From positions 9,585,977-9,649,976 of the forward strand of contig OW203989.1 of the NCBI GenBank assembly GCA_934047225.1: 64,000 bases of DNA. Direction: 5' to 3'. Shown piece by piece: positions 1-64,000 of the stretch. Made by a program: the position numbers and the translations under genes. The DNA comes from Ypsolopha sequella (lineage: Eukaryota; Arthropoda; Insecta; Lepidoptera; Ypsolophidae). Positions within the stretch are counted from its first letter, which is position 1, and every line of letters begins with the position of its first letter. Below the pieces are notes generated by a model, which ran no database searches, had not been told where the DNA came from, and was given only the letters and a program-made list of their open reading frames with translations.

Positions 1-287
1 ATCATACCTTTTCATCGGTCCTTCATACCCCAAGAGAGCAAGAAAATGACTGAATGGTACCTACTGTTGTAATGTTTTTTGTAAATTCACGTAATAAACA
101 TCATTTCAACTTAATGGTTGTGTTTTATAAAACTAACCCAATGTCTTGAAGACACTCATATATGCACAAACAGGTCATAGCAAAACATTTTCCCATTCAA
201 ATGGTCTAGATCTTTCTTTAATTAAGTGTGAGCCACCTGGTCAGCGGGCCTACAAGTAAATATTCTAAAATGAACATCTGTGCTATT
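1..287. other. Unassigned AT-rich sequence
   Basis: No gene, tandem repeat or recognisable mobile element is visible up to the LINE fragment that begins near 288. Confidence 0.5.
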
Positions 288-560
288 TATCCGAAACGAA
301 GATATCTGTCAGAGATCGAAGGTGACCGACATAGCCTGCCGAATCAGTAAGTTGAAGTGGCAGTGGACTGGCCATATTTGTCGCCGACATGATAACCGTT
401 GGGGCCGAAAGGCATTGAAATGGAGACCACGTACACCAAAGCGTAGCGTAGGCCGGATGGATGCTGGATGAGGATGCTGGACCATCAAGAGTGGCGTAAT
501 ATTGGGGAAACCTATGTCCAGCGGTGGACAAATACAGGCTGATGGTTGGATGGATGGTGC
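288..560 (+). pseudogene. RTE-type LINE 3' fragment, internally deleted
   Basis: The reading frame encodes the C-terminal tail of a non-LTR retrotransposon endonuclease/reverse transcriptase. Visible motifs are IRQRSKV-type residues, SKLKWQWTGHICRRHDNRWG and KALKWRPRT, followed after a break by EWRNIG- and VQ.W-like residues. The copies at 20907-21350 and 26474-27105 are colinear with it. Relative to them this copy lacks roughly 70 bases between the GRP/GRM region and the EWRNIG region, which shifts the frame. The 3' end carries a degenerate TGATGG/ATGG tail typical of this group. It is a dead fragment with no intact enzyme. The RTE clade assignment rests on recalled family features. Confidence 0.8.
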
Positions 561-1120
561 TATTTAGACATCGATGCATTGTTGAAGAGTTATCCGGTCA
601 AAAAGAGCAAAAATGTGAAGCAAAAATGTTTTTTTTTCAAAATGACAGACTTTCAAGAGCGGATATCTCTAAAACTATACAAGATATCGAAAAACTTGAC
701 TGAATAAAACTTGTATAAAATTTAATCAGCTTTTATTTTGTCCTAGGTTTTATGTCGCTATAATGCATACTTTCCGAGATATATGCACAAAACCGAAAAA
801 AGGGACCTTCGAACCCCCCCCCCGCCTCCCAACATTAAGGCTAGGAGCAGGGACTTTTGATATGTTTACCTCCTAACTAATCCAAACAACGTTACGAAGT
901 CAAAAATTGTGTTCCAACCATTTCCCTCTATACCTTTTCATTGCTTGGCCTAATTAGGCGCTAAGTCAATTACGAAATAGCGGCCAATGCGTCACAACAT
1001 AAAAGATGACCAAAAAACGCCCTGTCGACGCAGACGACGACATTATGGCCAAATTGAAAAAATTCAAACCACCTCCTCCCTCAAACCCCGTTGAGATCAA
1101 ACCCAGTTACAAATATATAA
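561..1120. other. Unassigned intergenic sequence
   Basis: AT-rich sequence with a homopolymeric C run near 816-829. No coding signal or repeat relationship to other parts of the window was found. Confidence 0.5.
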
Positions 1121-1391
1121 TATACAACGTGTAACACAAAGGTGTAACCATATTTGAAGAGCTTATTCAGTCAAAAGTATAGAACAACTTTTACTATGGA
1201 ACAAAACCTGTATCACAAAAAATTTTTTTTACTGTTTCATAGAAAAATGCAATGTCGCTCGGCCGAAATGTATGGAAGGGCAGATATTTTTTTTGAGATT
1301 TCAGGGTTGGCTCCATAGTAAAAGTTGTTCTATACCATTGACTGAATAATCCCTTCAAATATGGTTACACCTTTCTGTCACACGTTGTATA
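1121..1391. mobile_element. Foldback MITE, family 1 (copy 1)
   Basis: The ends are long imperfect inverted repeats. The left end begins TATACAACGTGTAACACAAA and the right end, reverse-complemented, begins TATACAACGTGTGACAGAAA. The match continues through the GTGTAACCATATTTGAAG region for about 75 bases. A second copy with the same arms is at 11426-11618. It abuts the next element, sharing its terminal TA. There is no coding capacity, so it is a non-autonomous DNA element. Confidence 0.75.
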
Positions 1392-1851
1392 CAGAGTGCT
1401 CTGAAATTCGGCCTATTCCTTGAAAGGAGTAATACTAGATATCATTTTCAACAGATTAAGCCCTATCAACTATGGGTCGAAAATAAATGGTCTCCGAGTT
1501 ACGAAGGTTTTTAAGATATTTTTCAAACTTTCACGCTGGGAGCGAAAAACAAATGATTCATAAATAATGATTCCTCTCACTCGGCACTTATTTGTTATTT
1601 TTCTGATTAATGATAAATGAGTGACAATTTATAAAATATACACATGCCTAGAATTCCCATTATCTCAGAAGTAAAAGGTCTTAAGTGCAAAGAAAATCAT
1701 TTTTAATTTGTAATTTTTGAAATATCGAAGTATTTTACTTGAAAAAAAAATATCATTTTCGACCACTAATTGATAAATAAGCATTCTGTTTGAATGATCT
1801 CTAGTATAACCTCTTTCAAGGAATAGGTCGAATTTCAAAGCATCCTGTATA
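1390..1851. mobile_element. Tc1/mariner-like MITE, family 2 (copy 1)
   Basis: It is bounded by TACAGAGTGC... and ...GCATCCTGTA, with inverted ends containing CGGCCTATTCCTTGAAAG and CTTTCAAGGAATAGGTCG. A second copy in opposite orientation is at 44644-45102, where both ends show TACAGGGTG-type termini next to TA. TA duplication and TACAGGGTG termini are typical of Tc1/mariner-like MITEs. No transposase is encoded. Confidence 0.7.
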
Positions 1852-2040
1852 ATAATATAAATTATATTATTATTATTACTTTTTTTATCCAGTCTCAGTG
1901 TAATTCTATAAATTTTTTCAATTAGTATAAAGTTTTAGTTAAAACTTCTATTGGATAAGTAAAATTGATGGACGCACGAACAAACATACCTATAGCAAGG
2001 ATTTCTATACAATTTTTATCAAGTGACCTATATTTACATT
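1852..2040. other. AT-rich spacer
   Basis: Low-complexity TATTATTAT-rich sequence with no feature recognised. Confidence 0.4.
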
Positions 2041-2215
2041 ATTTATAGTGCATTACAAACTATAAAAAATCATTTAGAATCAAATTTCAAGAAAAACAAA
2101 CATTTTTGAAAAATTCCTATCGCTAGAATTTGAACCTGCGACCTCATGCTTACACTGTAAGTGCGCTACGACGAAAGAGTACCCATACCAGACCGTTGAA
2201 TTCTTCGCTACCGTA
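2041..2215 (-). repeat. tRNA-derived SINE, family A, degenerate copy
   Basis: The + strand reads AGTGCATTACAAACTA, followed by GAAAAATTCC and the reverse complement of a B-box-like GGTTCAAATTC and a GGTCGCAGG segment. The order matches the better copies at 5774-6086 and 56700-56915, on the minus strand. The A-box side is eroded, so it is not a functional tRNA. Confidence 0.6.
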
Positions 2216-2282
2216 CACCGAATTTTTTAAAACTGCTTGATACACCAGGAAGTAATGCACATACTAAACGATCACGAGGACG

Positions 2283-2699
2283 TTAAGGGGGTATACCGTG
2301 AAAATTTACACTTTTTGAAGTTATTTATCTGCTCTTTTAGAGAAGTTCCAAGTAAAATAAATTAATATAACAATTTTGGGACCTTTTTCTAGATTTTGGG
2401 CTATCGAAAACGCGATTGGAGGAATTTCACTCGATAGAAATCATTATTGAAATGAGGTCTAAATTTATACTTTTTTTGATATTCTGACAAATTCACACAG
2501 ACTTCAAAAATACTTATTTAGATGGGTTTTAACAAAACCTAAATTATTGGTTATGGAAATTTTCGTAGCTATTTTAGATAATTTTGTTTTAATTTAAAAC
2601 CGACTTTTTGATCATTTTCCTCGATTCCGTCCCTCTCGCACTGCGGGTTTTTCCGCCTGGAGTAACGGGGACCTTTGCACGGACGACATATCACCTTAA
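2283..2699. mobile_element. TTAA-terminated MITE (copy 1 of 5)
   Basis: It begins TTAAGGGGGTATACCG and ends CATATCACCTTAA. Shared internal blocks with the other four copies include AACGCGATTGGAG, ATTGAAATGAGGTC, GATGGGTTTTAAC and CCCTCTCGCACTGCGGG. The copies at 48833, 53711 and 61097 also begin and end with TTAA. This suggests a piggyBac-type TTAA target duplication or TTAA-containing inverted termini. It has no coding capacity. Confidence 0.7.
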
Positions 2700-2740
2700 A
2701 TAATGTTGAGAGAATCCAAAGCGATGGATTTCGCTTTAAA
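2700..2740 (+). repeat. SINE family A tail fragment
   Basis: The segment containing AAGCGATGGATTTCGC matches the 3' tail of SINE family A seen at 5792-5840 (minus), 56708-56740 (minus) and 63540-63560. It directly follows the TTAA element and is only a fragment. Confidence 0.4.
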
Positions 2741-3660
2741 TCATATAATTTTGGTCTTTATTTATTGCGTAATCATAAGTTTGTCAAATTGCTTTAAAAT
2801 TAGATCTAAAGGAACAAAGCGTTTCAAGGTAACCCAAATAAATAAAGAAAACATTCAAAGCTACTTAGTTCCAAAATTCTTACGAAAAGTGTCTTTAAAA
2901 CTCGTAGTAGATCAAAGATAGTGGTGAAAAGTTTATCTTCATAAAAGAATGGATCGTTAACAAAAAGACGTCAAACTTTTTGAATAATGAAGCACATAGC
3001 CACACAGAATTCTTTGTAACTACCTTCTTGTCATCAGATCATTAGAAAAAAATTTTTTTTTTATAGGCTCATAGATATTGTTAGCAAAATAGATGACTGA
3101 GGACACCAGGACGCAAGGAAATACGTTATTTTCCTTTATAGTATAATTTTCATCAATTTAACTAAAATGAAAAGAAAAAATAACAACAATGTTTTAGTCT
3201 TTCAAATATGACACATAATTTTTGAATTTTGAATATAAAAAATAATAACACTCTATACTAGTGGCCAGTCATATATCGGTGACAGATATAATAATAATAA
3301 TAGGTCCTATGAAATTGCCGAAATTTTCTTACAGATTCATGTATTTATAATTCCTGTAAGTAATTCAATAGCTGTTGCCATTATTTCTTTTATGTTTGAA
3401 AGGTATGTATTAAATTTTGTTTTTATTTTAGTTCGAAAAACAAAATAAAATTTCAAAAACATTTCGTCCTAAATGCTATCCATTTCCATGATAAGATTCG
3501 TAATAGTTTTCTACAGCTGACACTTTTCAAAAATTAAAATTATGTTGCTGTTAGCTTAATGTTGTCTCATTCATACACAAGAAATTACATAATTTGTATT
3601 TGTACAGAAAATTGAATTACCCCCAAATTCTCTACAAAAGCGGCAATTTTATACGTAAAG
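2741..3660. other. Unassigned AT-rich sequence
   Basis: No coding signal, repeat relationship or structural element was recognised. An ATAATAATAATA microsatellite run lies near 3290-3302. Confidence 0.4.
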
Positions 3661-3664
3661 ATCT

Positions 3665-3872
3665 ATATTTTTACACAATTTTTATTATAATATAAATACC
3701 GTAGCTGCATGCTGGCCTTAAGGCTTTGTGCTATTTTATTTTATTTGTTTATTTATTTGTATGTTATGTTTATTATCTCTAAAGTTTTGCATTTTGTATT
3801 GTGTTACTTATAAATGAATGGATCATAGTTATACAAATAAAGAGTTTATTATTATCATATTATTATTATTAA
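3665..3872 (+). repeat. Probable LINE 3' UTR and tail
   Basis: The segment ends with CAAATAAAGAGTTTATTATT, a polyadenylation-like AATAAA followed by a TTATTATTA tail. This is the arrangement expected at the 3' end of a Jockey/CR1-like LINE. No coding part remains, so the call rests on the tail structure alone. Confidence 0.4.
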
Positions 3873-4236
3873 TTTACATACAACAATACAATATTCATAT
3901 TTACAATTCAAGAAGAAAATGGGGTTGAAAATGGATCAGTATAATAACCCAGTTACTATTAATAATGTATTTTTCTTTAAAACGGTCTGAAATATACACT
4001 AAACTGGGTTTCTGTTAAAGTGGAACCCTAACATGGCGCCAAAACTTCTCAAATAAACGAGTTGGAGCAAAAAGTCATCAGCGTTTCTCTTTCCATTGTT
4101 TTCAACCGTTTAAAAGTCTTTTCAACTCACATTTTCACCTGTCTTTAAACTGCGACTGTTTTTTTTATCTTTCCGTTTCCCATTTCTTCGAGATACCGCC
4201 AATCTGTTTGGGGGGTCTAACACGGACCGTCGAAAC

Positions 4237-4588
4237 ATTCGCGTATCTCTTGTATGCAGAGCGCAAGTAAGATATATATGTAGACGTCATTCGCGTATCT
4301 CTTGTATGCAGAGCGCAAGTAGGATATATAGACGTCATTCGCGTATCTCTTGTATGCAGAGCGCAAGTAGGATATATAGACGTCATTCGCGTATCTCTTG
4401 TATGCAGAGCGCAAGTAGGATATATAGACGTCATTCGCGTATCTCTTGTATGCAGAGCGCAAGTAGGATATATAGACGTCATTCGCGTATCTCTTGTATG
4501 CAGAGCGCAAGTAGGATATATAGACGTCATTCGCGTATCTCTTGTATGCAGAGCGCAAGTAGGATATATAGACGCTGTATCTCTTGCG
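4237..4588. repeat. 48-bp minisatellite, seven units
   Basis: The units begin ATTCGCGTATCTCTTGTATG and start at 4237, 4289, 4337, 4385, 4433, 4481 and 4529. The first unit is 52 bases because of a 4-base insertion and the others are 48. The last passes into a partial TGTATCTCTTG at about 4578. The units after the first are nearly identical, implying recent expansion or homogenisation. Because 48 is divisible by three, several frames stay open on both strands and give spurious repetitive peptides of 96 to 148 residues. I see no reason to call these genes. Confidence 0.95.
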
Positions 4589-4661
4589 CGTGCTAGCAAC
4601 ACAGCTTGCTCTTAATATTGTTGTAACCAATAGGACATTTTCAAACAGTATGACATTTGAC

Positions 4662-5132
4662 AATGTATTTTATCTACTACCATACTACAATAATAGTAGT
4701 TTATGCTACAAGGGCGCAAAGAAATAAATTACGAGGACGATTTCAAACACGAGCGTAGCGAGTGTTTTAAACGTAACCGAGTAATTTATTGCTTTTACGT
4801 CCGTGTATCATACTACGTTTTTCAATGCATAGTGTGAGGAATTGAAAACAAATATAATCTTGTGAACTTTAAATTATAATTGGCTCAAAAGGACTGTATC
4901 CAGAGCCGTTAAACAGTGGAAAAAAAAGTATAACATCTATGGTACACAGGAAAGGCTGCAGGTTAGCCAACCATTGTATATAAATTAAAAAAAAAAAAAA
5001 ATAAAGCCCTAGGGCAAAATAATCGACTTTCTGTTCGGTTTTGATGCATAAAAAGTGGGTCTTTACGAGCACATGCATTGAAAAATAATTACAACATCAA
5101 ACGCGGTTTTATACGTATCTACATTGTTTGAC
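4662..5132 (+). repeat. Repeat B fragment, split by repeat A
   Basis: Positions 4662-4692 read CTACTACCATACTACAATAA and 5087-5132 read TAATTACAACATCAAACGCG plus TTTTATACGTATCTACATTG. In the copy at 31159-31345 these two pieces are contiguous (TACTACAATAACGTAATTAC). Repeat A (4693-5086) therefore inserted into an older copy of repeat B. Confidence 0.65.
4693..5086 (+). mobile_element. Interspersed repeat A (copy 1)
   Basis: It starts TAGTAGTTTATGCTACAAGG and ends near GCATTGAAAAA. The copies at 46669-47018, 51749-52116 and 56212-56537 share CGAGTAATTTATTGC, GTATCATACTACG, ATTGGCTCAAAAGGACTG, AGCCGTTAAACAGTG and ATAATCGACTTTCTG. A short internal palindrome surrounds ACACGAGCGTAGCGAGTGTT. The flanks show it sits inside repeat B. 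It has no protein-coding capacity and I do not know its class. Confidence 0.7.
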
Positions 5133-5241
5133 ATTGATTGGCGTGAATTGCCACAGACCAATATCTTTTTCACTTTTAACTTCTTAATAAAAAAAACAAA
5201 GTTAAGTTGTGTACTTTTTACCGAGCGACTGACGTTTAAGC

Positions 5242-5672
5242 TTAAGGCGATATGTGGAAAAATACGGGGGCTCTTTTCTGTGTTTTTCACGAAATATACG
5301 GAAAATTGTAATCAATTTCTGGTTTATCCATTCTGACTATATAATCTAGGTTTTTGTGATTGGGAAACATGTTTGGATACATTTTCCTCGATAAAAATAA
5401 TTGTTGAAATGAGATCTTTAAACACACTTTTTCTCCTCGTTTGACAAATAAGAACCGTATACTGAACTTAAACATATTTTATTAGATGGGTTTCAACAAT
5501 ATCTAGAGTTTTGATTTTGGAAATTTTTCTAGCTATTTAAGTTTTTTTTTATAAAAATAAAACTCACTTTTTTCCTTTTCGCCCTGAATCCGCCCGCCCT
5601 TCTCGCACTGTGCGTTTTTTCGTTTGGAGTGACAGAGACAAAAATAAAATTCGCTCTAGAGATATACGTTAG
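5242..5672. mobile_element. TTAA-terminated MITE (copy 2 of 5)
   Basis: It starts TTAAGGCGATATGTGGAAAA and retains the GATGGGTTTCAAC and CTTCTCGCACTG blocks. It is colinear with 48833-49252 (GAAATATACGGAAAATTG versus GAAATACACGGAAAATTA). The right terminus has decayed around AGATATACGTTAG, so the end coordinate is approximate. Confidence 0.6.
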
Positions 5673-5773
5673 TACGAACTGTATTGTAGACCAGTCTCCC
5701 CCTGCTAGTATCATGTTATAAAAGTTTAATATATTATTACTATGCTCGTTATTATTGAAATTGAATAACAGTT

Positions 5774-6086
5774 TTATAAAATTTAAAAACAAGATTATGT
5801 TTATTTTGCGAAATCTATCGCTATGAATACTCTAAATATTATAAGAGTGCATTACAAACTAGAAAATATCAATCAGAAACAAATCCAAAGATAAGAATTT
5901 GAAAAAAAAAAATCGCCGGTCTAGGAAGGAGCCTCGGTAGCGCAATTGGTAGCGCGCTTGTTTTGATGACAAGAGGTCGCAGGTTCGAATCCTGGCCCGG
6001 GGAATTTTTTCAAATTCTTGTCTTTGGATTTGTTTCTGATTGATATTTTCTAGTTTGTAATGCACTCTTATAAAATTTAAAAACAA
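5774..6086 (-). mobile_element. SINE family A with inverted 5' part and 19-bp TSD
   Basis: An identical 19-bp direct repeat (TTATAAAATTTAAAAACAA) lies at 5774-5792 and 6068-6086. Between them, read on the minus strand, is an antisense SINE segment containing the tRNA-like head, then a sense SINE tail ending in the family 3' end near GCGAAATCTATCGC (+ strand). The two parts form a long inverted repeat around AGTGCATTACAAACTAGAAA. A complete 3' end, an inverted 5' part and a target duplication form the classic signature of twin-primed reverse transcription. Confidence 0.75.
5929..6001 (+). repeat. tRNA-like head of SINE family A
   Basis: An A-box-like TAGCGCAATTGGTAGCGCG, an anticodon-arm-like CTTGT...ACAAG and a B-box GGTTCGAATCC lie in tRNA order. 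The acceptor arms do not pair convincingly and no long variable arm is present. It is embedded in a SINE, so I call it a tRNA-derived RNA polymerase III promoter and not a tRNA gene. The best parallel copy is the minus-strand one at 56818-56890. Confidence 0.75.
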
Positions 6087-6235
6087 TTTAGAAATAATAG
6101 AAGAGAAGCGTTAACCAAATTAAAGCCAATAAAAAGTTATGGTTTCTGAACAGTGATCAATGATCATGATATATAGGTAAAATGAGTGAAATTTGGTGTT
6201 TATCTATCAGCACATTACATTACACCCACCCACTC

Positions 6236-6560
6236 ATCGCCTACTTATTTATATCTTCTATACTTACTAATAATAAGAGAGTAAAAAAGTCATGTGTGTA
6301 CATTGAATATTTGTGCGAAATATTATCAAAACTACAATCATTTTCATCTGTCTAGCTGTAAGTATGTCTGTCTGTCTGTCTGTCGTTCTGTCTGTATGTT
6401 TCATTTAACTCGATAACCACTCAACTACTTTGGAGGCGGTTTCATTTTTTATCACCTTAGGAACCCTGGTACAAATATAGGTGTTGTTAAAATTACCGCC
6501 AAGCCGAAAACTGTCCATAACTGAAAGACACTTCCACAAAAGCGAAGGTGCAAGTAAAAA
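6236..6560. repeat. Probable degenerate interspersed repeat
   Basis: The segment contains GAGAGTAAAAAAGTCATGTG, a GTCTGTCTGTCTGTCTGTC microsatellite and TAAAAAGCTAGTT at the end. These blocks resemble repeats I associate with Lepidoptera, but no second copy in this window confirms boundaries or class. Confidence 0.35.
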
Positions 6561-7085
6561 GCTAGTTAGAAATATATTATGAGTGACGTGGTATTTAAGA
6601 CGGTAGTAAGTGATAATTTGCTTGTGTCTGCAGAATATTCCGTTTTTTTTTTCTTTTTTGACTCCGTGTCACTAAAACAACAGACCTGACTTGCTATAGC
6701 CATCCATTTGGAGACTGCACAGTAAAATAAAAAGAAATACAATGAAAATACATGTTTCTACAGCAACCCTTGTCTGAATTTATCATGGACAGATCTGCTT
6801 TGGCAATACCTCGACACTTTGCACGAAACTTAGGTAAACAATAAAAGTACTAAGTGTTGAAATGGCTCCGTGCCTGGCTCCGAATTCCTTTATACAATAA
6901 AATATTGAAGATAGATTGTAAAATATTCTGAATATAATATCAGTCAGCATTAGCGTGTGTGGGAACATGTGTGTTAGGAACAGGCAATACATAATTTATC
7001 TATTATTTCAAAAAGGTAAAAATATAATATATGATTTATTGATTGATACGTAATATCTACTCTAATACGTAACACGTAATATCTA
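6561..7085. other. Unassigned sequence
   Basis: No coding signal or repeat relationship was recognised. Confidence 0.4.
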
Positions 7086-7879
7086 CCAGGTGGTAAAACT
7101 GATGCCGGGCTGGACTGTGGAGGTGTCACCATCTTACTTGGAGACCCCTTCGAAGTAATTCGGGGGAGAGTAAGAGGACAGCTCACAGGCAAAAAACCAG
7201 GAGGCCCACCATGCCTGGGACCGATGGTTGGCGGTATATCCATCCCTAATAGCCGGGCCTTATATGGAACAGACTGGTGATGGGCAGCGGCGTCACTGGT
7301 GCGAGGGTTCCGGCACCGCGCTCACCAACCCGCCTGCCCAGCGTGTGTGAGTATGGGCAATTCTTCCAGGATGACCGCCGGGAGTGGCAAAGTCCTGCCC
7401 CCCTATTCTGTATCTTAGGTTGCCAACTGGACAGGGTGCCTATTGCCAAAAACATAGATAAAAACTAAACTTTCAAAACTGCTTTTAGTGGGTATTGAAC
7501 TATTTACGAACTGTGTCGTCACTTCAAGTGCGAACGTATCCTTAGACAATCGGAATTCGATAGCATATCTATGTTTTTGATGATAGACACCCAGTCCAGC
7601 CCCCCTATTCTGTATCTTTAGTTGCCAACTGTACTAGGTGCCTATCATCAAAAACATAGATAAAAACTGAAATTTCAAAATTGCCTTTAGTGGGTATTGA
7701 ACTATTAACGAACTGTGTCGTCACTTCAAGTGCGAACATATCCTTGGGAAATCGGAATTCGATGGTATATCTATGTTTTTGATGATAGGCACCCCGTACA
7801 GAAGGCAACTAGAGATACATAATAGGCCCGCTGGAAAGGCTTATGTCCAGCAGTGGACGAACTAGGCTGATGGATGGAT
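7086..7879 (+). mobile_element. RTE-related non-LTR 3' element (family B), interrupted
   Basis: The parts 7086-7397 and 7828-7879 are colinear with the minus-strand copies at 25612-25980 and 63125-63505. Shared blocks are GATGCCGGGCTGGACTGTGG, TTCCGGCACCGCGCTCACC and CCAGGATGACCGCCGGGAG. The 3' end GTCCAGCAGTGGACGAA...GGCTGATGGATGGATG is shared with the RTE fragments of family A. The copy is split by two MITEs at 7398-7827. The uninterrupted sequence at 25650-25680 shows the join was originally AGTCCTG/GAAAGGC. Confidence 0.8.
7398..7827. mobile_element. Two head-to-tail MITE copies inside the RTE-related element
   Basis: Unit 1 is about 7398-7599 and unit 2 about 7600-7827. Both start CCCCCCTATTCTGTATCTT and contain GTGGGTATTGAACTATT and CACTTCAAGTGCGAAC. 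Unit 2 ends with AGGCAACTAGAGATACATAA, the inverted form of its start. Inside unit 2 GTGCCTATCATCAAAAACAT and its exact reverse complement bracket the core. Minus-strand ORFs here are by-products of the repeat. Confidence 0.8.
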
Positions 7880-8726
7880 GATCTACTCTTATGAAAATTA
7901 TAGAATTTCGTGAAATCAAACGGCTAATCAATACCCCTTTATGTCACTTTATATGGTTTTAAAACAAAAAATTTTTTTTTTTTTAATTTACTCGTATAAT
8001 TTCCGCGACACACGAAAATCTTTGAAACCATAGATTTTTAAAAAATTAAAAAACAGACTTTAAATAGCTAACCGTGAATTGGCTAAAAAATATCGGTTGT
8101 TTCATACATTTTGGTCGAGTAGGCTTAGGTGCCGTCTTTTAATCACGTGAGGTTTTCTCAGCCACTTTTATACCACCTCCTCCCCGTTGGGGATATGTCG
8201 TGAGGTTTTAGGCTACCCCTAAAACCTCACGACATTCAGTATCACGTGTATTTGTTTATTAAAAATATCAGATATTTTTAGACTCTGTTTTAGTAAAAAA
8301 ATATCACAAAATAACACGTCACATAGACGACCCCTTGTTGAGCTTGAAGATGAAATTGTAAGGAGACAAAATAATAATAAGCAGTTTAGTTCTTTCATCA
8401 TCAAGAGATGGCGCTCGCGTAACTTTTGGTATTTACTTTTTAAATTTTATCATGGCAGTGGAGAAAATAATAAAAAAACGACTGACTGAAGTCTGTCATG
8501 ATGTCATGTCATGGAAAGTTTTAAAAGACCATTTTCTTTGTATCATTTCATGGGCTATAGTTGATAATTATATAAAATCAAGAAGAAATGAAATATTAAG
8601 AACTAATAAATTTCTTACAAAACTGACGTACAACTTGCAATAAAAAAGGGAACGCAGAATGTCATATCGCACTACTGTTACCAAAACTGTCGCCAACGCC
8701 ATCTTTGATATCAAAGCTAACATCAA
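7880..8726. other. Unassigned sequence with a 16-bp perfect hairpin
   Basis: A perfect 16-bp stem GTCGTGAGGTTTTAGG pairs with CCTAAAACCTCACGAC (8197-8212 and 8218-8233) around a 5-base loop. Nothing else is recognised. An ATG-initiated frame at 8452-8643 has no recognisable similarity and ordinary AT-rich composition. Confidence 0.5.
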
Positions 8727-8873
8727 TGCTATAAATACGACGCAACACGACTTATATTATTTGACACGACTAAACTTAATTTGGGCGTTCTGTCTTTTCT
8801 TTCGGTATCAGACAGACAGAACGCTCAAAATAAGGTTAGTCCTGTTGTGTTGCGCTGAATTGACGCCATTATT
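8727..8873. mobile_element. Small foldback MITE (family shared with 18974-19132)
   Basis: The left arm contains TTTGACACGACTAAACTTAA and GCGTTCTGTC, and the right arm contains GACAGAACGCTCAAAATAAG and GTTAGTCCTG. The palindrome at 18974-19132 has the same GACAGGACTAAACTTAATTT arms. Confidence 0.6.
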
Positions 8874-9402
8874 TCCTATAATAAGTTGTGGGCGTTGATT
8901 TTGTCTACGTGCGGATACCAGCACGACAGGCTCCCTTTTGGCAGTTCTTATTGCGGCGTCACAGCCGTCAAAATCGTTTACATACGTGACACGGTACATA
9001 GATAGTATGAAGTTGTCTTCATAAAATGTTACCTTTGTATAAATACGACGATTTGTCTCGTACATTATTATGAAGTCAATTTCAAATAGTACAGTTTACG
9101 GGAGCAGAACTTTATTACAGTAATTTTGCGTAATGTATTATCGTAGTTTCCTTCTATAAACCCACATTGAGTCGGAAGCGACTGTAAAACATCACATACG
9201 AGGTAGCATGTTATCTGTTTTAGACAGGAGACTTGCAACCAATAGAGCAAAACCGACACACACTAAAAATTATGTAAGTTAAAATACCGACTACTAAAAA
9301 CCGTTTTTTATATGGACAATTGTTTAAATTTCTTGTTTAAATGAATGCGAGCGCCTACTGTGATATGGACGTTCATCTAGAAATGTAAACATCGTTCATT
9401 AA
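8874..9402. other. Unassigned sequence
   Basis: No supported feature. Confidence 0.4.
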
Positions 9403-9753
9403 GGTGTTATATGCTGCGAAAGTGCTGCCACCTAGGAAAAAAAATTCTTACTTACTAATTGAAAATTTGCTTAATTAAATGCCTTGGTTTAGCAATGAAC
9501 TATTTTAACATAGCAAAGTTTTCAAAAGCAATGTCTTTTTGTAGCTAGAATTTTAACTTGTGCCAAAAGTGGCCGTTTTTAAAAAAGTTAAAATTTTAGC
9601 TCATCGAAGACATTGTATATGAAAATTGTGCTATTTAAAAACAGTTCATTGCCATTTCTAGACATTTAATTCAGCAGACTTTTTATTCTTACGCTGGTAG
9701 GTAAGTAAAGATTTTTTTCCCAAAGTGGCAGCACTTACGCAGCATAAAGCGCC
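9403..9753. mobile_element. Foldback MITE
   Basis: The left end GGTGTTATATGCTGCGAAAG and the reverse-complemented right end GGCGCTTTATGCTGCGTAAG continue as matching GTGCTGCCAC arms plus an A-rich block and TTACTTACC-type sequence. It is about 350 bp with no coding capacity. Confidence 0.7.
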
Positions 9754-10604
9754 ATAAGTCAATATTTGTATTAAAATGAATTCCCATTCTCATAATTCTG
9801 TCATAAAACCGATTGGGCAGAATAAAGTACACACTCGTATGTATGTAATTTTTTTAATGGAAATTACAAGTATTTTCTTAATATCTATTTATTTACTTGC
9901 CCTCCTTTGTCAAAACATTACAGCTTGCGATTTTTTTAAATAAGAGACTATGGGTAATGTCTTCAGGAATATCTGGCTAAGTGATACATAGGTGACAAAT
10001 CAGCCAATCACACCGCTACATTTCATACTTCAGCACCGTTAAACTTGAAACTATTAAATGTGAAATCGGAGATAACAGAAATTAATAAATGCACCATATT
10101 ATGGTTCCGGTTTCATATTTTGGTTGCGTTTCCATTAATATCGCAAACTAAGTTATTTTTAAACAATCCTGGACAAAGCTTTTCAGTTTTAAGTAATAAT
10201 TGTAGAAAAACGAGCGAAACACCGCCAGCATACCTGCCCATAGATCACAGGCTAATCTTAATCCCTGTGTAGTCGGTGGGCTCAGGACAAATATCATTTA
10301 ACTCTTATAACGTCTCTTGAAAGACCATATTGCTATGGCCATTTGTCCTAACTGATCGTGGCCATTATACCTTCACGCTGTTTGCCAAAAGCACTTAGCT
10401 GAATGAGGCTCATGCCATTGGCACTAAGAAACCTCGAACTTTTTGCAGGACTGACGGATTTGTATCAATTTTGTTAATCACTGCAACTTTAGCTAATTAC
10501 AGGGTGGGTCGTTTGGGGTAATGGGTTTAATGGATCATACTAAAATATTAAATGGGGCTTCATACTTATTCATGATTATAGTTTTTTTAGAGACTTGATT
10601 TGTA
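9754..10604. other. Unassigned sequence
   Basis: An open frame around 10045-10272 has no recognisable similarity. No supported feature was found. Confidence 0.4.
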
Positions 10605-10914
10605 CTTAATGTAATAAATATATTTATTTTTAAATGATAACTTTTTTATCTATTCGTGTTTTTAAATATTTTTGTCGATATAACTGTTTACCGGTTGAAT
10701 ATGTCTTTGGGCCCTGTGAATACCAGTTCTTGCCCTCAAATTGTTCATTCCTGTAGGACAAAACCCTTTGTGAAATACAATTGACACCGTTAAAGTACAC
10801 AATAATATGTTTATAGGTGGCGTCGAACGGCAATCGATTTGTCGAGACAAACGACAAAGCTGTTGCCTTCAACCGACTGTATTTATTTGCGGCTAGCTTC
10901 ACGTCACTCGCCAC
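10605..10914 (-). repeat. Possible retrotransposon 3' fragment
   Basis: On the minus strand two frames are open and the sequence ends in an AAATAAATATATTTATTACA-type tail, as a LINE 3' UTR would. No recognisable protein motif remains and the class is uncertain. Confidence 0.25.
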
Positions 10915-11075
10915 ACCACCAGGGGGGCTATTCTGGAGAAACTGTCGAAGCGAGACTTCTTAAACTCGAGCTAAAAATGTATGGAGTTCGACAGATAAAG
11001 CAGGTTTTTACGGTCGAGAAGGCTAATTTGACAGACTGGGAATTGCCTCCTAGGGCGGCTACTATGGCAAAAATT
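10915..11075 (+). repeat. Interspersed repeat (pair with 16803-16935)
   Basis: It contains GGCTATTCTGGAGAAACT, GGAGTTCGACAG, TCGAGAAGGCTAATT and GAGAATT/GGAATTGCCT-like blocks. The same order occurs at 16803-16935. The class is unknown. Confidence 0.5.
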
Positions 11076-11155
11076 TTCGCCCACTTTATTTTCATACTTG
11101 TATTTCGATAAAAATATATATAAATAAAAACTGTTAATTGATATATATTGTATAT

Positions 11156-11364
11156 GTTACCAGCCAAACCCGATTTTAGGATAAACTAGTTCTGCCTAGG
11201 CAGAAGAGAGCCGATAGGTTAGGTAAGAAGGTTATATATGTCGAGACGCGCCAGGTAGTGGCACGACCGTCATAAATAACCTTCGTGTTTTTTTTTATGA
11301 AAACCCAAAATCACTTTGGCCTAGACCGAACTTGTTTATCCTAAAATCGGGCTTCGCCAGTAAC
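11156..11364. mobile_element. Foldback MITE, 37-bp arms
   Basis: Left GTTACCAGCCAAACCCGATT and reverse-complemented right GTTACTGGCGAAGCCCGATT both continue as TTAGGATAAACNAGTTC. The flanks are TAT on the left and ATA on the right. There is no coding capacity. Confidence 0.75.
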
Positions 11365-11425
11365 ATATAGTATATTAGAATCAATTCACAGATATTATTT
11401 TTATGTATTATGATCCAAATCAACA

Positions 11426-11618
11426 TACAAAGTGTCACAGAAAGATGTAACCATATTTAAAAAGAGCTTATTCAGTCAATGGTATAGAAATTAACTGTTT
11501 CATAGAAAAATGCAATGCCGCTGTTGAGTTGTTGTTGACTCCATAGTAAAAGTTATTCTATGCCATTGACTGAACAAGCTCTTCAAATATGGTTACACCT
11601 TTCTGTTACACATTGTAT
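11426..11618. mobile_element. Foldback MITE, family 1 (copy 2)
   Basis: Its arms match those of 1121-1391, including GTAACCATATTT, GAGCTTATTCAGTCAATGG and, inverted, CCATTGACTGAACAAGCTC. This copy is shorter in the middle. Confidence 0.75.
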
Positions 11619-11644
11619 ATATAGAAGGCTTTGTCCTGAACTCC

Positions 11645-11667
11645 TGACTGACTGACTGACTGACAGA
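11645..11667. repeat. (ACTG)n microsatellite
   Basis: About five consecutive ACTG/ACTGACAG units. Confidence 0.7.
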
Positions 11668-11888
11668 CAACGTACATTCCAAACTGCTGAGCTTACTTGA
11701 TATTTGGAAAACGTGTTTATAGAGGGTTGAAAATGCACCCTAAGAAAGGACTTTTGAAAATCCGCACCGCAAAGGGTTTAGAAAGGGGGTCAAACTTTTA
11801 ACAAAAACCTTCATTTTGCTTACACTGTTTACATACTTGACATACTGAAACATACTTCTTTAGAGAGTGCAGGGGTGCATGACAAAAA

Positions 11889-12215
11889 AATATGTTCAGA
11901 AACGCGGCTCGTCCTTCGGCTTCACCAAAGACATTTTTACAAAGCATCAATTCAGAATACAAAAAAGAATATGTTCGGAAACGCGGCTCGGCCTTCGGTC
12001 TTAACAATGACACTTTAACAAAGCATCAAAGCAGAAATAAAAAAAAAGTATGTTCAAAAACGCGGCTTGGCCTCCGGCCTCGCCAAAGGCACTTTAACAA
12101 AGCATCAATTCAGAACACAAAATAAAAATATTTTCGGGGTGCAAATGAAACATTCTTCCTTAGAAAGTGCAGGCATGCAATACAAAGAAAATAAGTTCGG
12201 AAAAGCGGCTCGGCC
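11889..12215 (+). repeat. Degenerate ~78-bp tandem repeat
   Basis: Units start with ATGTTCAGAAACGCGGCTCG at 11892, ATGTTCGGAAACGCGGCTCG at 11970, ATGTTCAAAAACGCGGCTTG at about 12050, and a diverged AAGTTCGGAAAAGCGGCTCG near 12192. A CCTTCGGCNTCACCAAAG block and a CAAAGCATCAATTCAGAA block recur in each. The first periods are multiples of three, which keeps a frame open over 11892-12125. That frame looks like a repeat by-product. Confidence 0.75.
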
Positions 12216-13337
12216 TTCGCCCTAACAAAACAAATTTGTTCGGAACATACTAAAAATCGCTGAACGCGCCTAAAGAAATTTTCATTTAATAAAAGGTTTC
12301 AAGACGCAGCACAAAGCACGATTGTACGCATAAGATAAAATAATGTCCAATACAAATATAAATACCACATGTAGCATAATGTAGCACATGTAGATCTATT
12401 AGATTATATTATAATTTATTTGTGGTCATCGAAGATTTTTCTTGTGTATCCCGGGTACGCTATGTAATTTTCCACAGACAGCGAAAACTGAAAATTGTGC
12501 ATAAACAAACAAATTGAAACAATTCTAGTGAAGCGGATGAATATCCCGGAAAACTGGAAAATACTCTTGCAAAAACAAGCATGGGTAATTGAAAAAGTTC
12601 TGATCGTCTAGAGAACAATGAAAACCGATAACAGGCTTCGTTTTATTTTGTTACACAGGCAATAATAAAATCAAGGGAAAACTCCGAATACTTCAATTAC
12701 AGAATAACAGATATGTACGAACCATACAGGCTGACTTTCAGGTAACCCCAATAATAGTATAGATTGTAAAAGAATAAGACTGGTTTCATAACAACATTTC
12801 ATTTAAAAAAAGTTAAAGCCTCTTAAAGATTTTCGTAAAATCCAAAGAAAATTAGATCGCGCAAAGTTATTTTTAATATTAATCCCACTATTTTGGACTA
12901 TTTTGAACTTTTTTCGTATGGGAATGGCTAGAATAACCATAAATAATTTTTCGAAGCTACATTTTTAAATATTTTTTAACTTCTAAATTTATTCGTTTTT
13001 TCATTTAAAATGTGTTCTATAGACATCGGTACGGTTTAAGAAAAGGAAAGGAAAATGGCAAGGAAATGGTAATAATAAACTTGTCAGGATTAGGTAAGTT
13101 GTCAGGATTAAGATTCAATGACCATTTTTGTTAAAATGCAAAATAAAATTCAAGTTTCCTATACTAATTGACTTGGAGTTGTTTGTAAATTAGTAAAGGG
13201 GCACAAAAAAATATTTTTCGTATTCTGCAATAACGGTCATTGAACCTTGGTACTGACTACTACTGACCAGTTACTGAAACTACAGTATGAATTTATAAAT
13301 ATAAGTTACCATATATAGAGAGTTAATACGAACTTGT
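12216..13337. other. Unassigned AT-rich sequence
   Basis: No coding signal or structural repeat recognised. Confidence 0.4.
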
Positions 13338-13524
13338 GGAAGCCGGAAACTGGCAATTAGTACCAGACCATACAAAAAACTTTTTGTAACAAAAAAAAAA
13401 CAGTTGTTTCATACATTTTGTTACTTTTCTATGGAACAGCTGATTTTATTTTCATGATTCGGGGATTTGCTCCATACTAAAAGTTGTTCGTATGGATGAG
13501 TACTGTCGCCAGTTTCCGGCTTCC
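13338..13524. mobile_element. Foldback MITE
   Basis: Left GGAAGCCGGAAACTGGCAAT and reverse-complemented right GGAAGCCGGAAACTGGCGAC have at least 17 matching terminal bases. Internal CAGTTGTTTCATACATTTTG and ATAGAACAACTTTTA-like blocks resemble those of foldback family 1. Confidence 0.7.
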
Positions 13525-15259
13525 GTAACATTACATTAACACCCAGTATAGGTAAAGTTTAAGTATACTCAATTTAACTATAGCCTTTTTTCATTCGTGT
13601 ACCTTTTAATGAGTCATACAACACTATCTTATATTTTACGTATTCATTATCCATCAGGATGATGTCTTAACTATACACAATCAACTTGCCAATTCCATTT
13701 ACACAATTAAATATCAGTAGGTAATTGTAGATATGTTTATTTATAAAATCCGTCAAAGCAATTACGTGCGCGAGTGTACGTGCGCAACTATCCCTCACTA
13801 CTTTTGCTTGGACCTCGATGCCTGTACTAACGTTTCATAACCAAAGATTTCAATAGTTTAGATGAGCCCTGGCACCTAAAATCTATTGCATTGTTTTTGA
13901 ATGTGTTTTGAATGTGAAATGTCACACTTTTGGCTTTATTCGTATTAAGAATAAGAGGAGGCCTTCCCCTTAAGAGGAGGCCTTCCTTTTTCAACAGTTT
14001 TTGATTGATTTTACTGAATCTACCACAGACGCAAACAATATGAAACTTATATAAATGTTTTTTCAAACCTTTATCTTTACGTTGTAAGTAGCGTTATTAT
14101 GTTAGTGCACTTTAAAAATTCACACGACGGCATATTGAGATCTTTTTCTCGTAAAAATTCATTAAGGCGTCCAACTATCACTGTGTTCAGATGAGCACTG
14201 ATTCCAAACGTGTGAGCGTCACCTATTTAAAGGTGAAAACATTTTGGTGATGTCATACTATGGTAAGGGCTTATCTTAAATTTTGAAATCTTTGTTCATA
14301 ACCTCTAAAATTGTTGGGGTTTGGTTAGAAGTAATCTAGTATATAAAGACAGAACTAAACAATTTTTCGTTTTCATAAATCATTGGGAGATCAGCTTGCA
14401 TTGTTCTAATAAAAACAATTCACTAGAAGTTCTATTACGCTCACACGATAATATTTTGTGTTCTTAAATTAAAATTAATTCAGCGAACAAAAAAGGATGA
14501 CTATAAAAAGTTTTATAATAAAGACATGAAAAATAAGAACTGGGGAATAAACCTGTTTTATTAAGTATGACTATCTATTCAATAAATTCTTTGAAGCGTA
14601 TCAAAATGTTGAACAAAGACTTGAGATACAAAAAGAAGAATTCCACGAGAGAATATCCATTTAAATATTCCGCACGAAACTTTTTCCAGACATTAATGTC
14701 AATTGAGTTATTGACACCCATTATTAAATTGCTGAAATTTTTTGACGGCTAAAGTAGCGATACGATAAATCAACACTTGAAACTGAAAATACAGCTACAT
14801 TTTTATTGAAAAAATAAATAAAAACGTAGCCGTCTCGATGCGAAGATAACACTTACCCTCAAAAGTGTTCGTACCGTCTGAACAACATCATGAAAATGTT
14901 TTACGTTTCTCCAGAGTACCTTTGCGAGATATGTAGCGAAAAGGCCCGAAAAACTCGGAAATGAGATATGCATAAAAGATAACACGGGATAAATATGAGC
15001 CGACATATGGACTCCTGTTATGGCCCACTACATTTATTCGACTGCAAATTGCGTTGGCCTTTGGTTTTTTTAGGGTTTCATCAAAAACAGAAACCTTTAT
15101 ATTGAATATCAATTAACGTTTTTTTTTTCTTTTTTTGTTCATTAATGTATTCATGTTATTTTATTATTTCTATTTTTAAATGTAATGCATGCTATATTTA
15201 TATAATAATGTTAAATCTTTTTTCCCAATATTCTACCCGCATATGTGCACATTCTGCGA
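13525..15259. other. Unassigned sequence
   Basis: A direct duplication of AAGAGGAGGCCTTCC occurs at about 13954-13989. Short open frames (13827-14066 minus, 14567-14752 plus) show no recognisable similarity. Confidence 0.4.
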
Positions 15260-15425
15260 GAACGGGGACAAGCTGAAAATCAGCGCTGTGAAGACCAATT
15301 TATTTTTCTATCACAGCATATAGCTGAGCTCGTTCCTTTTTGTCGCATTCTTTTTAAAACAAATTTCTGTGTGATATAATTATGTTTGAAAGACAAATAA
15401 ATAATTTCAATTTCAATTTCAATTA
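15260..15425 (+). repeat. Probable LINE 3' end with TTTCAA tail
   Basis: It ends in AAATAAATAATTTCAATTTC with a (TTTCAA)n tail. Upstream blocks are ATCACAGCATATAGCTGAGC and GTTCCTTTTTGTCGCATTC. The microsatellite tail suggests the 3' end of a CR1/Jockey-type LINE on the + strand. A minus-strand open frame of 129 codons across this region is rejected as a gene. Confidence 0.45.
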
Positions 15426-16802
15426 TAGCGTTGCCTGGATGTCTGCATCTCTTTCCAGCATAATCAGGGACTAGTTTAGGTCGTTGGGCATAACGCAGAA
15501 TGGTTAAACTGATTGATACGTTTGGGGCTCGTGCAGAATTAATCTGGAAACTCTCAAAAATGCTCTTTATATATTCGATGACGTCACAAGTCAAAAATTC
15601 GTAGCCTAGAAAATACGGCTTATTAAACCTAAATCTCGAAATGGTTATCGAATGAAAATACCTTAACATAATTTAAGTGAAGAACCCTTTAAGGGTACCT
15701 GCATAGTATCAGGAACCTACACGCCAAAATTCAAGTTTGAAGGCTCTGTTGGTCAATGAGTCAGTGAGTGACTTAAATTTCACATAAATTAATAGATTTT
15801 AAGCAGTTTGCTTAGCACGCACCAGAAACATCCTATTTGTGCTCTCACGCATACCGCGTTTATCAATGATCGGGTGAGCAAATATGATCGAAAGACACTC
15901 TATCGACGGAGCGTGCTAGTACTATTATGAAACCCGTAAAATGTGTGCAACGTATACGTTTCATATATGGTTTACTGACTTTTTACGTTACTGTGTTAAT
16001 CTTGCGGATTAAACCGAGAAATATGGGGTTGTTATACCGTAAATTTAGTCATTTTGCAGATTGGAGTTATTAATGGGGTCGGGTTATGATGTTGCTATAA
16101 ATTGAGGTACCCTCTTAAAGAAATATTGCCGTGAGAGTGCCATTAACTACGTCCTAATTTGTTTCTATCTGGAAATGCATTTTTATCTTTTAAAACATAT
16201 TTTAACTTATATACTACTTATAATAGGTAAGTAGTAAATACCGCATCAACCATACATAGAACATTATTCGATTCATCACAATTGTAATGAAGATCGAGCG
16301 GTAAAGCCATCGACCAGCACGGCTATTCTGGCACGTGCGCAAAAATTGCTAAGGCAGATTTCAAATAATTTTAAAAGGGATTTTCTAATGATATGTATTA
16401 TATTTTTTTAATTGAAAACTTATAAGAAGCGTTCCTTTTATTTCATGACTTTTAGTCACTTCACTTTACGCCGCATGGCATTTTACCATACTGTAAACCA
16501 AATGTTATTGCAAGTGAAAAATAAAAATAATAAGTGTTCCTTTTATATTTACATTGTTTTTTTTATATATTATTTAGGTACGTTTAAATATATTCATATG
16601 TATGTATATATGTATAATTGTATCTATTTATCTGTACACCGCCTCTACACATTTTTTCTTTCTTTTAAGAGTTCCTCTATCCAAAGGTAGTCTGGAATAG
16701 ATCGCTTTTTAGTGATAAGACCGCCAATTGTACCCTACTTTTACTTGGGAAATTGTCTATTTACTTTGTTTTTGGTGTGCAATAAATAATATTGTGTTGT
16801 AT
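15426..16802. other. Unassigned AT-rich sequence
   Basis: A TATGTATATATGTATA-rich stretch lies near 16600. No supported gene. Confidence 0.4.
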
Positions 16803-16935
16803 TGTATTGTAGTGCCAGAATAGCCGCCCACGGGGCTTTTCCGGAGAAACTCGAGCTCATGTATAGAGTTCGACAGGTTTTAACGATCGAGAAGGCTAAT
16901 TCGTCAGATTGAGAATTTCCTTCCTGTGCCTGTAG
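16803..16935 (+). repeat. Interspersed repeat (pair with 10915-11075)
   Basis: GCCAGAATAGCCGCCC, TCCGGAGAAACTCGAGC, GAGTTCGACAGG and CGAGAAGGCTAATTCG match the copy at 10915 in the same order. Confidence 0.5.
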
Positions 16936-17272
16936 TCTCGACAAAGATAGCGATTGTTATTCTAGCGATTTTGGTTCATAATGATAAAAATCGTTTTGTT
17001 GTATTTAACGTCAAAACTGTCGACTGAAGTCAAGTCGTTAATTTTACGGTAAAGACTATAAAAAATCGTTAAAATTATATTTAACGATTTAAGTCAACGA
17101 CGGAAACTGGATTTTCTATAGTCTAACTAAACCATCAACTGAAACTATCGACTGAAATCGGAAGTGTTTCCTAATTTTAGTCGATAGTTTTGACGGTACC
17201 ACAGAACTCGTATAGACAAAAAATAAATATTAAATTGGTCGGAAAGCGATCGCTATCTTTGTTGAGCCTGCA
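16930..17272. mobile_element. Foldback MITE with CAAAGATAGCGA ends
   Basis: The left end reads TAGTCTCGACAAAGATAGCG and the reverse-complemented right end reads CAGGCTCAACAAAGATAGCG. An inner pair, GTCAAAACTGTCGACTGAAG and TAGTCGATAGTTTTGACG, also folds back. There is no coding capacity. Confidence 0.6.
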
Positions 17273-17419
17273 GACCCGGGGACCTTATATCTAACTCCAA
17301 TATCTATCGCTTTCAATTGTTCGTGATTGGCTAAAAATCATGTGTGATGTAATTTCAAGCCAATTGATACATTTGAAATTGATACCGATAGATAATATTT
17401 TAAATTTACACGGTCATTA

Positions 17420-17515
17420 TAAACATTATTAGGAGTATGGGACTCACCATGGCATGTCATCCCGCGACCATGGCAGATAAAACTCCCGTACTCCTAAAAT
17501 TGTTTATAGCGATAG
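17420..17515. repeat. Short inverted repeat
   Basis: TATAAACATTATTAGGAGTA pairs with ACTCCTAAAATTGTTTATA across a CATGGCATGTCATCCCGCG centre that includes a CCATGG...CCATGG pair. It forms the 3' end of the ORF at 17457-17768. Confidence 0.6.
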
Positions 17516-17768
17516 ATGTTGAAGTAGAACAATAATAGGGCAGGCCTTCGTCTTTTATCTGTGGTCCGCAGTAAGTAGGTATAAAATTAACCGAAGTAAT
17601 TTGGCAGAAACCAAGCCGCGTCTGGTCGACGACGCCGTGTCTTAATTGCTGGCTGTAAAATTTTTGTTTGCGTCCAAACTGATCAACTTCCGGCACTAAA
17701 TGACCGCTGCATTTTGTGCAGCAGCCGTCTTCGAGCGAGCCCGTCGATTTAACAAAGATGCCTTTCAT
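17457..17768 (-). CDS. Hypothetical 103-residue ORF, unassigned
   Basis: It starts with ATG at 17768 and encodes a Cys-containing protein (DGCCTKC near residues 14-20, then TYCGP and LPYYCS). Codon composition is more balanced than in the surrounding AT-rich DNA over 17570-17768. I do not recognise the family, and no transmembrane or signal segment is obvious. The C-terminal part runs into the inverted repeat at 17420-17515, which argues against a conserved full-length protein. It lies about 0.7 kb upstream of the calcium-channel exon on the other strand. The GC-richer DNA may therefore be the promoter or a first non-coding exon of that gene, with the ORF open by chance. Confidence 0.2.
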   Translation of the reverse strand: MKGIFVKSTGSLEDGCCTKCSGHLVPEVDQFGRKQKFYSQQLRHGVVDQTRLGFCQITSVNFIPTYCGPQIKDEGLPYYCSTSTSIAINNFRSTGVLSAMVAG

Positions 17769-17877
17769 CTTTGTTTAGACGTTCGAAATTTGAAAATGTA
17801 TTATTTAGTCTGTATGTTTCGTTTGCGAAGTAGCTTACATTTTTCAACCTATGGTCTTTTTCATTTTTTTTTACCAA

Positions 17878-18306
17878 GTAAGTTGCACCTTTCATCAGAT
17901 CGAGCGCTAATATTTATTTCAGACTCCGTGTTACTTACTAAAAACCAAAGGCTTCTTGTACATCTTGTGCTATGCTAGTCTTTTTGACATTGCCAAACTA
18001 AAAAAAGTACCAACTTATTAAGTAACAACGTATTGTTACGATATCTTTTCACAAACAAGATCTTTTAGTGTTTATTTTGACGATATCAAAACAAAAATTC
18101 ACATGTTTTATATCGATGTTGTTTGTTTTTACAAATGTTTGTCTCTAACAACTGAAAACGTAAAACAAATGCAGACACGCTAAATTCGAAGTTTAAACAA
18201 AATACAAGACCCGTTTATCTGATACTTGTTTTAAGATAAAGTTTAATTACAAATTACGCGCTCATTTACTTTTCAACAGCCTAACGAATTGTTTTGTTTG
18301 TTTCAG
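17878..18306 (+). other. Candidate 5' UTR intron of Ca-alpha1T
   Basis: CCAA|GTAAGT at 17877/17878 is a good donor, and TTTTGTTTGTTTCAG ending at 18306 is a strong pyrimidine-rich acceptor. If both are used, the exon from 18307 follows a non-coding first exon ending at 17877. The acceptor is convincing in context; the donor is a guess. Confidence 0.35.
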
Positions 18307-18490
18307 AAAACATCGTGAATATTCTTCGAACATGGAGTCCAAGAGAATGTTCGAGCAACTTCTAAGGCTCTCTCGACCGAACCAAACACACACCTTCTTG
18401 TATAGTTGAACAAATACCGAAAATGGTTAAGTAAAGACTGCGAATCAAGTGATACGATGAGCTTAATAAGTTAAGTGTTTGTCGAGAGAG
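18307..18490 (+). promoter_or_regulatory. 5' UTR of Ca-alpha1T with three uORFs
   Basis: Between the acceptor (TTTCAG, ends 18306) and the main ATG there are three upstream ORFs. One covers 18332-18409 (25 codons plus TGA), one 18423-18434 (three codons plus TAA) and one 18457-18474 (five codons plus TAA). All terminate before the main ATG, the last one 16 bases upstream. uORFs like these usually dampen translation of the main ORF. Confidence 0.6.
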
Positions 18491-18711
18491 ATGCCTTATT
18501 ACGGGTACCGGGACAGAGGTCTGCCAGGATCGGACTCTAGTGCGGCCTGCTCCGAGTCCGACGGGGCCGACTCGGACTCGGAGGGAGGCCTCAGCAGCGG
18601 GAGCTCGGGGGACCAGGGCCTGCCGTTCCCTGGGTTCACCCCTGTCGCGCTGCGGTACCTCACCCAAGACACGCGGCCGAGGAGCTGGTGCCTCAAGCTC
18701 ATCACTAATCC
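18491..18711 (+). CDS. Ca-alpha1T: Ca-alpha1T, N-terminal coding exon (T-type Ca2+ channel)
   Basis: This is the first coding exon of a T-type (Cav3) voltage-gated calcium channel pore subunit, a plasma-membrane protein carrying low-threshold Ca2+ current. Residues 1-40 are Ser/Asp/Glu/Gly-rich and poorly conserved (SESDGADSDSEGG). Residues 45-73 contain FPGFTPVALRYLTQDTRPRS followed by WCLKLITN. They match the Cav3 block just before segment IS1, where vertebrate channels have SQDSRPRSWCL and then NPWFER. The exon has 73 codons plus CC of a Pro codon. After CC the genome reads ATATCCTTTT and the open frame ends four codons later, so homology stops exactly at a U12-type donor. The ATG is the first in frame. 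The exon is strikingly GC-rich against its surroundings. S1-S6 segments are not in this window. Reverse-strand ORFs here are shadows. Confidence 0.87.
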
Positions 18712-18721
18712 ATATCCTTTT
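18712..18721 (+). promoter_or_regulatory. U12-type (AT-AC) 5' splice site
   Basis: The sequence after codon 73 plus two bases is ATATCCTTTT. It matches the minor-spliceosome donor consensus ATATCCTTT at every position. No GT donor lies at the homology boundary. U12 introns are known in voltage-gated sodium and calcium channel genes. The intron would be phase 2. The matching branch site and AC acceptor were not found in this window. Confidence 0.8.
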
Positions 18722-18854
18722 CAATAAGCTGCAGATCGATTGGTATTAGCAGATCCGTCTTTGATCTTTGAGCATTAAAGTTGCGGTAAAGTTTGTTTTA
18801 GACGTTCGGTAATGGATGTTTTGGGAATAGACTAATGGATTTCTTTATAGGCTT

Positions 18855-19250
18855 ACGGGTGGCGTGCATAGAACTTTTTTCCGGAAAAGCAATCAGAAGG
18901 TTTGACAATAAAAAAAATATGAAAAAATTTAAATAACACTTTGAAAATAAAAGTTGGTATGAAAATGTTCAATCTAGGGTAGGCATTGGTACCGATTCGG
19001 TGTAGCACATCATCACTTATTTGACAGGACTAAACTTAATTTCGAAAGAAAAAGACAGGACGCTTAAATTAAGGTTAGTCCTGTCAAATAAATTAAGTCG
19101 TGTTATGCCGAGTCGATACCAGTGCCTACCCTGGCGTCATACAAACTTTTTTTTTCAAAGTGTTATTTGAATTTTTTCATATTTTTTTTTATTGTTAATC
19201 TTAACCTTCTGATTGCTTTTCCGGAAAAAAGTTCTATGCACGCCACCGTA
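18855..19250. mobile_element. Long foldback MITE with nested palindrome
   Basis: The outer arms are GGTGGCGTGCATAGAACTTT and its exact complement near 19225-19246. They extend through CCGGAAAAGCAATCAGAAGG and an AT-rich block with TTCAAAGTGTTATTT. Inside lies a second palindrome (see 18974-19132). It sits about 140 bases into the presumed U12 intron. Confidence 0.8.
18974..19132. mobile_element. Nested foldback MITE
   Basis: The arms are CTAGGGTAGGCATTGGTACC and, reverse-complemented, CCAGGGTAGGCACTGGTATC, then TTATTTGACAGGACTAA. The same family stands alone at 8727-8873, so it is a separate insertion in the outer palindrome. Confidence 0.65.
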
Positions 19251-19877
19251 TTACCGTATTTCCTAAGTGGTCGTTTATAGACAAAAAAAAGTAAAATTAG
19301 CGAATATTTACATACTCATTACGTTTTGTCGCGAAAGGCGCGATATTCAGATTATTCAGGCATTTTATTATTTACCACTTTGCCCTCAATTTTGTTGACT
19401 TGAACGTTTATACAATAGATATTAGATATACTGGATGTTAATTTGATAACTTTTTTCCTTAAAACTGTATGTTCTACCCATAAATATGAACAAATTTTAC
19501 TGTAGGGCTGTGGCGTGCTCGTAATTTAATTATTAAAACCACATTAAATTTGATATAGCGGACTGTATTTTAAAGGAATAATTAGGTAAGCGATACAAGA
19601 CGACGTGGATTTAGAACAACGGTTAGTGTACAACTAAATATGTAGGCAGATTTATAGTATATGTACGATTAGCCTCGTACAGGGGCCAACTCTGAAATCG
19701 CGGAAAAAATCAGCTTTTCCATAGAAAAGTTAAATACCTACTCGACCGAAATGTATTTCACAAATGTATGTCACAAACTTAAATGCGCTTTTACGCAACG
19801 TGACGAATAAAATAACAAAATTTTGCCGAAAAACGTAACTGATTCGCGAAATGCCATAAATCAAATTTATTTAATAT
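19251..19877. other. Unassigned sequence with a dispersed block
   Basis: Positions 19432-19505 (GATAACTTTTTTCCTTAAAA, TGTTCTACCCATAA) resemble 60118-60185. No other feature was seen. Confidence 0.4.
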
Positions 19878-20109
19878 CTCAATTAGCTTTTTATTTATAA
19901 TTACACAATATAACTTTAAAAAGATATACAATAAATAAAAGAAAATTTAAAACTTGAAATATATTTCGGCCCTTAGTGGGCCGTCATCAGTCAAGACTTG
20001 ACTAAGGGCCGAAATATATTTCAAGTTTTAAATTTTCTTTTATTTATTGTATATATTTAAAGTATTGTATATATTTATATTGTGTAATTATAAATAAAAA
20101 GCTAATTGA
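19878..20109. repeat. Near-perfect palindrome with 54-bp exact arms
   Basis: Positions 19924-19977 and 20001-20054 are exact reverse complements over 54 bases around a 23-base spacer. Outside them AATTAGCTTTTTATTTATAA and its complement extend the pairing after an insertion of about 18 bases on the right. The left arm and spacer contain the hammerhead-like motif at 19953-19995. Confidence 0.9.
19953..19995 (-). ncRNA. Hammerhead-like ribozyme motif 1
   Basis: Read on the minus strand it has stem I CTTGA, core CTGATGA, one C, stem II GGCCC with loop ACTAA and GGGCC, then GAA, ATATAT, T and the stem I partner TCAAG. Stem I (5 bp) and stem II (5 bp) are perfect. The canonical hammerhead core is CUGANGA...GAAA with cleavage after UH. 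Here one extra C lies before stem II, or G12 is paired, so activity is uncertain. Confidence 0.55.
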
Positions 20110-20906
20110 GGCATATTATATATTTATTATTTAATATCTGTATTTCAAAAATTAAAAGAACCATCTTAAGTTGTGCGTTTCGTAGAGGATACGAATCGTT
20201 CCCCCTTAATAACTTTTACACTTTGGGAATAAACCTGAAGAGATATTTACAGTAATGCGATAATCTGTTATCGTTAAAATTAACGATTACTGCCAACATT
20301 TGATCTCAGATTCGAATTTAAGACAGATAAGTCATTGTTATTTGAAATAGATTTGAAAGTTACTTTTTGATGTGGTGGCTTTTGATTTAAATTTTTAGGT
20401 ACATCGTTTTGATTTTTAAAAATTTTACGCATTTTGTCTATGATATAGTTTTGATCACCGTTTTTCTTAAAAAATAAATTAACATTATTATTGTATTATT
20501 ATAGCAATTTAGTTTAGTTTAGGTAATTCTGATTTTAGCAGCGATTTACAAGGTGAAAACCATCCGAATTCATACAAGACACTCGATTAGTGATCAGGAA
20601 CAAGGTTCAATGATCCTTTGTTTCGAAGTCATGAAAAAATATTTTTTGTTCCCATACGAACTCTACTAGTTCAAATACAATCTTGCTACTGCCTACGGGA
20701 GAAGTATGAATTCGGGCGGTCAATTAAATTTTCCCTTATAGAGTCATAGGTTAGGATTATTGGTACAAAAAATGCTTATTGTTATGCAGCAAAAAAAATA
20801 AAAGCTTTTACTTTCTAGATGTTGGTTGTGTGAGTAAGAGTTTGGATGTGTAAACGTGTGAAACAAAAAATTAAATAAATATCTCTTAGGTTGAGTATTT
20901 AGCCTT
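20110..20906. other. Unassigned sequence with a rearranged dispersed block
   Basis: GATCAGGAACAAGGTTCAAT near 20598 is the reverse complement of part of 28531-28556, while TTCGGGCGGTCAATT near 20713 matches 28576-28594 directly. This looks like a rearranged fragment of the same repeat family. Confidence 0.35.
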
Positions 20907-21350
20907 TAAGCTTAAATTTGGTATATAACCAGTGCGTCCTTCCGGCTTCCAGTGATGACGTACGGCGCTGAGACGTGGTCTCTTACCAAAGGCTTGATCC
21001 GCCAACGAACTATGGAGCGAGCTATGCTTGGGATATCTTTGATGGATAAAATCCGAAACGAAAATATCCGTCAGAGATCGAAGGTGACCGGCATAGCCTG
21101 CCGAATCAGTAAGTTGAAGTGGCAGTGGACTGGCCATATTTGTCACCGACGTGATAACCGTTGGGGGCGTAAGGCATTGGAATGGAGACCACGTACAGCT
21201 AAGCGCAGCGTAGGCCGCCCTCGTGCCCGCTGGACTGACGATCTGAAGGACGTTGCGGGTGGCGGCTGGACGAGGATCACTGAGGACCGCCAAGAGTGGC
21301 GTAATATTGGGGATTCCTATGTCCAGCAGTGGACGAATACGGGCTGATGG
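20907..21350 (+). pseudogene. RTE-type LINE 3' fragment
   Basis: It is the C-terminal part of a non-LTR endonuclease/reverse transcriptase. One continuous frame from about 20930 encodes VMTYGAETWSLTKGLIRQR, then MERAMLGISLMDKIRNE, KWQWTGHICHRRDNRWG, RPRARWTDDLKDVAGGGW, EWRNIG and VQQWTNTG, followed by TGA and an ATGG-type tail. The endonuclease domain and the catalytic RT motifs are missing, so it is 5'-truncated as most LINE copies are. The open frame suggests a fairly young insertion. The clade is inferred from the tail and family features. Confidence 0.85.
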
Positions 21351-21510
21351 ATGAGGTTGAGTATTGGTGGTGACGTGTCAGTGTGTTTGTGAATTTTCAA
21401 AAATGTAGGTAGATATCTATCTAAGCAGCCATTATATCAGCCCAATGTTAGACCTTCAAATTGTAGCATCTTCCTTTTCACGCCAACTTTTTTTTATCTT
21501 TAGCCCGTCA

Positions 21511-21974
21511 GGTACACTCAGTGCTGCCAGATGAGCGCATTTCGCGCCAGATCTAGCGCTTTTTTTGACCACTTAGCGCTCAAAATTCGTTTTTAGCGCC
21601 TAGCGGAAAATCTAGCGCTATTTCAAAATGAGCTTTGTTTCATTATTTTTGGCGCTTTTTCGGAATAATTTTGGGAAATCTAGCGCTATTTTGGTATGTA
21701 TTTTGTTTCAGTGATGATAATTCATTTAATTTGGTATACAATTTCATCATCTTATATATATCATTATATTCTTTACGGTTCTATAAATGACGTATTTTAC
21801 TGAAAAGCCAATCAAATGCAATCAGCTAATCAATAAGGCCACCAATATACAACATATAAATAGCGCTTCTTCTGGCGCTTTTTTATAAAAATTTATGTTT
21901 AGTGGAATCTAGCGCTTTTTTACATCGGAGTTAGCGCGCAACACTCGATTAGAGGTGGCAGCCCTGGGTACACT
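21511..21974. mobile_element. Non-autonomous hAT element with exact 8-bp TSD
   Basis: The direct repeat GGTACACT at 21511-21518 and 21967-21974 flanks 21519-21966. The termini are CAGTGCTGCCA on the left and, reverse-complemented, CAGGGCTGCCA on the right. An 8-bp duplication with CAG...CTG ends defines hAT. The 448-bp interior carries about nine AGCGC cores, mostly in CTAGCGCT context, spread along the whole element. No transposase is encoded. Confidence 0.9.
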
Positions 21975-23547
21975 GCTTTCCAGCTATTTTGCAATGTTGT
22001 TGGCTAATCAAGCTGGTAGTCTGAACACTGACCATTGTCTTGATGAAGGTCCGTTTTCTCATAGTATGGAGTGTACACATCCCCACTTCAATATTCGATT
22101 CATCCGATTATGTTCATCAGTATAATATGTACTCGTATCTGAATACACTACGTGGTATATTTACATATATGGATACGAGTACTCATAATATGTATGACAT
22201 ACAAAATACATAGAAACCTCAACAAACAGCGCTCAAACGTGGATACATAAATTATTACAATACACATCCCGCATAATCAAATGGACCATCTATGCTATTC
22301 CGCAAAACCAAACAAATATATCCACTGTTATTATCTACTTAAGGATGTTACAAATGGAATAAACTATTTATGGATCTGCAGATCTATGCAGCAACTATTT
22401 TCCAACTAAGCTACGCGGAATTCAGTACGTAAGCGAATGATGAATTATGGAAACTCGACATAAGCCGCAAACACACAGTCATATAGTTTGTTTTTATTTG
22501 GAAGTTGGTTGATGAATTCTTTATTTGCGGACAAAAACTATATTTTATCCTGTGACCACTTCACTCTACAATGCTTAGATGTTTCTGTATACGTAGAGAG
22601 CGTTAAGAGGATGGCCTACCCTAGAAACTTTTTTATTACCCGTCCAGCACATGACCAATGACAAAGACCTCATTTGCTTTTGATAGAGGCGATTATATGT
22701 TGGCAAATTGGCCTCTTTTTCTTGGACGCGTAATACTAGTGATCACGCAACGAAAGAACAAATTGGTGTGTTTTTAGCTAATATTGAAATATTTTGTAGG
22801 GAAAATAGAATTCCTTCATATTTTTATTACTGATTTTATTTAAAAAAAAACAAAGTTGATTGAAAAGCAGAAAAAAAGAGGGTGGAAAACTTTTTTATTT
22901 GCAAAAGTATAAAACTTTATACATTGTTTATTAGTATAATATGTAGATAAAAGATCAATGAATCAAATATATTTTCTTCAATATCAGGAGAGACCTAGTT
23001 TCCCAATGAACCCTTGAAAACCTGACGTTGTTGATGTTCTAGCGCCAGGTATCCCGTTAATCGAATTTGCCATTAAAACGCGGTATTATTTAATTTGTAT
23101 TTTGTTATTTTGCAATGAATTTAGCCGAATTCGGTTATGTTTGTGCTCAATCGAATGTTGGATACTGGGACCGAAAACACTCCAAATGTATTCAAATAAC
23201 AAAAACCGGCTCCCGAATTCAGTTAAAATGTCCAACTATGAACAAGCTTTTTAGAGCTGAAGGTTTTTGGGTCGCCAAAGTTTTGTCTGGTGTTTTCAGA
23301 GCAGTTTCGGTGATTACGTTTTAAGCATATGCCTTGTGTGAAGGCAGTTGAGAATTTAAGCTTATTTTATAATGAGAAATTTAGAAGCTGAAAAGGAATT
23401 TCACATTTTAGGTTTTGGGTTACTCTGTTTGTCTTAGTGTATCAGGTAAAACCGTGTACTGAGTTACAAAATAATCTGTTACAAATTATAATCCTGGATT
23501 ATAATTACAATCCTGGCATTATTTTTCACTCGTAATATCAGCCATTC
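21975..23547. other. Unassigned sequence
   Basis: An ATG-initiated frame at 23115-23324 (69 codons) has no recognised family. A related block (GGTTTTTGGGTC...TTCAGAGAAGC) occurs near 24826-24866, suggesting it is repeat-derived. Confidence 0.4.
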
Positions 23548-23690
23548 GTTTTTAGGGTTCCGTACACAAAGGGCAAGACGGAGCCGTCTATCTGTCAGTC
23601 TATCTGTTTGTCCGTCCGTATGTCACGAATAATGAATTGAAAATGTTATTAAATTATTTTCAGGGGGGGGCCTCATACATAAAAATGGAG
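23548..23690. repeat. GGTTCCGTAC-family repeat, partial
   Basis: TTTAGGGTTCCGTACACAAA, GGGCAAGACGGAGCC and a TCTGTCAGTCTATCTGTTTG run match the 3' side of the longer copies at 42956-43313 and 54828-55100. Confidence 0.6.
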
Positions 23691-24195
23691 CCGATATTTT
23701 TTTTTCCTGCTCTAGCATGTAAGGTATCTAGAGCTTATTTCGTAGAGTATAAATATATTTTTAATGTTTTTAATCCGCAAAAATAAACAAAAAGGGGTTG
23801 TTATTTTTAGACCATTTTTGTTACAGGGTCTATATCAGCGACCAAAGTATTTAGGAATTTATAACTTCCTAAAATTATGTATCATATGCTGTATTTAAAC
23901 AACAAATACTGAAAATGCCGATTTTTATGTAGTTTTAGGGATACGTTGCCGGATAGTCAACGTTTTGTTTAAAACAGTTTGTAATTTCTGTTTTTTGTTT
24001 CTTACCAATTCAGCTATCGATTCATACCTTTTTTTTATTCCGGATACTTTTTACTCGGTTCTTCTTCTCTCTTTTTCTTCTGTCGTCAATTTAGTCTACA
24101 AAATGTCCTTTAATCCTTAGATTACGAGCCCGCCGCGTGTGCGCAACGTGTTCATCACGAGCTCGTGACGTTCGATCCGCGTTTTGTACGTAACA
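23691..24195. other. Unassigned sequence
   Basis: AT-rich with poly-T tracts. A GC-richer GCCCGCCGCGTGTGCGC block lies near 24129. Confidence 0.4.
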
Positions 24196-24198
24196 AAA

Positions 24199-24252
24199 TG
24201 GATTCGGAGAAGGAAACACTGCTATTAGCTTTGCTACTTCTAAAACGTTAAT
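24199..24252 (+). pseudogene. Possible Harbinger-like transposase start
   Basis: An ATG opens MDSEKETLLLALLLLKR and then stops. Short acidic-then-leucine-rich starts of this sort are familiar from PIF/Harbinger (HARBI1-like) nuclease genes of insects. The stretch is very short and this is only a suggestion. Confidence 0.2.
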
Positions 24253-25611
24253 AAAAATTTAAAAAAAAAACATACAGGCAAGCATTATTATATTTGTTTC
24301 AATTGAATCTTTTCATTAATAATTACGTCGTGCAGCATCAAAATTAAATACAAATGTAATAATATTCGATATAAGACGTTATTTTCTGTGTGTTTTACTG
24401 ACTGAAAATAAAGTAACGTATCGTTATAAATAACGTTTTAGTCTTTTTATAATGTTCGACATCTTCGACATTTCGATATCCCTCAAAACATGCTCGCAAA
24501 TCGCTAGTGTGATAACGCCCTTGCAGATTAATTAGATTTTACAAGAAAATTGCGGGCTGAATTAATTAATTGTGTTTGCTTATTAAATGTCTAACAAAAT
24601 CTCTCAGAAACTGAGTGGGTCTTTGGTTTGAACAAAAGTCAACAAGCTCGGGCTGTTTCATTGCGAGACTCTACGGCGTCTTACCTTTTATCCTTCCACT
24701 TAATGAATCCAAATTAATATTGCAAAATGAAATGTCTTTTAGAAAAAATATTAATTAATATGTAAAATTCCTTTTTGTATTACGAGTATTCAACTTTTTG
24801 TCTTCAAAAAAATGGCTAGACAAATTGGTTTTTGGGTCATTTTTGTAAGGTTTTTCAGAGAAGCAATAACGGAGGTTGCTCACTGGAATAAAAAGTAAAC
24901 ATTGTTTCAGCCTGTGCCTGAAATTCGGGCTCAAAGGTTCCTGTGTTTTTTTTTATTCAAGTCAATATAGCTTTGTTCTTCCTGAACTAAATGCCTCAGT
25001 TGTTCCATCATGAAGAGTTTTCCTTTGTGTGATACGAGGCGCTATCTATAAGCTATTCCGCAAATCCGATGCAAGAATGGCGTAATTGCAAGGTACATAA
25101 TTTTATAACAAAGGCAAATTAATATTTAAGTAGTATTTTTTTCATAATGTTTGAGTATCACCATCGTTTTTGGTGATTGAATAGTGACTTGCTTGAACAA
25201 TTATCTAAATAACCGATTATTTAAATATTCAGATAGTATTTGAAATAATCCTCCAATTTAACTTTAAATAAATTTCAACATAAATTTTCATTGTACAACA
25301 GTTATGTCCAGTAAGTAATGGTTTATTAAATAAAAGAATATTTTTCCATTAATTTTTTTAGAATTATTAAGCTTACATTATACAGAAATTGAACTAACAC
25401 TAACAATTAGGAAAAATAGTAATTTCAGTAATTTTCATTTTTCTACACGACAATTGCTTTTTTCTTGCGCTATCGAAGTGCATGAAGATGAAGGCTCCAA
25501 TCACTTGCATTTTCGGCGGGTTCGCATAACGGCCCAATCAGGCGTTGTTGTCGGTGGCATTAGCGAAGTAACCTGAAGGCAAATAGTCAAACTAGTGTTT
25601 TGTCATTCTTG
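24253..25611. other. Unassigned AT-rich sequence
   Basis: No supported feature. Confidence 0.4.
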
Positions 25612-25980
25612 CACTGAGTCCATCCATCAGCCTTGTTTTTCCACTGCTGGACATAAGCCTTTCCAGGACTTTGCCACTCCCGGCGGTCATCCTGGAAGAA
25701 TTTCCCATAATCACACACGCTGAGGCGGGTTGGTGAGCGCGGTGCCGGAACCCTCGCACCAGTGACGCCACTGCCCGTCACCGGTCTGATCCATATAAGG
25801 CCCGGCTATTAGGGATGGATATACCGCCATCCATCGGTCCCAGGCATGATGGGCCTCATGGTTTTTTGCCTGTGAGCTATCCTCTTACTCTCCCCCGAAT
25901 TACTTCAAGGGGGTCTCCAAGTAAGATGGTGGTACCTCCAAAGTCGAGCCCGGCAACGGCTCTACCACCTGTTAACCGGC
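25612..25980 (-). mobile_element. RTE-related non-LTR 3' element (family B)
   Basis: On the minus strand it runs from the CCGTTGCCGGGCTCGACTTT region to the tail GTCCAGCAGTGGA...GCTGATGGATGGAC. It is colinear with 7086-7879 and 63125-63505. The AGTCCTGGAAAGGC join is intact here and gives the empty site for the MITE insertion at 7398. Confidence 0.8.
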
Positions 25981-26439
25981 AACAGCACTACCACCTGCAC
26001 TGGGTAAAAAGTATGTTTTCAAGACTTCATTGTTGTATACATTACTCATAATTAAAAAAATTACAATTGCGTCATTCTTGCACCGGATTTGTGATACATT
26101 CAACAATAAAATAAAAACGTGAAAAGCTCAGGGAAGGGAACAAAAGTTTACATTATCATATACGTAAGAAAAGCACAATAAACTACGGTTAACTGTGAAA
26201 AGATAAATTATGTGTATCTGGTTAGTCTCATGAAACTGCAACGAAACGTCTTGTTCGTAGAAACTTTCATAATGTTCAGGGATACACTGAGTGCAAAACT
26301 TTCATAACGTTCAGGGACACACTGAGAGCAAAACATTTTGAATGCTATATTACGTTCAAGTTCACACTTTTATTTGTAGCAGTTTAATAAAAGTTCTAAT
26401 GCTGAAAGTAAAACACATACTTAAAATAATATTTGTTGA
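25981..26439. other. Unassigned sequence with a 35-bp tandem duplication
   Basis: Two adjacent 35-bp units start CTTTCATAATGTTCAGGGAT at 26264 and CTTTCATAACGTTCAGGGAC at 26299. Nothing else was seen. Confidence 0.5.
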
Positions 26440-27240
26440 AATGCGAGTCAAACTTGCGCACGAAGGATTCCGTCCATCCATACATCAGCCCGTATTCATC
26501 CACTGCTGGACATAGGCCTCCCCAATATTACGCCACTCTTGGCGGTCCTCAGTCATCCTCATCCAGCCGCCACCCGCAACGTCCTTCAGATCGTCAGTCC
26601 AGCGGGCACGAAAGCGGCCTACGCTGCGCTTTGCTGTACGTGGTCTCCATTCCAATGCCTTACGGCCCCAACGGTTATCATGTCGGCGACAAAAATGGCC
26701 AGTCCACTGCCACCTTAACTTACTGATTCGGCAGGATATGTCGGTCACCTTCGATCTCTGACGGATATCTTCGTTTCGGATTTTATCCATAGCATAGCCC
26801 GCTCTATAGCTCGCTGAGCGACCTTAAATCAAGCCTTTAGTAAGAGACCACGTCTCAGCGCCGTACGTCATCACTGGAAGGACGCACTGGTTATATATTT
26901 TAGAGTTTAAGCACTGCGGTATTGGTGACGTAAATATTTGACGCAACTTCCCGAATGCTGCCCACTCTAAGCATATTCTTCTGTCAGCCTCGAAGTTGAA
27001 GTTGTTTTTACACAGCTGGATAGCTTGACCCAGGTAAACATATTCATATAACTTCGATGCTGACATTATCGACGGTTACTGGCCTTTGGATGAAATGACA
27101 GTTGAAAGGATTCCGTACTACCACACAATGCAGGTACGGAACCCTAAAACATGATACTAAATGAAAACAATATAAAAATCACGGCGACAAAAAACAAGGC
27201 GCTAAAATGGTAGTGCCTGACAAACAATTTGGCACCTTCT
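26440..27240. repeat. GTGCGAGT...CGCGCACG-family repeat hosting an RTE insertion
   Basis: The left part is TGCGAGTCAAACTTGCGCAC up to 26473. The right part from 27106 contains GGTACGGAACCCTAAAAC and GCCTGACAAACAATTTGGC. Joined, they match the copy at 43326-43525. The RTE fragment at 26474-27105 splits it. Confidence 0.7.
26474..27105 (-). mobile_element. 5'-truncated RTE LINE with 11-bp TSD
   Basis: The direct repeat AAGGATTCCGT at 26463-26473 and 27106-27116 flanks the insert. On the minus strand the insert encodes SASKLYEYVYLGQAIQL, RICLEWAAFGKLRQIF, QCVLPVMTYGAETWSLTKGL and then, after a stop/frameshift near 26825, MDKIRNEDIRQRSKVTD through RARWTDDLKDVAGGGW, VQQWMNTG and the ATGG tail. 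It is the C-terminal part of a non-LTR reverse transcriptase protein, lacking endonuclease and RT catalytic motifs. It is broken and non-functional. Its 3' end points left. Confidence 0.88.
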
Positions 27241-28480
27241 GGGTACGAAAAAGCATGGAATTTTATTTATTTACACTTTTATTATTTGTACAGCATTAAA
27301 TACAGAATCCAGTGTACTGTACAATTAGGTTTTTACAAGTATAAGATTTATACTTATTTAATAAAAACTCACAAATGTACAGTTTACACATAACATTAAA
27401 TTTCAACATATGGCAGTACAAAATTATTTAATCTAATATTTTTAATGTAGGAACATAATCACAGAAGCTTTCTTTCTCACAAAACCTTAAGCACTCACGC
27501 ATAAATCTGTCAAAAAAAGATCTGTCAGTCGCTAAGCGCAAAGTGCATAACTTTACTTTTTTTTTCTTATTTAGATATGTGGCAATCAATTGGATCGTGC
27601 TCGAGTGTAATTATTTGTTGATTTACTTTAATTTTTGAGTACATAGTACTACAATCTGACCAAATTTTAAACTTGTTTGTATCACCTATTATAGAATTAA
27701 ATGAAACTTGAGGATAATTCATGATTTATATAAAAACGGCTCACCTCAATACGTGTAATGATCGGGAAAGCCGACCAGTTTCATCTGGGCGAGTGAAGAC
27801 GTTTACGCGACGACGTTACGCCTCACACTTATATAAATCTTGTTTGTAACACCGTTTCAAAAAAAGATCTGAAATAAGTAAAGTTGCAGAAATTAATTTT
27901 TCGAGTTTTTTTTGTATACGAAAACACTTTTAATTTATTCCAATTTTCAATTTATTTTAATTTTAATTTTATTTTTATTTTTTCAGGAAAACAAATTCTA
28001 TATAGATATCACTTACATAAATTACTATTAAAACTATTTGACCTAGAGTTCCTTAAATGCTTACTTATATTTTAGAGTAACAAAAACGAAACGGTACGGT
28101 ATGGTGCTTACAAAAAACATAATAATTATAATTATAATTTATTATAGGTTATAATTTAATTAAGTAGTATAATTTCCTAACTTATGATTCCTCTAAGGTG
28201 TAAACTGTACAGACTGTAAAAGGAAAAAGACTATATGAAACATGTAGACAAAGATATATGTATATGTTTTTCTTTTTTTCATCAACCTGAATTTCCTGCT
28301 GTCTTGTATCTTCTTATCCCTTGGTTAAAGTAGATATAAGTAATGTGTATAGTTTAAGTTTTATGTTGGAAAAAAAAACATGATCTAGCTAAGTTTCTTG
28401 CCCTTCTTCTTAGCAAGACTAATCGAATGGGCAGAGGTAGGCATGTATTTATATATGTAACCTATTAGTATGTAGTATAT
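27241..28480. other. Unassigned AT-rich sequence
   Basis: Long T- and A-rich tracts (27880-27990, 28105-28155). No supported gene. Confidence 0.4.
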
Positions 28481-28797
28481 AAGATGGGATTTGGTCAGCC
28501 GCCTGGATTCGTGTTGGCTGCTCAGTTGGTGATCATTGAACCTTGTTCCTGGTCCCTGGCCGGGTCTCCGGTATGGGTTCGGGCGGTTGATTCGATTTTA
28601 CCTTGTATAATATATATTTTACCTATCATTTTAATCGTGTATACATTGCTACATAAATTGAATATACCATTAATTTAGTTCATGTATATTTATTATTTTA
28701 TTACATATATATTTTTTATTAGATTAAATTTGACGTATAAAAAGTGTATATATTTATACCTGCTTTGCAAAATAAACTATTTGAATTTGAATTTGAA
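28481..28797 (+). repeat. Probable CR1-like LINE 3' end
   Basis: CAAAATAAACTATTTGAATT leads into a TTTGAATTTGAA tail, the polyadenylation-like motif plus short tail repeats seen at LINE 3' ends. Upstream is a GC-richer block TGGTCCCTGGCCGGGTC. No diagnostic RT motif remains. Confidence 0.5.
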
Positions 28798-29569
28798 TAA
28801 TATGATAAATAAAACTATTAATTCTGAAAAAAATATTTCTTAAAAATTAGACCTTTGTTACTTTAACAAAATTTTATCAATTGTTTTCTTGTATGTCGAA
28901 AGAGAAAATGCAAAAATATCAACATTAATTAATTGTTTGTTATAAAGTTTGAAGAACGCCTAAAGAAAGTATTTTTAGCATAATTTGTTTTGCTCAGGCT
29001 TACAGAAAATGTGTTTCTTAAGGTTTCTCCCAACGCCAACGACCTTGAACTGAGTAACTTTGTAACCATTTTATACTGTAACTATACCATTTTTTAATAG
29101 AAGAAAAATACATAGTAATCTACACGATACAAATAGTGATGTGGTTTTTCCTGAATTTCATTATAACATACAGAAGTGAAGGAAGAAAATTCTAAGTTTA
29201 CCCTTATTTCTCGATTTTTTGTTCACTTGTAACAACATAACTGCTGCAGTTTTTATCGAAACAGTATGAAAATTTCTAAACTTCTAGAAAAAATAATATA
29301 AAATGATTTGGTTTTCTCAGTTCTTGGAAGTTAATTTTATTTTGGATAAAATAAATTAAAAACATGCTATTTTCGCACTTGTTAGCCGCAGCGACTGACG
29401 TAACAGCCATGGTGCAGTGCGAGCTGATAAGGACTTTATTTTAATATGGTTTTGTTCGAAATTTCAACCACCACGAATCGAGTTGCTAATTATTCCGACG
29501 GAGCCACCTTAAATGTGATGAGGTCCGCGGGACACGAAACCATACTTTTTCAAGCAATTTTTAATGTTT
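28798..29569. other. Unassigned sequence
   Basis: No supported feature. Confidence 0.4.
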
Positions 29570-29905
29570 ATTACTGTCCCTGATAGAAGCCACAGTAAAA
29601 CATATTCTGTGAAAATTTCAACTGGCTACCTATTACAGCTGAAGCTGCAGACCCCTGTGACAGACGGGGCTCTACCGCGTAATTCTCATTTGTATCAACT
29701 TCAAGCAAATGCATGCGAAATTCAACGCGTGCAAAAGAGATGGCATGTTAGGCGGGTGTCGTCGCACGCACGACAAATTTCAATCTCAAGTTGATATTGA
29801 TGAAAATGAGAATTACGCGGTAGACCCCACGGACGGACGAACAGCGGATAGCAATAAGATCCCGTTAGCTACCCTTCGTTTATGGAACCCTAACAACGGA
29901 ATACA
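29570..29905 (+). repeat. GGTTCCGTAC-family repeat with nested MITE
   Basis: TCTGTGAAAATTTCAACTGG, CTGTGACAGAC and then, after 29828, GACGAACAGCGGATAGCAAT and TGGAACCCTAA match 54980-55100. The nested element is 29666-29828. Confidence 0.7.
29666..29828. mobile_element. 163-bp MITE with GGTCTACCGCGTAATTCTCAT ends (copy 1)
   Basis: Left GGGGCTCTACCGCGTAATTC and reverse-complemented right GGGGTCTACCGCGTAATTC continue as TCATTT. It is nested inside another repeat, which shows it is a mobile unit. The peptide-like frame containing DENENYAVDP is part of the right terminus in every copy and is not a gene. Confidence 0.85.
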
Positions 29906-30128
29906 CGAAAATAAAGTTTCGCAATCCTCTATCAAAACAGGTTGAAATATACATAGGTACAGAAAAGCTTTTGACGACGCACATAATATCCGATCAATAT
30001 TTCTGTCAGTGACCCATAATAACATTCTGTGGACATGCACGAGTAGATACAATAACAGTCTAGCCGTAACTAACCATTTACCTGAAGACAACCACAGTGT
30101 TAACCACAGTGTACCACAAACATTCAGT

Positions 30129-30290
30129 GGGTCTACCGCGTAATTCTCATTTTCATCAACATCAACTTGAGATTGAAATTTGTCGTGCGTGCGACGACGC
30201 CCGCCTGACATGCCATCTCTTTTGCACGCGTTGAATTTCGCATGCATTTGCTTGAAGTTGATACAAATGAGAATTAAGCGGTAGAGCCCC
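30129..30290. mobile_element. Same MITE family, inverted orientation (copy 2)
   Basis: It starts GGGTCTACCGCGTAATTCTC and ends GCGGTAGAGCCCC. The whole sequence is the reverse complement of 29666-29828 with few differences, forming a large inverted pair with it. Confidence 0.85.
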
Positions 30291-30395
30291 AGGTCGTTCT
30301 AGTTTCTAGTTAGTGAAAAGGTAAAACATGGAGATCTAGATTTAAACAACTACAACCGCTAAATGTCCCCAAACCTATGTTTTAACACAATCCCT

Positions 30396-30485
30396 GCGGT
30401 CCGAAATAGAATTACATCGGTAAAATCGATTACGAAAGTATGAAGTGAATGGCTTATGATCCATTGTAATTCTATTTCGGACCGC
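30396..30485. mobile_element. 90-bp foldback with 21-bp exact arms
   Basis: GCGGTCCGAAATAGAATTAC(A) and its exact complement form the ends. The element is only 90 bp. No second copy is in the window. Confidence 0.7.
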
Positions 30486-31158
30486 ACGGAATGTATTTCA
30501 TAATAAATTTCGTTCAATTCATTCATTCATTTACCATTTAAGGGGGAACAAACACGGATAGCGTATAATATATCTTTCTTGATTAAATTCGATAGTATTC
30601 AAAATACCAATTAAAGGAATAAATCCCGCTAAGAACATATATTATCTTCATTTCTTACAAATTTTTGCATTCTTTTGTGTTGTTATTTTCCAAGTGACTA
30701 TTGACTATTTAATTAAAATTTTAACCAGTGTCCAGTCTGTGTTGTCACGGTACAACTCTAACAGTTCGTTTAGTTGCTTTCCTTCTCCCCACGCTATCTG
30801 GAAAGCTATTTTAGTACTCAATCATTCTTATTGCTCACTACTACAGTTTATTTTTGAATGAAACAGCAGTAAAGATAAGTTTGTTGTGCAGTTTATAAAC
30901 GATTCATATCTAGATACCCGCATGCTGCTGTTAACAGGTTGGATACAACTGCTATGGCTTACTGCAAAATATAAAATAGCAGAGTCCTAACACCTGAAAT
31001 ATAGAGTTGAATTTTCTTTAACTCAGATATCTTTGTACTGTGGTGAGTAGTACAAAGGAGTATGTTGCAGCTTTGTTTTTGAATTTGGAGACGGAAATTA
31101 GATTCCTTTGCCTAAAATTTTGTGGCTTTATGTAACCTACAAAATGGAATAATATATT
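30486..31158. other. Unassigned sequence
   Basis: No supported feature. Confidence 0.4.
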
Positions 31159-31345
31159 CTATCTACTCCCGTACTACAATAACGTAATTACAACATCAAA
31201 AGCGGTTTTATAAATACCTACATTGTCTATCCGATGTAATAACATTACATTATAATAACTCAGTTCTGCGCTGTGATTGGCCCAATTTATTATAACACCG
31301 TTAGAGAACCAATCAGCACCAACGACAGAAAATAAACCCGGCCCT
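31159..31345 (+). repeat. Interspersed repeat B (copy 2)
   Basis: TACTACAATAACGTAATTAC, CATCAAAAGCGGTTTTATAA, TGCGCTGTGATTGGCCCAAT and TTATAACACCGTTAGA are shared with 36645 and, inverted, with 39655-40085. The following 31380-31520 block (AGAACTGAACTCTATAACTT, CGAAAAACAGAGCTTTTATT) recurs at 55795-55905. Confidence 0.65.
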
Positions 31346-31622
31346 TATTATTTAAGGTTGCATATAAAGTCAGATTGAGCACCTCATTTTGCATTAATCA
31401 GAACTGAACTCTATAACTTTTCTTAAGCCGCGGCTGTTTCGATCACTAAGAAACACGCGCTCTCGAAAAACAGAGCTTTTATTTAATAATTACTCGGCTT
31501 CTAGATGAAATTATTAATTGGGCGGGGTTATTTGTTTACTTATTTTTAATAAATTTTGAAAATTGACTTTTTGTCTTTTAAATGATTATAATTACATAGA
31601 AAAACCGTTAAATGAAAATTTT

Positions 31623-31667
31623 TTGTGAGATATATTTCGGGCCTTTCGAGCCCGGCATCAGTCACAA
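31623..31667 (-). ncRNA. Hammerhead-like ribozyme motif 2
   Basis: On the minus strand it has stem I TTGTGA, core CTGATG then C, stem II CGGGC with a 7-base loop and GCCCG, then AAATATAT, C and the partner TCACAA. Stem I is 6 bp and perfect but of different sequence from motif 1. Core position 9 is C and not A, so this copy may be inactive. Confidence 0.5.
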
Positions 31668-31781
31668 TGAAATAATGAAATTATAGTAGATAGATAGAAA
31701 AAAAATTATTTAAATTTTTATGTGTCCCTTGTTTAAGGAAGGGATCATCATATCAATCATCCCTTGATTTTTCTATTAGTA

Positions 31782-31827
31782 TATTTACTGATGACGGGTC
31801 CAGGTCGGACCCGAAATATATCTTAAA
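31782..31827 (+). ncRNA. Hammerhead-like ribozyme motif 3
   Basis: Core CTGATGA (31788-31794), stem II CGGGTCC with loop AGGTC and GGACCCG, then AAATATAT and C. Stem II is 7 bp with different bases from the other copies. Stem I (TATTTA with TTAAA) pairs only partly. Confidence 0.45.
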
Positions 31828-32239
31828 CCGTGTAATTTTATAATTATAAAGTATTTTATTTAATTATTGATTCGTATAAATAAAAATATATATATAAAGC
31901 TTTTCAAAAGTGAATATATTTTATACCTTGTTTAAGGAAGGCCCTTTAATACTAAAAAAACATAAAATTCAGAGGTAGCTTCGTTTTTTTTATCGAGTGA
32001 ACTCAAAGCTGTGGCATTTTTTCAAAGACATAATTACCACAAGTATAATCTATTACCTACCCATATTATTTTTTTAACAAGAGTGATCGATGCGAACGAA
32101 GTTCTCAGAGTCAACTTAAACAATCCGGCGTTTGTATGTATGAATGTTTGTTCGAAGATAACTCGAGTATTGTCATCGGTCTCAGGTAACAATATCGTAT
32201 CATTCTTTCGACTATTCTTTTTCTCACTTTTAGTGAAAT

Positions 32240-32830
32240 TTTTAGTTGAAAATATAGTAAATAATGTCACGCGGAGATGATATTTTTGATGGTCGTAGAT
32301 AAAGTATTAATAATAATAATAATAATAAATTTATTTTATTCCAGCTAATTTAGCCATAACTTACATTTAATTATTTACTTAATTACAAAAAGATGTAACA
32401 GAATTGCAAACATTACTTAATCTTATCTAAACTGCACCGTTGTATGCAGTTGTGTCCAGGCAGCGTGTATAGGGCTTCCGGACCACTCATACACAGCTCT
32501 CACGACCTGGTTTGTGGAGGTGCGGAGGCGCTCCGCAGCGCCGGCGGTCAGGTGACGCAACAGCGCCGGCCAGCCGTACACGCGCGCCTCGCAAAACATT
32601 CCAGAGGCGCTACAGTTGCGGGGGAGGCCATGTAATGCACGCCACGCGTTGTTGTATTGCACTCTGATCTGGTTTAGAGCTGCCTTAGTGTAGTTGCACC
32701 AGAGTTCTGCAGTATTGTGTGCAACTGAACATAATTCGACATTGGGACACTAGTGCAAGTCTATTACGAAACTCACTTTGTTTGTTTCGTAAACTTGCAC
32801 TTGTAACCCACATTATGTCACAGTTGTACA
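32240..32830 (+). repeat. Interspersed repeat B (copy 3), split by a LINE
   Basis: ATGGTCGTAGATAAAGTATT (to 32308) and AGTATTGTGTGCAACTGAAC (from 32711) are contiguous in the copy at 36948-36985. The intervening 402 bases are the LINE at 32309-32710. Confidence 0.7.
32309..32710 (-). mobile_element. 5'-truncated Jockey/CR1-like LINE
   Basis: On the minus strand a frame opens at the insertion boundary with AELWCNYTKAALNQIRVQYN, continues through NAWRALHGLPRNCSASGMFC and ARVYGWPALLRHL, and stops at 32423. This is the C-terminal segment of a non-LTR reverse transcriptase protein after the catalytic domain. A 3' UTR and a (TTA)n tail follow to 32309. The target duplication is AGTATT (32303-32308 and 32711-32716). 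The 5' truncation removed the endonuclease and RT core. Conserved tail residues and GC-rich codons contrast with the flanks. Confidence 0.85.
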
Positions 32831-33261
32831 AAATAATGGCTATTGTATTCTCCGCTTATTTAGGCATTGACTTTCATCCAAATTTTGTTAAAAACATAAC
32901 GCAAACCTTTTAATAACCTAAAAACATTATACGTACAGAAAAATGGAAAACACCCGTGATATCCGTATAGTTAACAAATTAAATATAATGTGGACTGGTG
33001 TTTGCATTACCAATTTAATATTTTACAAACAAAACGTTTTTTTATTTATGTCTTAATCAATGTTTACACGCCTGCTCGGTTCATAAAATTATATAATAAT
33101 AACAAATAAACAGACACATCATTGGCTTATTTCCAGCGATTCCAGCAGAAAAAATCCGATATTTTATTACATAAAGGCCTTGACAGACAGAAAGCATGGA
33201 GTTTTCGGGGCCCGATGATAGTGTGTTGTTTGCGGGTGATTTACTATGAAAGTTTATGAGA
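32831..33261. other. Unassigned sequence
   Basis: No supported feature. Confidence 0.4.
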
Positions 33262-34241
33262 GCGGCCACACAGAAACGTCACGCTAAGCTGACTCGTTCA
33301 TCAACTCGGCCCACTGCCAAGTCATCCCAATGGGCCGAGTTGACGAATTTCAAACTAAATATTATTTCTGTTCTCAGCTTGTTACACTATGTTTTTTACA
33401 ATAAAATAAGCGTAAAGTAATGTCAGGGAGATAAGTTTTTACGTTTTTATAGTAATCAGATACAGGTTGTGTCTATGTTGTGGTTGTTTAAATGTATGAG
33501 CAACTAAAAAGTACCAATCTTTTTTTGTAAAAACAGTAAAGAATAGCACTTTTTTTTCTCTCTCACATAGTTTTGGCGTGAGTCATGGTTAGTCATATCT
33601 TTCTTCATTCTTAGTTCTAGCTGCCTAGTGAGGGACGTGCTCGTTTTTTTACTCGAATGGCTTGATTTGAAGTAGTCACTGACTCAACTTGGGGGCGGCA
33701 TTTAGCTAGTATAATAGCTAGTCTGTACTGGAGTAAGTGCGTTTAATCAATGTTGCATCGCAACTCGTAAGACAATTCAACCTTAATATATTAAATATGA
33801 ACCGATACGAAATAATGTAATCTAATATCATAATTACGACTTATTACCTGTGTATATAATAAATATATGGCTTTCCATTTGTGTCATTGTAAGATAATGC
33901 TCAAAGATTTTGTGTAACCTTCTTAGTTCTGTTTATTTGCTTATTTTATTTTACTATTCAATAATTCAAATTAAAAGTAATAATTGCAATAACTTTACTA
34001 TATAAATGATGTTGATTTTTAAATTATATTTCAAGAACATTTTTGTGTTTTAATTACTTACCTATTTTACGTCTAAAAGTTTTGTTTGCGACTGTACTTT
34101 ACCGACATAAAATTTAAAGAAGAAAAATAGTGGGCCGAGTTGGGCACGGAAACATATTTAAATTGAAATTTATCAACTCGCCCCATTGGGACGAGTTGGC
34201 ATTGTCAAGCTGAGTGTGCGCAGCATTTCTATAAGGCTGCC
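33262..34241. mobile_element. Long foldback element with CAACTCG...CGAGTTG arms
   Basis: The left arm contains CACGCTAAGCTGAC, TCATCAACTCGGCCCACTG and CCCAATGGGCCGAGTTGACG. The right arm contains GGGCCGAGTTGGGCACGG, ATCAACTCGCCCCATTGGG and GTCAAGCTGAGTGTGCG. The arms pair with each other and each is itself palindromic. The middle is AT-rich and non-coding. Confidence 0.6.
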
Positions 34242-34699
34242 AGAGTCGATTTTTTTCGAGCACACAGTTTAGTTAGAACGACAACTTATGACGGATAAAT
34301 TAAAAGATGAGCTATTGAAAGACCATCTGCTAGATGGTGTGAACAAAACAAGCAAACTACGAAACACTAACTGCACAAAGCTTTACAGTCCGCCAACGAT
34401 GGAAAGCAAATTTCGCCCTCTTCAGTCATGCTGGAGCCATGCTATCGCCTAAATATCCTCTGCCGTGACAAAACTCAATGTATTTTACGTGATAAAAATG
34501 TATGTTCTACGAGTTATAGTGGCTTTGCAGAAAGCATAAATATCCTTTCCATTACATGAGATTTTGGCGTCTGTACATAATTAATTTTGTATGAAATATA
34601 AACGGTTGCTGATGACGCCTTCTTTATTAGAGCATTGTACCACTGCATGTGTACTTATAACAATGAGATTAGTGTCTGACCATGTAGTACGATGCTTAA
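34242..34699. other. Unassigned sequence
   Basis: No supported feature. Confidence 0.4.
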
Positions 34700-35133
34700 G
34701 GCCCACTTGCAGCATGTTCTTAACTCGACTATAACTCGGGTTAGTTAAAAAAATAGACGGTTAAGAAAAATCTCTCTTGCGACAGTCAAAATCTCGTGTT
34801 AAACTAGGGTTAAACTAAGAGAAAGTCATCAGAATTTAACCCGACTCTCACCTCGAGTTAAACTCGGGTTAGCGAAGTAATGTTACCAGTTTGACTTAAA
34901 TTGTGTTGTTTCTAATGACATTATATAGATATGGTTGCAATTAATTACTTTATGGTAACATTCTATATATAAATGTCAAATATCAAACAATCGCTTAACT
35001 CGGGTTTACTAACCCGTTTCTATATTATCATGGTGCAATAGGACTAATGAAATGTCGGGTTAGTTAACTCTTCCCTATGGGTTAGTTAACCCGAGTGTTA
35101 AGGATTTTTTCTCGATCAAGCTGCAAGTGGGCC
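34700..35133. mobile_element. GGCCCACTTGCAGC foldback MITE
   Basis: Both ends are GGCCCACTTGCAGC in inverted orientation. The interior is full of AACTCGGGTTA / TAACCCGAGTT blocks that pair across the centre. Elements with GGCCCACTTGCA ends are familiar from Lepidoptera. Confidence 0.8.
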
Positions 35134-35560
35134 ATACTCCCGAACCTCCACGAAGATAGCCGATAATGGCCGATAAATAAATCTGTAGTCATAGCCACAT
35201 TATCACTTATCTGCATTATATTGTGTCGTAGAGTGAAGAGCTGTGTTTGTGACGTCAGTCGCAGGGGCGGCCCCTATCATGAAAGCCACGTTCGACGATG
35301 GATGGATTGAATGGAGGGATTTGGTTTCAATTTATAATAATACGTGTTAATAATAATTTGGTTTCAAATATGTTATACCAGCTTTTGGCTTCGGCCACGT
35401 TGATTTCGTTTGCATTTTCCCGGGATAAAAAGTAGCCTATGTCACTCTCCAGCCCATAAACTATCTCTATGCAAAAAATCACGTTGATCCGTTGCTCCTT
35501 TGCTGCGTGAAAGAAGGACAAACAAACAAACCAACAAACACACTTTTGCAGTTATAATAG
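35134..35560. repeat. Dispersed repeat with CCCGGGATAAAAAGTAGCCT
   Basis: From about 35240 it contains TTTTCCCGGGATAAAAAGTA, GCCTATGTCACTCTCC, TTTGCTGCGTGAAAGAAGGA and an ACAAACAAACCAACAAAC run before CAGTTATAATAGG. I recognise this as a very common lepidopteran repeat but cannot assign its class from one copy. Confidence 0.6.
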
Positions 35561-36206
35561 GGGTAGGTATTATATTATATAATTTATAAAGTATTTTATC
35601 CATAATTAAAAAACTTGAATAAGCTTTGTCTATCACGAATTTTTACTGCCTTCAAAAGTATTTTCTGAATGATTTTCCTTATAGTATAACTTATTTATAG
35701 AGATTCTAAAAATATATTATTTAATAAAATTAATGTTCAAATTATTATTAGTAACAAAATCTAAGAAAAAATCTTCAGCCAGTTAAACGACAAAAAAAAA
35801 ACAAAGAACCGTATACTTTTTTTTTACTTTCCCTAAATACGAAACCTGTAGAACAGAACGAGACTGTGAAAAACAACACAAAGCGTGTTTCATTCAACGT
35901 CTAACTTTTATAACAAATAGTAGCAAAATACGAAAACATTACGCTCCTTTTTGTTACAAAAACTAAACCTGCCAACGGCAAAGTTTGCGTAAAAAGGAGA
36001 CCCTTTTCTGACCAAGTACATACTTACAAAAAGATGTTAGAAGAAGAAAATCTCGGTCAAACCTACCGTCTTCAGCACAAATAAGATGCAATACTAATAA
36101 AATGTAATCGCCACATTACATTACTCCGAAAAACTGGGGCAAGAGATCGCATTAAGTATTTTGTGTGTCAAGAACACGAAGAAAGTAATATATTCATGTA
36201 CATAAT
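35561..36206. other. Unassigned AT-rich sequence
   Basis: No supported feature. Confidence 0.4.
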
Positions 36207-36519
36207 ATGCAGGGTGGCCCGTTTGCAGTGGCCCAAATATTTTTTTTTGGTTCTTTGCATTTTGTCTAACCATATAAAAATACTTCAGTTCAGCAAAAGT
36301 GTTTGACTTGAAAGTTTTTATTTTAAGAAAATTGGGTATTGCGGAGTAAAATCTACAAAAATGACCACTCCATGCAAAATTTCAATTCAATAAGGTTTAA
36401 TGTATAAATAGTAGGGAGTATCCATGGAGTACAAAAAAAAAAGAATTTTTATATGCTTAGTCACAATGTTAACTATCCAAAAAAAACTTTGGACCACTAC
36501 AAAACGGGCCTCCTTGTAC
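36207..36519. mobile_element. Mariner-like MITE, AGGGTGGCCCGTTT end
   Basis: The left end ATGCAGGGTGGCCCGTTTGC and the reverse-complemented right end TACAAGGAGGCCCGTTTTGT continue as AGTGGNCCAAA. The length is 313 bp with no transposase. Confidence 0.65.
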
Positions 36520-36644
36520 AAATGCGACGAAAGTTTGACGACCAGACATTTTATGTCTATTGGAAGCAATTTTTCACATTTCTGCGGGATTATTTAGTTG
36601 CTTGTTGACTAAATAAGTTTGCAACTTTTGCGGAATGTCATCTA

Positions 36645-37064
36645 AAATTATCATTACAACATGAAAAGCGGTTTTAAAAGTACCTACATTGTTTGACCGA
36701 TTTTATAATATTACATTATAACACCGCATTCTGCGCTGTGATTGACCCAATTTAATAAAACACCGCTAGATCGCTAATCAACAAAAAAAAAAAAGGAAAG
36801 TCCCGTCCTTATTTCATCTGATTGGCCCTAAAGGCAGTATTACCAGACGATGCACCTGAGGTTCATGAACGAGTGTTCTGCTTCTCAGTTTTCGTAAAAT
36901 TGTTATTTGAAATTATTATAAATAATGTCATGCAAAGACTATATTTTTATGGTCGTTGATAAAGTATTGTGTGCAAATGAACATAATTAGACATTGGGAC
37001 ACTCGTGCAAAATTATTACGAAACTCACTTCGTTCGTTATTTATTATGTTACAGTTGCACAAAA
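36645..37064 (+). repeat. Interspersed repeat B (copy 4, longest)
   Basis: Contains ATTACAACATGAAAAGCGG, TGCGCTGTGATTGACCCAAT, TTATGGTCGTTGATAAAGTA, TTAGACATTGGGACACTCG and CACTTCGTTCG. It provides the uninterrupted version used to read the LINE and repeat A insertions. Confidence 0.65.
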
Positions 37065-37486
37065 TACTATTTCGTGATACTTTTGTCTGTTTATCTGTTT
37101 GTTACACAACACTTTTTAATTTGGGGTATCGATATTTTTCGAGATCTTTTAGCGAAACCTATGCCTCTGCGAGCAAATTTTGTCACAAGAATAAAAAAAC
37201 CATATCTGAAAATTTTAATGCTTTTACAATTAGGACACGTCTTTTGGTGAAGTGATAAGACATAATATCCAGGGCTTACTGTGAAAACAAATGTCCCAAA
37301 AAAAAAACAGTTTTGTTTGCTTTTTGTTTTGGTAAAACCAGTCAAATGACCTCTTATATCCTGAGATTTTTCGATTTTATACCAACTAAATAGCTAATGT
37401 AGCTTGAAACTGATTTTCTCAAAATAATAAAACGTCCACCTACTTGGTTATCGTAGAATACTCACAGTTTTATAAATAAATATATC
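37065..37486. other. Unassigned sequence
   Basis: Open frames on both strands of 37005-37345 extend from repeat B and show no recognisable similarity. Confidence 0.4.
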
Positions 37487-37815
37487 GTCACGACATGAAT
37501 CCCTGATGGGGTGTCAGAGGTGTTCCAAGTGTGACCTTTGAAAAGCAAGTCACAGTTCACACTCGGTACACCCGCGTTTCACAGACGTTTTTTACGTCCC
37601 AACGTGATGGGTGAGCCCTATCGCCGTACTTCGGGCACGAAAACACATGCATGCAGGTTTCCTGACGATGTTTTCCTTCACCGTTCAGCAAGTGGTAAGT
37701 AAGAACAAACTATGCACATAAATTTCATAAAACTCATTGGTTCATGCCCGACCGGGGATGAAACCTGGATCTTAAGATTGAAAGGCTAGCGTTTTTCTAT
37801 CCCTAAGCTACCGTT
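37487..37815 (-). repeat. tRNA-derived SINE, family B (near full length)
   Basis: On the minus strand the tRNA-like head lies at 37745-37812 (B-box-like GGTTTCATCCCCGGTCGGGC). It is followed by the ACCACTTGCTGAACGGTGAA and CATCGTCAGGAAACCTGCAT body and the tail ending at CATCAGGGATTCATGTCGTG. Copies are at 47998, 49285 and 54494. Confidence 0.75.
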
Positions 37816-38576
37816 TCTCAAAGTTTTATGTTTCCAAAAGTTTGTGATAGAATTTTGACTATTACCAAATTTTCTATGTTGTATTGTAAAACCCATTACT
37901 TTTTGTAATAATTTAAAATTTTACTACGTTACTCGAATGTTTTTACAAAACAGAATATGCTAAAACCATTTCACACCCGCTTCAAACTTTTCGCTACAAT
38001 TAAGTGTTAAGGCTTGGATAAGCGTGGATTTGGTAAAATTGCGTATATTTAGCTCGATTTGTAGGCCAAACTGGCTACTAGAAAATTCTGGGAAATATAT
38101 ATGTACTTAATCATGTTTTTCTGACGAATTAAACCTTTTTAGATTATTGAAATTTTATATCTTTACTCAAATAAATATATATCTGTAGGTACCTAATTTC
38201 ATTCTGTACATTCAATTCGCTCGGACACGGATTATGCGTTTGAAATGAATCTTTCACACAATAAAAGATCTCATTATTGTCTACAAAAAAGCTATACTAC
38301 TTTATTTCTGTATGTCCTAATGGAGCCACGATTTCGAAATAACTGAAGTTTTGCGTGCGCGGCATCTAATTAGAGCAGGGTAGAGAGTTAAAAAACAAAC
38401 GCGTTAGAGCGGGACCGAATTTTAGCATAGTGTAGCCCCTTAAGCGTATAAGGTGAGATGGACAACTTCAATGACCATTTCACATTGTGTTACTTGATCA
38501 ATCGGTTCAATAAAAATAGTATAATATATAGTAGACTTAGGGATAGTCTAAACATTTTATAAAAAACGCAAATGCT
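37816..38576. other. Unassigned sequence
   Basis: No supported feature. Confidence 0.4.
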
Positions 38577-39004
38577 TTAAGAGTGGTTTCGCAGCCGGAT
38601 TGTGAAAAACCCGCTATTTCCTAATTAATCGAAACAGGACACTTATATTTAAAATTCACTCAATAGTTATTCAACAAAATCTTATGTGTATTCTAAAATT
38701 TTGAAACACTAATTTACAGAAACCAATGGAAACTTTGCAATGGCAGCAAACACCATATAAGGTTTTGTTGAATAACTATTGAGTGATTTTAGAATTTAAC
38801 GGTGTTACTACAAAACCGTGTTTAACTTTAGACAGTGTTTAAATATGTTGCTGTCACTTATTGTAATGAAAGAAAAGGCGACAACAACACATTTAAACAC
38901 TGTCTAAAGTTAAACACCGTTTTGTAGTAGTACCGTAAATGTTCTAATTCGATTAATTAGAAAAACGTGGGTTTTTCACAATCCGGCTGCAAAACCCCTC
39001 TTAA
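38577..39004. mobile_element. TTAA-ended foldback with three stems
   Basis: The outer arms are TTAAGAGTGGTTTCGCAGCC and its inverted counterpart GGCTGCAAAACCCCTCTTAA. A second internal pair is TCACTCAATAGTTATTCAAC (38658) with GTTGAATAACTATTGAGTGA (38767). A third is the nested element 38800-38935. The diverged copy at 47577 has the first two pairs but not the third. Confidence 0.8.
38800..38935. mobile_element. Nested 136-bp foldback MITE
   Basis: Arms of about 57 bases begin ACGGTGTTACTACAAAACCG and, reverse-complemented, ACGGTACTACTACAAAACGG. They share TTTAACTTTAGACAGTGTTT. It is absent from the related host copy at 47577-47815. Confidence 0.8.
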
Positions 39005-39654
39005 ACAAAAACGCAATTTTTCGTGAGCGCGTGTTTCTTGGTGGGCGTATTGGCCACGACGCAGAGAGTGCGCTATTTTAAACTAAAAGGAAACGTCATG
39101 AATGAGGTGCTCAATCTGACCTTATATGCACCCTTAAAGTCTGAAACGCGTGAAAACATCCTTACTTTATTCAAATTTTGTTTTGATACCAGATATTAAA
39201 CCTCCTTCACATTAGACGACACGGTGTGCCAAGAATGGTCTACTTTATAATAAGGAACCGAGATTGGTTACATTGACTCTTCTGTCCTTGTAATAAGAAT
39301 TATTTTTATTTGTGCAGAATGAAACAGTTCAAACAAACAAGGAATGAATAATTTTTAATCTTACTAGTTGAAATAATGAACAATCTTATTTTAAAAACAA
39401 ACCTCAATTACTTAATTATACTTATTAAGTAGGATGTATTTTGAGTGTAACTGTAGACCATACTTCTAAATACTTAACCCGCAAAATCAATATTTAAAAT
39501 AAATCTATAAATCAAATTATACGAAAAAATTATGAAATAATGAACATTATTTTTAGAAGTAAGAATTACCACGAAAATTTCATTTTATTTTATTATATGA
39601 CATGTTTACAAAATTATTTCATATGATGAAGTGTATTTTAATAGTATAATGTGC
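39005..39654. other. Unassigned AT-rich sequence
   Basis: No supported feature. Confidence 0.4.
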
Positions 39655-40085
39655 AACTGTAGCATAATTTGAGACTCGAGTGCTTGTTTATAAAACGAAC
39701 GAAGTGAGTTTCGTAATAGTTTTGCACGAGTGTCCCAATGTAATTAGATATTCGTAGTTTGCTCACAATACTTTATCGAAGACCATCAAAAATATCGTCT
39801 TTATTTATAATATTAAATGAAAAGAAGAACACTCGAGTGCGTCGTCCGGTAACGCTGCTTTGAAGGCCAATCAGAACAAAGGGGGTGTTTCATACATAAG
39901 AAATAAAGTTGGGGCTTATTTCTCGTCTCTGTTGTAGATTGGCTCTATAGCGGTGTTATAAAAAATTTGACAAATCGCAGCGCGGAATCGCGGTGTTATA
40001 ATGTAATATTGTAACATCGGATAAACAATGAAGATGCTTATAAAACTGTTTTTGATGTCGCAATTACCTTATTATTGCAGTATGG
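39655..40085 (-). repeat. Interspersed repeat B (copy 5, inverted)
   Basis: It contains the reverse complements of the 36645 copy: GTGTCCCAATGTAATTAG, AATACTTTATCGAAGACCAT, GCGGTGTTATAATGTAATAT and CTTATAAAACTGTTTTTGAT. Confidence 0.65.
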
Positions 40086-41411
40086 GATTAGTAAAAATTA
40101 ATTACATTTGAGTATATTTATGGAGCCTACATGTTAGCGTACACACAGTAATACAAGTGCTACACTTAAAAATATACTTGTATATTATTTTTTTATATTA
40201 AAACACGTTGAGTCTATCCTAACCGATTTATGAGTAGTCTCCAACCTACATATATAATACACATATAGTACTAAAATACTTCACTGTCTCTTACACAGAA
40301 GGGTAAACTACGGTAGTTCTGACTACGTACCGGTAGACCATAAATCATCTAAAATGTTTTCCATACCGTGTGGGGTATGTACAAGAAAAAATCATAACAC
40401 AATTTTACGGTTGATATACCAATATCAATCTAACATGTGTTCAAGCCGAAACTCGCAAAAACTAATTTAGCCCACCGACTTCTTTCATCATAACTGGTCA
40501 AGTGAACGTATTCCGTTCGCCTACAGGGATCCGTACTCAAAACTATTCTCAGGATTGTTTTCATTCCCCCATCTTCCACTTGTTTGCGTAGTCGACAAAA
40601 ATTAACTTCATCAAAGGGATGGAAAAATTGTTCAGCATCATGGTCTCAGACAAAATATAAAATTATCCAAGTCTGTATTTTACAAAAATCACAAAACCTA
40701 GGCAAAACGCCTCTAAAAACGACACCGAGTTGTCCTTTAACATACTTTCAATCTCTTTTGTAGGACCTTATAGAAAAGAATTTAAATTATTTTGTGAAAA
40801 AGTTTTCCGCACATTTTATGATTGGTATTTCTTCAAAGCTAAATCAGATTCTAAAAATTAAAAAAAAAAATGTATCTCTTAATATTTTGTAAACCTTTCG
40901 TTCGAAACAATGGATAAGAGCTGAATTTATCAGAGAATTGTGTTTTTGCGGACAAAGATTAACTGAAAAGATTCTGTAACAAAAAGTATTTATCTTTTAA
41001 TTTTGCTACTTGCCCACCACTGAAAAGGCAAAATTAATTCTTGTACTTTATAGACGGAACCCAAACATACGTTTTATTCAACATAAACTTTCAAACGTTT
41101 GAATTTGAACGGGGCAAATAAAACCGCGCTTGCAATGGGCAATTCAGATTTGACCCTGCCTAGAGTTACAACTTTTTTGGATGTTTGCCCAAACTGGATC
41201 GACGTAAAATTGTAGTTTCGAAGTCTTGTCGGAAATCACGGGGCTATTTACTACGAGTGCTTTATTTGTAACTAAATCTGTTTTTCTAAGAAGATTTATG
41301 ATTATTTTTGTTGAAAACACAAACAAGTAGTGGAGATTGGGGGAATGAAAAGAACGATAGAAAAATACGACTTGTTATAATGACTCGATAACATTTAGGA
41401 TTACTTGCCAT
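40086..41411. other. Unassigned sequence
   Basis: No coding exon or repeat relationship recognised. Confidence 0.4.
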
Positions 41412-41460
41412 TTTTTAGAGTTCCGTACCCAAAGGGCAAATCGGAATTCGGAGCCCTACC
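41412..41460. repeat. GGTTCCGTAC-family fragment
   Basis: TTAGAGTTCCGTACCCAAAG and GGCAAATCGGAATTC match one terminus of the family seen at 23548 and 42956. Confidence 0.5.
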
Positions 41461-41594
41461 AAATAATCTTTGACTCAAGAATATATTCTGTGGACTCAAG
41501 TGTGTGTTAAGAGCACAGAAATGTTAAGAGTGATTTATGGCATTACGCGACAATAATTTAATTTAAATAGACTTTTATATCAAATTTGTGTTAT
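41461..41594. other. Spacer
   Basis: No feature; ends in the TTAT direct repeat of the next element. Confidence 0.4.
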
Positions 41595-41761
41595 TAAAGC
41601 CGATTCTGAAGGCTTTAGTATTAGTTTTAGTGCTGTCAAAACTAAATTTTCTTCATTGCAAAATAATCCTTAGGTTTTAGGAACAGAAGTTAAATTACTT
41701 TGGAAAATTTCAAGTTTTGACAGCACTAAAACTAAAATTAAAGCCTTCAGAATCGGCTTTA
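41595..41761. mobile_element. Foldback MITE with TAAAGCCGATTCTGAAGG ends
   Basis: The arms TAAAGCCGATTCTGAAGGCT and their complement extend over about 50 bases, including TAGTTTTAGTGCTGTCAAAA. TTAT flanks both sides (41591-41594 and 41762-41765), compatible with a TTA/TTAT target duplication. Confidence 0.8.
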
Positions 41762-41989
41762 TTATATGCTTTAAGTTTTGAATTATCCTGCAAAACAACT
41801 ATAAACAGGATCATTTACAAAGTAATGCATAAAACATCACAACTTTGCAAAAAATACCAATTGACATTGAACTATGGTTGCCTAGTGCCATAAACCACAT
41901 TTATTTAATACGTTTTGTTCAAAAATAAGAAAAACAATCATAAGATTTGCGTTTGGGAAAGCGTTTCTTCGCATCCACCTTAAGTCACG
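41762..41989. other. Spacer
   Basis: No feature recognised. Confidence 0.4.
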
Positions 41990-42400
41990 GATTTTGTAAT
42001 AAAATAAAACAAAATAAAGGCTATTTTTACCTTTATTCGCCATTACCATAAGAAATAATTATATATAAAACTAAATAATCTAATATTTTATTTAATTTAT
42101 TATCTAAATACATTTATATAAAATTAATATTAAGTAAAATGACAAATTAAACTAAAAAACTAAGGTTCCTAAAATTAAAAACTAAACTATAAATAAAACG
42201 CCTAACCAAAATAATAATAAGAATAAAGAAATTAAAGATAAAAAACCCGGTCCAGGTCGCTGTTCCCCGGTAGGGTGCCCAGAATGCTGGCAACGTTCCC
42301 TCTTTGGATGGCCAGACTGATCCTCTGGCCAAGGTAAGCGCCAGCCCTCCGGTCACCCGAGACATCGACCAGGCGCGACGAAAGTCACAAAAATTCTTAA
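41990..42400 (-). mobile_element. LINE C-terminal fragment and 3' UTR
   Basis: On the minus strand a short frame ending with TAA at 42232 reads LVDVSGDRRAGAYLGQRISL, then AIQRGNVASILGTLP and DRVFYL. This is the C-terminal tail of a Jockey/I-type non-LTR reverse transcriptase protein common in Lepidoptera. A long AT-rich 3' UTR follows to about 41990. All enzyme domains are missing. A longer overlapping frame reaching 42410 is a shadow. Confidence 0.7.
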
Positions 42401-42499
42401 AATCATACATAAGAAATAAGAGATGCTACTGTTAATTTAAACCTAAAATATTTTACTTTATCTCTATTGTTTTAGTGCTATTCGTAGCCCTTTCAGCTA

Positions 42500-42625
42500 G
42501 TCATGGGGTATCCAATTTTGGACGTAGGCCTCCTCCAACACTTTCCACTCGACTCTGTTCTTTGCTCATCTGGTCCACGTATTTTCTGCTGCCTCTACTA
42601 TGTCATCGCTCCAAATTTTATACAA
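42500..42625 (-). pseudogene. RTE LINE C-terminal fragment (third lineage)
   Basis: On the minus strand the sequence reads WSDDIVEAAENTWTR, a stop, then AKNRVEWKVLEEAYVQNWIP. This parallels WTDDLKDVAGGGW...EWRNIGEAYVQQW of the RTE fragments at 20907 and 26474, but it is diverged and broken by a stop. Confidence 0.7.
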
Positions 42626-42955
42626 GTTAAAAAAAAAACGTAAAAATCGGAGGCAGTCAAACAACCACAATACTAGCAAACGTTCGAAAGCGCAGAAACG
42701 GAAATTCGCGAAGTTTACAACAAAATGAAAGCGGGCGTAATGATCCTACGACTAAAAAAGTCTCTTCATTAAAAATGTAGGCCCTCAGCCCTCCCGCGTC
42801 CCAAGAACCTCGTAGACCCTCCATCTAGCGAAATGCATTGTTGTAAATATTCTAAGAATATCCCTCATAAATAAATTGTGAAAGGTAACTTTGATGGTTC
42901 TCGGGGAATTAGAAATGAGAAATTGGATCAGGTAAACGATTTATGCATCTAAACG

Positions 42956-43313
42956 TAGCTTTTTAGGGTTCTGTAATAAACAGGACCCTATTACTAAGAC
43001 TCCGCTATCCGTCTGTCTGTCCATCTGTCTATCCGCCTATCTGTCCGTCTGTCTGTCCGTCTGTCTGTCCGTCTGTCTGTCCGTCTGTTATCAGGCTCTA
43101 TCTCATGATCCGTGATAGTTACACAGTTGAAATTTTCACAGATGATATTTTTATTTATATATTTATTTCTGTTGCCGCTGTAACAACAAATACTTAAAAA
43201 ACAGAATAAAATAAATATTGACAGACAGACATGTTTTTTTTTGCCGTTTTTATAGATAATGGTACGGAACCCTACGTGCGCAAGTCCAACTCGCATTTGG
43301 CCGGTTTATTAGA
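42956..43313 (-). repeat. Full-length GTGCGAGT...GGTTCCGTAC-family repeat
   Basis: One end is TTTAGGGTTCTGTAATAAAC and the other is GGTACGGAACCCTACGTGCG...GTCCAACTCGCATTTGGCC. A (TCTGTCCG)n tract lies at 43010-43090. The Arg/Thr/Asp-rich frame across it is a microsatellite by-product. Confidence 0.75.
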
Positions 43314-43325
43314 CTTTGCTTTAAA

Positions 43326-43525
43326 AATCATTTGAGCAAGTGCGAGTTGGACTCGCGCACAAAGGAGTCCGTATCACCAAACAATACGGGTAAGGAACCC
43401 TAAAAAAATTATGGTAAATAACAATATTATAGATGCCATGGTAACATTGAGGGGACAAAAACAAGCCTCAAAAATGCTAACGTCTGGCAAACAATTCACG
43501 GCTCCCGCTGAGTAAGGAACCCTAT
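43326..43525 (+). repeat. Variant of the GTGCGAGT repeat
   Basis: AAGTGCGAGTTGGACTCGCG, GGTAAGGAACCCTAAAAAAA and CTGGCAAACAATTCACGGC match the element split by the RTE at 26440-27240. Confidence 0.65.
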
Positions 43526-44281
43526 ATCTTAACCGCTTTATTTTTCCTGTAATATTTACGTAATCACCTACTACCATGTTTTTTTTATTGGTTTATTGGT
43601 CTTCTCGTTTCGTGGTAACGTTAAAAAATGCAACTTTTCGGTCAAAACACATTAAACAAAAAGAAAAAAAAAACGCTGAGTCATGCATGCATGAGTCACG
43701 AGATATAACCATAAGATGCTTCTATCCATGCATTAAAAATCTGTGCTTCTATCCTAATCTTTAATACCAATGTAACGAATTTGACAGGGTTCATACCAAG
43801 GAGCACATGGAGGTCTATGAAACGTCAAAGGATCGTTAAGAACGCAATTCCTTTTTATAGCTATCATAAGATTTAAATGAATGAACCTTTTTAATAACTC
43901 GCAACTTTACAACCATCAGGGTTAATGTACAAAGTATAAACGAAATAAAAAACCTCTCCTTTTAGCTACAGAAGTTCGTATTTTTCACCAAAACCTGGCC
44001 TAGTCATAAAACGGGTATCCATCAAGTCTCTGAAGCATACAAAAAAGAAATTTTAGCGGTGCACAAAAAAGCAGCTTGCACAGTGATGATAGCAGACGGG
44101 AAATTTCTGTCGTTCAGTGTCAATCCGGCTTAGTTTGTAACTCAAATAAAAAAGCTGGGCAAGACCGCACATTCAAACGATGATGAAGGTGCCGTACCAA
44201 AAATCACGGCGGCGCGGCGCGGCGTTGCACAGCCGGCAGCTTTAGCCTGTTAGTCGTGTTTTGCGCTCGTAACACCGGAGG
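43526..44281. other. Unassigned sequence
   Basis: A GC-rich GGCGGCGCGGCGCGGCG tract lies near 44206. No coding exon recognised. Confidence 0.4.
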
Positions 44282-44554
44282 GGTTAAGCCAGGGATGGGA
44301 AACCCGGCTCGCGGGCCATCTCCGGCCTGCGAAGCGTTAAAATACGGCCCACGACCATCATACAAAAATCAAGTGAAGTTTTCGTATTGTTAGAAATTTC
44401 GCAACAAACTTAAAAGTTTAATTTAATTACAATTTGCAATTTCTTCCTTATTTCAATAGTTATTTTGAAATATTGCACAATAAATTAGTGATGCAAATAA
44501 AATTAAATAAATTTATATTGCCTTTATCAGCTTATTTCATTACTTTATCGTTAC

Positions 44555-44598
44555 TCCAACTGATGCCGGGCCCAGTGGGGCCCAAAATATATCTTGGA
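44555..44598 (+). ncRNA. Hammerhead-like ribozyme motif 4
   Basis: Stem I TCCAA, core CTGATGC, C, stem II GGGCCC with loop AGTG and GGGCCC, then AAAATATAT, C and the partner TTGGA. Stems I (5 bp) and II (6 bp) are perfect with their own bases. The core has C at position 9 and lacks the G before AAA, so this copy is likely inactive. Confidence 0.45.
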
Positions 44599-44643
44599 TT
44601 CGATCATGATGTTTTGTGCCTAATGTTTATATATTTACCTATA

Positions 44644-45102
44644 TACAGGGTGCTTGGTAATTCGACCTATTCCTTTAAAGAGGTTGTACTAAGGATCATT
44701 TCCAACAAATAATGCCTATCAACTAGGGGTCGAAAATGATAATTTTTTTTCAAGTAAAACACGTCGATATTTCAAAAATTACAAAATAAAAAAGGTTTTC
44801 TTTCCACTTAAGACCTTTTTAATTCTGAGATTATGGGAATTCAGGGCACGTATTTTTCTTTATAAATGATCACTCACCTATTATTGGTCAGAAATATAAT
44901 AAATAAGTGCTGAGAGAGGAATAGTTATTTTTAAATTATTTATTTTTGCTTATTAGTCCGAAAGTTTGAAAAATAATATAAAAACCTTCGTAACTCGGAG
45001 ACCATTCATTTTCGACACCTAGTTGATAGGACTTAATTAGTTGGAAATGATCTCTAGTATAACTTCTTTCAAGGAATAGGTCGAACTACCAAGCATTCTG
45101 TA
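44644..45102. mobile_element. Tc1/mariner-like MITE, family 2 (copy 2)
   Basis: Ends are TACAGGGTGCTTGGTAATTC and, reverse-complemented, TACAGAATGCTTGGTAGTTC, with TA at 44642-44643 and 45103-45104. It is inverted relative to the copy at 1390-1851. Confidence 0.8.
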
Positions 45103-45104
45103 TA

Positions 45105-46089
45105 TACAGGGTGGAAAAAATTCAAGGGCCCTGGAAGAGAACTACCTTAAATGCTTTAGTTAGCTCATTTTACTGAAAGGAAACATTCCTTTATTTTTTA
45201 AAAGAAACAAAACTGCATTCAAATATCTTCTGAAATTCGCTTGTCTCACCTAGGAATCGAACAAACTAAAAATTAAAAAAATTAATCCTCGCTATTTAAT
45301 GGCACGAATCGGTAGGATTATTGTTCAGGATAAAATAAGTGTAATAAACATGTACGAAATACCCATGAAATTGAATATTTATTACAAGTTCTTAATTAAC
45401 AATACCTAGTACTGTTCACTTGTAGCAAGTAAATGACACGTTATAATTTTCTTATGTCTCTAACATCCAAAAACATCGTATGAAATACAAGCTTGCTAAT
45501 GTTATTTATCGTAAGTACCTTGTTGAAGACTTCAATAATAAAATCGTTAAATGGTAATAAATAATAAACCTATGCACAGCACAATTCCTTCTTGCACTAG
45601 GCGTACTGACGAAAAGTTTAAAAAGGAAACGTTTTTTTTTTGCAACGCGGACCATCAAATTTGAAATTCGAACGATAACTTTCAACATTTTTAAAATCGA
45701 TAAAACTATTCGTTCAAATTTCAAATTTTGTTTTGTTTTCCTTTCATTCCGTGTTTCACCATTGTGGCGTATCCAGAACAATTCGATTTATTAGGAGCTT
45801 AAATAAAATAAGATTAATATTAGATTTCACTTTAAAGACCAAATATTTATTAGACGAATTTTATCCTGAACAATAATCCTACCGATTCGTACAATTAAAT
45901 AGCGAGGGTTTATTTTTTTTATTTTTAGTTTGTTCGATCTCCGGGTGAGACAAGCTAATTTTAGAAGATCTTTGAATACAGTTTTGTTTCTTTAAAAAAA
46001 TAAAGGAATGTTTCCTTTCAGTAAAATGAGCTAACTAAAGGATTTAAGGCAGTTCTCCTCCAGGGCCCTTAAATTTTTTCCACCCTGTA
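45105..46089. mobile_element. 985-bp mariner-like foldback element
   Basis: Ends are TACAGGGTGGAAAAAATTCA and, reverse-complemented, TACAGGGTGGAAAAAATTTA, with TA at 45103-45104 and 46090-46091. The arms pair over about 240 bases (GATTATTGTTCAGGATAAAA is the inner limit). The frame at 45506-45781 minus in the centre has no recognisable transposase motif. Confidence 0.85.
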
Positions 46090-46234
46090 TATGATTACAA
46101 TAAATTAGTGTTTCAGAAAATACATACTAATATTTTTATTTCAGTAAATAAAATGCAAGAACTTGGCCCGCCATATATTTCGTTAGTAAATATTGGCACG
46201 CGAAGGAAAAAGTTTCCCCATCCCTGGATTAAGC

Positions 46235-46668
46235 CATTGAGTGTCCAATGTGCATAAAATAAAGCCGGAGTTGACCTGCCGTCAGACTTTGGACATTCGC
46301 CTATGCTATCTATGGCCGCTATTGATTCTTACGTCTGTGATTGAGTAATGAGGTAACATAAGAAGTATCCACTTAAATTATTTATGGTTCTATCTCTGAC
46401 ATAATATAACCTACTGATTTTTAAAAAGATTTGATTTATTATTTTGTAAGTTTGTAAGGTATTGTCCCAGTCGCACCAGAATGATTTCTTTTTTCTTCCA
46501 AAAGCGTTGGATATTGTCATTAAAATTTGTCTGCCAAAATGGCTGAGCTATTTGTGTTAAAAATTTTATCATAGACTAAGAAATTTAAGTGGAGTTACGA
46601 AGAAAGTGAAAAAAACCTATAACGCTTAGAATATTATTCTAAGCTATAACGACACATGTTGAATTTAA
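46235..46668. other. Unassigned sequence
   Basis: No supported feature. Confidence 0.4.
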
Positions 46669-47018
46669 TAGTAGTTTATGCTACAAGGGTGAAAAGGAAT
46701 AAATGTTTTAAACGTAACCGAGTAATTTATTGCTCTTACGCCCGTGTATCATACTACGTTTTTCAATGCATAGTGTGAGGAAATAAAACAAATATAATCT
46801 TGTGAACTTTAAATTATGATTGGCTCAAAAGGACTGTATCCAGAGCCGTTAAACAGTGAAAAAAAGTATAACATTTATGGAACACAGGAAAGGTTGCAGG
46901 TTAGCCAACTTCTCGTAAATAAATAAAAAAATATATATAATAAAGCCCTACGGCAAAATAATCGACTTTCTGTTCGATGCATAAAAAGTGGGCCTTTACG
47001 AGCCCTTGCATTGAAAAA
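46669..47018 (+). mobile_element. Interspersed repeat A (copy 2)
   Basis: Starts TAGTAGTTTATGCTACAAGG and ends near TTGCATTGAAAAAA. It lacks the ACGAGCGTAGCGAG palindrome present in copies 1 and 3. Confidence 0.7.
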
Positions 47019-47576
47019 ACTTATTAAAGCGTTGCGTTGGCTAACTCGTACACTGTCTATACTCATCTACAATACCTACGTATGGTCAACTAGGTTTCAT
47101 TTTAACCAAAAGAATTCTAAACTAGCTCTCTGTGAAACAAGAACTCGCAGTTATTCATATTCAAGCTCTAGCGAGCGTCCTTGCACTACTAGGTTCCTCG
47201 CGCGGAGGCTGTTTGTAGTTTCCAACATTTACTGAAAAACGTTGCTGTAAAAGAAAACAAAACGGCATAGAATTCACATTCAATACTCACTGAAATACCT
47301 TTTCACGAGCAACAACTTTAAAAACATAGACATAGGGCTTGAAATGCTTTAGTTAGTGTTTTAAAGTGGGCTGGTTTGCGCCTGTTTCAGAGCACAGACT
47401 ACAAAGCGATGCTGTCTGTACAGACGAATGACAAAATTAACTGAATAGTAAAAGTAGCTGCTTATTCCCTTGCAATAAAGGGTGGTTTAGAATGTTTAGA
47501 GCAGAATAGCTAAGTTTGTTCAGCGGTCGTTGGTGTTTCAACGGGGTGCGAGTGAAAAATAAGTGTAAGAGCCTTA
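47019..47576. other. Unassigned sequence
   Basis: No supported feature. Confidence 0.4.
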
Positions 47577-47815
47577 GGAGCGGTTCCGCAGCCGGATTGT
47601 GAAAAATCCGCCTTTTTCTTATTAATCTGAACTGAACACTTATATTCAAAATTCACTTAATAGTTTTTAACAAAACCTTATTTAAATTAAGAAATTAAAT
47701 TCTAGTTTTCAGCAACTAATGGAAACTTTGCAATGGCAACAAACACAATACATGCATAATAAGATTTTGTTGAATAACTTTTGTCTTCTGTTTCGATTTA
47801 TTAGAAAAAGGCGGC
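47577..47815. mobile_element. Copy of the 38577 foldback lacking the nested element
   Basis: GGTTCCGCAGCCGGATTGTG, AATTCACTTAATAGTTTTTA, GCAATGGCAACAAACAC and AAGATTTTGTTGAATAACTT follow the order of 38577-38795, then AGAAAAAGGCGG closes the outer arm. The right terminus is truncated. Confidence 0.7.
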
Positions 47816-47997
47816 TCTCAAATGCGTCGCCTTGTTTATTTTGAACAAGTTTCCTCAAGAGATGTGTTTAGATGAAATAGCCCAAGAGCATGTTAGTTCT
47901 TATTTTGCAGATTTAAAATTTAATCCGAATAAAAAATCTTTGGGTGTGTAATTTTTCAAGTTACCAAGAAAAAGCTTTAGATATTAGAAAAAAAAGC

Positions 47998-48325
47998 AAC
48001 GGTAGCTCAGGCGTAGAACGCTGGTCCCTCAATCTTCAGATTCAGGTTCGATCCCCGGTCGGGCATGCACTAATGAGTTTTTCGTAATTTACGTGCATAG
48101 TATTTGTTTTTACTTACCACTTGCTGCACGGTGAAGGAAAACATCGTAAGGAAACTTGCATGCCCTAAAAAGCGTGTATTTGTGCTCGAAGTACGTTGGG
48201 CCGTAATAATCGTCGGTGAAACGCGGGTGTACCGAGTATGGACTGCGAATTGCATTTTCATGGTTCGCATTCGGCAACACCTCTGATACCCCCTCGGCGA
48301 TACATGTCGTGACGATATACCGATA
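47998..48325 (+). repeat. tRNA-derived SINE, family B
   Basis: The head 47998-48068 has TAGCTCAGGCGTAGAACGC (A-box-like) and GGTTCGATCCCCGGTCGGGC (B box). The body has ACCACTTGCTGCACGGTGAA and CTTGCATGCCCTAAAAAG. The end is CACCTCTGATACCCCC...CATGTCGTGACG. Confidence 0.75.
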
Positions 48326-48832
48326 TATTATAAAAATAGCAATGAAAAGCTCTATTTGGGTGTTAATGTACAGATTCGAACCTGTGTTCAATTGTACAGA
48401 TTCAGGTACATTATTTTCATGTTTCAGTTCGATTTACTTCCATTTTGAAATATCGTCTACCGAAGAAACAATAACAAAGAAAAATAAAAATCGATACACA
48501 AAAATAACTGAGTCAACGAACGTCTAAAACGAATATTAATAAACGAGCAACATTGCTCAAAGCCTCCGGTATATTTACTTAAAATAAATTGCTTTAACCC
48601 GACGGAACTCAAAGTTATCAATGAAAAAGAACGATAATGGATCTTTGTCCTTTCTGAGAAAAAGAGCCTTTTCAGAACTTTATTTATATTTGAACAGCCT
48701 TTTTGCATTATTAATAGATTTGCTAGGGTTGATCTAAATGGTTCAATGCGTAAAACGTTATTAATTATATTAAAAGAGGTATGTATAGTCGCCAGCAGTA
48801 CAAGCTCCATTTGTAAACTATTTTAAGGCGAT
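48326..48832. other. Unassigned sequence
   Basis: Open frames at 48216-48527 and 48457-48810 have no recognisable similarity; the first starts in the SINE. Confidence 0.4.
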
Positions 48833-49252
48833 ATGCGAAAAAATACAGGTGTTTCTTTTCTGTGTATTTCATGAAATACACGGAAAATTATAATCAGTTT
48901 CTGGTATATGCATTTTGACTATATAATCTAGAGTTTTGAAATTGGAAAACATGTTTGGATAAATTTTCCTCGATAGAAATAATTGTTGAAATGAGGTCTT
49001 CAAACACACTTTTTCTCCTCGTTTGACGAATAGGAACCATATACAGAACTCAAACATATTTTACAAGGCGTGTTTTAACAATATCTAGAGATTTGATATT
49101 TGAAATTTTGCTAGCTACTCGTATTTAAGTTTTTTTTAATAAAAATATAAAACCAACTTTTTTCCCTTTTGCCCTGAATCCGCCCCTCTCGCACTGCGTG
49201 ATCTTTTGCTTGGAGTGACAGTGACAAAAATAAAATTCGCATAGCCTCTTAA
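48833..49252. mobile_element. TTAA-terminated MITE (copy 3 of 5)
   Basis: Starts TTAAGGCGATATGCGAAAAA and ends GCATAGCCTCTTAA. Closest to 5242-5672. Confidence 0.7.
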
Positions 49253-49284
49253 CGGCTATGAAGAACTGCTAATAGTATTGTCAT

Positions 49285-49455
49285 GCTAGCGTCCGTACGT
49301 CACGACAAAATCCTCGAAAGGTGTCAGAGGTATTGTCGAGTGCGAACTATGAATTGTAAGTCTGTCCACACTCGTACACCCACTTTTAACTGACGATTAT
49401 TACGTACTAGTGTGATGGTTGGTGAGTTCTATCGCCGTATTTTTCGCACAGCTGG
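49285..49455 (-). repeat. SINE family B 3' fragment
   Basis: GTACGTCACGACAAAATCC, AAGGTGTCAGAGGTATTG, CACACTCGTACACCCAC and GTTCTATCGCCGTATTT follow the order of the copy at 37487-37630. Confidence 0.6.
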
Positions 49456-49520
49456 ACCACAAATATGGACACACAGATGGACCACAAATATGGATCCACA
49501 GCTGGACCACAAATACGAGA
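49447..49520. repeat. 25-bp tandem repeat, three units
   Basis: Units CACAGCTGGACCACAAATAT start at 49447, 49472 and 49497 with exact 25-base spacing. Confidence 0.85.
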
Positions 49521-49525
49521 TGTCT

Positions 49526-50655
49526 GGACCAATAGACCATCAGAGTATTGTTTACATTTCAAGATAAATAAAAGTAGAGAAAACTAAACTTCAAGTTCTT
49601 GAAATTAAAGGTATATATATATACGCCATTTAAATATGTTTGTTTAAATAAATAAAAACTTGCATATGTTTATATAAAAATACGTTTTCATTGTATATAA
49701 AAATAATAAGGAACATGAATTTGACTGATACGTAAAAGAAATGATATTATAAATATAACCTTAGTTCCCTTGGTTCATAATTGAATATCTTTAATATCTT
49801 TATCTTTAATATCTTCTTTAATATTTAATCTTTAACAACTTACTTTACGAATTTAATAGTACCGTAAATGGGTTAAACTTCCTTTTGTAAGCGCAAAACA
49901 TGCCATCAAACTATTTTATCATTAGATTTATCAGTAATACACCTCTGGGATCCCTTTCGACCACGTCCGGCCTTTATCTCCACTGCAAGACCCAAAACAC
50001 CAACGTGTCATTATTAGAGGTCAGAAGTGTTGAAACTTCCCTGACTACACAATAGACAAACAACGTACAAAGTAAATTTTACCTAACAAAGGTCACCGCC
50101 TCTTTCCCTTGCCCTTTCATAACTAATGACCTGTTAAAGGGACGCGCATGCCCTCATTTAAACCTTTTATAAAACTGACGTAGAAGCATGGTCATAGACA
50201 AGTTGATATTTTTTCTTTAAAAGAGCGCCGAGCAAAATAATCTTAAACGATAGTCACTGTTAAATTGATGTAATGAATAATATTTCAATGATAAATAAAT
50301 AAAATATATATTTATTATCACAGAGAATGTATCTACACTTCCGCCGCAGCGAATATTAAAAATTACTTATGGTGTAAGAAACAAATCTATCTAAAGTAGG
50401 CTCAAAATCTAAAAAAGATATTGGGGTTTTAGTAATTTCAATAACTTCACTGTCGAATTTTGTCTCAACCACAATTCAAGACAATCACAAACGTTATAAA
50501 ATACAACTGGGCCGTTTCACATTTTTTAAATTCTGTCTGGTAAATTAAATATGATTTTTTTCTGTTAAATTCAATAAAAACGACCACAATAAAAATGACC
50601 ACAAGAGAGCAAGCGAGGTGTCTAATCGTTCTACGCTCGGCGCAGCCTTAAGCAA
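49526..50655. other. Unassigned AT-rich sequence
   Basis: Contains a short repeated TTTAATATCT run near 49790-49825. No gene seen. Confidence 0.4.
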
Positions 50656-50913
50656 AGTTCTATGTATAACATAGAACCTTGTTATACTACAAATAAATAA
50701 AAACCAAAATGGAATGGTTCTATGTTTAACATAGAACTTAGTTATTTTATTCGTAAATTAAAAACAACATAGAACTATGTAAAATTGAATATTTTGTATT
50801 AAATGGGCTGCCATCTAGTGGTACACCTTTGCAAAAATATAGCTAATGACACATAGAACCTTGTAGCATAAATAATTTAAAAAGTGCTAAAATTGTAACA
50901 TAGAACCTTGTAA
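50656..50913. repeat. Cluster of seven ACATAGAAC motifs
   Basis: ACATAGAAC or its complement GTTCTATGT occurs seven times in about 260 bases, often followed by CTTGT. The first two and the next two form inverted pairs around TATAAC and TTAAC. Confidence 0.75.
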
Positions 50914-51748
50914 CAGTGAGCCAGCGAAATATTATAAATTTTAATTTTCGTAAAGTTTTCTCTAATGAGAAAAGAATCATTGGAAAGTGACTGCATTTTA
51001 AATCTTTAAAGTTGTGTAAATAGCTCAACATTGAAAAATATCATAAGTATTTAAAAGAAACCTCGATTTCTACAAAACTTTAGCACGGTTAAAGATAAAA
51101 ACTTCAAATTTGGCAAAAAAAATAGCATTAATTCGCTCACATAAAACGGTGTAAAAAAATGAAAATCTTGAAATTGTTCAAAATATTTCCAATACAAAAG
51201 AAAAAAAAAAACTAAAAATACAATATGGGTATTAAATTGTAGATATTAAAGAGCTGATTTCAAGGAAGCTTTGAAAATTGTATGTCCCCCTTATCTCCAA
51301 AACCTGTGGACCAAAAAAATATGAAAAAAATCTCGACATAAGTCACAACTGGCCAATTGAACACAAATAAGCAATATAAAAAGTTAAATTATTAAAAATA
51401 TATTTTATAAAAATACATTATGGATATCAAATTGTATGATTAAAAAGTGAATTGTAAAAATATTTTGTTTGGCTGTATTTATTCCCATCTATTTCGAGAA
51501 ATCCTCAAAAAATATGAAAAAAAAACAGGGTAATATGTGCTTACGTAAAAATTACAGGAAAAATATAGCCGTTGAGAAATCCACGAAAACAAAATGACAA
51601 CATTAATTTTTCATCCACTGTACAGAATCCTAGGTACAAGAGTCTGACTTTTTTATTATTTTATATTATTTGATTAGTGTACGTAAAAGTATTTTATTTT
51701 ATACGTACCTTATACACCTTTGTTTTAGATATAAATTGTAGGGCATAT
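50914..51748. other. Unassigned AT-rich sequence
   Basis: Poly-A-rich. No supported feature. Confidence 0.4.
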
Positions 51749-52116
51749 TAGTAGTTTATGCTACAAGGGCGAAAAGGAATAAATTACGAGGACGATTTAA
51801 AACACGAACGTAGCGAGTGTTTTAAACGTAACCGAGTAATTTATTGCTCTTACGCCCGTGTATCATACTACGTTTTTCAATGCATAGTGTGAGGAAATAA
51901 AACAAATATAATCTTGTAAACTTTAAATTATGATTGGCTCAAAAGGACTGTATCCAGAGCCGTTAAACAGTGGGGAAAAAAAGTATAACATTTATGGTGC
52001 ACAGGAAAGGCTGCAGGTTAGCCAACCATTGTAAAAAAATAAAATAAAAAATAATCGACTTTCTGTTCGGTTTTGATGCATAAAAAGTGGGCCTTTACGA
52101 GCACTTGCATTGAAAG
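51749..52116 (+). mobile_element. Interspersed repeat A (copy 3)
   Basis: Starts TAGTAGTTTATGCTACAAGG, retains ACACGAACGTAGCGAGTGTT and ends near GCATTGAAAGA. Confidence 0.75.
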
Positions 52117-52652
52117 ATATATTATGAATTCAATAATTGCACCGATAAATGCACCAATCACACGTTTATTTTCTTTTGGAATCCGATAAAGCGACAATCA
52201 CAGGCTTCATTGCGTATGTTACTGGACAAAGTTTGACAGACACCACCTGCTATAAAATCATCCACCGCATCCACCGCTCGGATATATATAAATACATACT
52301 ATTTCAGTATGTTCCAGGTAGTATGTATATTTAACAATATGTAATATCCTAGCTTTTAAGTCTACCTTTGATCAAAAGCTTAAAGCATCGTTCATGAAGC
52401 GTCACTTAAGCGAATATTAGCTGAAGGATGCAGCTGAAGCGTAGCCTTTACGGAACACTCGCTCAATTGATTTTCATCTCTATTAAAGGGCGCTAGAGTC
52501 TTGTTTGCTACTTTCAAGTATATTTTATACCTAATTTTGAGCTAACACTTATATGAGCTCTTAATATAAAATACGACGTTGCCTAACGCAATACCTATTT
52601 AGCTTTAAAAATGGAAGCAAATTTTCAAAAAATAAAGACGATAATACGCAAA
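52117..52652. other. Unassigned sequence
   Basis: A 61-codon frame from the ATG at 52149 is not recognised. Confidence 0.35.
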
Positions 52653-53060
52653 TAGGGTTACCATTTAGGAATTTCAAAAGTCCTGACAAAAAGCCTGACA
52701 TTTCGATAAAAGTTCGGACTTTTTAGTCACAAAATGGAAAAATTACTCACTTAGTTACAATGGTATGGTAGGCATGGTAGCATAACAATATAAACATTAA
52801 TATGATGTTTGATTTAGTTGATTGTTTGCAAATTTTGCAATAGAAGATTTATTGTTTGATCTCTTAATTTGAGTGTTAAGAAGATTTTATATTTTGTTTT
52901 TAGATAAATGAGAAGTTAATAAAGAAAAGACTTATTTGATATTACTTAATATGTAATTTTATTACTAATATTAAAAATCTGGTCAAATTAAAGAACCGGA
53001 CAAAGTCCGGACTACAATCTAAAAGTCTGGACATGTCCGAACTAATCCGGACGGACCCTA
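52653..53060. mobile_element. Possible hAT-like MITE with GTCCGGAC motifs
   Basis: One end reads TAGGGTTACCATTTAGG and the other GGACGGACCCTA. Near both ends GTCCGGAC-type motifs recur (CCTGAC, TTCGGAC, CCGGACAAAGTCCGGAC, GTCTGGACATGTCCG, AATCCGGAC). No clear target duplication was found. Confidence 0.5.
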
Positions 53061-53710
53061 TCAAACGGAAAAATTGCAAGCAATTTCAGTTGTCTAAGTA
53101 CTAAATCAAAGAAAGTGGTAACAAGGTTGGGAGTTCAATGTTTTCTCTCATTTAGCTATGAATGCAATAATTTGGTAAACAGAAAAGCTATAACCCAAAC
53201 TTCCTCTTTAAAATTGGTCGTAAAGAAAATGTTTTGTAAATTTCCACACTTTCGCCTCCCTAATTAAAATCATTTACTGCGGGAAATAAATAAAAAATGT
53301 TGATATGATTTCAATATCAACAAGGAAATCCGTAGATATTCTAACTCTTTTGATTATCGTTACCAATAGACTAAAATGATCTTGACAGATTACAAGTTGG
53401 TAAAACTTTTCTAAATACACCTTTAGTCCGGTCACGCGAGTTTGAAAGATAACTATTATACTTCACGTACCAATGTTATTAAATATTTCGTGAATAAAAC
53501 GAATACTCCGTTTAAAATTAATTTCTTGCTGGCACCAAAAAAGAACAAAACAATTTAATATGCACGAATAGACGCCAAGGCCGCGGAAAACAAAAGGAAA
53601 AATCTCGGAACTGATGAATGTGTCGAGGGCTCTTCAGTCTTTACGAGGACAGTACTGTTGACTGTCGCAGTACATTTACTGTGATATATAGTGGGTTCAT
53701 GTTAGAAAGG
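53061..53710. other. Unassigned sequence
   Basis: No supported feature. Confidence 0.4.
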
Positions 53711-54138
53711 TTAAGGCGTTACGGAAAAAAATCGACACTTTAAGAACTGATATGCAAGTTCTTCGGTAAATAATACATTATTTTGATAAAATAGTATATT
53801 AATTTTGGAATCTTTTTCTAGGGATCTGTTAAAACAGAAACGCGATTGGAGAAATTCGGCTCGATAGAAATATTTATTGAAATTAAGTCTTTTTCGACAT
53901 CAATTCTCCTGGTTTGACAATTTAGAAGGACATAATGGACACCAATTATATTTTATTAGATGGGTTTTAACGGTATCTAGAACCTGGTTAAACGAAATTA
54001 TGATAGCAACTGTAGTACATTTTATATTAATAAAAAACCGATTTTTTGCTACTTTTCCACGAATCCGTCCTTCTCGCTCTGAGGGTTTTTTCGCATATGG
54101 AGTAACAGGGACGCTAAAACTTTTACATATCGCCTTAA
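53711..54138. mobile_element. TTAA-terminated MITE (copy 4 of 5)
   Basis: Starts TTAAGGCGTTACGG and ends CATATCGCCTTAA. It shares AACGCGATTGGAGAAATTCG with the inverted copy at 61097. A 105-codon frame across it is not a gene. Confidence 0.8.
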
Positions 54139-54493
54139 TACCGAAGCCTGGAACATTGTGGACTGACCTACGTACTCGTAAATTTCATGTTTAGCTGCAC
54201 TGAGCGAATATCCGATGCTATACTACGTTTAGCGAGATGATGGAAAGCCAGTCATTCCTCCGATTGTCACCAGCCGCCCCAGCCGCGTCAAAAAAAATGC
54301 CGCCGTCTCGACAAAAAAGAAGCCTCTGACTGCTCGTGACCTAACCCTCTTATCATGATAACAAAGTGTAGTTGCATTTTATAACAAAAGTCATACTTGT
54401 CGAAAGTACCGTTTTCTTAAATTAATTAGCATAAGACCGAGGGGTGAATAGACCGCTTTGCATTGTCTCGCTAAATACAGTATATAACTGTTT
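54139..54493. other. Unassigned sequence
   Basis: No supported feature. Confidence 0.4.
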
Positions 54494-54815
54494 TTTATTT
54501 TACAAACAGCGGTATCTCTGTTGGTAGGACCCTGAACTTTCAATCTTGAAACCCGGGTTCGAATTATTTTACAAGCAGCGGTATCTCTGTTGGTAGGACC
54601 CTGAACTTTCAATCTTGAAACCCGGGTTCGAATCCTGTCCAGTAGAGTATACAACAATAAGCTTTTCGGAATTTATGTACAAAGTATTTATTTAAACTCA
54701 ATACCACTTGCTGAACGGTGAAAGCAAACACTGAGAGGTAAACCTGCATGCCCTAAAAGAAGTGTATTTTTACATCAAATACGGCGATAAGGTTCATCCT
54801 CTTATTACGTTAGGA
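54494..54815 (+). repeat. SINE family B with duplicated tRNA-like head
   Basis: The head unit with AGCGGTATCTCTGTTGGTAG and GGGTTCGAA is present twice in tandem (54498-54566 and 54567-54635, period 69, nearly identical). The body has ACCACTTGCTGAACGGTGAA and CCTGCATGCCCTAAAAG. The minus-strand frame at 54391-54657 reflects the duplication. Confidence 0.8.
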
Positions 54816-54827
54816 TATTAAAACCAG

Positions 54828-55100
54828 CCAAGTGCGAGTCGGACTCGCGCACGAAAGGTTTCGTACCATTATCTATAAAAACGGCAAAAAAAATCACGTT
54901 TGTTGTATGGGAGCCCCCTTTAATATTTATTTTAGTCTGTTTTTAGTATTTGTTGTTTTAGCGGCAACAGAAATACATCATCTGTGAAAATTTCAACTGT
55001 CTAACTGTCACGGTTCATGAGATACAGCCTGGTGACAGACGGACAGCGGAGTCTTAGTAATAGGGTCCCGTTGGTTACCCTTTGGGTACGGAACCCTAAA
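54828..55100 (+). repeat. Full-length GTGCGAGT...GGTTCCGTAC-family repeat
   Basis: Starts CCAAGTGCGAGTCGGACTCG, contains CACGGTTCATGAGATACAGC and GTGACAGACGGACAGCGGAG, and ends GGGTACGGAACCCTAAAAA. It gives the family order used for other fragments. Confidence 0.8.
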
Positions 55101-56145
55101 AATCGACGGTGAAATGCTGGTATGTGAGTGTTGAATGTTCCAATAACAGTCCTCGTGCCTATTTAGACAATCTTGGACTATATTCGTTTATGAATACTCT
55201 ATATTTTAGTTATTCTATGCAATGTGTGGATATTACACTCAATGGTCGAGGTTTAACGACTTTTTTATGAGGGACCGGAGCCGAACCGACTCAGTCGATG
55301 CTTGCTACTTGTGGCTGTAAACAATGACAAAACTCTTAAGGGGGATTCTTCCGATTTTGTCTCTTTTCAAACTCATTCTAAACCATGAAATTGTGATTAT
55401 AAAATTTTGAAAAAATTTATTTTCTATTTTAACTATTTGATCTTTATACTTCGGACGTTTGATACCCGATTACATGCATTTTCATGCATTCAATAAAATC
55501 TAAACTATGATCCAAGTATCTTTTCATTCGGTTTAATTAGGTTTTGGACAATAAAACAAATAAACGTCGTACAAAATAAGATATAAGACGGCCTTCGTAT
55601 TAAAAACTCGTCCTTCTTATTCCAAAATAATAAATAAAAACATCTTGGAACAGCGAGATTTTTGAGCGGCCCGCTTCCACTATGCAGGACAGACAAGCGT
55701 AAAATGAATGCGTTGGAACATGACAGATTTCTCGGAAAATCTTCGCCTTAAGAGCACGGGTGACCCGATATGCATGCATTTCGCATCAAGTAGAACTGAA
55801 CTCTATAACTTTTCATAGTAGCACGCTCTGAGCATTGGCTGTTACGAATATCACGAGCTTTTGAAAAACTGAGTTTTTATTAAACTCTGCTTCTAGTTGA
55901 AATAAAAACACGATTTTTTCAAACCAGCTATAAATATCATCCAAACAAATTTTATAACGAAACAACCAACTATATCCTGAAATCGATGTTTTAGAGAAAG
56001 TCAATAAGAACTATAAAATAGATTTAAATAGAGGGTAACAGAAGATTTTGTTTACAGTAATAAATAAATTATTTGACGAGGTTCGTTATAACTTCCTTTG
56101 TAAACGTTAGAAAAACATGGGTATTTTTTTTTGCGTTGACCTGGT
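55101..56145. other. Mostly unassigned; 55795-55905 repeated elsewhere
   Basis: AGAACTGAACTCTATAACTT, GCTTTTGAAAAACTGAG and TCTGCTTCTAGTTGAAAT recur at 31395-31515. Otherwise no feature is seen. Confidence 0.45.
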
Positions 56146-56213
56146 GGTCTACCGCGTAATTCTGATTTTCATCAACATCAACTTGAGATTGAAATTTGAC
56201 GTGCGTGCAAAAG
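56146..56213. mobile_element. Truncated copy of the GGTCTACCGCG MITE
   Basis: GGTCTACCGCGTAATTCTGA through AACTTGAGATTGAAATTTGA matches one end of 30129-30290. It stops at the junction with repeat A. Confidence 0.75.
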
Positions 56214-56537
56214 AGTGTTTTAAACGTAACCGAGTAATTTATTGCTTTTACGCCCATGTATCATACTACGTTTTTCAATGCATAGTGTGAGGAAATGAAA
56301 ACAAATATAATCTTGTGAACTTTAAATTATAATTGACTCAAAAGGACTGTATCCAGAGCCGTTAAACAGTGGAAAAAAAAGTATTACATCTATGGTACAC
56401 AGGAAAGGCTGCAGGTTAGCCAACCATTGTAAATAAATAAAAAAAATAATAATAAAGCCCTAGGGCAAAATAATCGACTTTCTGGTCGGTTTTGATGCAT
56501 AAAAAGTGGGCCTTTACGAGCACATGCATTGAAAAAT
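56212..56537 (+). mobile_element. Interspersed repeat A (copy 4, 5'-truncated)
   Basis: Begins at AGAGTGTTTTAAACGTAACC and ends near GCATTGAAAAA. The first ~75 bases of the element are missing. Confidence 0.7.
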
Positions 56538-56699
56538 TAGTTAAAAACAGATACCTACTCTCAAATGTATATAGGAAAATGACATTTTGCCGTCATTTTG
56601 AAGGTCTTAGGGCAGCAAAAGCAAAAGTTGAATGACTGATATTATTACAAGTAAAAATAAGTGACGCTAAAATGCTTAACTTTAGAAATAAAATAATTA

Positions 56700-56915
56700 C
56701 TAATTTTATGTTTATTTTGCGAAATCCATCGCTATGAATACTCTAAATATTATCAGAGTGCAATTCAAACTAGAAAAGATCAATCAGAAACAAACCCAAA
56801 GACAAGAATATGAAAAATTCCCCGGGCCAGGATTCGAACCTGCGACCTCTTGTTATCAAGACAAGCGCGCTACCAATTGCGCCACCGAGGTTCCTACCTG
56901 GACCGGTGAATTCTT
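56700..56915 (-). repeat. tRNA-derived SINE, family A (best single copy)
   Basis: On the minus strand the head has ACCTCGGTGGCGCAATTGGT, CTTGTCTTGATAACAAG (anticodon-arm-like) and GGTTCGAATCCTGGCCCGGG. Then comes the TTGTCTTTGGGTTTG body and the tail ending at CGATGGATTTCGC. It serves as the reference for 2041 and 5774. Confidence 0.8.
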
Positions 56916-57003
56916 CCATCATACTTGTCCACTGTTATTTTTGCTTCTGCCTGATTACTAATTTCATTTAATTAATTCAGTGGATTTGAGAAATTGTATC
57001 AAA

Positions 57004-57042
57004 TTCCACTGAAGCCGACTACATGTCGAAATATATCTGGAA
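57004..57042 (+). ncRNA. Hammerhead-like ribozyme motif 5
   Basis: Stem I TTCCA, core CTGAAGC, stem II CGAC with loop TACAT and GTCG, then AAATATAT, C and the partner TGGAA. Both stems are perfect. The region just upstream (56978-57014) can form a competing 14-bp hairpin, TTCAGTGGATTTGA with TCAAATTCCACTGAA. Confidence 0.5.
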
Positions 57043-57389
57043 ATTGTTATTTTAATAAGTGTTTTTATATAAATATATAATATAAACTAAATAAAAAAAA
57101 AAAAGAAAAACAAATAAGTTATCTTTAATAATTAATTTTTTTCTGATGACTTATGACTAATTTCAATAATTTTAAATTACTAATTTACCAGAATAATTAT
57201 TGAAAGCCTACTCAATTAAATGTCTAGAAATAGCATGGTTATTCGCGTAAGTGTAGCTTCTTTGCTATGTAGCGCGGTTTATTGTAGCAAGCGCTAAGAC
57301 TCCATCCATACCTTTCCCTTTTAGTGGAAACAACTAGCCAGTCAACTTAGTTAACGAACTAAAACATTTTATGGAAATGTATCTCAGTA

Positions 57390-58188
57390 TAGGTCTACCA
57401 GAATCTCATGGCAAATGGGGAAATAAAATTTTGTAGTGTGCAATACTGGGGAAATTGGATTAAAAGATCTTGATACTGTTTATTTTTTATTCAGGTCTAG
57501 TATTAATGAATATGAAGTATATTAGTTATGTGTATGAAAGAATGAAAAATAAATAAATCATAAATCACTTTGTTTACTAATTTATTTTATAGTATAAAAT
57601 AAAAGGATATAGAATTCAATTATACGAATAACTTAACACCTCATTCAGAACTAGAAAACGGTTTCAAGACTTCTACTTCTATTTTTTGTTCTTCATCAGA
57701 TGATGAAGATAAAGAGGTATTTATTATAAATCGCCCTATTATAAATTTTTTCCCCCCTCCTTTTTTTACCAGGCGTGGAAAACACACCATTATTCGATGT
57801 GCCCTCACTTACGATTCGCCGTATAGTAGTACTGGAAGCCCCTGTAAAGAAGTCACAATTAAGTATCTAAGAAAAATTTAACTAAAAGTATCAAAACAAC
57901 TCACTCCAACTTACCGGTCAACTCTACCACGCGCTTTAAAATAGATGATTGAGTTTGATTAACACCTTCATCTTCCTTTATTTTATGATAAACATTGAAA
58001 ACAATATTTCTCGCTTGAGATCGAAGTGGCTTTTTCGACATTTTCACCAAAACAACCAATTGTAAGAAGATAATCACAAAATCTCAGCAGCTTTCGTTCT
58101 TTGATTTGACAGGTGACACTGTGACATTGCCATATAAAAATCTATTTTTTGTTTATTTTTTAAATGCCATGAGATTCTGGTAGACCTA
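57390..58188 (-). mobile_element. Mariner-like DNA transposon remnant with TA TSD
   Basis: Exact 24-bp inverted ends begin TAGGTCTACCAGAATCTCAT, with TA duplicated at 57388-57389 and 58189-58190. The 799-bp element keeps the first exons of a transposase on the minus strand (57694-58041) but not the catalytic domain, so it is an internally deleted derivative of an autonomous element. Confidence 0.9.
57694..58041 (-). pseudogene. Truncated transposase gene, two exons
   Basis: Exon 1 (58041-57915) begins with ATG and encodes MSKKPLRSQARNIVFNVYHK, then KIKEDEGVNQTQSSILKRVV, ending ELT plus G. The donor is G|GTAAGT at 57914. A 73-base intron ends in TTTACAG at 57842. Exon 2 continues in frame with GASSTTIRRIVSEGTSNNG and VFSTPGKKRRG, then stops at about 57694. 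An N-terminal basic DNA-binding domain with a TIRRI recognition-helix-like segment, followed by FSTPGKKR, matches a widespread insect Tc1/mariner-like (DDE_3-type) transposase as I remember it. The DDE catalytic part is absent. It could only act, if at all, as a DNA-binding peptide. Confidence 0.75.
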
Positions 58189-58396
58189 TACATCCCTTCC
58201 TAGGATTATGGCCCCACGACACGGAGGTTGTGTGTGATAATCGCAATATGATTGGCTATGGTAAACACGCCATTCTGATTCTAGCCAACCATAGACTTGA
58301 GTCAGACCGAAAAGAATGGATCTAGTCGTAGTCTTTATGTTATTGTAGTAAAGACGAAAATGTAAAAAGCACTATACGTTGTAATTTGTCAATCGT
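58189..58396. other. Unassigned sequence
   Basis: No supported feature. Confidence 0.4.
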
Positions 58397-58624
58397 TTAA
58401 AAGGTTATTTCGTTTTTAGAGTTTTTGGTTTTAAATTTATAAAAATTTCGAATGTTTACGCATAAAAACTGAGGCCATGAATCTTGCAGTGTTTGCACGA
58501 GTTGCTTATGCACAATTTTACGGTGCAACCCGGCATTTTGTTCCTTTTTCTTAAATAATTTTGTTGTGCTCACTAGTGCGGATGGCGCACCGTGCAGTGC
58601 AAGACTGAGCAACGCAATACACAT
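58397..58624 (-). CDS. Hypothetical short secreted peptide or first exon
   Basis: From the ATG at 58624 the frame encodes 75 residues beginning MCIALLSLALHGAPSALVST, which has the hydrophobic core and small residues of a signal peptide with possible cleavage after APSA. A basic stretch follows (KLFKKKEQ, HRKIVHKQLVQ), then an AT-rich end. A GC-richer block lies upstream on the same strand (58680-58790). An out-of-frame ATG 26 bases upstream would interfere. A weak donor (TGC|GTAAAC) occurs late in the frame. I do not recognise the family. It may be a first exon nested in the channel intron or a chance ORF. Confidence 0.25.
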   Translation of the reverse strand: MCIALLSLALHGAPSALVSTTKLFKKKEQNAGLHRKIVHKQLVQTLQDSWPQFLCVNIRNFYKFKTKNSKNEITF

Positions 58625-58950
58625 AATGAGCCCTGCCCGCCTGGGCACATAAATGATGGCGTCAAATTTTAAGCGAGTTTATGCTTCCATAAAATTTTAG
58701 TTCGTTGGTTATACCGCGCTCTTCCCTCTCGCCCCCGTCTTCGCCACCGCGCTCCTGCAGAACAGATTGCGTTCACAACTGTCCTGCCAACAACTCGACA
58801 ACTTATAAGTTTCCGAAAAGACAGATCATATAACACGGATAGTTGTCAGAAATAATCGCGTCTTACAAGTATTTTGAGGTAGGTCAGTCACCTTATAAAA
58901 AATGTATACTTGCGATTGTCGGCACTTGGTGAAACTTGAAACACACCTTG
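58625..58950. other. GC-richer unassigned sequence
   Basis: A CTCTTCCCTCTCGCCCCCGT tract and GCGCTCCTGCAG lie near 58721-58760, unlike the surrounding AT-rich DNA. It could be a promoter for the minus-strand ORF below it. Confidence 0.25.
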
Positions 58951-59184
58951 AATTAAAAGCACTTGTACAGAAGTTTCACTTTATTTATGTTTTCTTATAA
59001 CCGGTTTCAGGCTTTACACCATTTTCAAATTATCGATTACGATCGCTTACGTCGCTCAGAGCCTGTGCCTGGAGTCATTGAAATGTATTTAAATTAACAT
59101 CTTCCCTTGAAAATGGTGTAAAATTCGAAACCGGTTGGAAGAAAACATAAATAAAGTGAAACTACTGTACAAGTGATTTAATTA
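58951..59184. mobile_element. Foldback element with GAAACCGGTT arms
   Basis: The left arm ACTTGTACAGAAGTTTCACT pairs with the right AGTGAAACTACTGTACAAGT. The arms continue inward through TTATTTATGTTTTCTT and AACCGGTTTC, then CACCATTTTCAA. The GAA-ACCGGT-T segments recall the GAA-ATATAT-C part of the hammerhead-like motifs. Confidence 0.7.
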
Positions 59185-60339
59185 GAAGTCGCCTTATAAG
59201 TTTCCTTAAAATCTGTCAGGAAACATGTCAATTTAAAGGCCATCTGACAAATTTCCGGGCGCTTGAAAGTTTCCTTGAAAACTTGCAAGTCTACGGGTAT
59301 TACAAGATTCCTGCGACAGAGACACGTGCTACGTCATATCGTAGTATGACTTAAGGCGCTTCTCATACCTAAATTAGTAACTGACATACTTTGTGTCGGT
59401 ACAAATATCGACGGGAACGACAATGAAACAACGTTGATATCAGCGCGCAATGCTGTTACGACGATCACTATGTCTCCGGATAGCGCAAAGTAGTACTAAA
59501 TAATACATATTTTTCACATAGACGCGATGGCCTCTCGATAATCTTTATTTTTCTCATATTTTAATCAATCTTACCATTAATGTATTGCTCGAAAATAAAG
59601 AGCCTCTATTTGGGGTATATCAATGAAATCAGTAATTACTTCAGTCATTCTTTTAAAAGCAGATATTTTAAGAAAAAAAAGGATTGGTTTGTGTCAGTGA
59701 TCTAAAATGTTAGTTCGTTGGGGCGCGTCTGAACGAATCTGCGTCAGAAGATCACTACGTGTTTCATAAAAATTTCGCGTTCTATAAGTTATACGGTAAA
59801 TCCAAGGACTTTTAAACTGGAAATGTTAGAATTTTAGAAAATCGGCTAAGCGTGCCTGTTAAAAATGTTGTAAAACCACAATTTTTGTGGTAAAAATGTC
59901 TCAACCAGTCTCAGGCCTCAAAAAAGATCACATAATTCTAAAGGAAGCAATGTTATAAAGGCAAGGTTCTATTTTACAAGTAGTTACATGTCAGTAATTT
60001 CATGAGCCAGAAATAATGTCCTATTACTCATATAATCTTGATTTGAAATAAGCCCAAAATCTTATAATTTATGAGATAACTTATGAGACATGTTGAATCA
60101 CAAACGTAACTAAATATACTGGGTGTTAAGATGATAACCTTTTTCCTTAAAACAAGGCATTCTACCCATTAACATGAGCAACAGGCTAGACCTGAAATCA
60201 CAAATAAACTGCTGTTTCCAAAATTTTAGTCGAGTAGATATTTAACTTTTCCATGGGACAGCTGTTTTTTTTCGCGATTAAAGATTTTGGACGATTGAAA
60301 AGTTGTCCATATTCATAGGTAAAACTTACTATATACCCA
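59185..60339. other. Unassigned sequence with a dispersed block
   Basis: 60118-60185 (GTGTTAAGATGATAACCTTT, TTCTACCCATTAACATGAGC) resembles 19432-19505. No gene seen. Confidence 0.4.
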
Positions 60340-60760
60340 AATTTCGCTCGATATTGGCAAGTCACTTAGTGGGTAAACTACAGACTCAAAGCCAAGAGAG
60401 CCGGACTATCTCTAGGTGGGGTGTATTTTTAATTTTTTTTTTATTTTATGGTCTGATCGTTCTTTGGTTGTTAGTCCAGCTTGCCCAAGGTCTAGTACAT
60501 AAACAGCCCATGACCTTGCCAGTTTGGTTATCTACGACGACTAACTGTTGATATCTATCTACCCTTCTGCCCGCGGCTCCGCCCGCGTTTATTCAACTCT
60601 GCCCTGTTTTCGGCCTGTGCGTTATTTTATTAACAACACTTCTAGTATATATAAGTTGACCAGGATAACAAGAATTATAATAAAGAAAACCGTTTGCTGG
60701 TTTCGGATATGTGCGCGAACAAACAAACAAACAGAGAGAAAAGAATTCTAGAAATTGCTG
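60340..60760. repeat. Dispersed repeat with CTGCCCGCGGCTCCGCCCGC
   Basis: CCTTCTGCCCGCGGCTCCGC and, further on, AACAAACAAACAAACAGAG are blocks I associate with common lepidopteran repeats. Open frames here are not convincing genes. Confidence 0.45.
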
Positions 60761-61096
60761 ATTTGATTTCCATTATTCTTACTCGTACTTAGTCAACCCC
60801 TTTCTATTTTTATTACTTTTTTTCAACGTACAGACACACCGGGTTCTACTGTTTTATTAGATAAGTATATATTGATATTGTTTGATGATAGCTCATTTTA
60901 CAATGTTTACTTGCCTTGTAATACTGTTTTTTATGTGCTGAAATAGATTAAAATTGTAATTATTGTTATAATATTAAACTTGTACCGTTTTATAAGAATA
61001 AACAAAACGAATTGACATATACATATTGACATACTAAATTTTGGACTAGCATACAGAGTCAGAGCATTGGCTACATCTACTGGGCCACAGGAGCAG
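60761..61096. other. Unassigned sequence
   Basis: No supported feature. Confidence 0.4.
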
Positions 61097-61523
61097 TTAA
61101 GGCGGTATGTAAATGTTTTAGTGCCCCTATTACTCTTTATGCAAAAAAACCCTCAGTGCGAGAGGGACGGATTCGAAGAAAAGTAGCAAAATGTCGGTTT
61201 TTTATTAATATAAAATATACTCAAGTTGTTATCAAAATTTCGTTTAACCAGGTACTAGATATTGTTAAAAGTTAAAACCCATCTAATAAAATATAATCTT
61301 AGTCCATAATATCATTCCAAACTGTCAAACCAGGAGAAATGGAAAAAGGACCTCATTTCAAAAAATATTTTTATCGAGCCGAATTTCTCCAATCGCGTTT
61401 TTGTTAAACAGATCCCAAGAAAAAGATTTCAAAAATAATATTCTATTTTATCAAACTAATACCTTCTTTACTGAAGTAGGTATGCAAGTTCTAAAAGTGG
61501 ATTTTTTTGCCGTAGCGCCTTAA
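61097..61523. mobile_element. TTAA-terminated MITE (copy 5 of 5, inverted)
   Basis: Starts TTAAGGCGGTATGTAAATG and ends CCGTAGCGCCTTAA. The interior is the reverse complement of 53711-54138 (CGAATTTCTCCAATCGCGTT). Confidence 0.8.
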
Positions 61524-61750
61524 AAGACCGTGTGAAATTGTAAAACATGATACAACATAACAAACTATGAAATATTTCTATTGGAAATACAACCTTATTA
61601 ATTGTGGTTTAACAACTACGAATAGATGCTAGAGGACGTTGTAAGTAGCTCTGAATATGGGGGTGGAAGTAACTGTCAGCACTGTGGCATTAAGTGCCGA
61701 AAGTACACTGTTTTTTAAATTAAAAACCTCTTACAGCAGCTGGGTAGAAC
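61524..61750. other. Spacer
   Basis: No feature recognised. Confidence 0.4.
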
Positions 61751-62152
61751 TATAGACTAAGTATTACTACGTACAGACTAACAACTCCCATACATCAAGG
61801 CGTAGCAAATTTCTTACGCGCCCTTAAGACACTAGGTGTCGCCAAGTGTTGCAAATAAGCATAATTTGTTTAATTGGCTGCAAGTAAAACTTGCTTAGAA
61901 AAACTAGATGGCGCTAAGTTGACAACACTAGCAGTGAATATTTCAGAGTCATCTATTATCGAAGTAGAAACTATTTTTATGTTACGTGACATTTTTGTGC
62001 CACTAGCGTCACCAATCGGTATTTTTTAGCATCGTTTTAGTTAGAGGATTTGGCAACGCCATCTAGATTTCATTAGAATTTTACACCTTTTTTGTGGCTA
62101 AAAATTCATGTATGGGAACTGCTAGTCTATACTTAGTAATACTTAGTCTATG
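61751..62152. mobile_element. Foldback MITE with ATAGACTAAGTATTAC ends
   Basis: The left end ATAGACTAAGTATTACTACG and the reverse-complemented right end ATAGACTAAGTATTACTAAG both continue through AGACTANCA to TCCCATACAT. About 400 bp; non-coding. Confidence 0.75.
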
Positions 62153-62341
62153 GTAGACTTGACCATTTATAGTAGACTCATTTACAAGTTCTCCTTCGTT
62201 GTAAATAGATCTTTTTAATACAGCTCATTAATTTTAGTAGAACTGGGTTAAGTCTCGTGGTTGACGCTATTCATCTTGGATGTACACCTCATTTAATTAA
62301 AACAGGGCACAAAGGTTTTCCACATATATCTGATATTGCAG
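62153..62341. other. Spacer
   Basis: No feature recognised. Confidence 0.4.
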
Positions 62342-62612
62342 ATATATAAGGTCTTTCAATTGAAACTGAAAGTAATTTAGGAGGTGATTCAGTATCGTTA
62401 ATACATCACATTCCACTGCAAAGTACTTTTTTTGCGCGAACTTTTTTTTCACTTGTCCATACAAACTGAGTCAGCTGATCGGACCACTTTGTACTGAGAA
62501 GTGAAAAAAAGTTCGCGCAAAAAAACTGCTTTGCAGTGGAATGTGATGTATTAACGATAATGAATCACCTCCTAAATTACTTTCAATTTAAAGTGAAAGA
62601 CCTTGTATATAT
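62342..62612. mobile_element. Foldback MITE, ~110-bp arms
   Basis: AAGGTCTTTCAATTGAAACT, GTAATTTAGGAGGTGATTCA, TAATACATCACATTCCACTG and TTTTGCGCGAACTTTTTTTC recur inverted on the right side. Arm identity is high, so the element is probably young. Confidence 0.85.
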
Positions 62613-63124
62613 ATTTATTTCATTACGTTGTGATTCGACTAACAGGAGCTCAGTAGTGATCATTTTTGTGTGGATCTACATTGTGCATACCGATATTCAC
62701 TAATTCACTTATATGATTATATTAAATTCTATAAATGGGTTTTATTGCGATCTGAATGAATTCATAAGAGAAAAAAGGTTGAAAAAAGTTCAAGTGTATA
62801 ACTCAAATCGTTAGGACAAAAAGGAACCAAACAATGAATGTACAGTGTAGAAAAAACCGTAGAAAAACAGCCAGAGATAATATTTTGCGCAGGCAGAGTC
62901 GAGACAAAAGAGTTAGTTAGTTATAAGTTTATTATGATATAATCTAAGCGTCATAATTTAATGAAAACACGACCTAGGAAGAATACATTTTTGAGGAATA
63001 GTATTTTTTATTCAAAATTAATAAAAGCTTCAAAAATCATAATGTTTTCATGATTTGAAGTTGGCTTCTTATTTTTCCGTGCTTTCAGAACGCAAATTTT
63101 CCTAAGAAACACACCTCTAGAAAT
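62613..63124. other. Unassigned AT-rich sequence
   Basis: No supported feature. Confidence 0.4.
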
Positions 63125-63505
63125 CCATCCATCCATCCATCCATCAGCCTAGTTCATCCACTGCTGGACATAAGCCTTTCCAGGACTTTGCCACTCCCGG
63201 CGGTCATCCTGGAAGAATTGCCCACACTCACACACACTGGGCAGGCGGGTTAGTGAGCGCGGTGCCGGAACCCTCGCATCAGTGACGCCGCTGCCCGTCA
63301 CCAGTCTGTTCCATATAAGGCCCGGCTATTAGGAATGGATATACCGCCATCCATCGCTCCCAGGCATGGTGGGCTTCCTTGTTTTTTGCCTGTGAGCTGT
63401 CCTCTTACTCTCCCCCGAATTACTTCGAGGGTGTCTCCAAGTAAGATGGTGGTACCTCCACAGTCGACCCCGGCATCAGCTCTACAACCTGTCAACTATA
63501 ATAAC
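63125..63505 (-). mobile_element. RTE-related non-LTR 3' element (family B)
   Basis: Read on the minus strand it begins near GCTGATGCCGGGGTCGACTG and ends in the GTCCAGCAGTGGATGAAC...GCTGATGGATGGATGGATGG tail with at least four ATGG units at 63126-63145. Colinear with 7086 and 25612. Confidence 0.8.
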
Positions 63506-63519
63506 CTGTGACCTGCACT

Positions 63520-63570
63520 TTAATAATTATTAGAGTATTCAAAGCGATGGATTTCGCAATAAAAACGTAT
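63520..63570 (+). repeat. SINE family A tail fragment
   Basis: TTAGAGTATTCAAAGCGATG and GATTTCGCAATAAA match the 3' end of SINE family A. Confidence 0.55.
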
Positions 63571-64000
63571 AATCTTATTTTCAACAAGTTCAAAAAACTT
63601 ACCCTAAAAATATATCCAGCTTCCTTCGTTCAGACAAACTAATAAACCTGGCACTTTGAATATTCATGAAATAAAAGTCTTTAATTTTAAATAAGGTGTA
63701 ACCAAACGCAGAGCTCGTCTGGCAGTTACTTATGTAGCTCAGTCATATCAGTTGAGCTTGTTTCTGTGAAGCATAATGAAGTTTGACATGAAGACTGCGC
63801 TAAGAAAAGTTTTGTATTTACTTACGTCAATTTTCTTGAGACGAGGTTTCTTTTGCTTGCTTTCTGTGTACTTCATTTTCTGCACCAGGCGGCTACTTAG
63901 CTACTTACCTCCATTTTTGTAATTAAAAAAGGTTAACTTGTGTTTCGCAACTTTGAAAAGTGTTAATTTTTATAAGTAGGAAAGAGTGTTCGAAGTTCAA
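63571..64000. other. Unassigned sequence
   Basis: No supported feature to the end of the window. Confidence 0.4.

Follow-up and report, generated by a model that had tools for sequence, protein, structure and literature searches.

Covarying hammerhead-like motifs dispersed in a lepidopteran genome, a probable RNA-structured 3′ part of Penelope-like elements

The 64-kb window, by which we mean the whole stretch of DNA analysed (64,000 nucleotides), contains five dispersed hammerhead-like motifs at the places reported in the initial annotation, with the stem I arms just outside the cores (Table 1). The pattern CTGAWGN{8,38}AAATATATY gave five matches in the window, a number reached by none of 100 shuffled sequences (shuffled mean 0.07). 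As had been described, the stem I arms differ between copies and are self-complementary in four of the five, the weak one being that of the 31782 copy. This weak stem looks like decay; in L134, the nearest sampled relative (Table 1), the stem is a perfect UUUAA/UUAAA with one extra A. The AAA in the 44555 copy likewise appears to be a decayed GAA, with G12 changed to A. Genome-wide, in one stem II context, the G12 position is G in 6,678 copies and another base in 342, and the 100 non-G copies listed are spread across many subfamilies. The 44554 motif also resembles the motif of a tandem Penelope-like element (PLE), L201.

Table 1. Features of the window associated with the hammerhead-like motifs (positions are those of the window; bit scores refer to model R1)
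Feature	Coordinates	Strand	Core	Remarks
Left copy of 13-bp direct repeat TTATTTAATATCT	19867..19879	+		Likely target-site duplication
247-bp insertion made of two hammerhead-tail units, inverted and divergent (head to head)	19880..20126	.		Relatives L157, L129; flanking repeat
Hammerhead-like motif, stem I CUUGA/UCAAG	19952..19996	-	19958-19990	Predicted cleavage 3′ of U at 19958
Internally deleted mate of the 19952..19996 motif	19996..20026	+		14-nt deletion between CT repeats, by eye
Right copy of 13-bp direct repeat	20127..20139	+
Hammerhead-tail unit, subfamily GUGA/UCAC	31548..31677	-		Homology to L150, L125, L121
Hammerhead-like motif, stem I UUGUGA/UCACAA	31623..31667	-	31629-31661	59.7 bits; predicted cleavage 3′ of C at 31629
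Hammerhead-tail unit, subfamily UUUAA/UUAAA	31770..31927	+		97.5% to L134 over 159 nt
Hammerhead-like motif, stem I apparently decayed	31782..31828	+	31788-31822	55.0 bits; predicted cleavage 3′ of C at 31822
Hammerhead-like motif, stem I UCCAA/UUGGA	44554..44599	+	44560-44593	59.1 bits; predicted cleavage 3′ of C at 44593
Solo hammerhead-tail unit, subfamily UUCCA/UGGAA	56991..57099	+		93.6% to L144 over 109 nt
Hammerhead-like motif, stem I UUCCA/UGGAA, short stem II	57003..57043	+	57009-57037	49.3 bits; predicted cleavage 3′ of C at 57037

A sixth window motif (19996, plus strand) scored 18.8 bits with R1, less than the best background match at 21.3 bits, and was accepted because it is the mirror mate of the 19952 motif (54.0 bits, itself a training sequence of R1) within a single inverted insertion that is flanked by a 13-bp direct repeat. 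This insertion forms a self inverted repeat of 80% over 291 nt. The background derives from viral contigs, which contained neither relatives of PLEs nor the strict motif pattern, and in which a loose pattern occurs in at least 120 stretches, probably by chance; R1 applied to 40 of the 80 listed loose-pattern stretches as a negative control gave 13 matches up to E 1. The two units at 31.6-31.8 kb are divergent in orientation and of different subfamilies, and no direct repeat above 7 bp was found around them. Since their subfamilies differ and a common direct repeat is absent, this pair may be two insertions. No PLE protein remnants adjoin the window copies (Pfam, six frames; one sub-threshold ApoL match, E 0.2), tblastn with the L193 protein found no PLE protein in the window, and no ORF was found at the copies.

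In the lepidopteran host genome the strict pattern was matched 12,586 times, compared with 49 for the reversed pattern. The Rfam search suggested in the initial annotation returned no match to any of the five motifs, at gathering thresholds or at E up to 10; the single Rfam hammerhead match in the window, HH10 at 43262-43407, lies away from the motifs and far below its cut-off. This miss means no more than that the form falls outside the Rfam models, by which an abundant class of hammerhead-like motifs goes unseen.

Ten stem I arm types, one perhaps decayed, were found among 46 sampled copies. The covariation originally proposed from five copies holds in 46 distinct copies, where stems I and II contain 136 double-changed cells, against 53.8 in shuffles and at most 34 with slid pairings. 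The covariation clearly points to a hammerhead-like fold kept by selection, and, being seen in stem I as well as stem II, it bears out the pairing of both stems in the proposed type I layout. The palindromic AUAUAU proposed as standing in for stem III was also recovered: among 63 descriptor matches, at loci mostly chosen with AUAUAU in the search pattern, the palindrome is AUAUAU in 53, AUAU in nine and AUAUUU in one. In the UCGA/UCGA subfamily, in which stem I has moved two bases, the remainder is still AUAU plus one unpaired A or U. The NUH cleavage triplet, which patterns and descriptor required, fits in the register-shifted subfamilies as well. Free-energy calculation gives a different fold as the monomer minimum, and favours the predicted dimer over two monomers by about -2.4 kcal/mol for nine of the ten types of stem I and by -0.9 for the other, values that are not decisive.

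The predicted active centre departs from the textbook ribozyme in a regular way. The extra C (or paired G12) before stem II, noticed in the window copies, recurs across the genome: among 100 listed matches, 92 carry the extra C. This base follows position 9, itself mostly C, and can pair with G12, two features that would make cleavage slow or conditional. A descriptor scan of 80 fetched loci, some of which overlap, found 63 matches with the extra C and none with the canonical core (CUGANGA ... GAA, nothing between A9 and stem II), the C1 loci having been picked by eye from extra-C matches, whereas the 30 GIY-YIG loci were not; the reversed control gave zero of either kind. Beyond the predicted cleavage site, the tail matches another locus in 79 of 89 copies (extension score at least 12), so these copies came from RNA uncut at that site. 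The tails extend about 13-130 nt past it, as lower bounds, and no pile-up of copy ends at the site was seen in the 89 copies. The L160 unit (minus strand) ends at the predicted site or within 1 nt, judged by its direct repeat, and L196 may end there.

The suspected Penelope link was established within the same genome, where the motif occurs in GIY-YIG loci and in L193, L194 and L201. Among the best 30 of 49 GIY-YIG loci, it lies 3′ of the GIY-YIG ORF on the same strand in 22, a count in which L170/L171 and L175/L176 are not independent since each is two halves of one pair; a clear motif is absent from the 3.1 kb fetched in eight (the L167 match, 22.5 bits, is near background). Full-length homologues carrying RT and GIY-YIG domains were found. 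In L193 and L194 the motif comes 3′ of an open frame of 922 aa that matches both RT and GIY-YIG (in L193, RVT_1 27.7 bits, under the cut-off of 29.6; GIY-YIG 28.5 bits, cut-off 22.6). L201 represents a second PLE family (68% protein identity) in tandem 3.8-kb units with a 920-aa frame (RVT_1 34.9 bits, cut-off 29.6; GIY-YIG 17.7 bits, under the cut-off of 22.6), and has the motif on both sides of each ORF, in the pseudo-LTR layout. L193/L194 depart from this usual layout in that neither a motif nor a direct repeat precedes the ORF in the fetched stretch. The motif follows the stop codon by about 260 nt in L193 and 325 nt in L201, and outside the ORF it alone aligns between the families (47 nt, 89%).

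Many motif copies are short insertions, often divergent inverted pairs. At 97 of the first 100 places listed among the 12,586 matches, 14 of 16 neighbours within 600 nt are divergent, two are same-strand and none is convergent; the GIY-YIG places hold eight divergent close pairs and no convergent one. Direct repeats of 12-16 bp, in keeping with the target-site duplication of a PLE, flank 9 of 20 inverted pairs, compared with 5 of 380 mismatched flanks; the remaining 11 lack a direct repeat of 12 bp, and no flanking repeat was seen for the mixed pair L149. A considerable share of the inverted pairs thus consist of two head-to-head units enclosed by a single direct repeat of 12-16 bp and are one insertion each.

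We consider it probable (about 0.78) that the motifs are the RNA-structured 3′ part of lepidopteran PLEs, folding as a dimer-ready type I hammerhead. As most sampled copies consist of the motif and then a tail common to other loci, reverse transcription mostly began 3′ of the motif and passed through it, and 5′ truncation often leaves little beyond motif and tail. The RNA would fold as a type I hammerhead with the palindrome AUAUAU (or AUAU) as stem III and, this stem being palindromic, a double hammerhead could form between two RNAs or between two copies within a tandem transcript. Where units are arrayed in tandem, RNA of unit length could be released by a cut behind the base that follows the palindrome, and slow or conditional cleavage would let sufficient uncut RNA persist as template. 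The inverted pairs would most simply reflect a double-strand cut at which both ends serve as primers; in vitro, both strands are cleaved and extended by the protein of a lizard PLE (excerpt of PMC11167929).

Inverted pairs could also arise by self-priming, the snap-back of one cDNA, instead of from two RNAs primed at both ends, and we give this somewhat less than an even chance. The arms are nearer to each other than to other sampled pairs' arms in 10 of 15 pairs, some of them without a same-subfamily comparator, the L194 arms agree at 99.5% over 4,110 nt compared with 98.7% for the next best sampled GIY-YIG locus, and rotifer head-to-head PLEs with palindromic junctions have been so interpreted (excerpt of PMC3846280). 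However, the two tails stop at differing places in all nine pairs with direct repeats, an arm from another locus is equally close or closer in 5 of the 15, and L194 has a loop of some 30-40 nt and unequal 5′ ends. A rather doubtful, if plausible, reading of the altered core is that catalysis was lost and the hammerhead fold kept to pair RNAs or to bind the PLE protein: in most copies a C occupies position 9 and the extra C faces G12, the canonical core is absent from the fetched loci, the templates were mostly uncut, and lizard PLE insertion in vitro needs no cleavage (excerpt of PMC11167929). Yet a mere pairing element would not need the whole remaining core (CUGAWG, GAA, the palindrome and one unpaired base before stem I), which recurs with ten types of stem I and in both PLE families, a constancy partly built in since the same letters were used in the search patterns.

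The retrozyme-like repeats also named in the initial annotation found no support. Thousands of short motifs, with window copies devoid of an ORF, would suit a non-autonomous element spreading as small RNA circles, but this is very improbable given that, among the 97 listed places, there are only two same-strand neighbours within 600 nt, one mixing subfamilies and the other inside the nested L157, and that the tandem found, L201, has 3.8-kb units with a PLE ORF. Still less credible is a DNA-level hairpin or foldback transposon with an incidental RNA fold; palindromes do house many copies, but covarying stems with unpaired core letters between them are in keeping with an RNA fold, and RT plus GIY-YIG ORFs precede the motif.

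More speculatively, and unlikely on our own estimate, the PLE hammerhead in this lineage could be foremost a homodimer tag for two-ended insertion. Because the two RNAs of a double hammerhead share all of these helices, the two of stem I and the palindromic stem III, same-subfamily RNAs match best, with a computed average of 10 base pairs in the two stem I helices together within a subfamily and 4.2 for mixed partners. Such a tag, if real, would deliver a pair of like templates, one to each end of a cut, and yield the mostly homotypic head-to-head insertions observed in the genome; it would explain a stem I that diversifies yet self-complements and a catalytic centre that drifts while the fold stays, with the G12-C pair acting as a catch that keeps templates uncut. 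The genome offers more than 12,000 motif copies, two long-frame PLE families and insertion ends recording reverse-transcription starts, and lets three roles be put to a direct test: cleavage that frees unit RNA, binding of protein, and pairing of two templates.

Minimal type I hammerhead ribozymes of PLEs were reportedly described by Cervera and de la Pena in 2014 and by Lunse et al. in 2017. The double hammerheads of newt satellite and ASBVd have a core that is canonical or nearly so. According to excerpts of PMC6155905 and PMC7761336, the PLE ribozymes share with the moth motif the type I form, an almost absent helix III, dimer readiness, residence in PLEs and thousands of dispersed copies in animal genomes; unlike those reviewed there, the moth copies mostly have an extra C able to pair with G12 and C at position 9. 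Newt satellite and ASBVd likewise have a weak helix III and a palindrome, and are active as dimers, a state only predicted for the moth motif, from which they differ by a helix III of one to three pairs (excerpts of PMC6155905, PMC6466107 and PMC7229834). Metazoan non-LTR retrozymes similarly carry type I hammerheads in short non-coding repeats, and have an efficient monomer ribozyme in most invertebrates, but form tandem repeats of 150-450 bp, of which the moth sample has none (excerpt of PMC7229834). The PLEs of Adineta vaga (excerpt of PMC3846280) and Anolis (excerpt of PMC11167929) resemble those described here in their RT with C-terminal GIY-YIG, head-to-head inverted copies, one-sided tail extension, short target duplication, and reverse transcription starting internally, 3′ of the hammerhead. 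In the lizard PLE the hammerhead overlaps the ORF start (same excerpt of PMC11167929), whereas in the moth it follows the stop codon, and no 5′ pseudo-LTR was seen in L193/L194. Judged by its sequence, the moth motif matches the minimal dimerising PLE hammerheads in fold and setting and differs from them in its core.

The five hammerhead-like motifs placed in the window by the initial annotation are all present there, and the pattern CTGAWGN{8,38}AAATATATY gave 5 window matches versus 0.07 in shuffled sequence. The custom covariance model that had been proposed (R1) was built from 46 copies, the five of the window and 41 from other loci, and recovered the same five at 49-60 bits in a window scan; because all five served for training, these scores are not an independent test. 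The top R1 score in a negative control of 345 kb of viral contigs, preselected with a relaxed motif pattern, was 21.3 bits. Independent support comes from counting in the genome that the window belongs to (151 contigs, 866.8 Mb), where CTGAWGN{4,30}GAAATATATY gave 12,586 matches versus 49 for the reversed pattern. Likewise, CTGATGMCGGN{6,20}CCGAAA gave 7,951 matches versus 0 in the control, and TATATY follows in 6,678 of these.

Motif copies and other features of the window
Feature	Position	Strand	Remark
Motif	19953-19995	-	
Motif	31623-31667	-	
Motif	31782-31827	+	
Motif	44555-44598	+	
Motif	57004-57042	+	
Partial motif	19996-20026	+	R1, 18.8 bits; under the best negative-control score
LINE fragment	20916-21344		named best matches in Plutella, Colias, Pararge, other moths and butterflies
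tRNA match	5931-6003	+	inside longer mutual repeat
tRNA match	56819-56891	-	inside longer mutual repeat
Tandem repeat	4236-4574		48 bp, seven copies, 98% matches; open in several frames
Hairpin	29666-30290		long, near-perfect
Hairpin	62342-62610		long, near-perfect
Hairpin	38819-38916		long, near-perfect
Hairpin	18974-19134		long, near-perfect

By the best named matches of its LINE fragment, the host is a lepidopteran. The repeats holding the tRNA matches (e.g. 5907-6009 versus 56813-56915, inverted, 91%) make these look like parts of a dispersed repeat, not plain tRNA genes. Of the long hairpins, one measures 162 nt (98%), another 107 nt (93%), and two were flagged by weak microRNA models; all are probably foldback elements.

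For the fold, 66 matches were extracted by script from 41 loci (3-4 kb each) and the window, and 20 rows (duplicates, three odd copies and register-shifted subfamilies) were removed before alignment, leaving the 46 copies of A1. Part of the invariance of CUGAWG and GAAAUAUAUY among these copies comes from the search pattern itself; position 9 and both stems were unconstrained by it. In A1, 83.9% of stem I and II cells are paired. The compensatory change claimed at the outset is in excess: double-sided changes occupy 136 stem cells versus a shuffled mean of 53.8 (0 of 500 shuffles as high) and ≤34 when the partner is slid by 1-3 columns, the shuffles ignoring relatedness and the slides preserving it. 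Of five covariation measures, two (the count of doubly changed pairs and that of further pair types) did not rise above the shuffles. RNAalifold recovers stems I and II unaided, with seven pairs. In some subfamilies, CGA directly follows AUAUAU; there stem I (UCGA with UCGA) begins two bases earlier, AUAU is the palindrome and A the unpaired base, and a relative has the AUAU palindrome with an unpaired U. Since stem I shifts yet AUAU and an unpaired base are retained, the palindrome and NUH site appear to be preserved, which serves as an internal check.

Core positions follow hammerhead numbering. The base after CUGAWG is C in 45, A in 20 and G in 1 of the 66 copies, and the next is C in 66/66, a figure biased by locus choice, the loci having been chosen by eye and the few C-less matches omitted. 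Figures free of this bias, from the genome-wide search, point the same way: among the matches listed, the extra C is present in 92 of 100 and absent in 8, four of them 21-nt matches. Across the genome it is absent in 1,610 of the 12,586 matches (reversed control, 41). Among the 100 C-less matches listed, 44 are 21 nt long (e.g. CTGATGAGGCCGAAATATATC), and of six such matches compared across listings five lie inside a longer C-bearing copy and one inside a C-less copy; among the remaining 56, many look like C-to-T changes, and groups of 5 and of 3 places do not resemble the motif. The sequence CTGATGAGGGCATCAnATAGACTGAAATATATC, common to five listed places of the C-less search (e.g. G000 contigs C1:7709189, C1:25203680 and C2:7913910), fits the pattern yet lacks a clear stem II; these places are perhaps another repeat. 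Thus nearly all copies carry one base more than the canonical core. With stem III allowed to vary, a descriptor search across 80 fetched loci found 63 motifs with the extra C initially noted before stem II (some counted twice through overlap of a few loci) and no canonical core; the reversed sequences gave 0 of either.

The extra C can pair with G12 in 44 of the 46 A1 copies. As G12 is the general base of the hammerhead and is contacted by A9, this pairing should hinder catalysis. An altered G12 is rare (342 copies versus 6,678 with G12), so the AAA of the 44.5-kb window copy looks like decay. Because its core differs from that of the hammerhead ribozymes and its cleavage is predicted, the motif is filed as hammerhead-like and borne by Penelope-like elements (PLEs), its ribozyme status being putative. 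No report of the extra C was found in the literature surveyed, which was partial and did not include Cervera and de la Pena 2014 or Lunse et al. 2017.

The suggested link to PLEs is borne out by their coding regions. A genome search with the GIY-YIG family, in which 150 of the 1,484 candidates were scored, yielded 49 places, each exceeding the cut-off. Of 30 fetched loci, 22 carry the motif downstream in the same orientation (19 by pattern; L164, L183 and L185 by R1); pattern and R1 gave no clear motif in the other 8. In one element (L193), an open frame of 922 aa matches RT and GIY-YIG, and the motif stands ~260 nt past its stop codon. Protein homologues reach 52% over full length, with RT domains and in some GIY-YIG, the closest named one being from a leafhopper (46%). 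At L194, an 8.2-kb palindrome contains two L193-like elements in head-to-head orientation, with the motif and its tail (sequence 3' of the predicted cleavage site) at each outer end. Each arm has a long (ATC)n tract in its 3' UTR (about 850-1180 and the mirror position), where most inter-arm differences fall. A second family (L201; 68% protein identity to the first) is represented by two 3.8-kb units, head to tail and 99.6% alike, whose ORF copies are each flanked by the motif on both sides; one ORF is uninterrupted for 920 aa, and the other falls into two frames (524 and 438 aa). Beyond the ORF, the two families align in the motif only (47 nt at 89%). The 44.5-kb window copy shares its stem II letters with L201, and its stem I is almost the same. 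Both units also contain a 128-aa open frame between motif and ORF (L201:629-1012 and 4448-4831).

Among the matches listed (97 of 100), 16 motif neighbours lie within 600 nt (0.84 expected by chance), 14 divergent, 2 same-strand and 0 convergent; 13 of the 14 divergent pairs look same-subfamily by letters, L149 being mixed. The 49 GIY-YIG places include 8 close divergent pairs and 0 convergent. Exact 12-16 bp direct repeats border 9 of 20 inverted pairs, versus 5 of 380 unrelated-flank combinations, and none was found at the other 11; at least nine pairs are therefore single insertions. Four motifs alternate in orientation within 200 bp at L157:1501-1699, a pattern that would arise if an inverted insertion was duplicated or had a second one inserted into it. 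At L140:1407-1536, half motifs repeated between two full ones suggest that the reverse transcriptase slipped on its template within stem II.

In 79 of 89 copies the sequence past the predicted cleavage site includes a tail that also occurs at another locus (extension score ≥12); the other 10 include one L160 unit ending at the predicted site. Reverse transcription therefore mostly started on uncut RNA, at a point 3' of the motif. Head-to-head PLEs in a rotifer are ascribed to self-priming (PMC3846280). Two-ended priming may be offered as an alternative, because the lizard PLE protein cleaves and extends both strands (PMC11167929). The present data favour neither route strongly: the arms of a pair are each other's closest relatives in 10 of the 15 pairs but not in the other 5, same-subfamily comparators being few, and the two tails are unequal in length in all nine repeat-flanked pairs. 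A start 3' of the motif is likewise described for the lizard PLE (PMC11167929). On present evidence, the motif would work like the minimal hammerheads of PLEs, which pair via a palindromic stem III.
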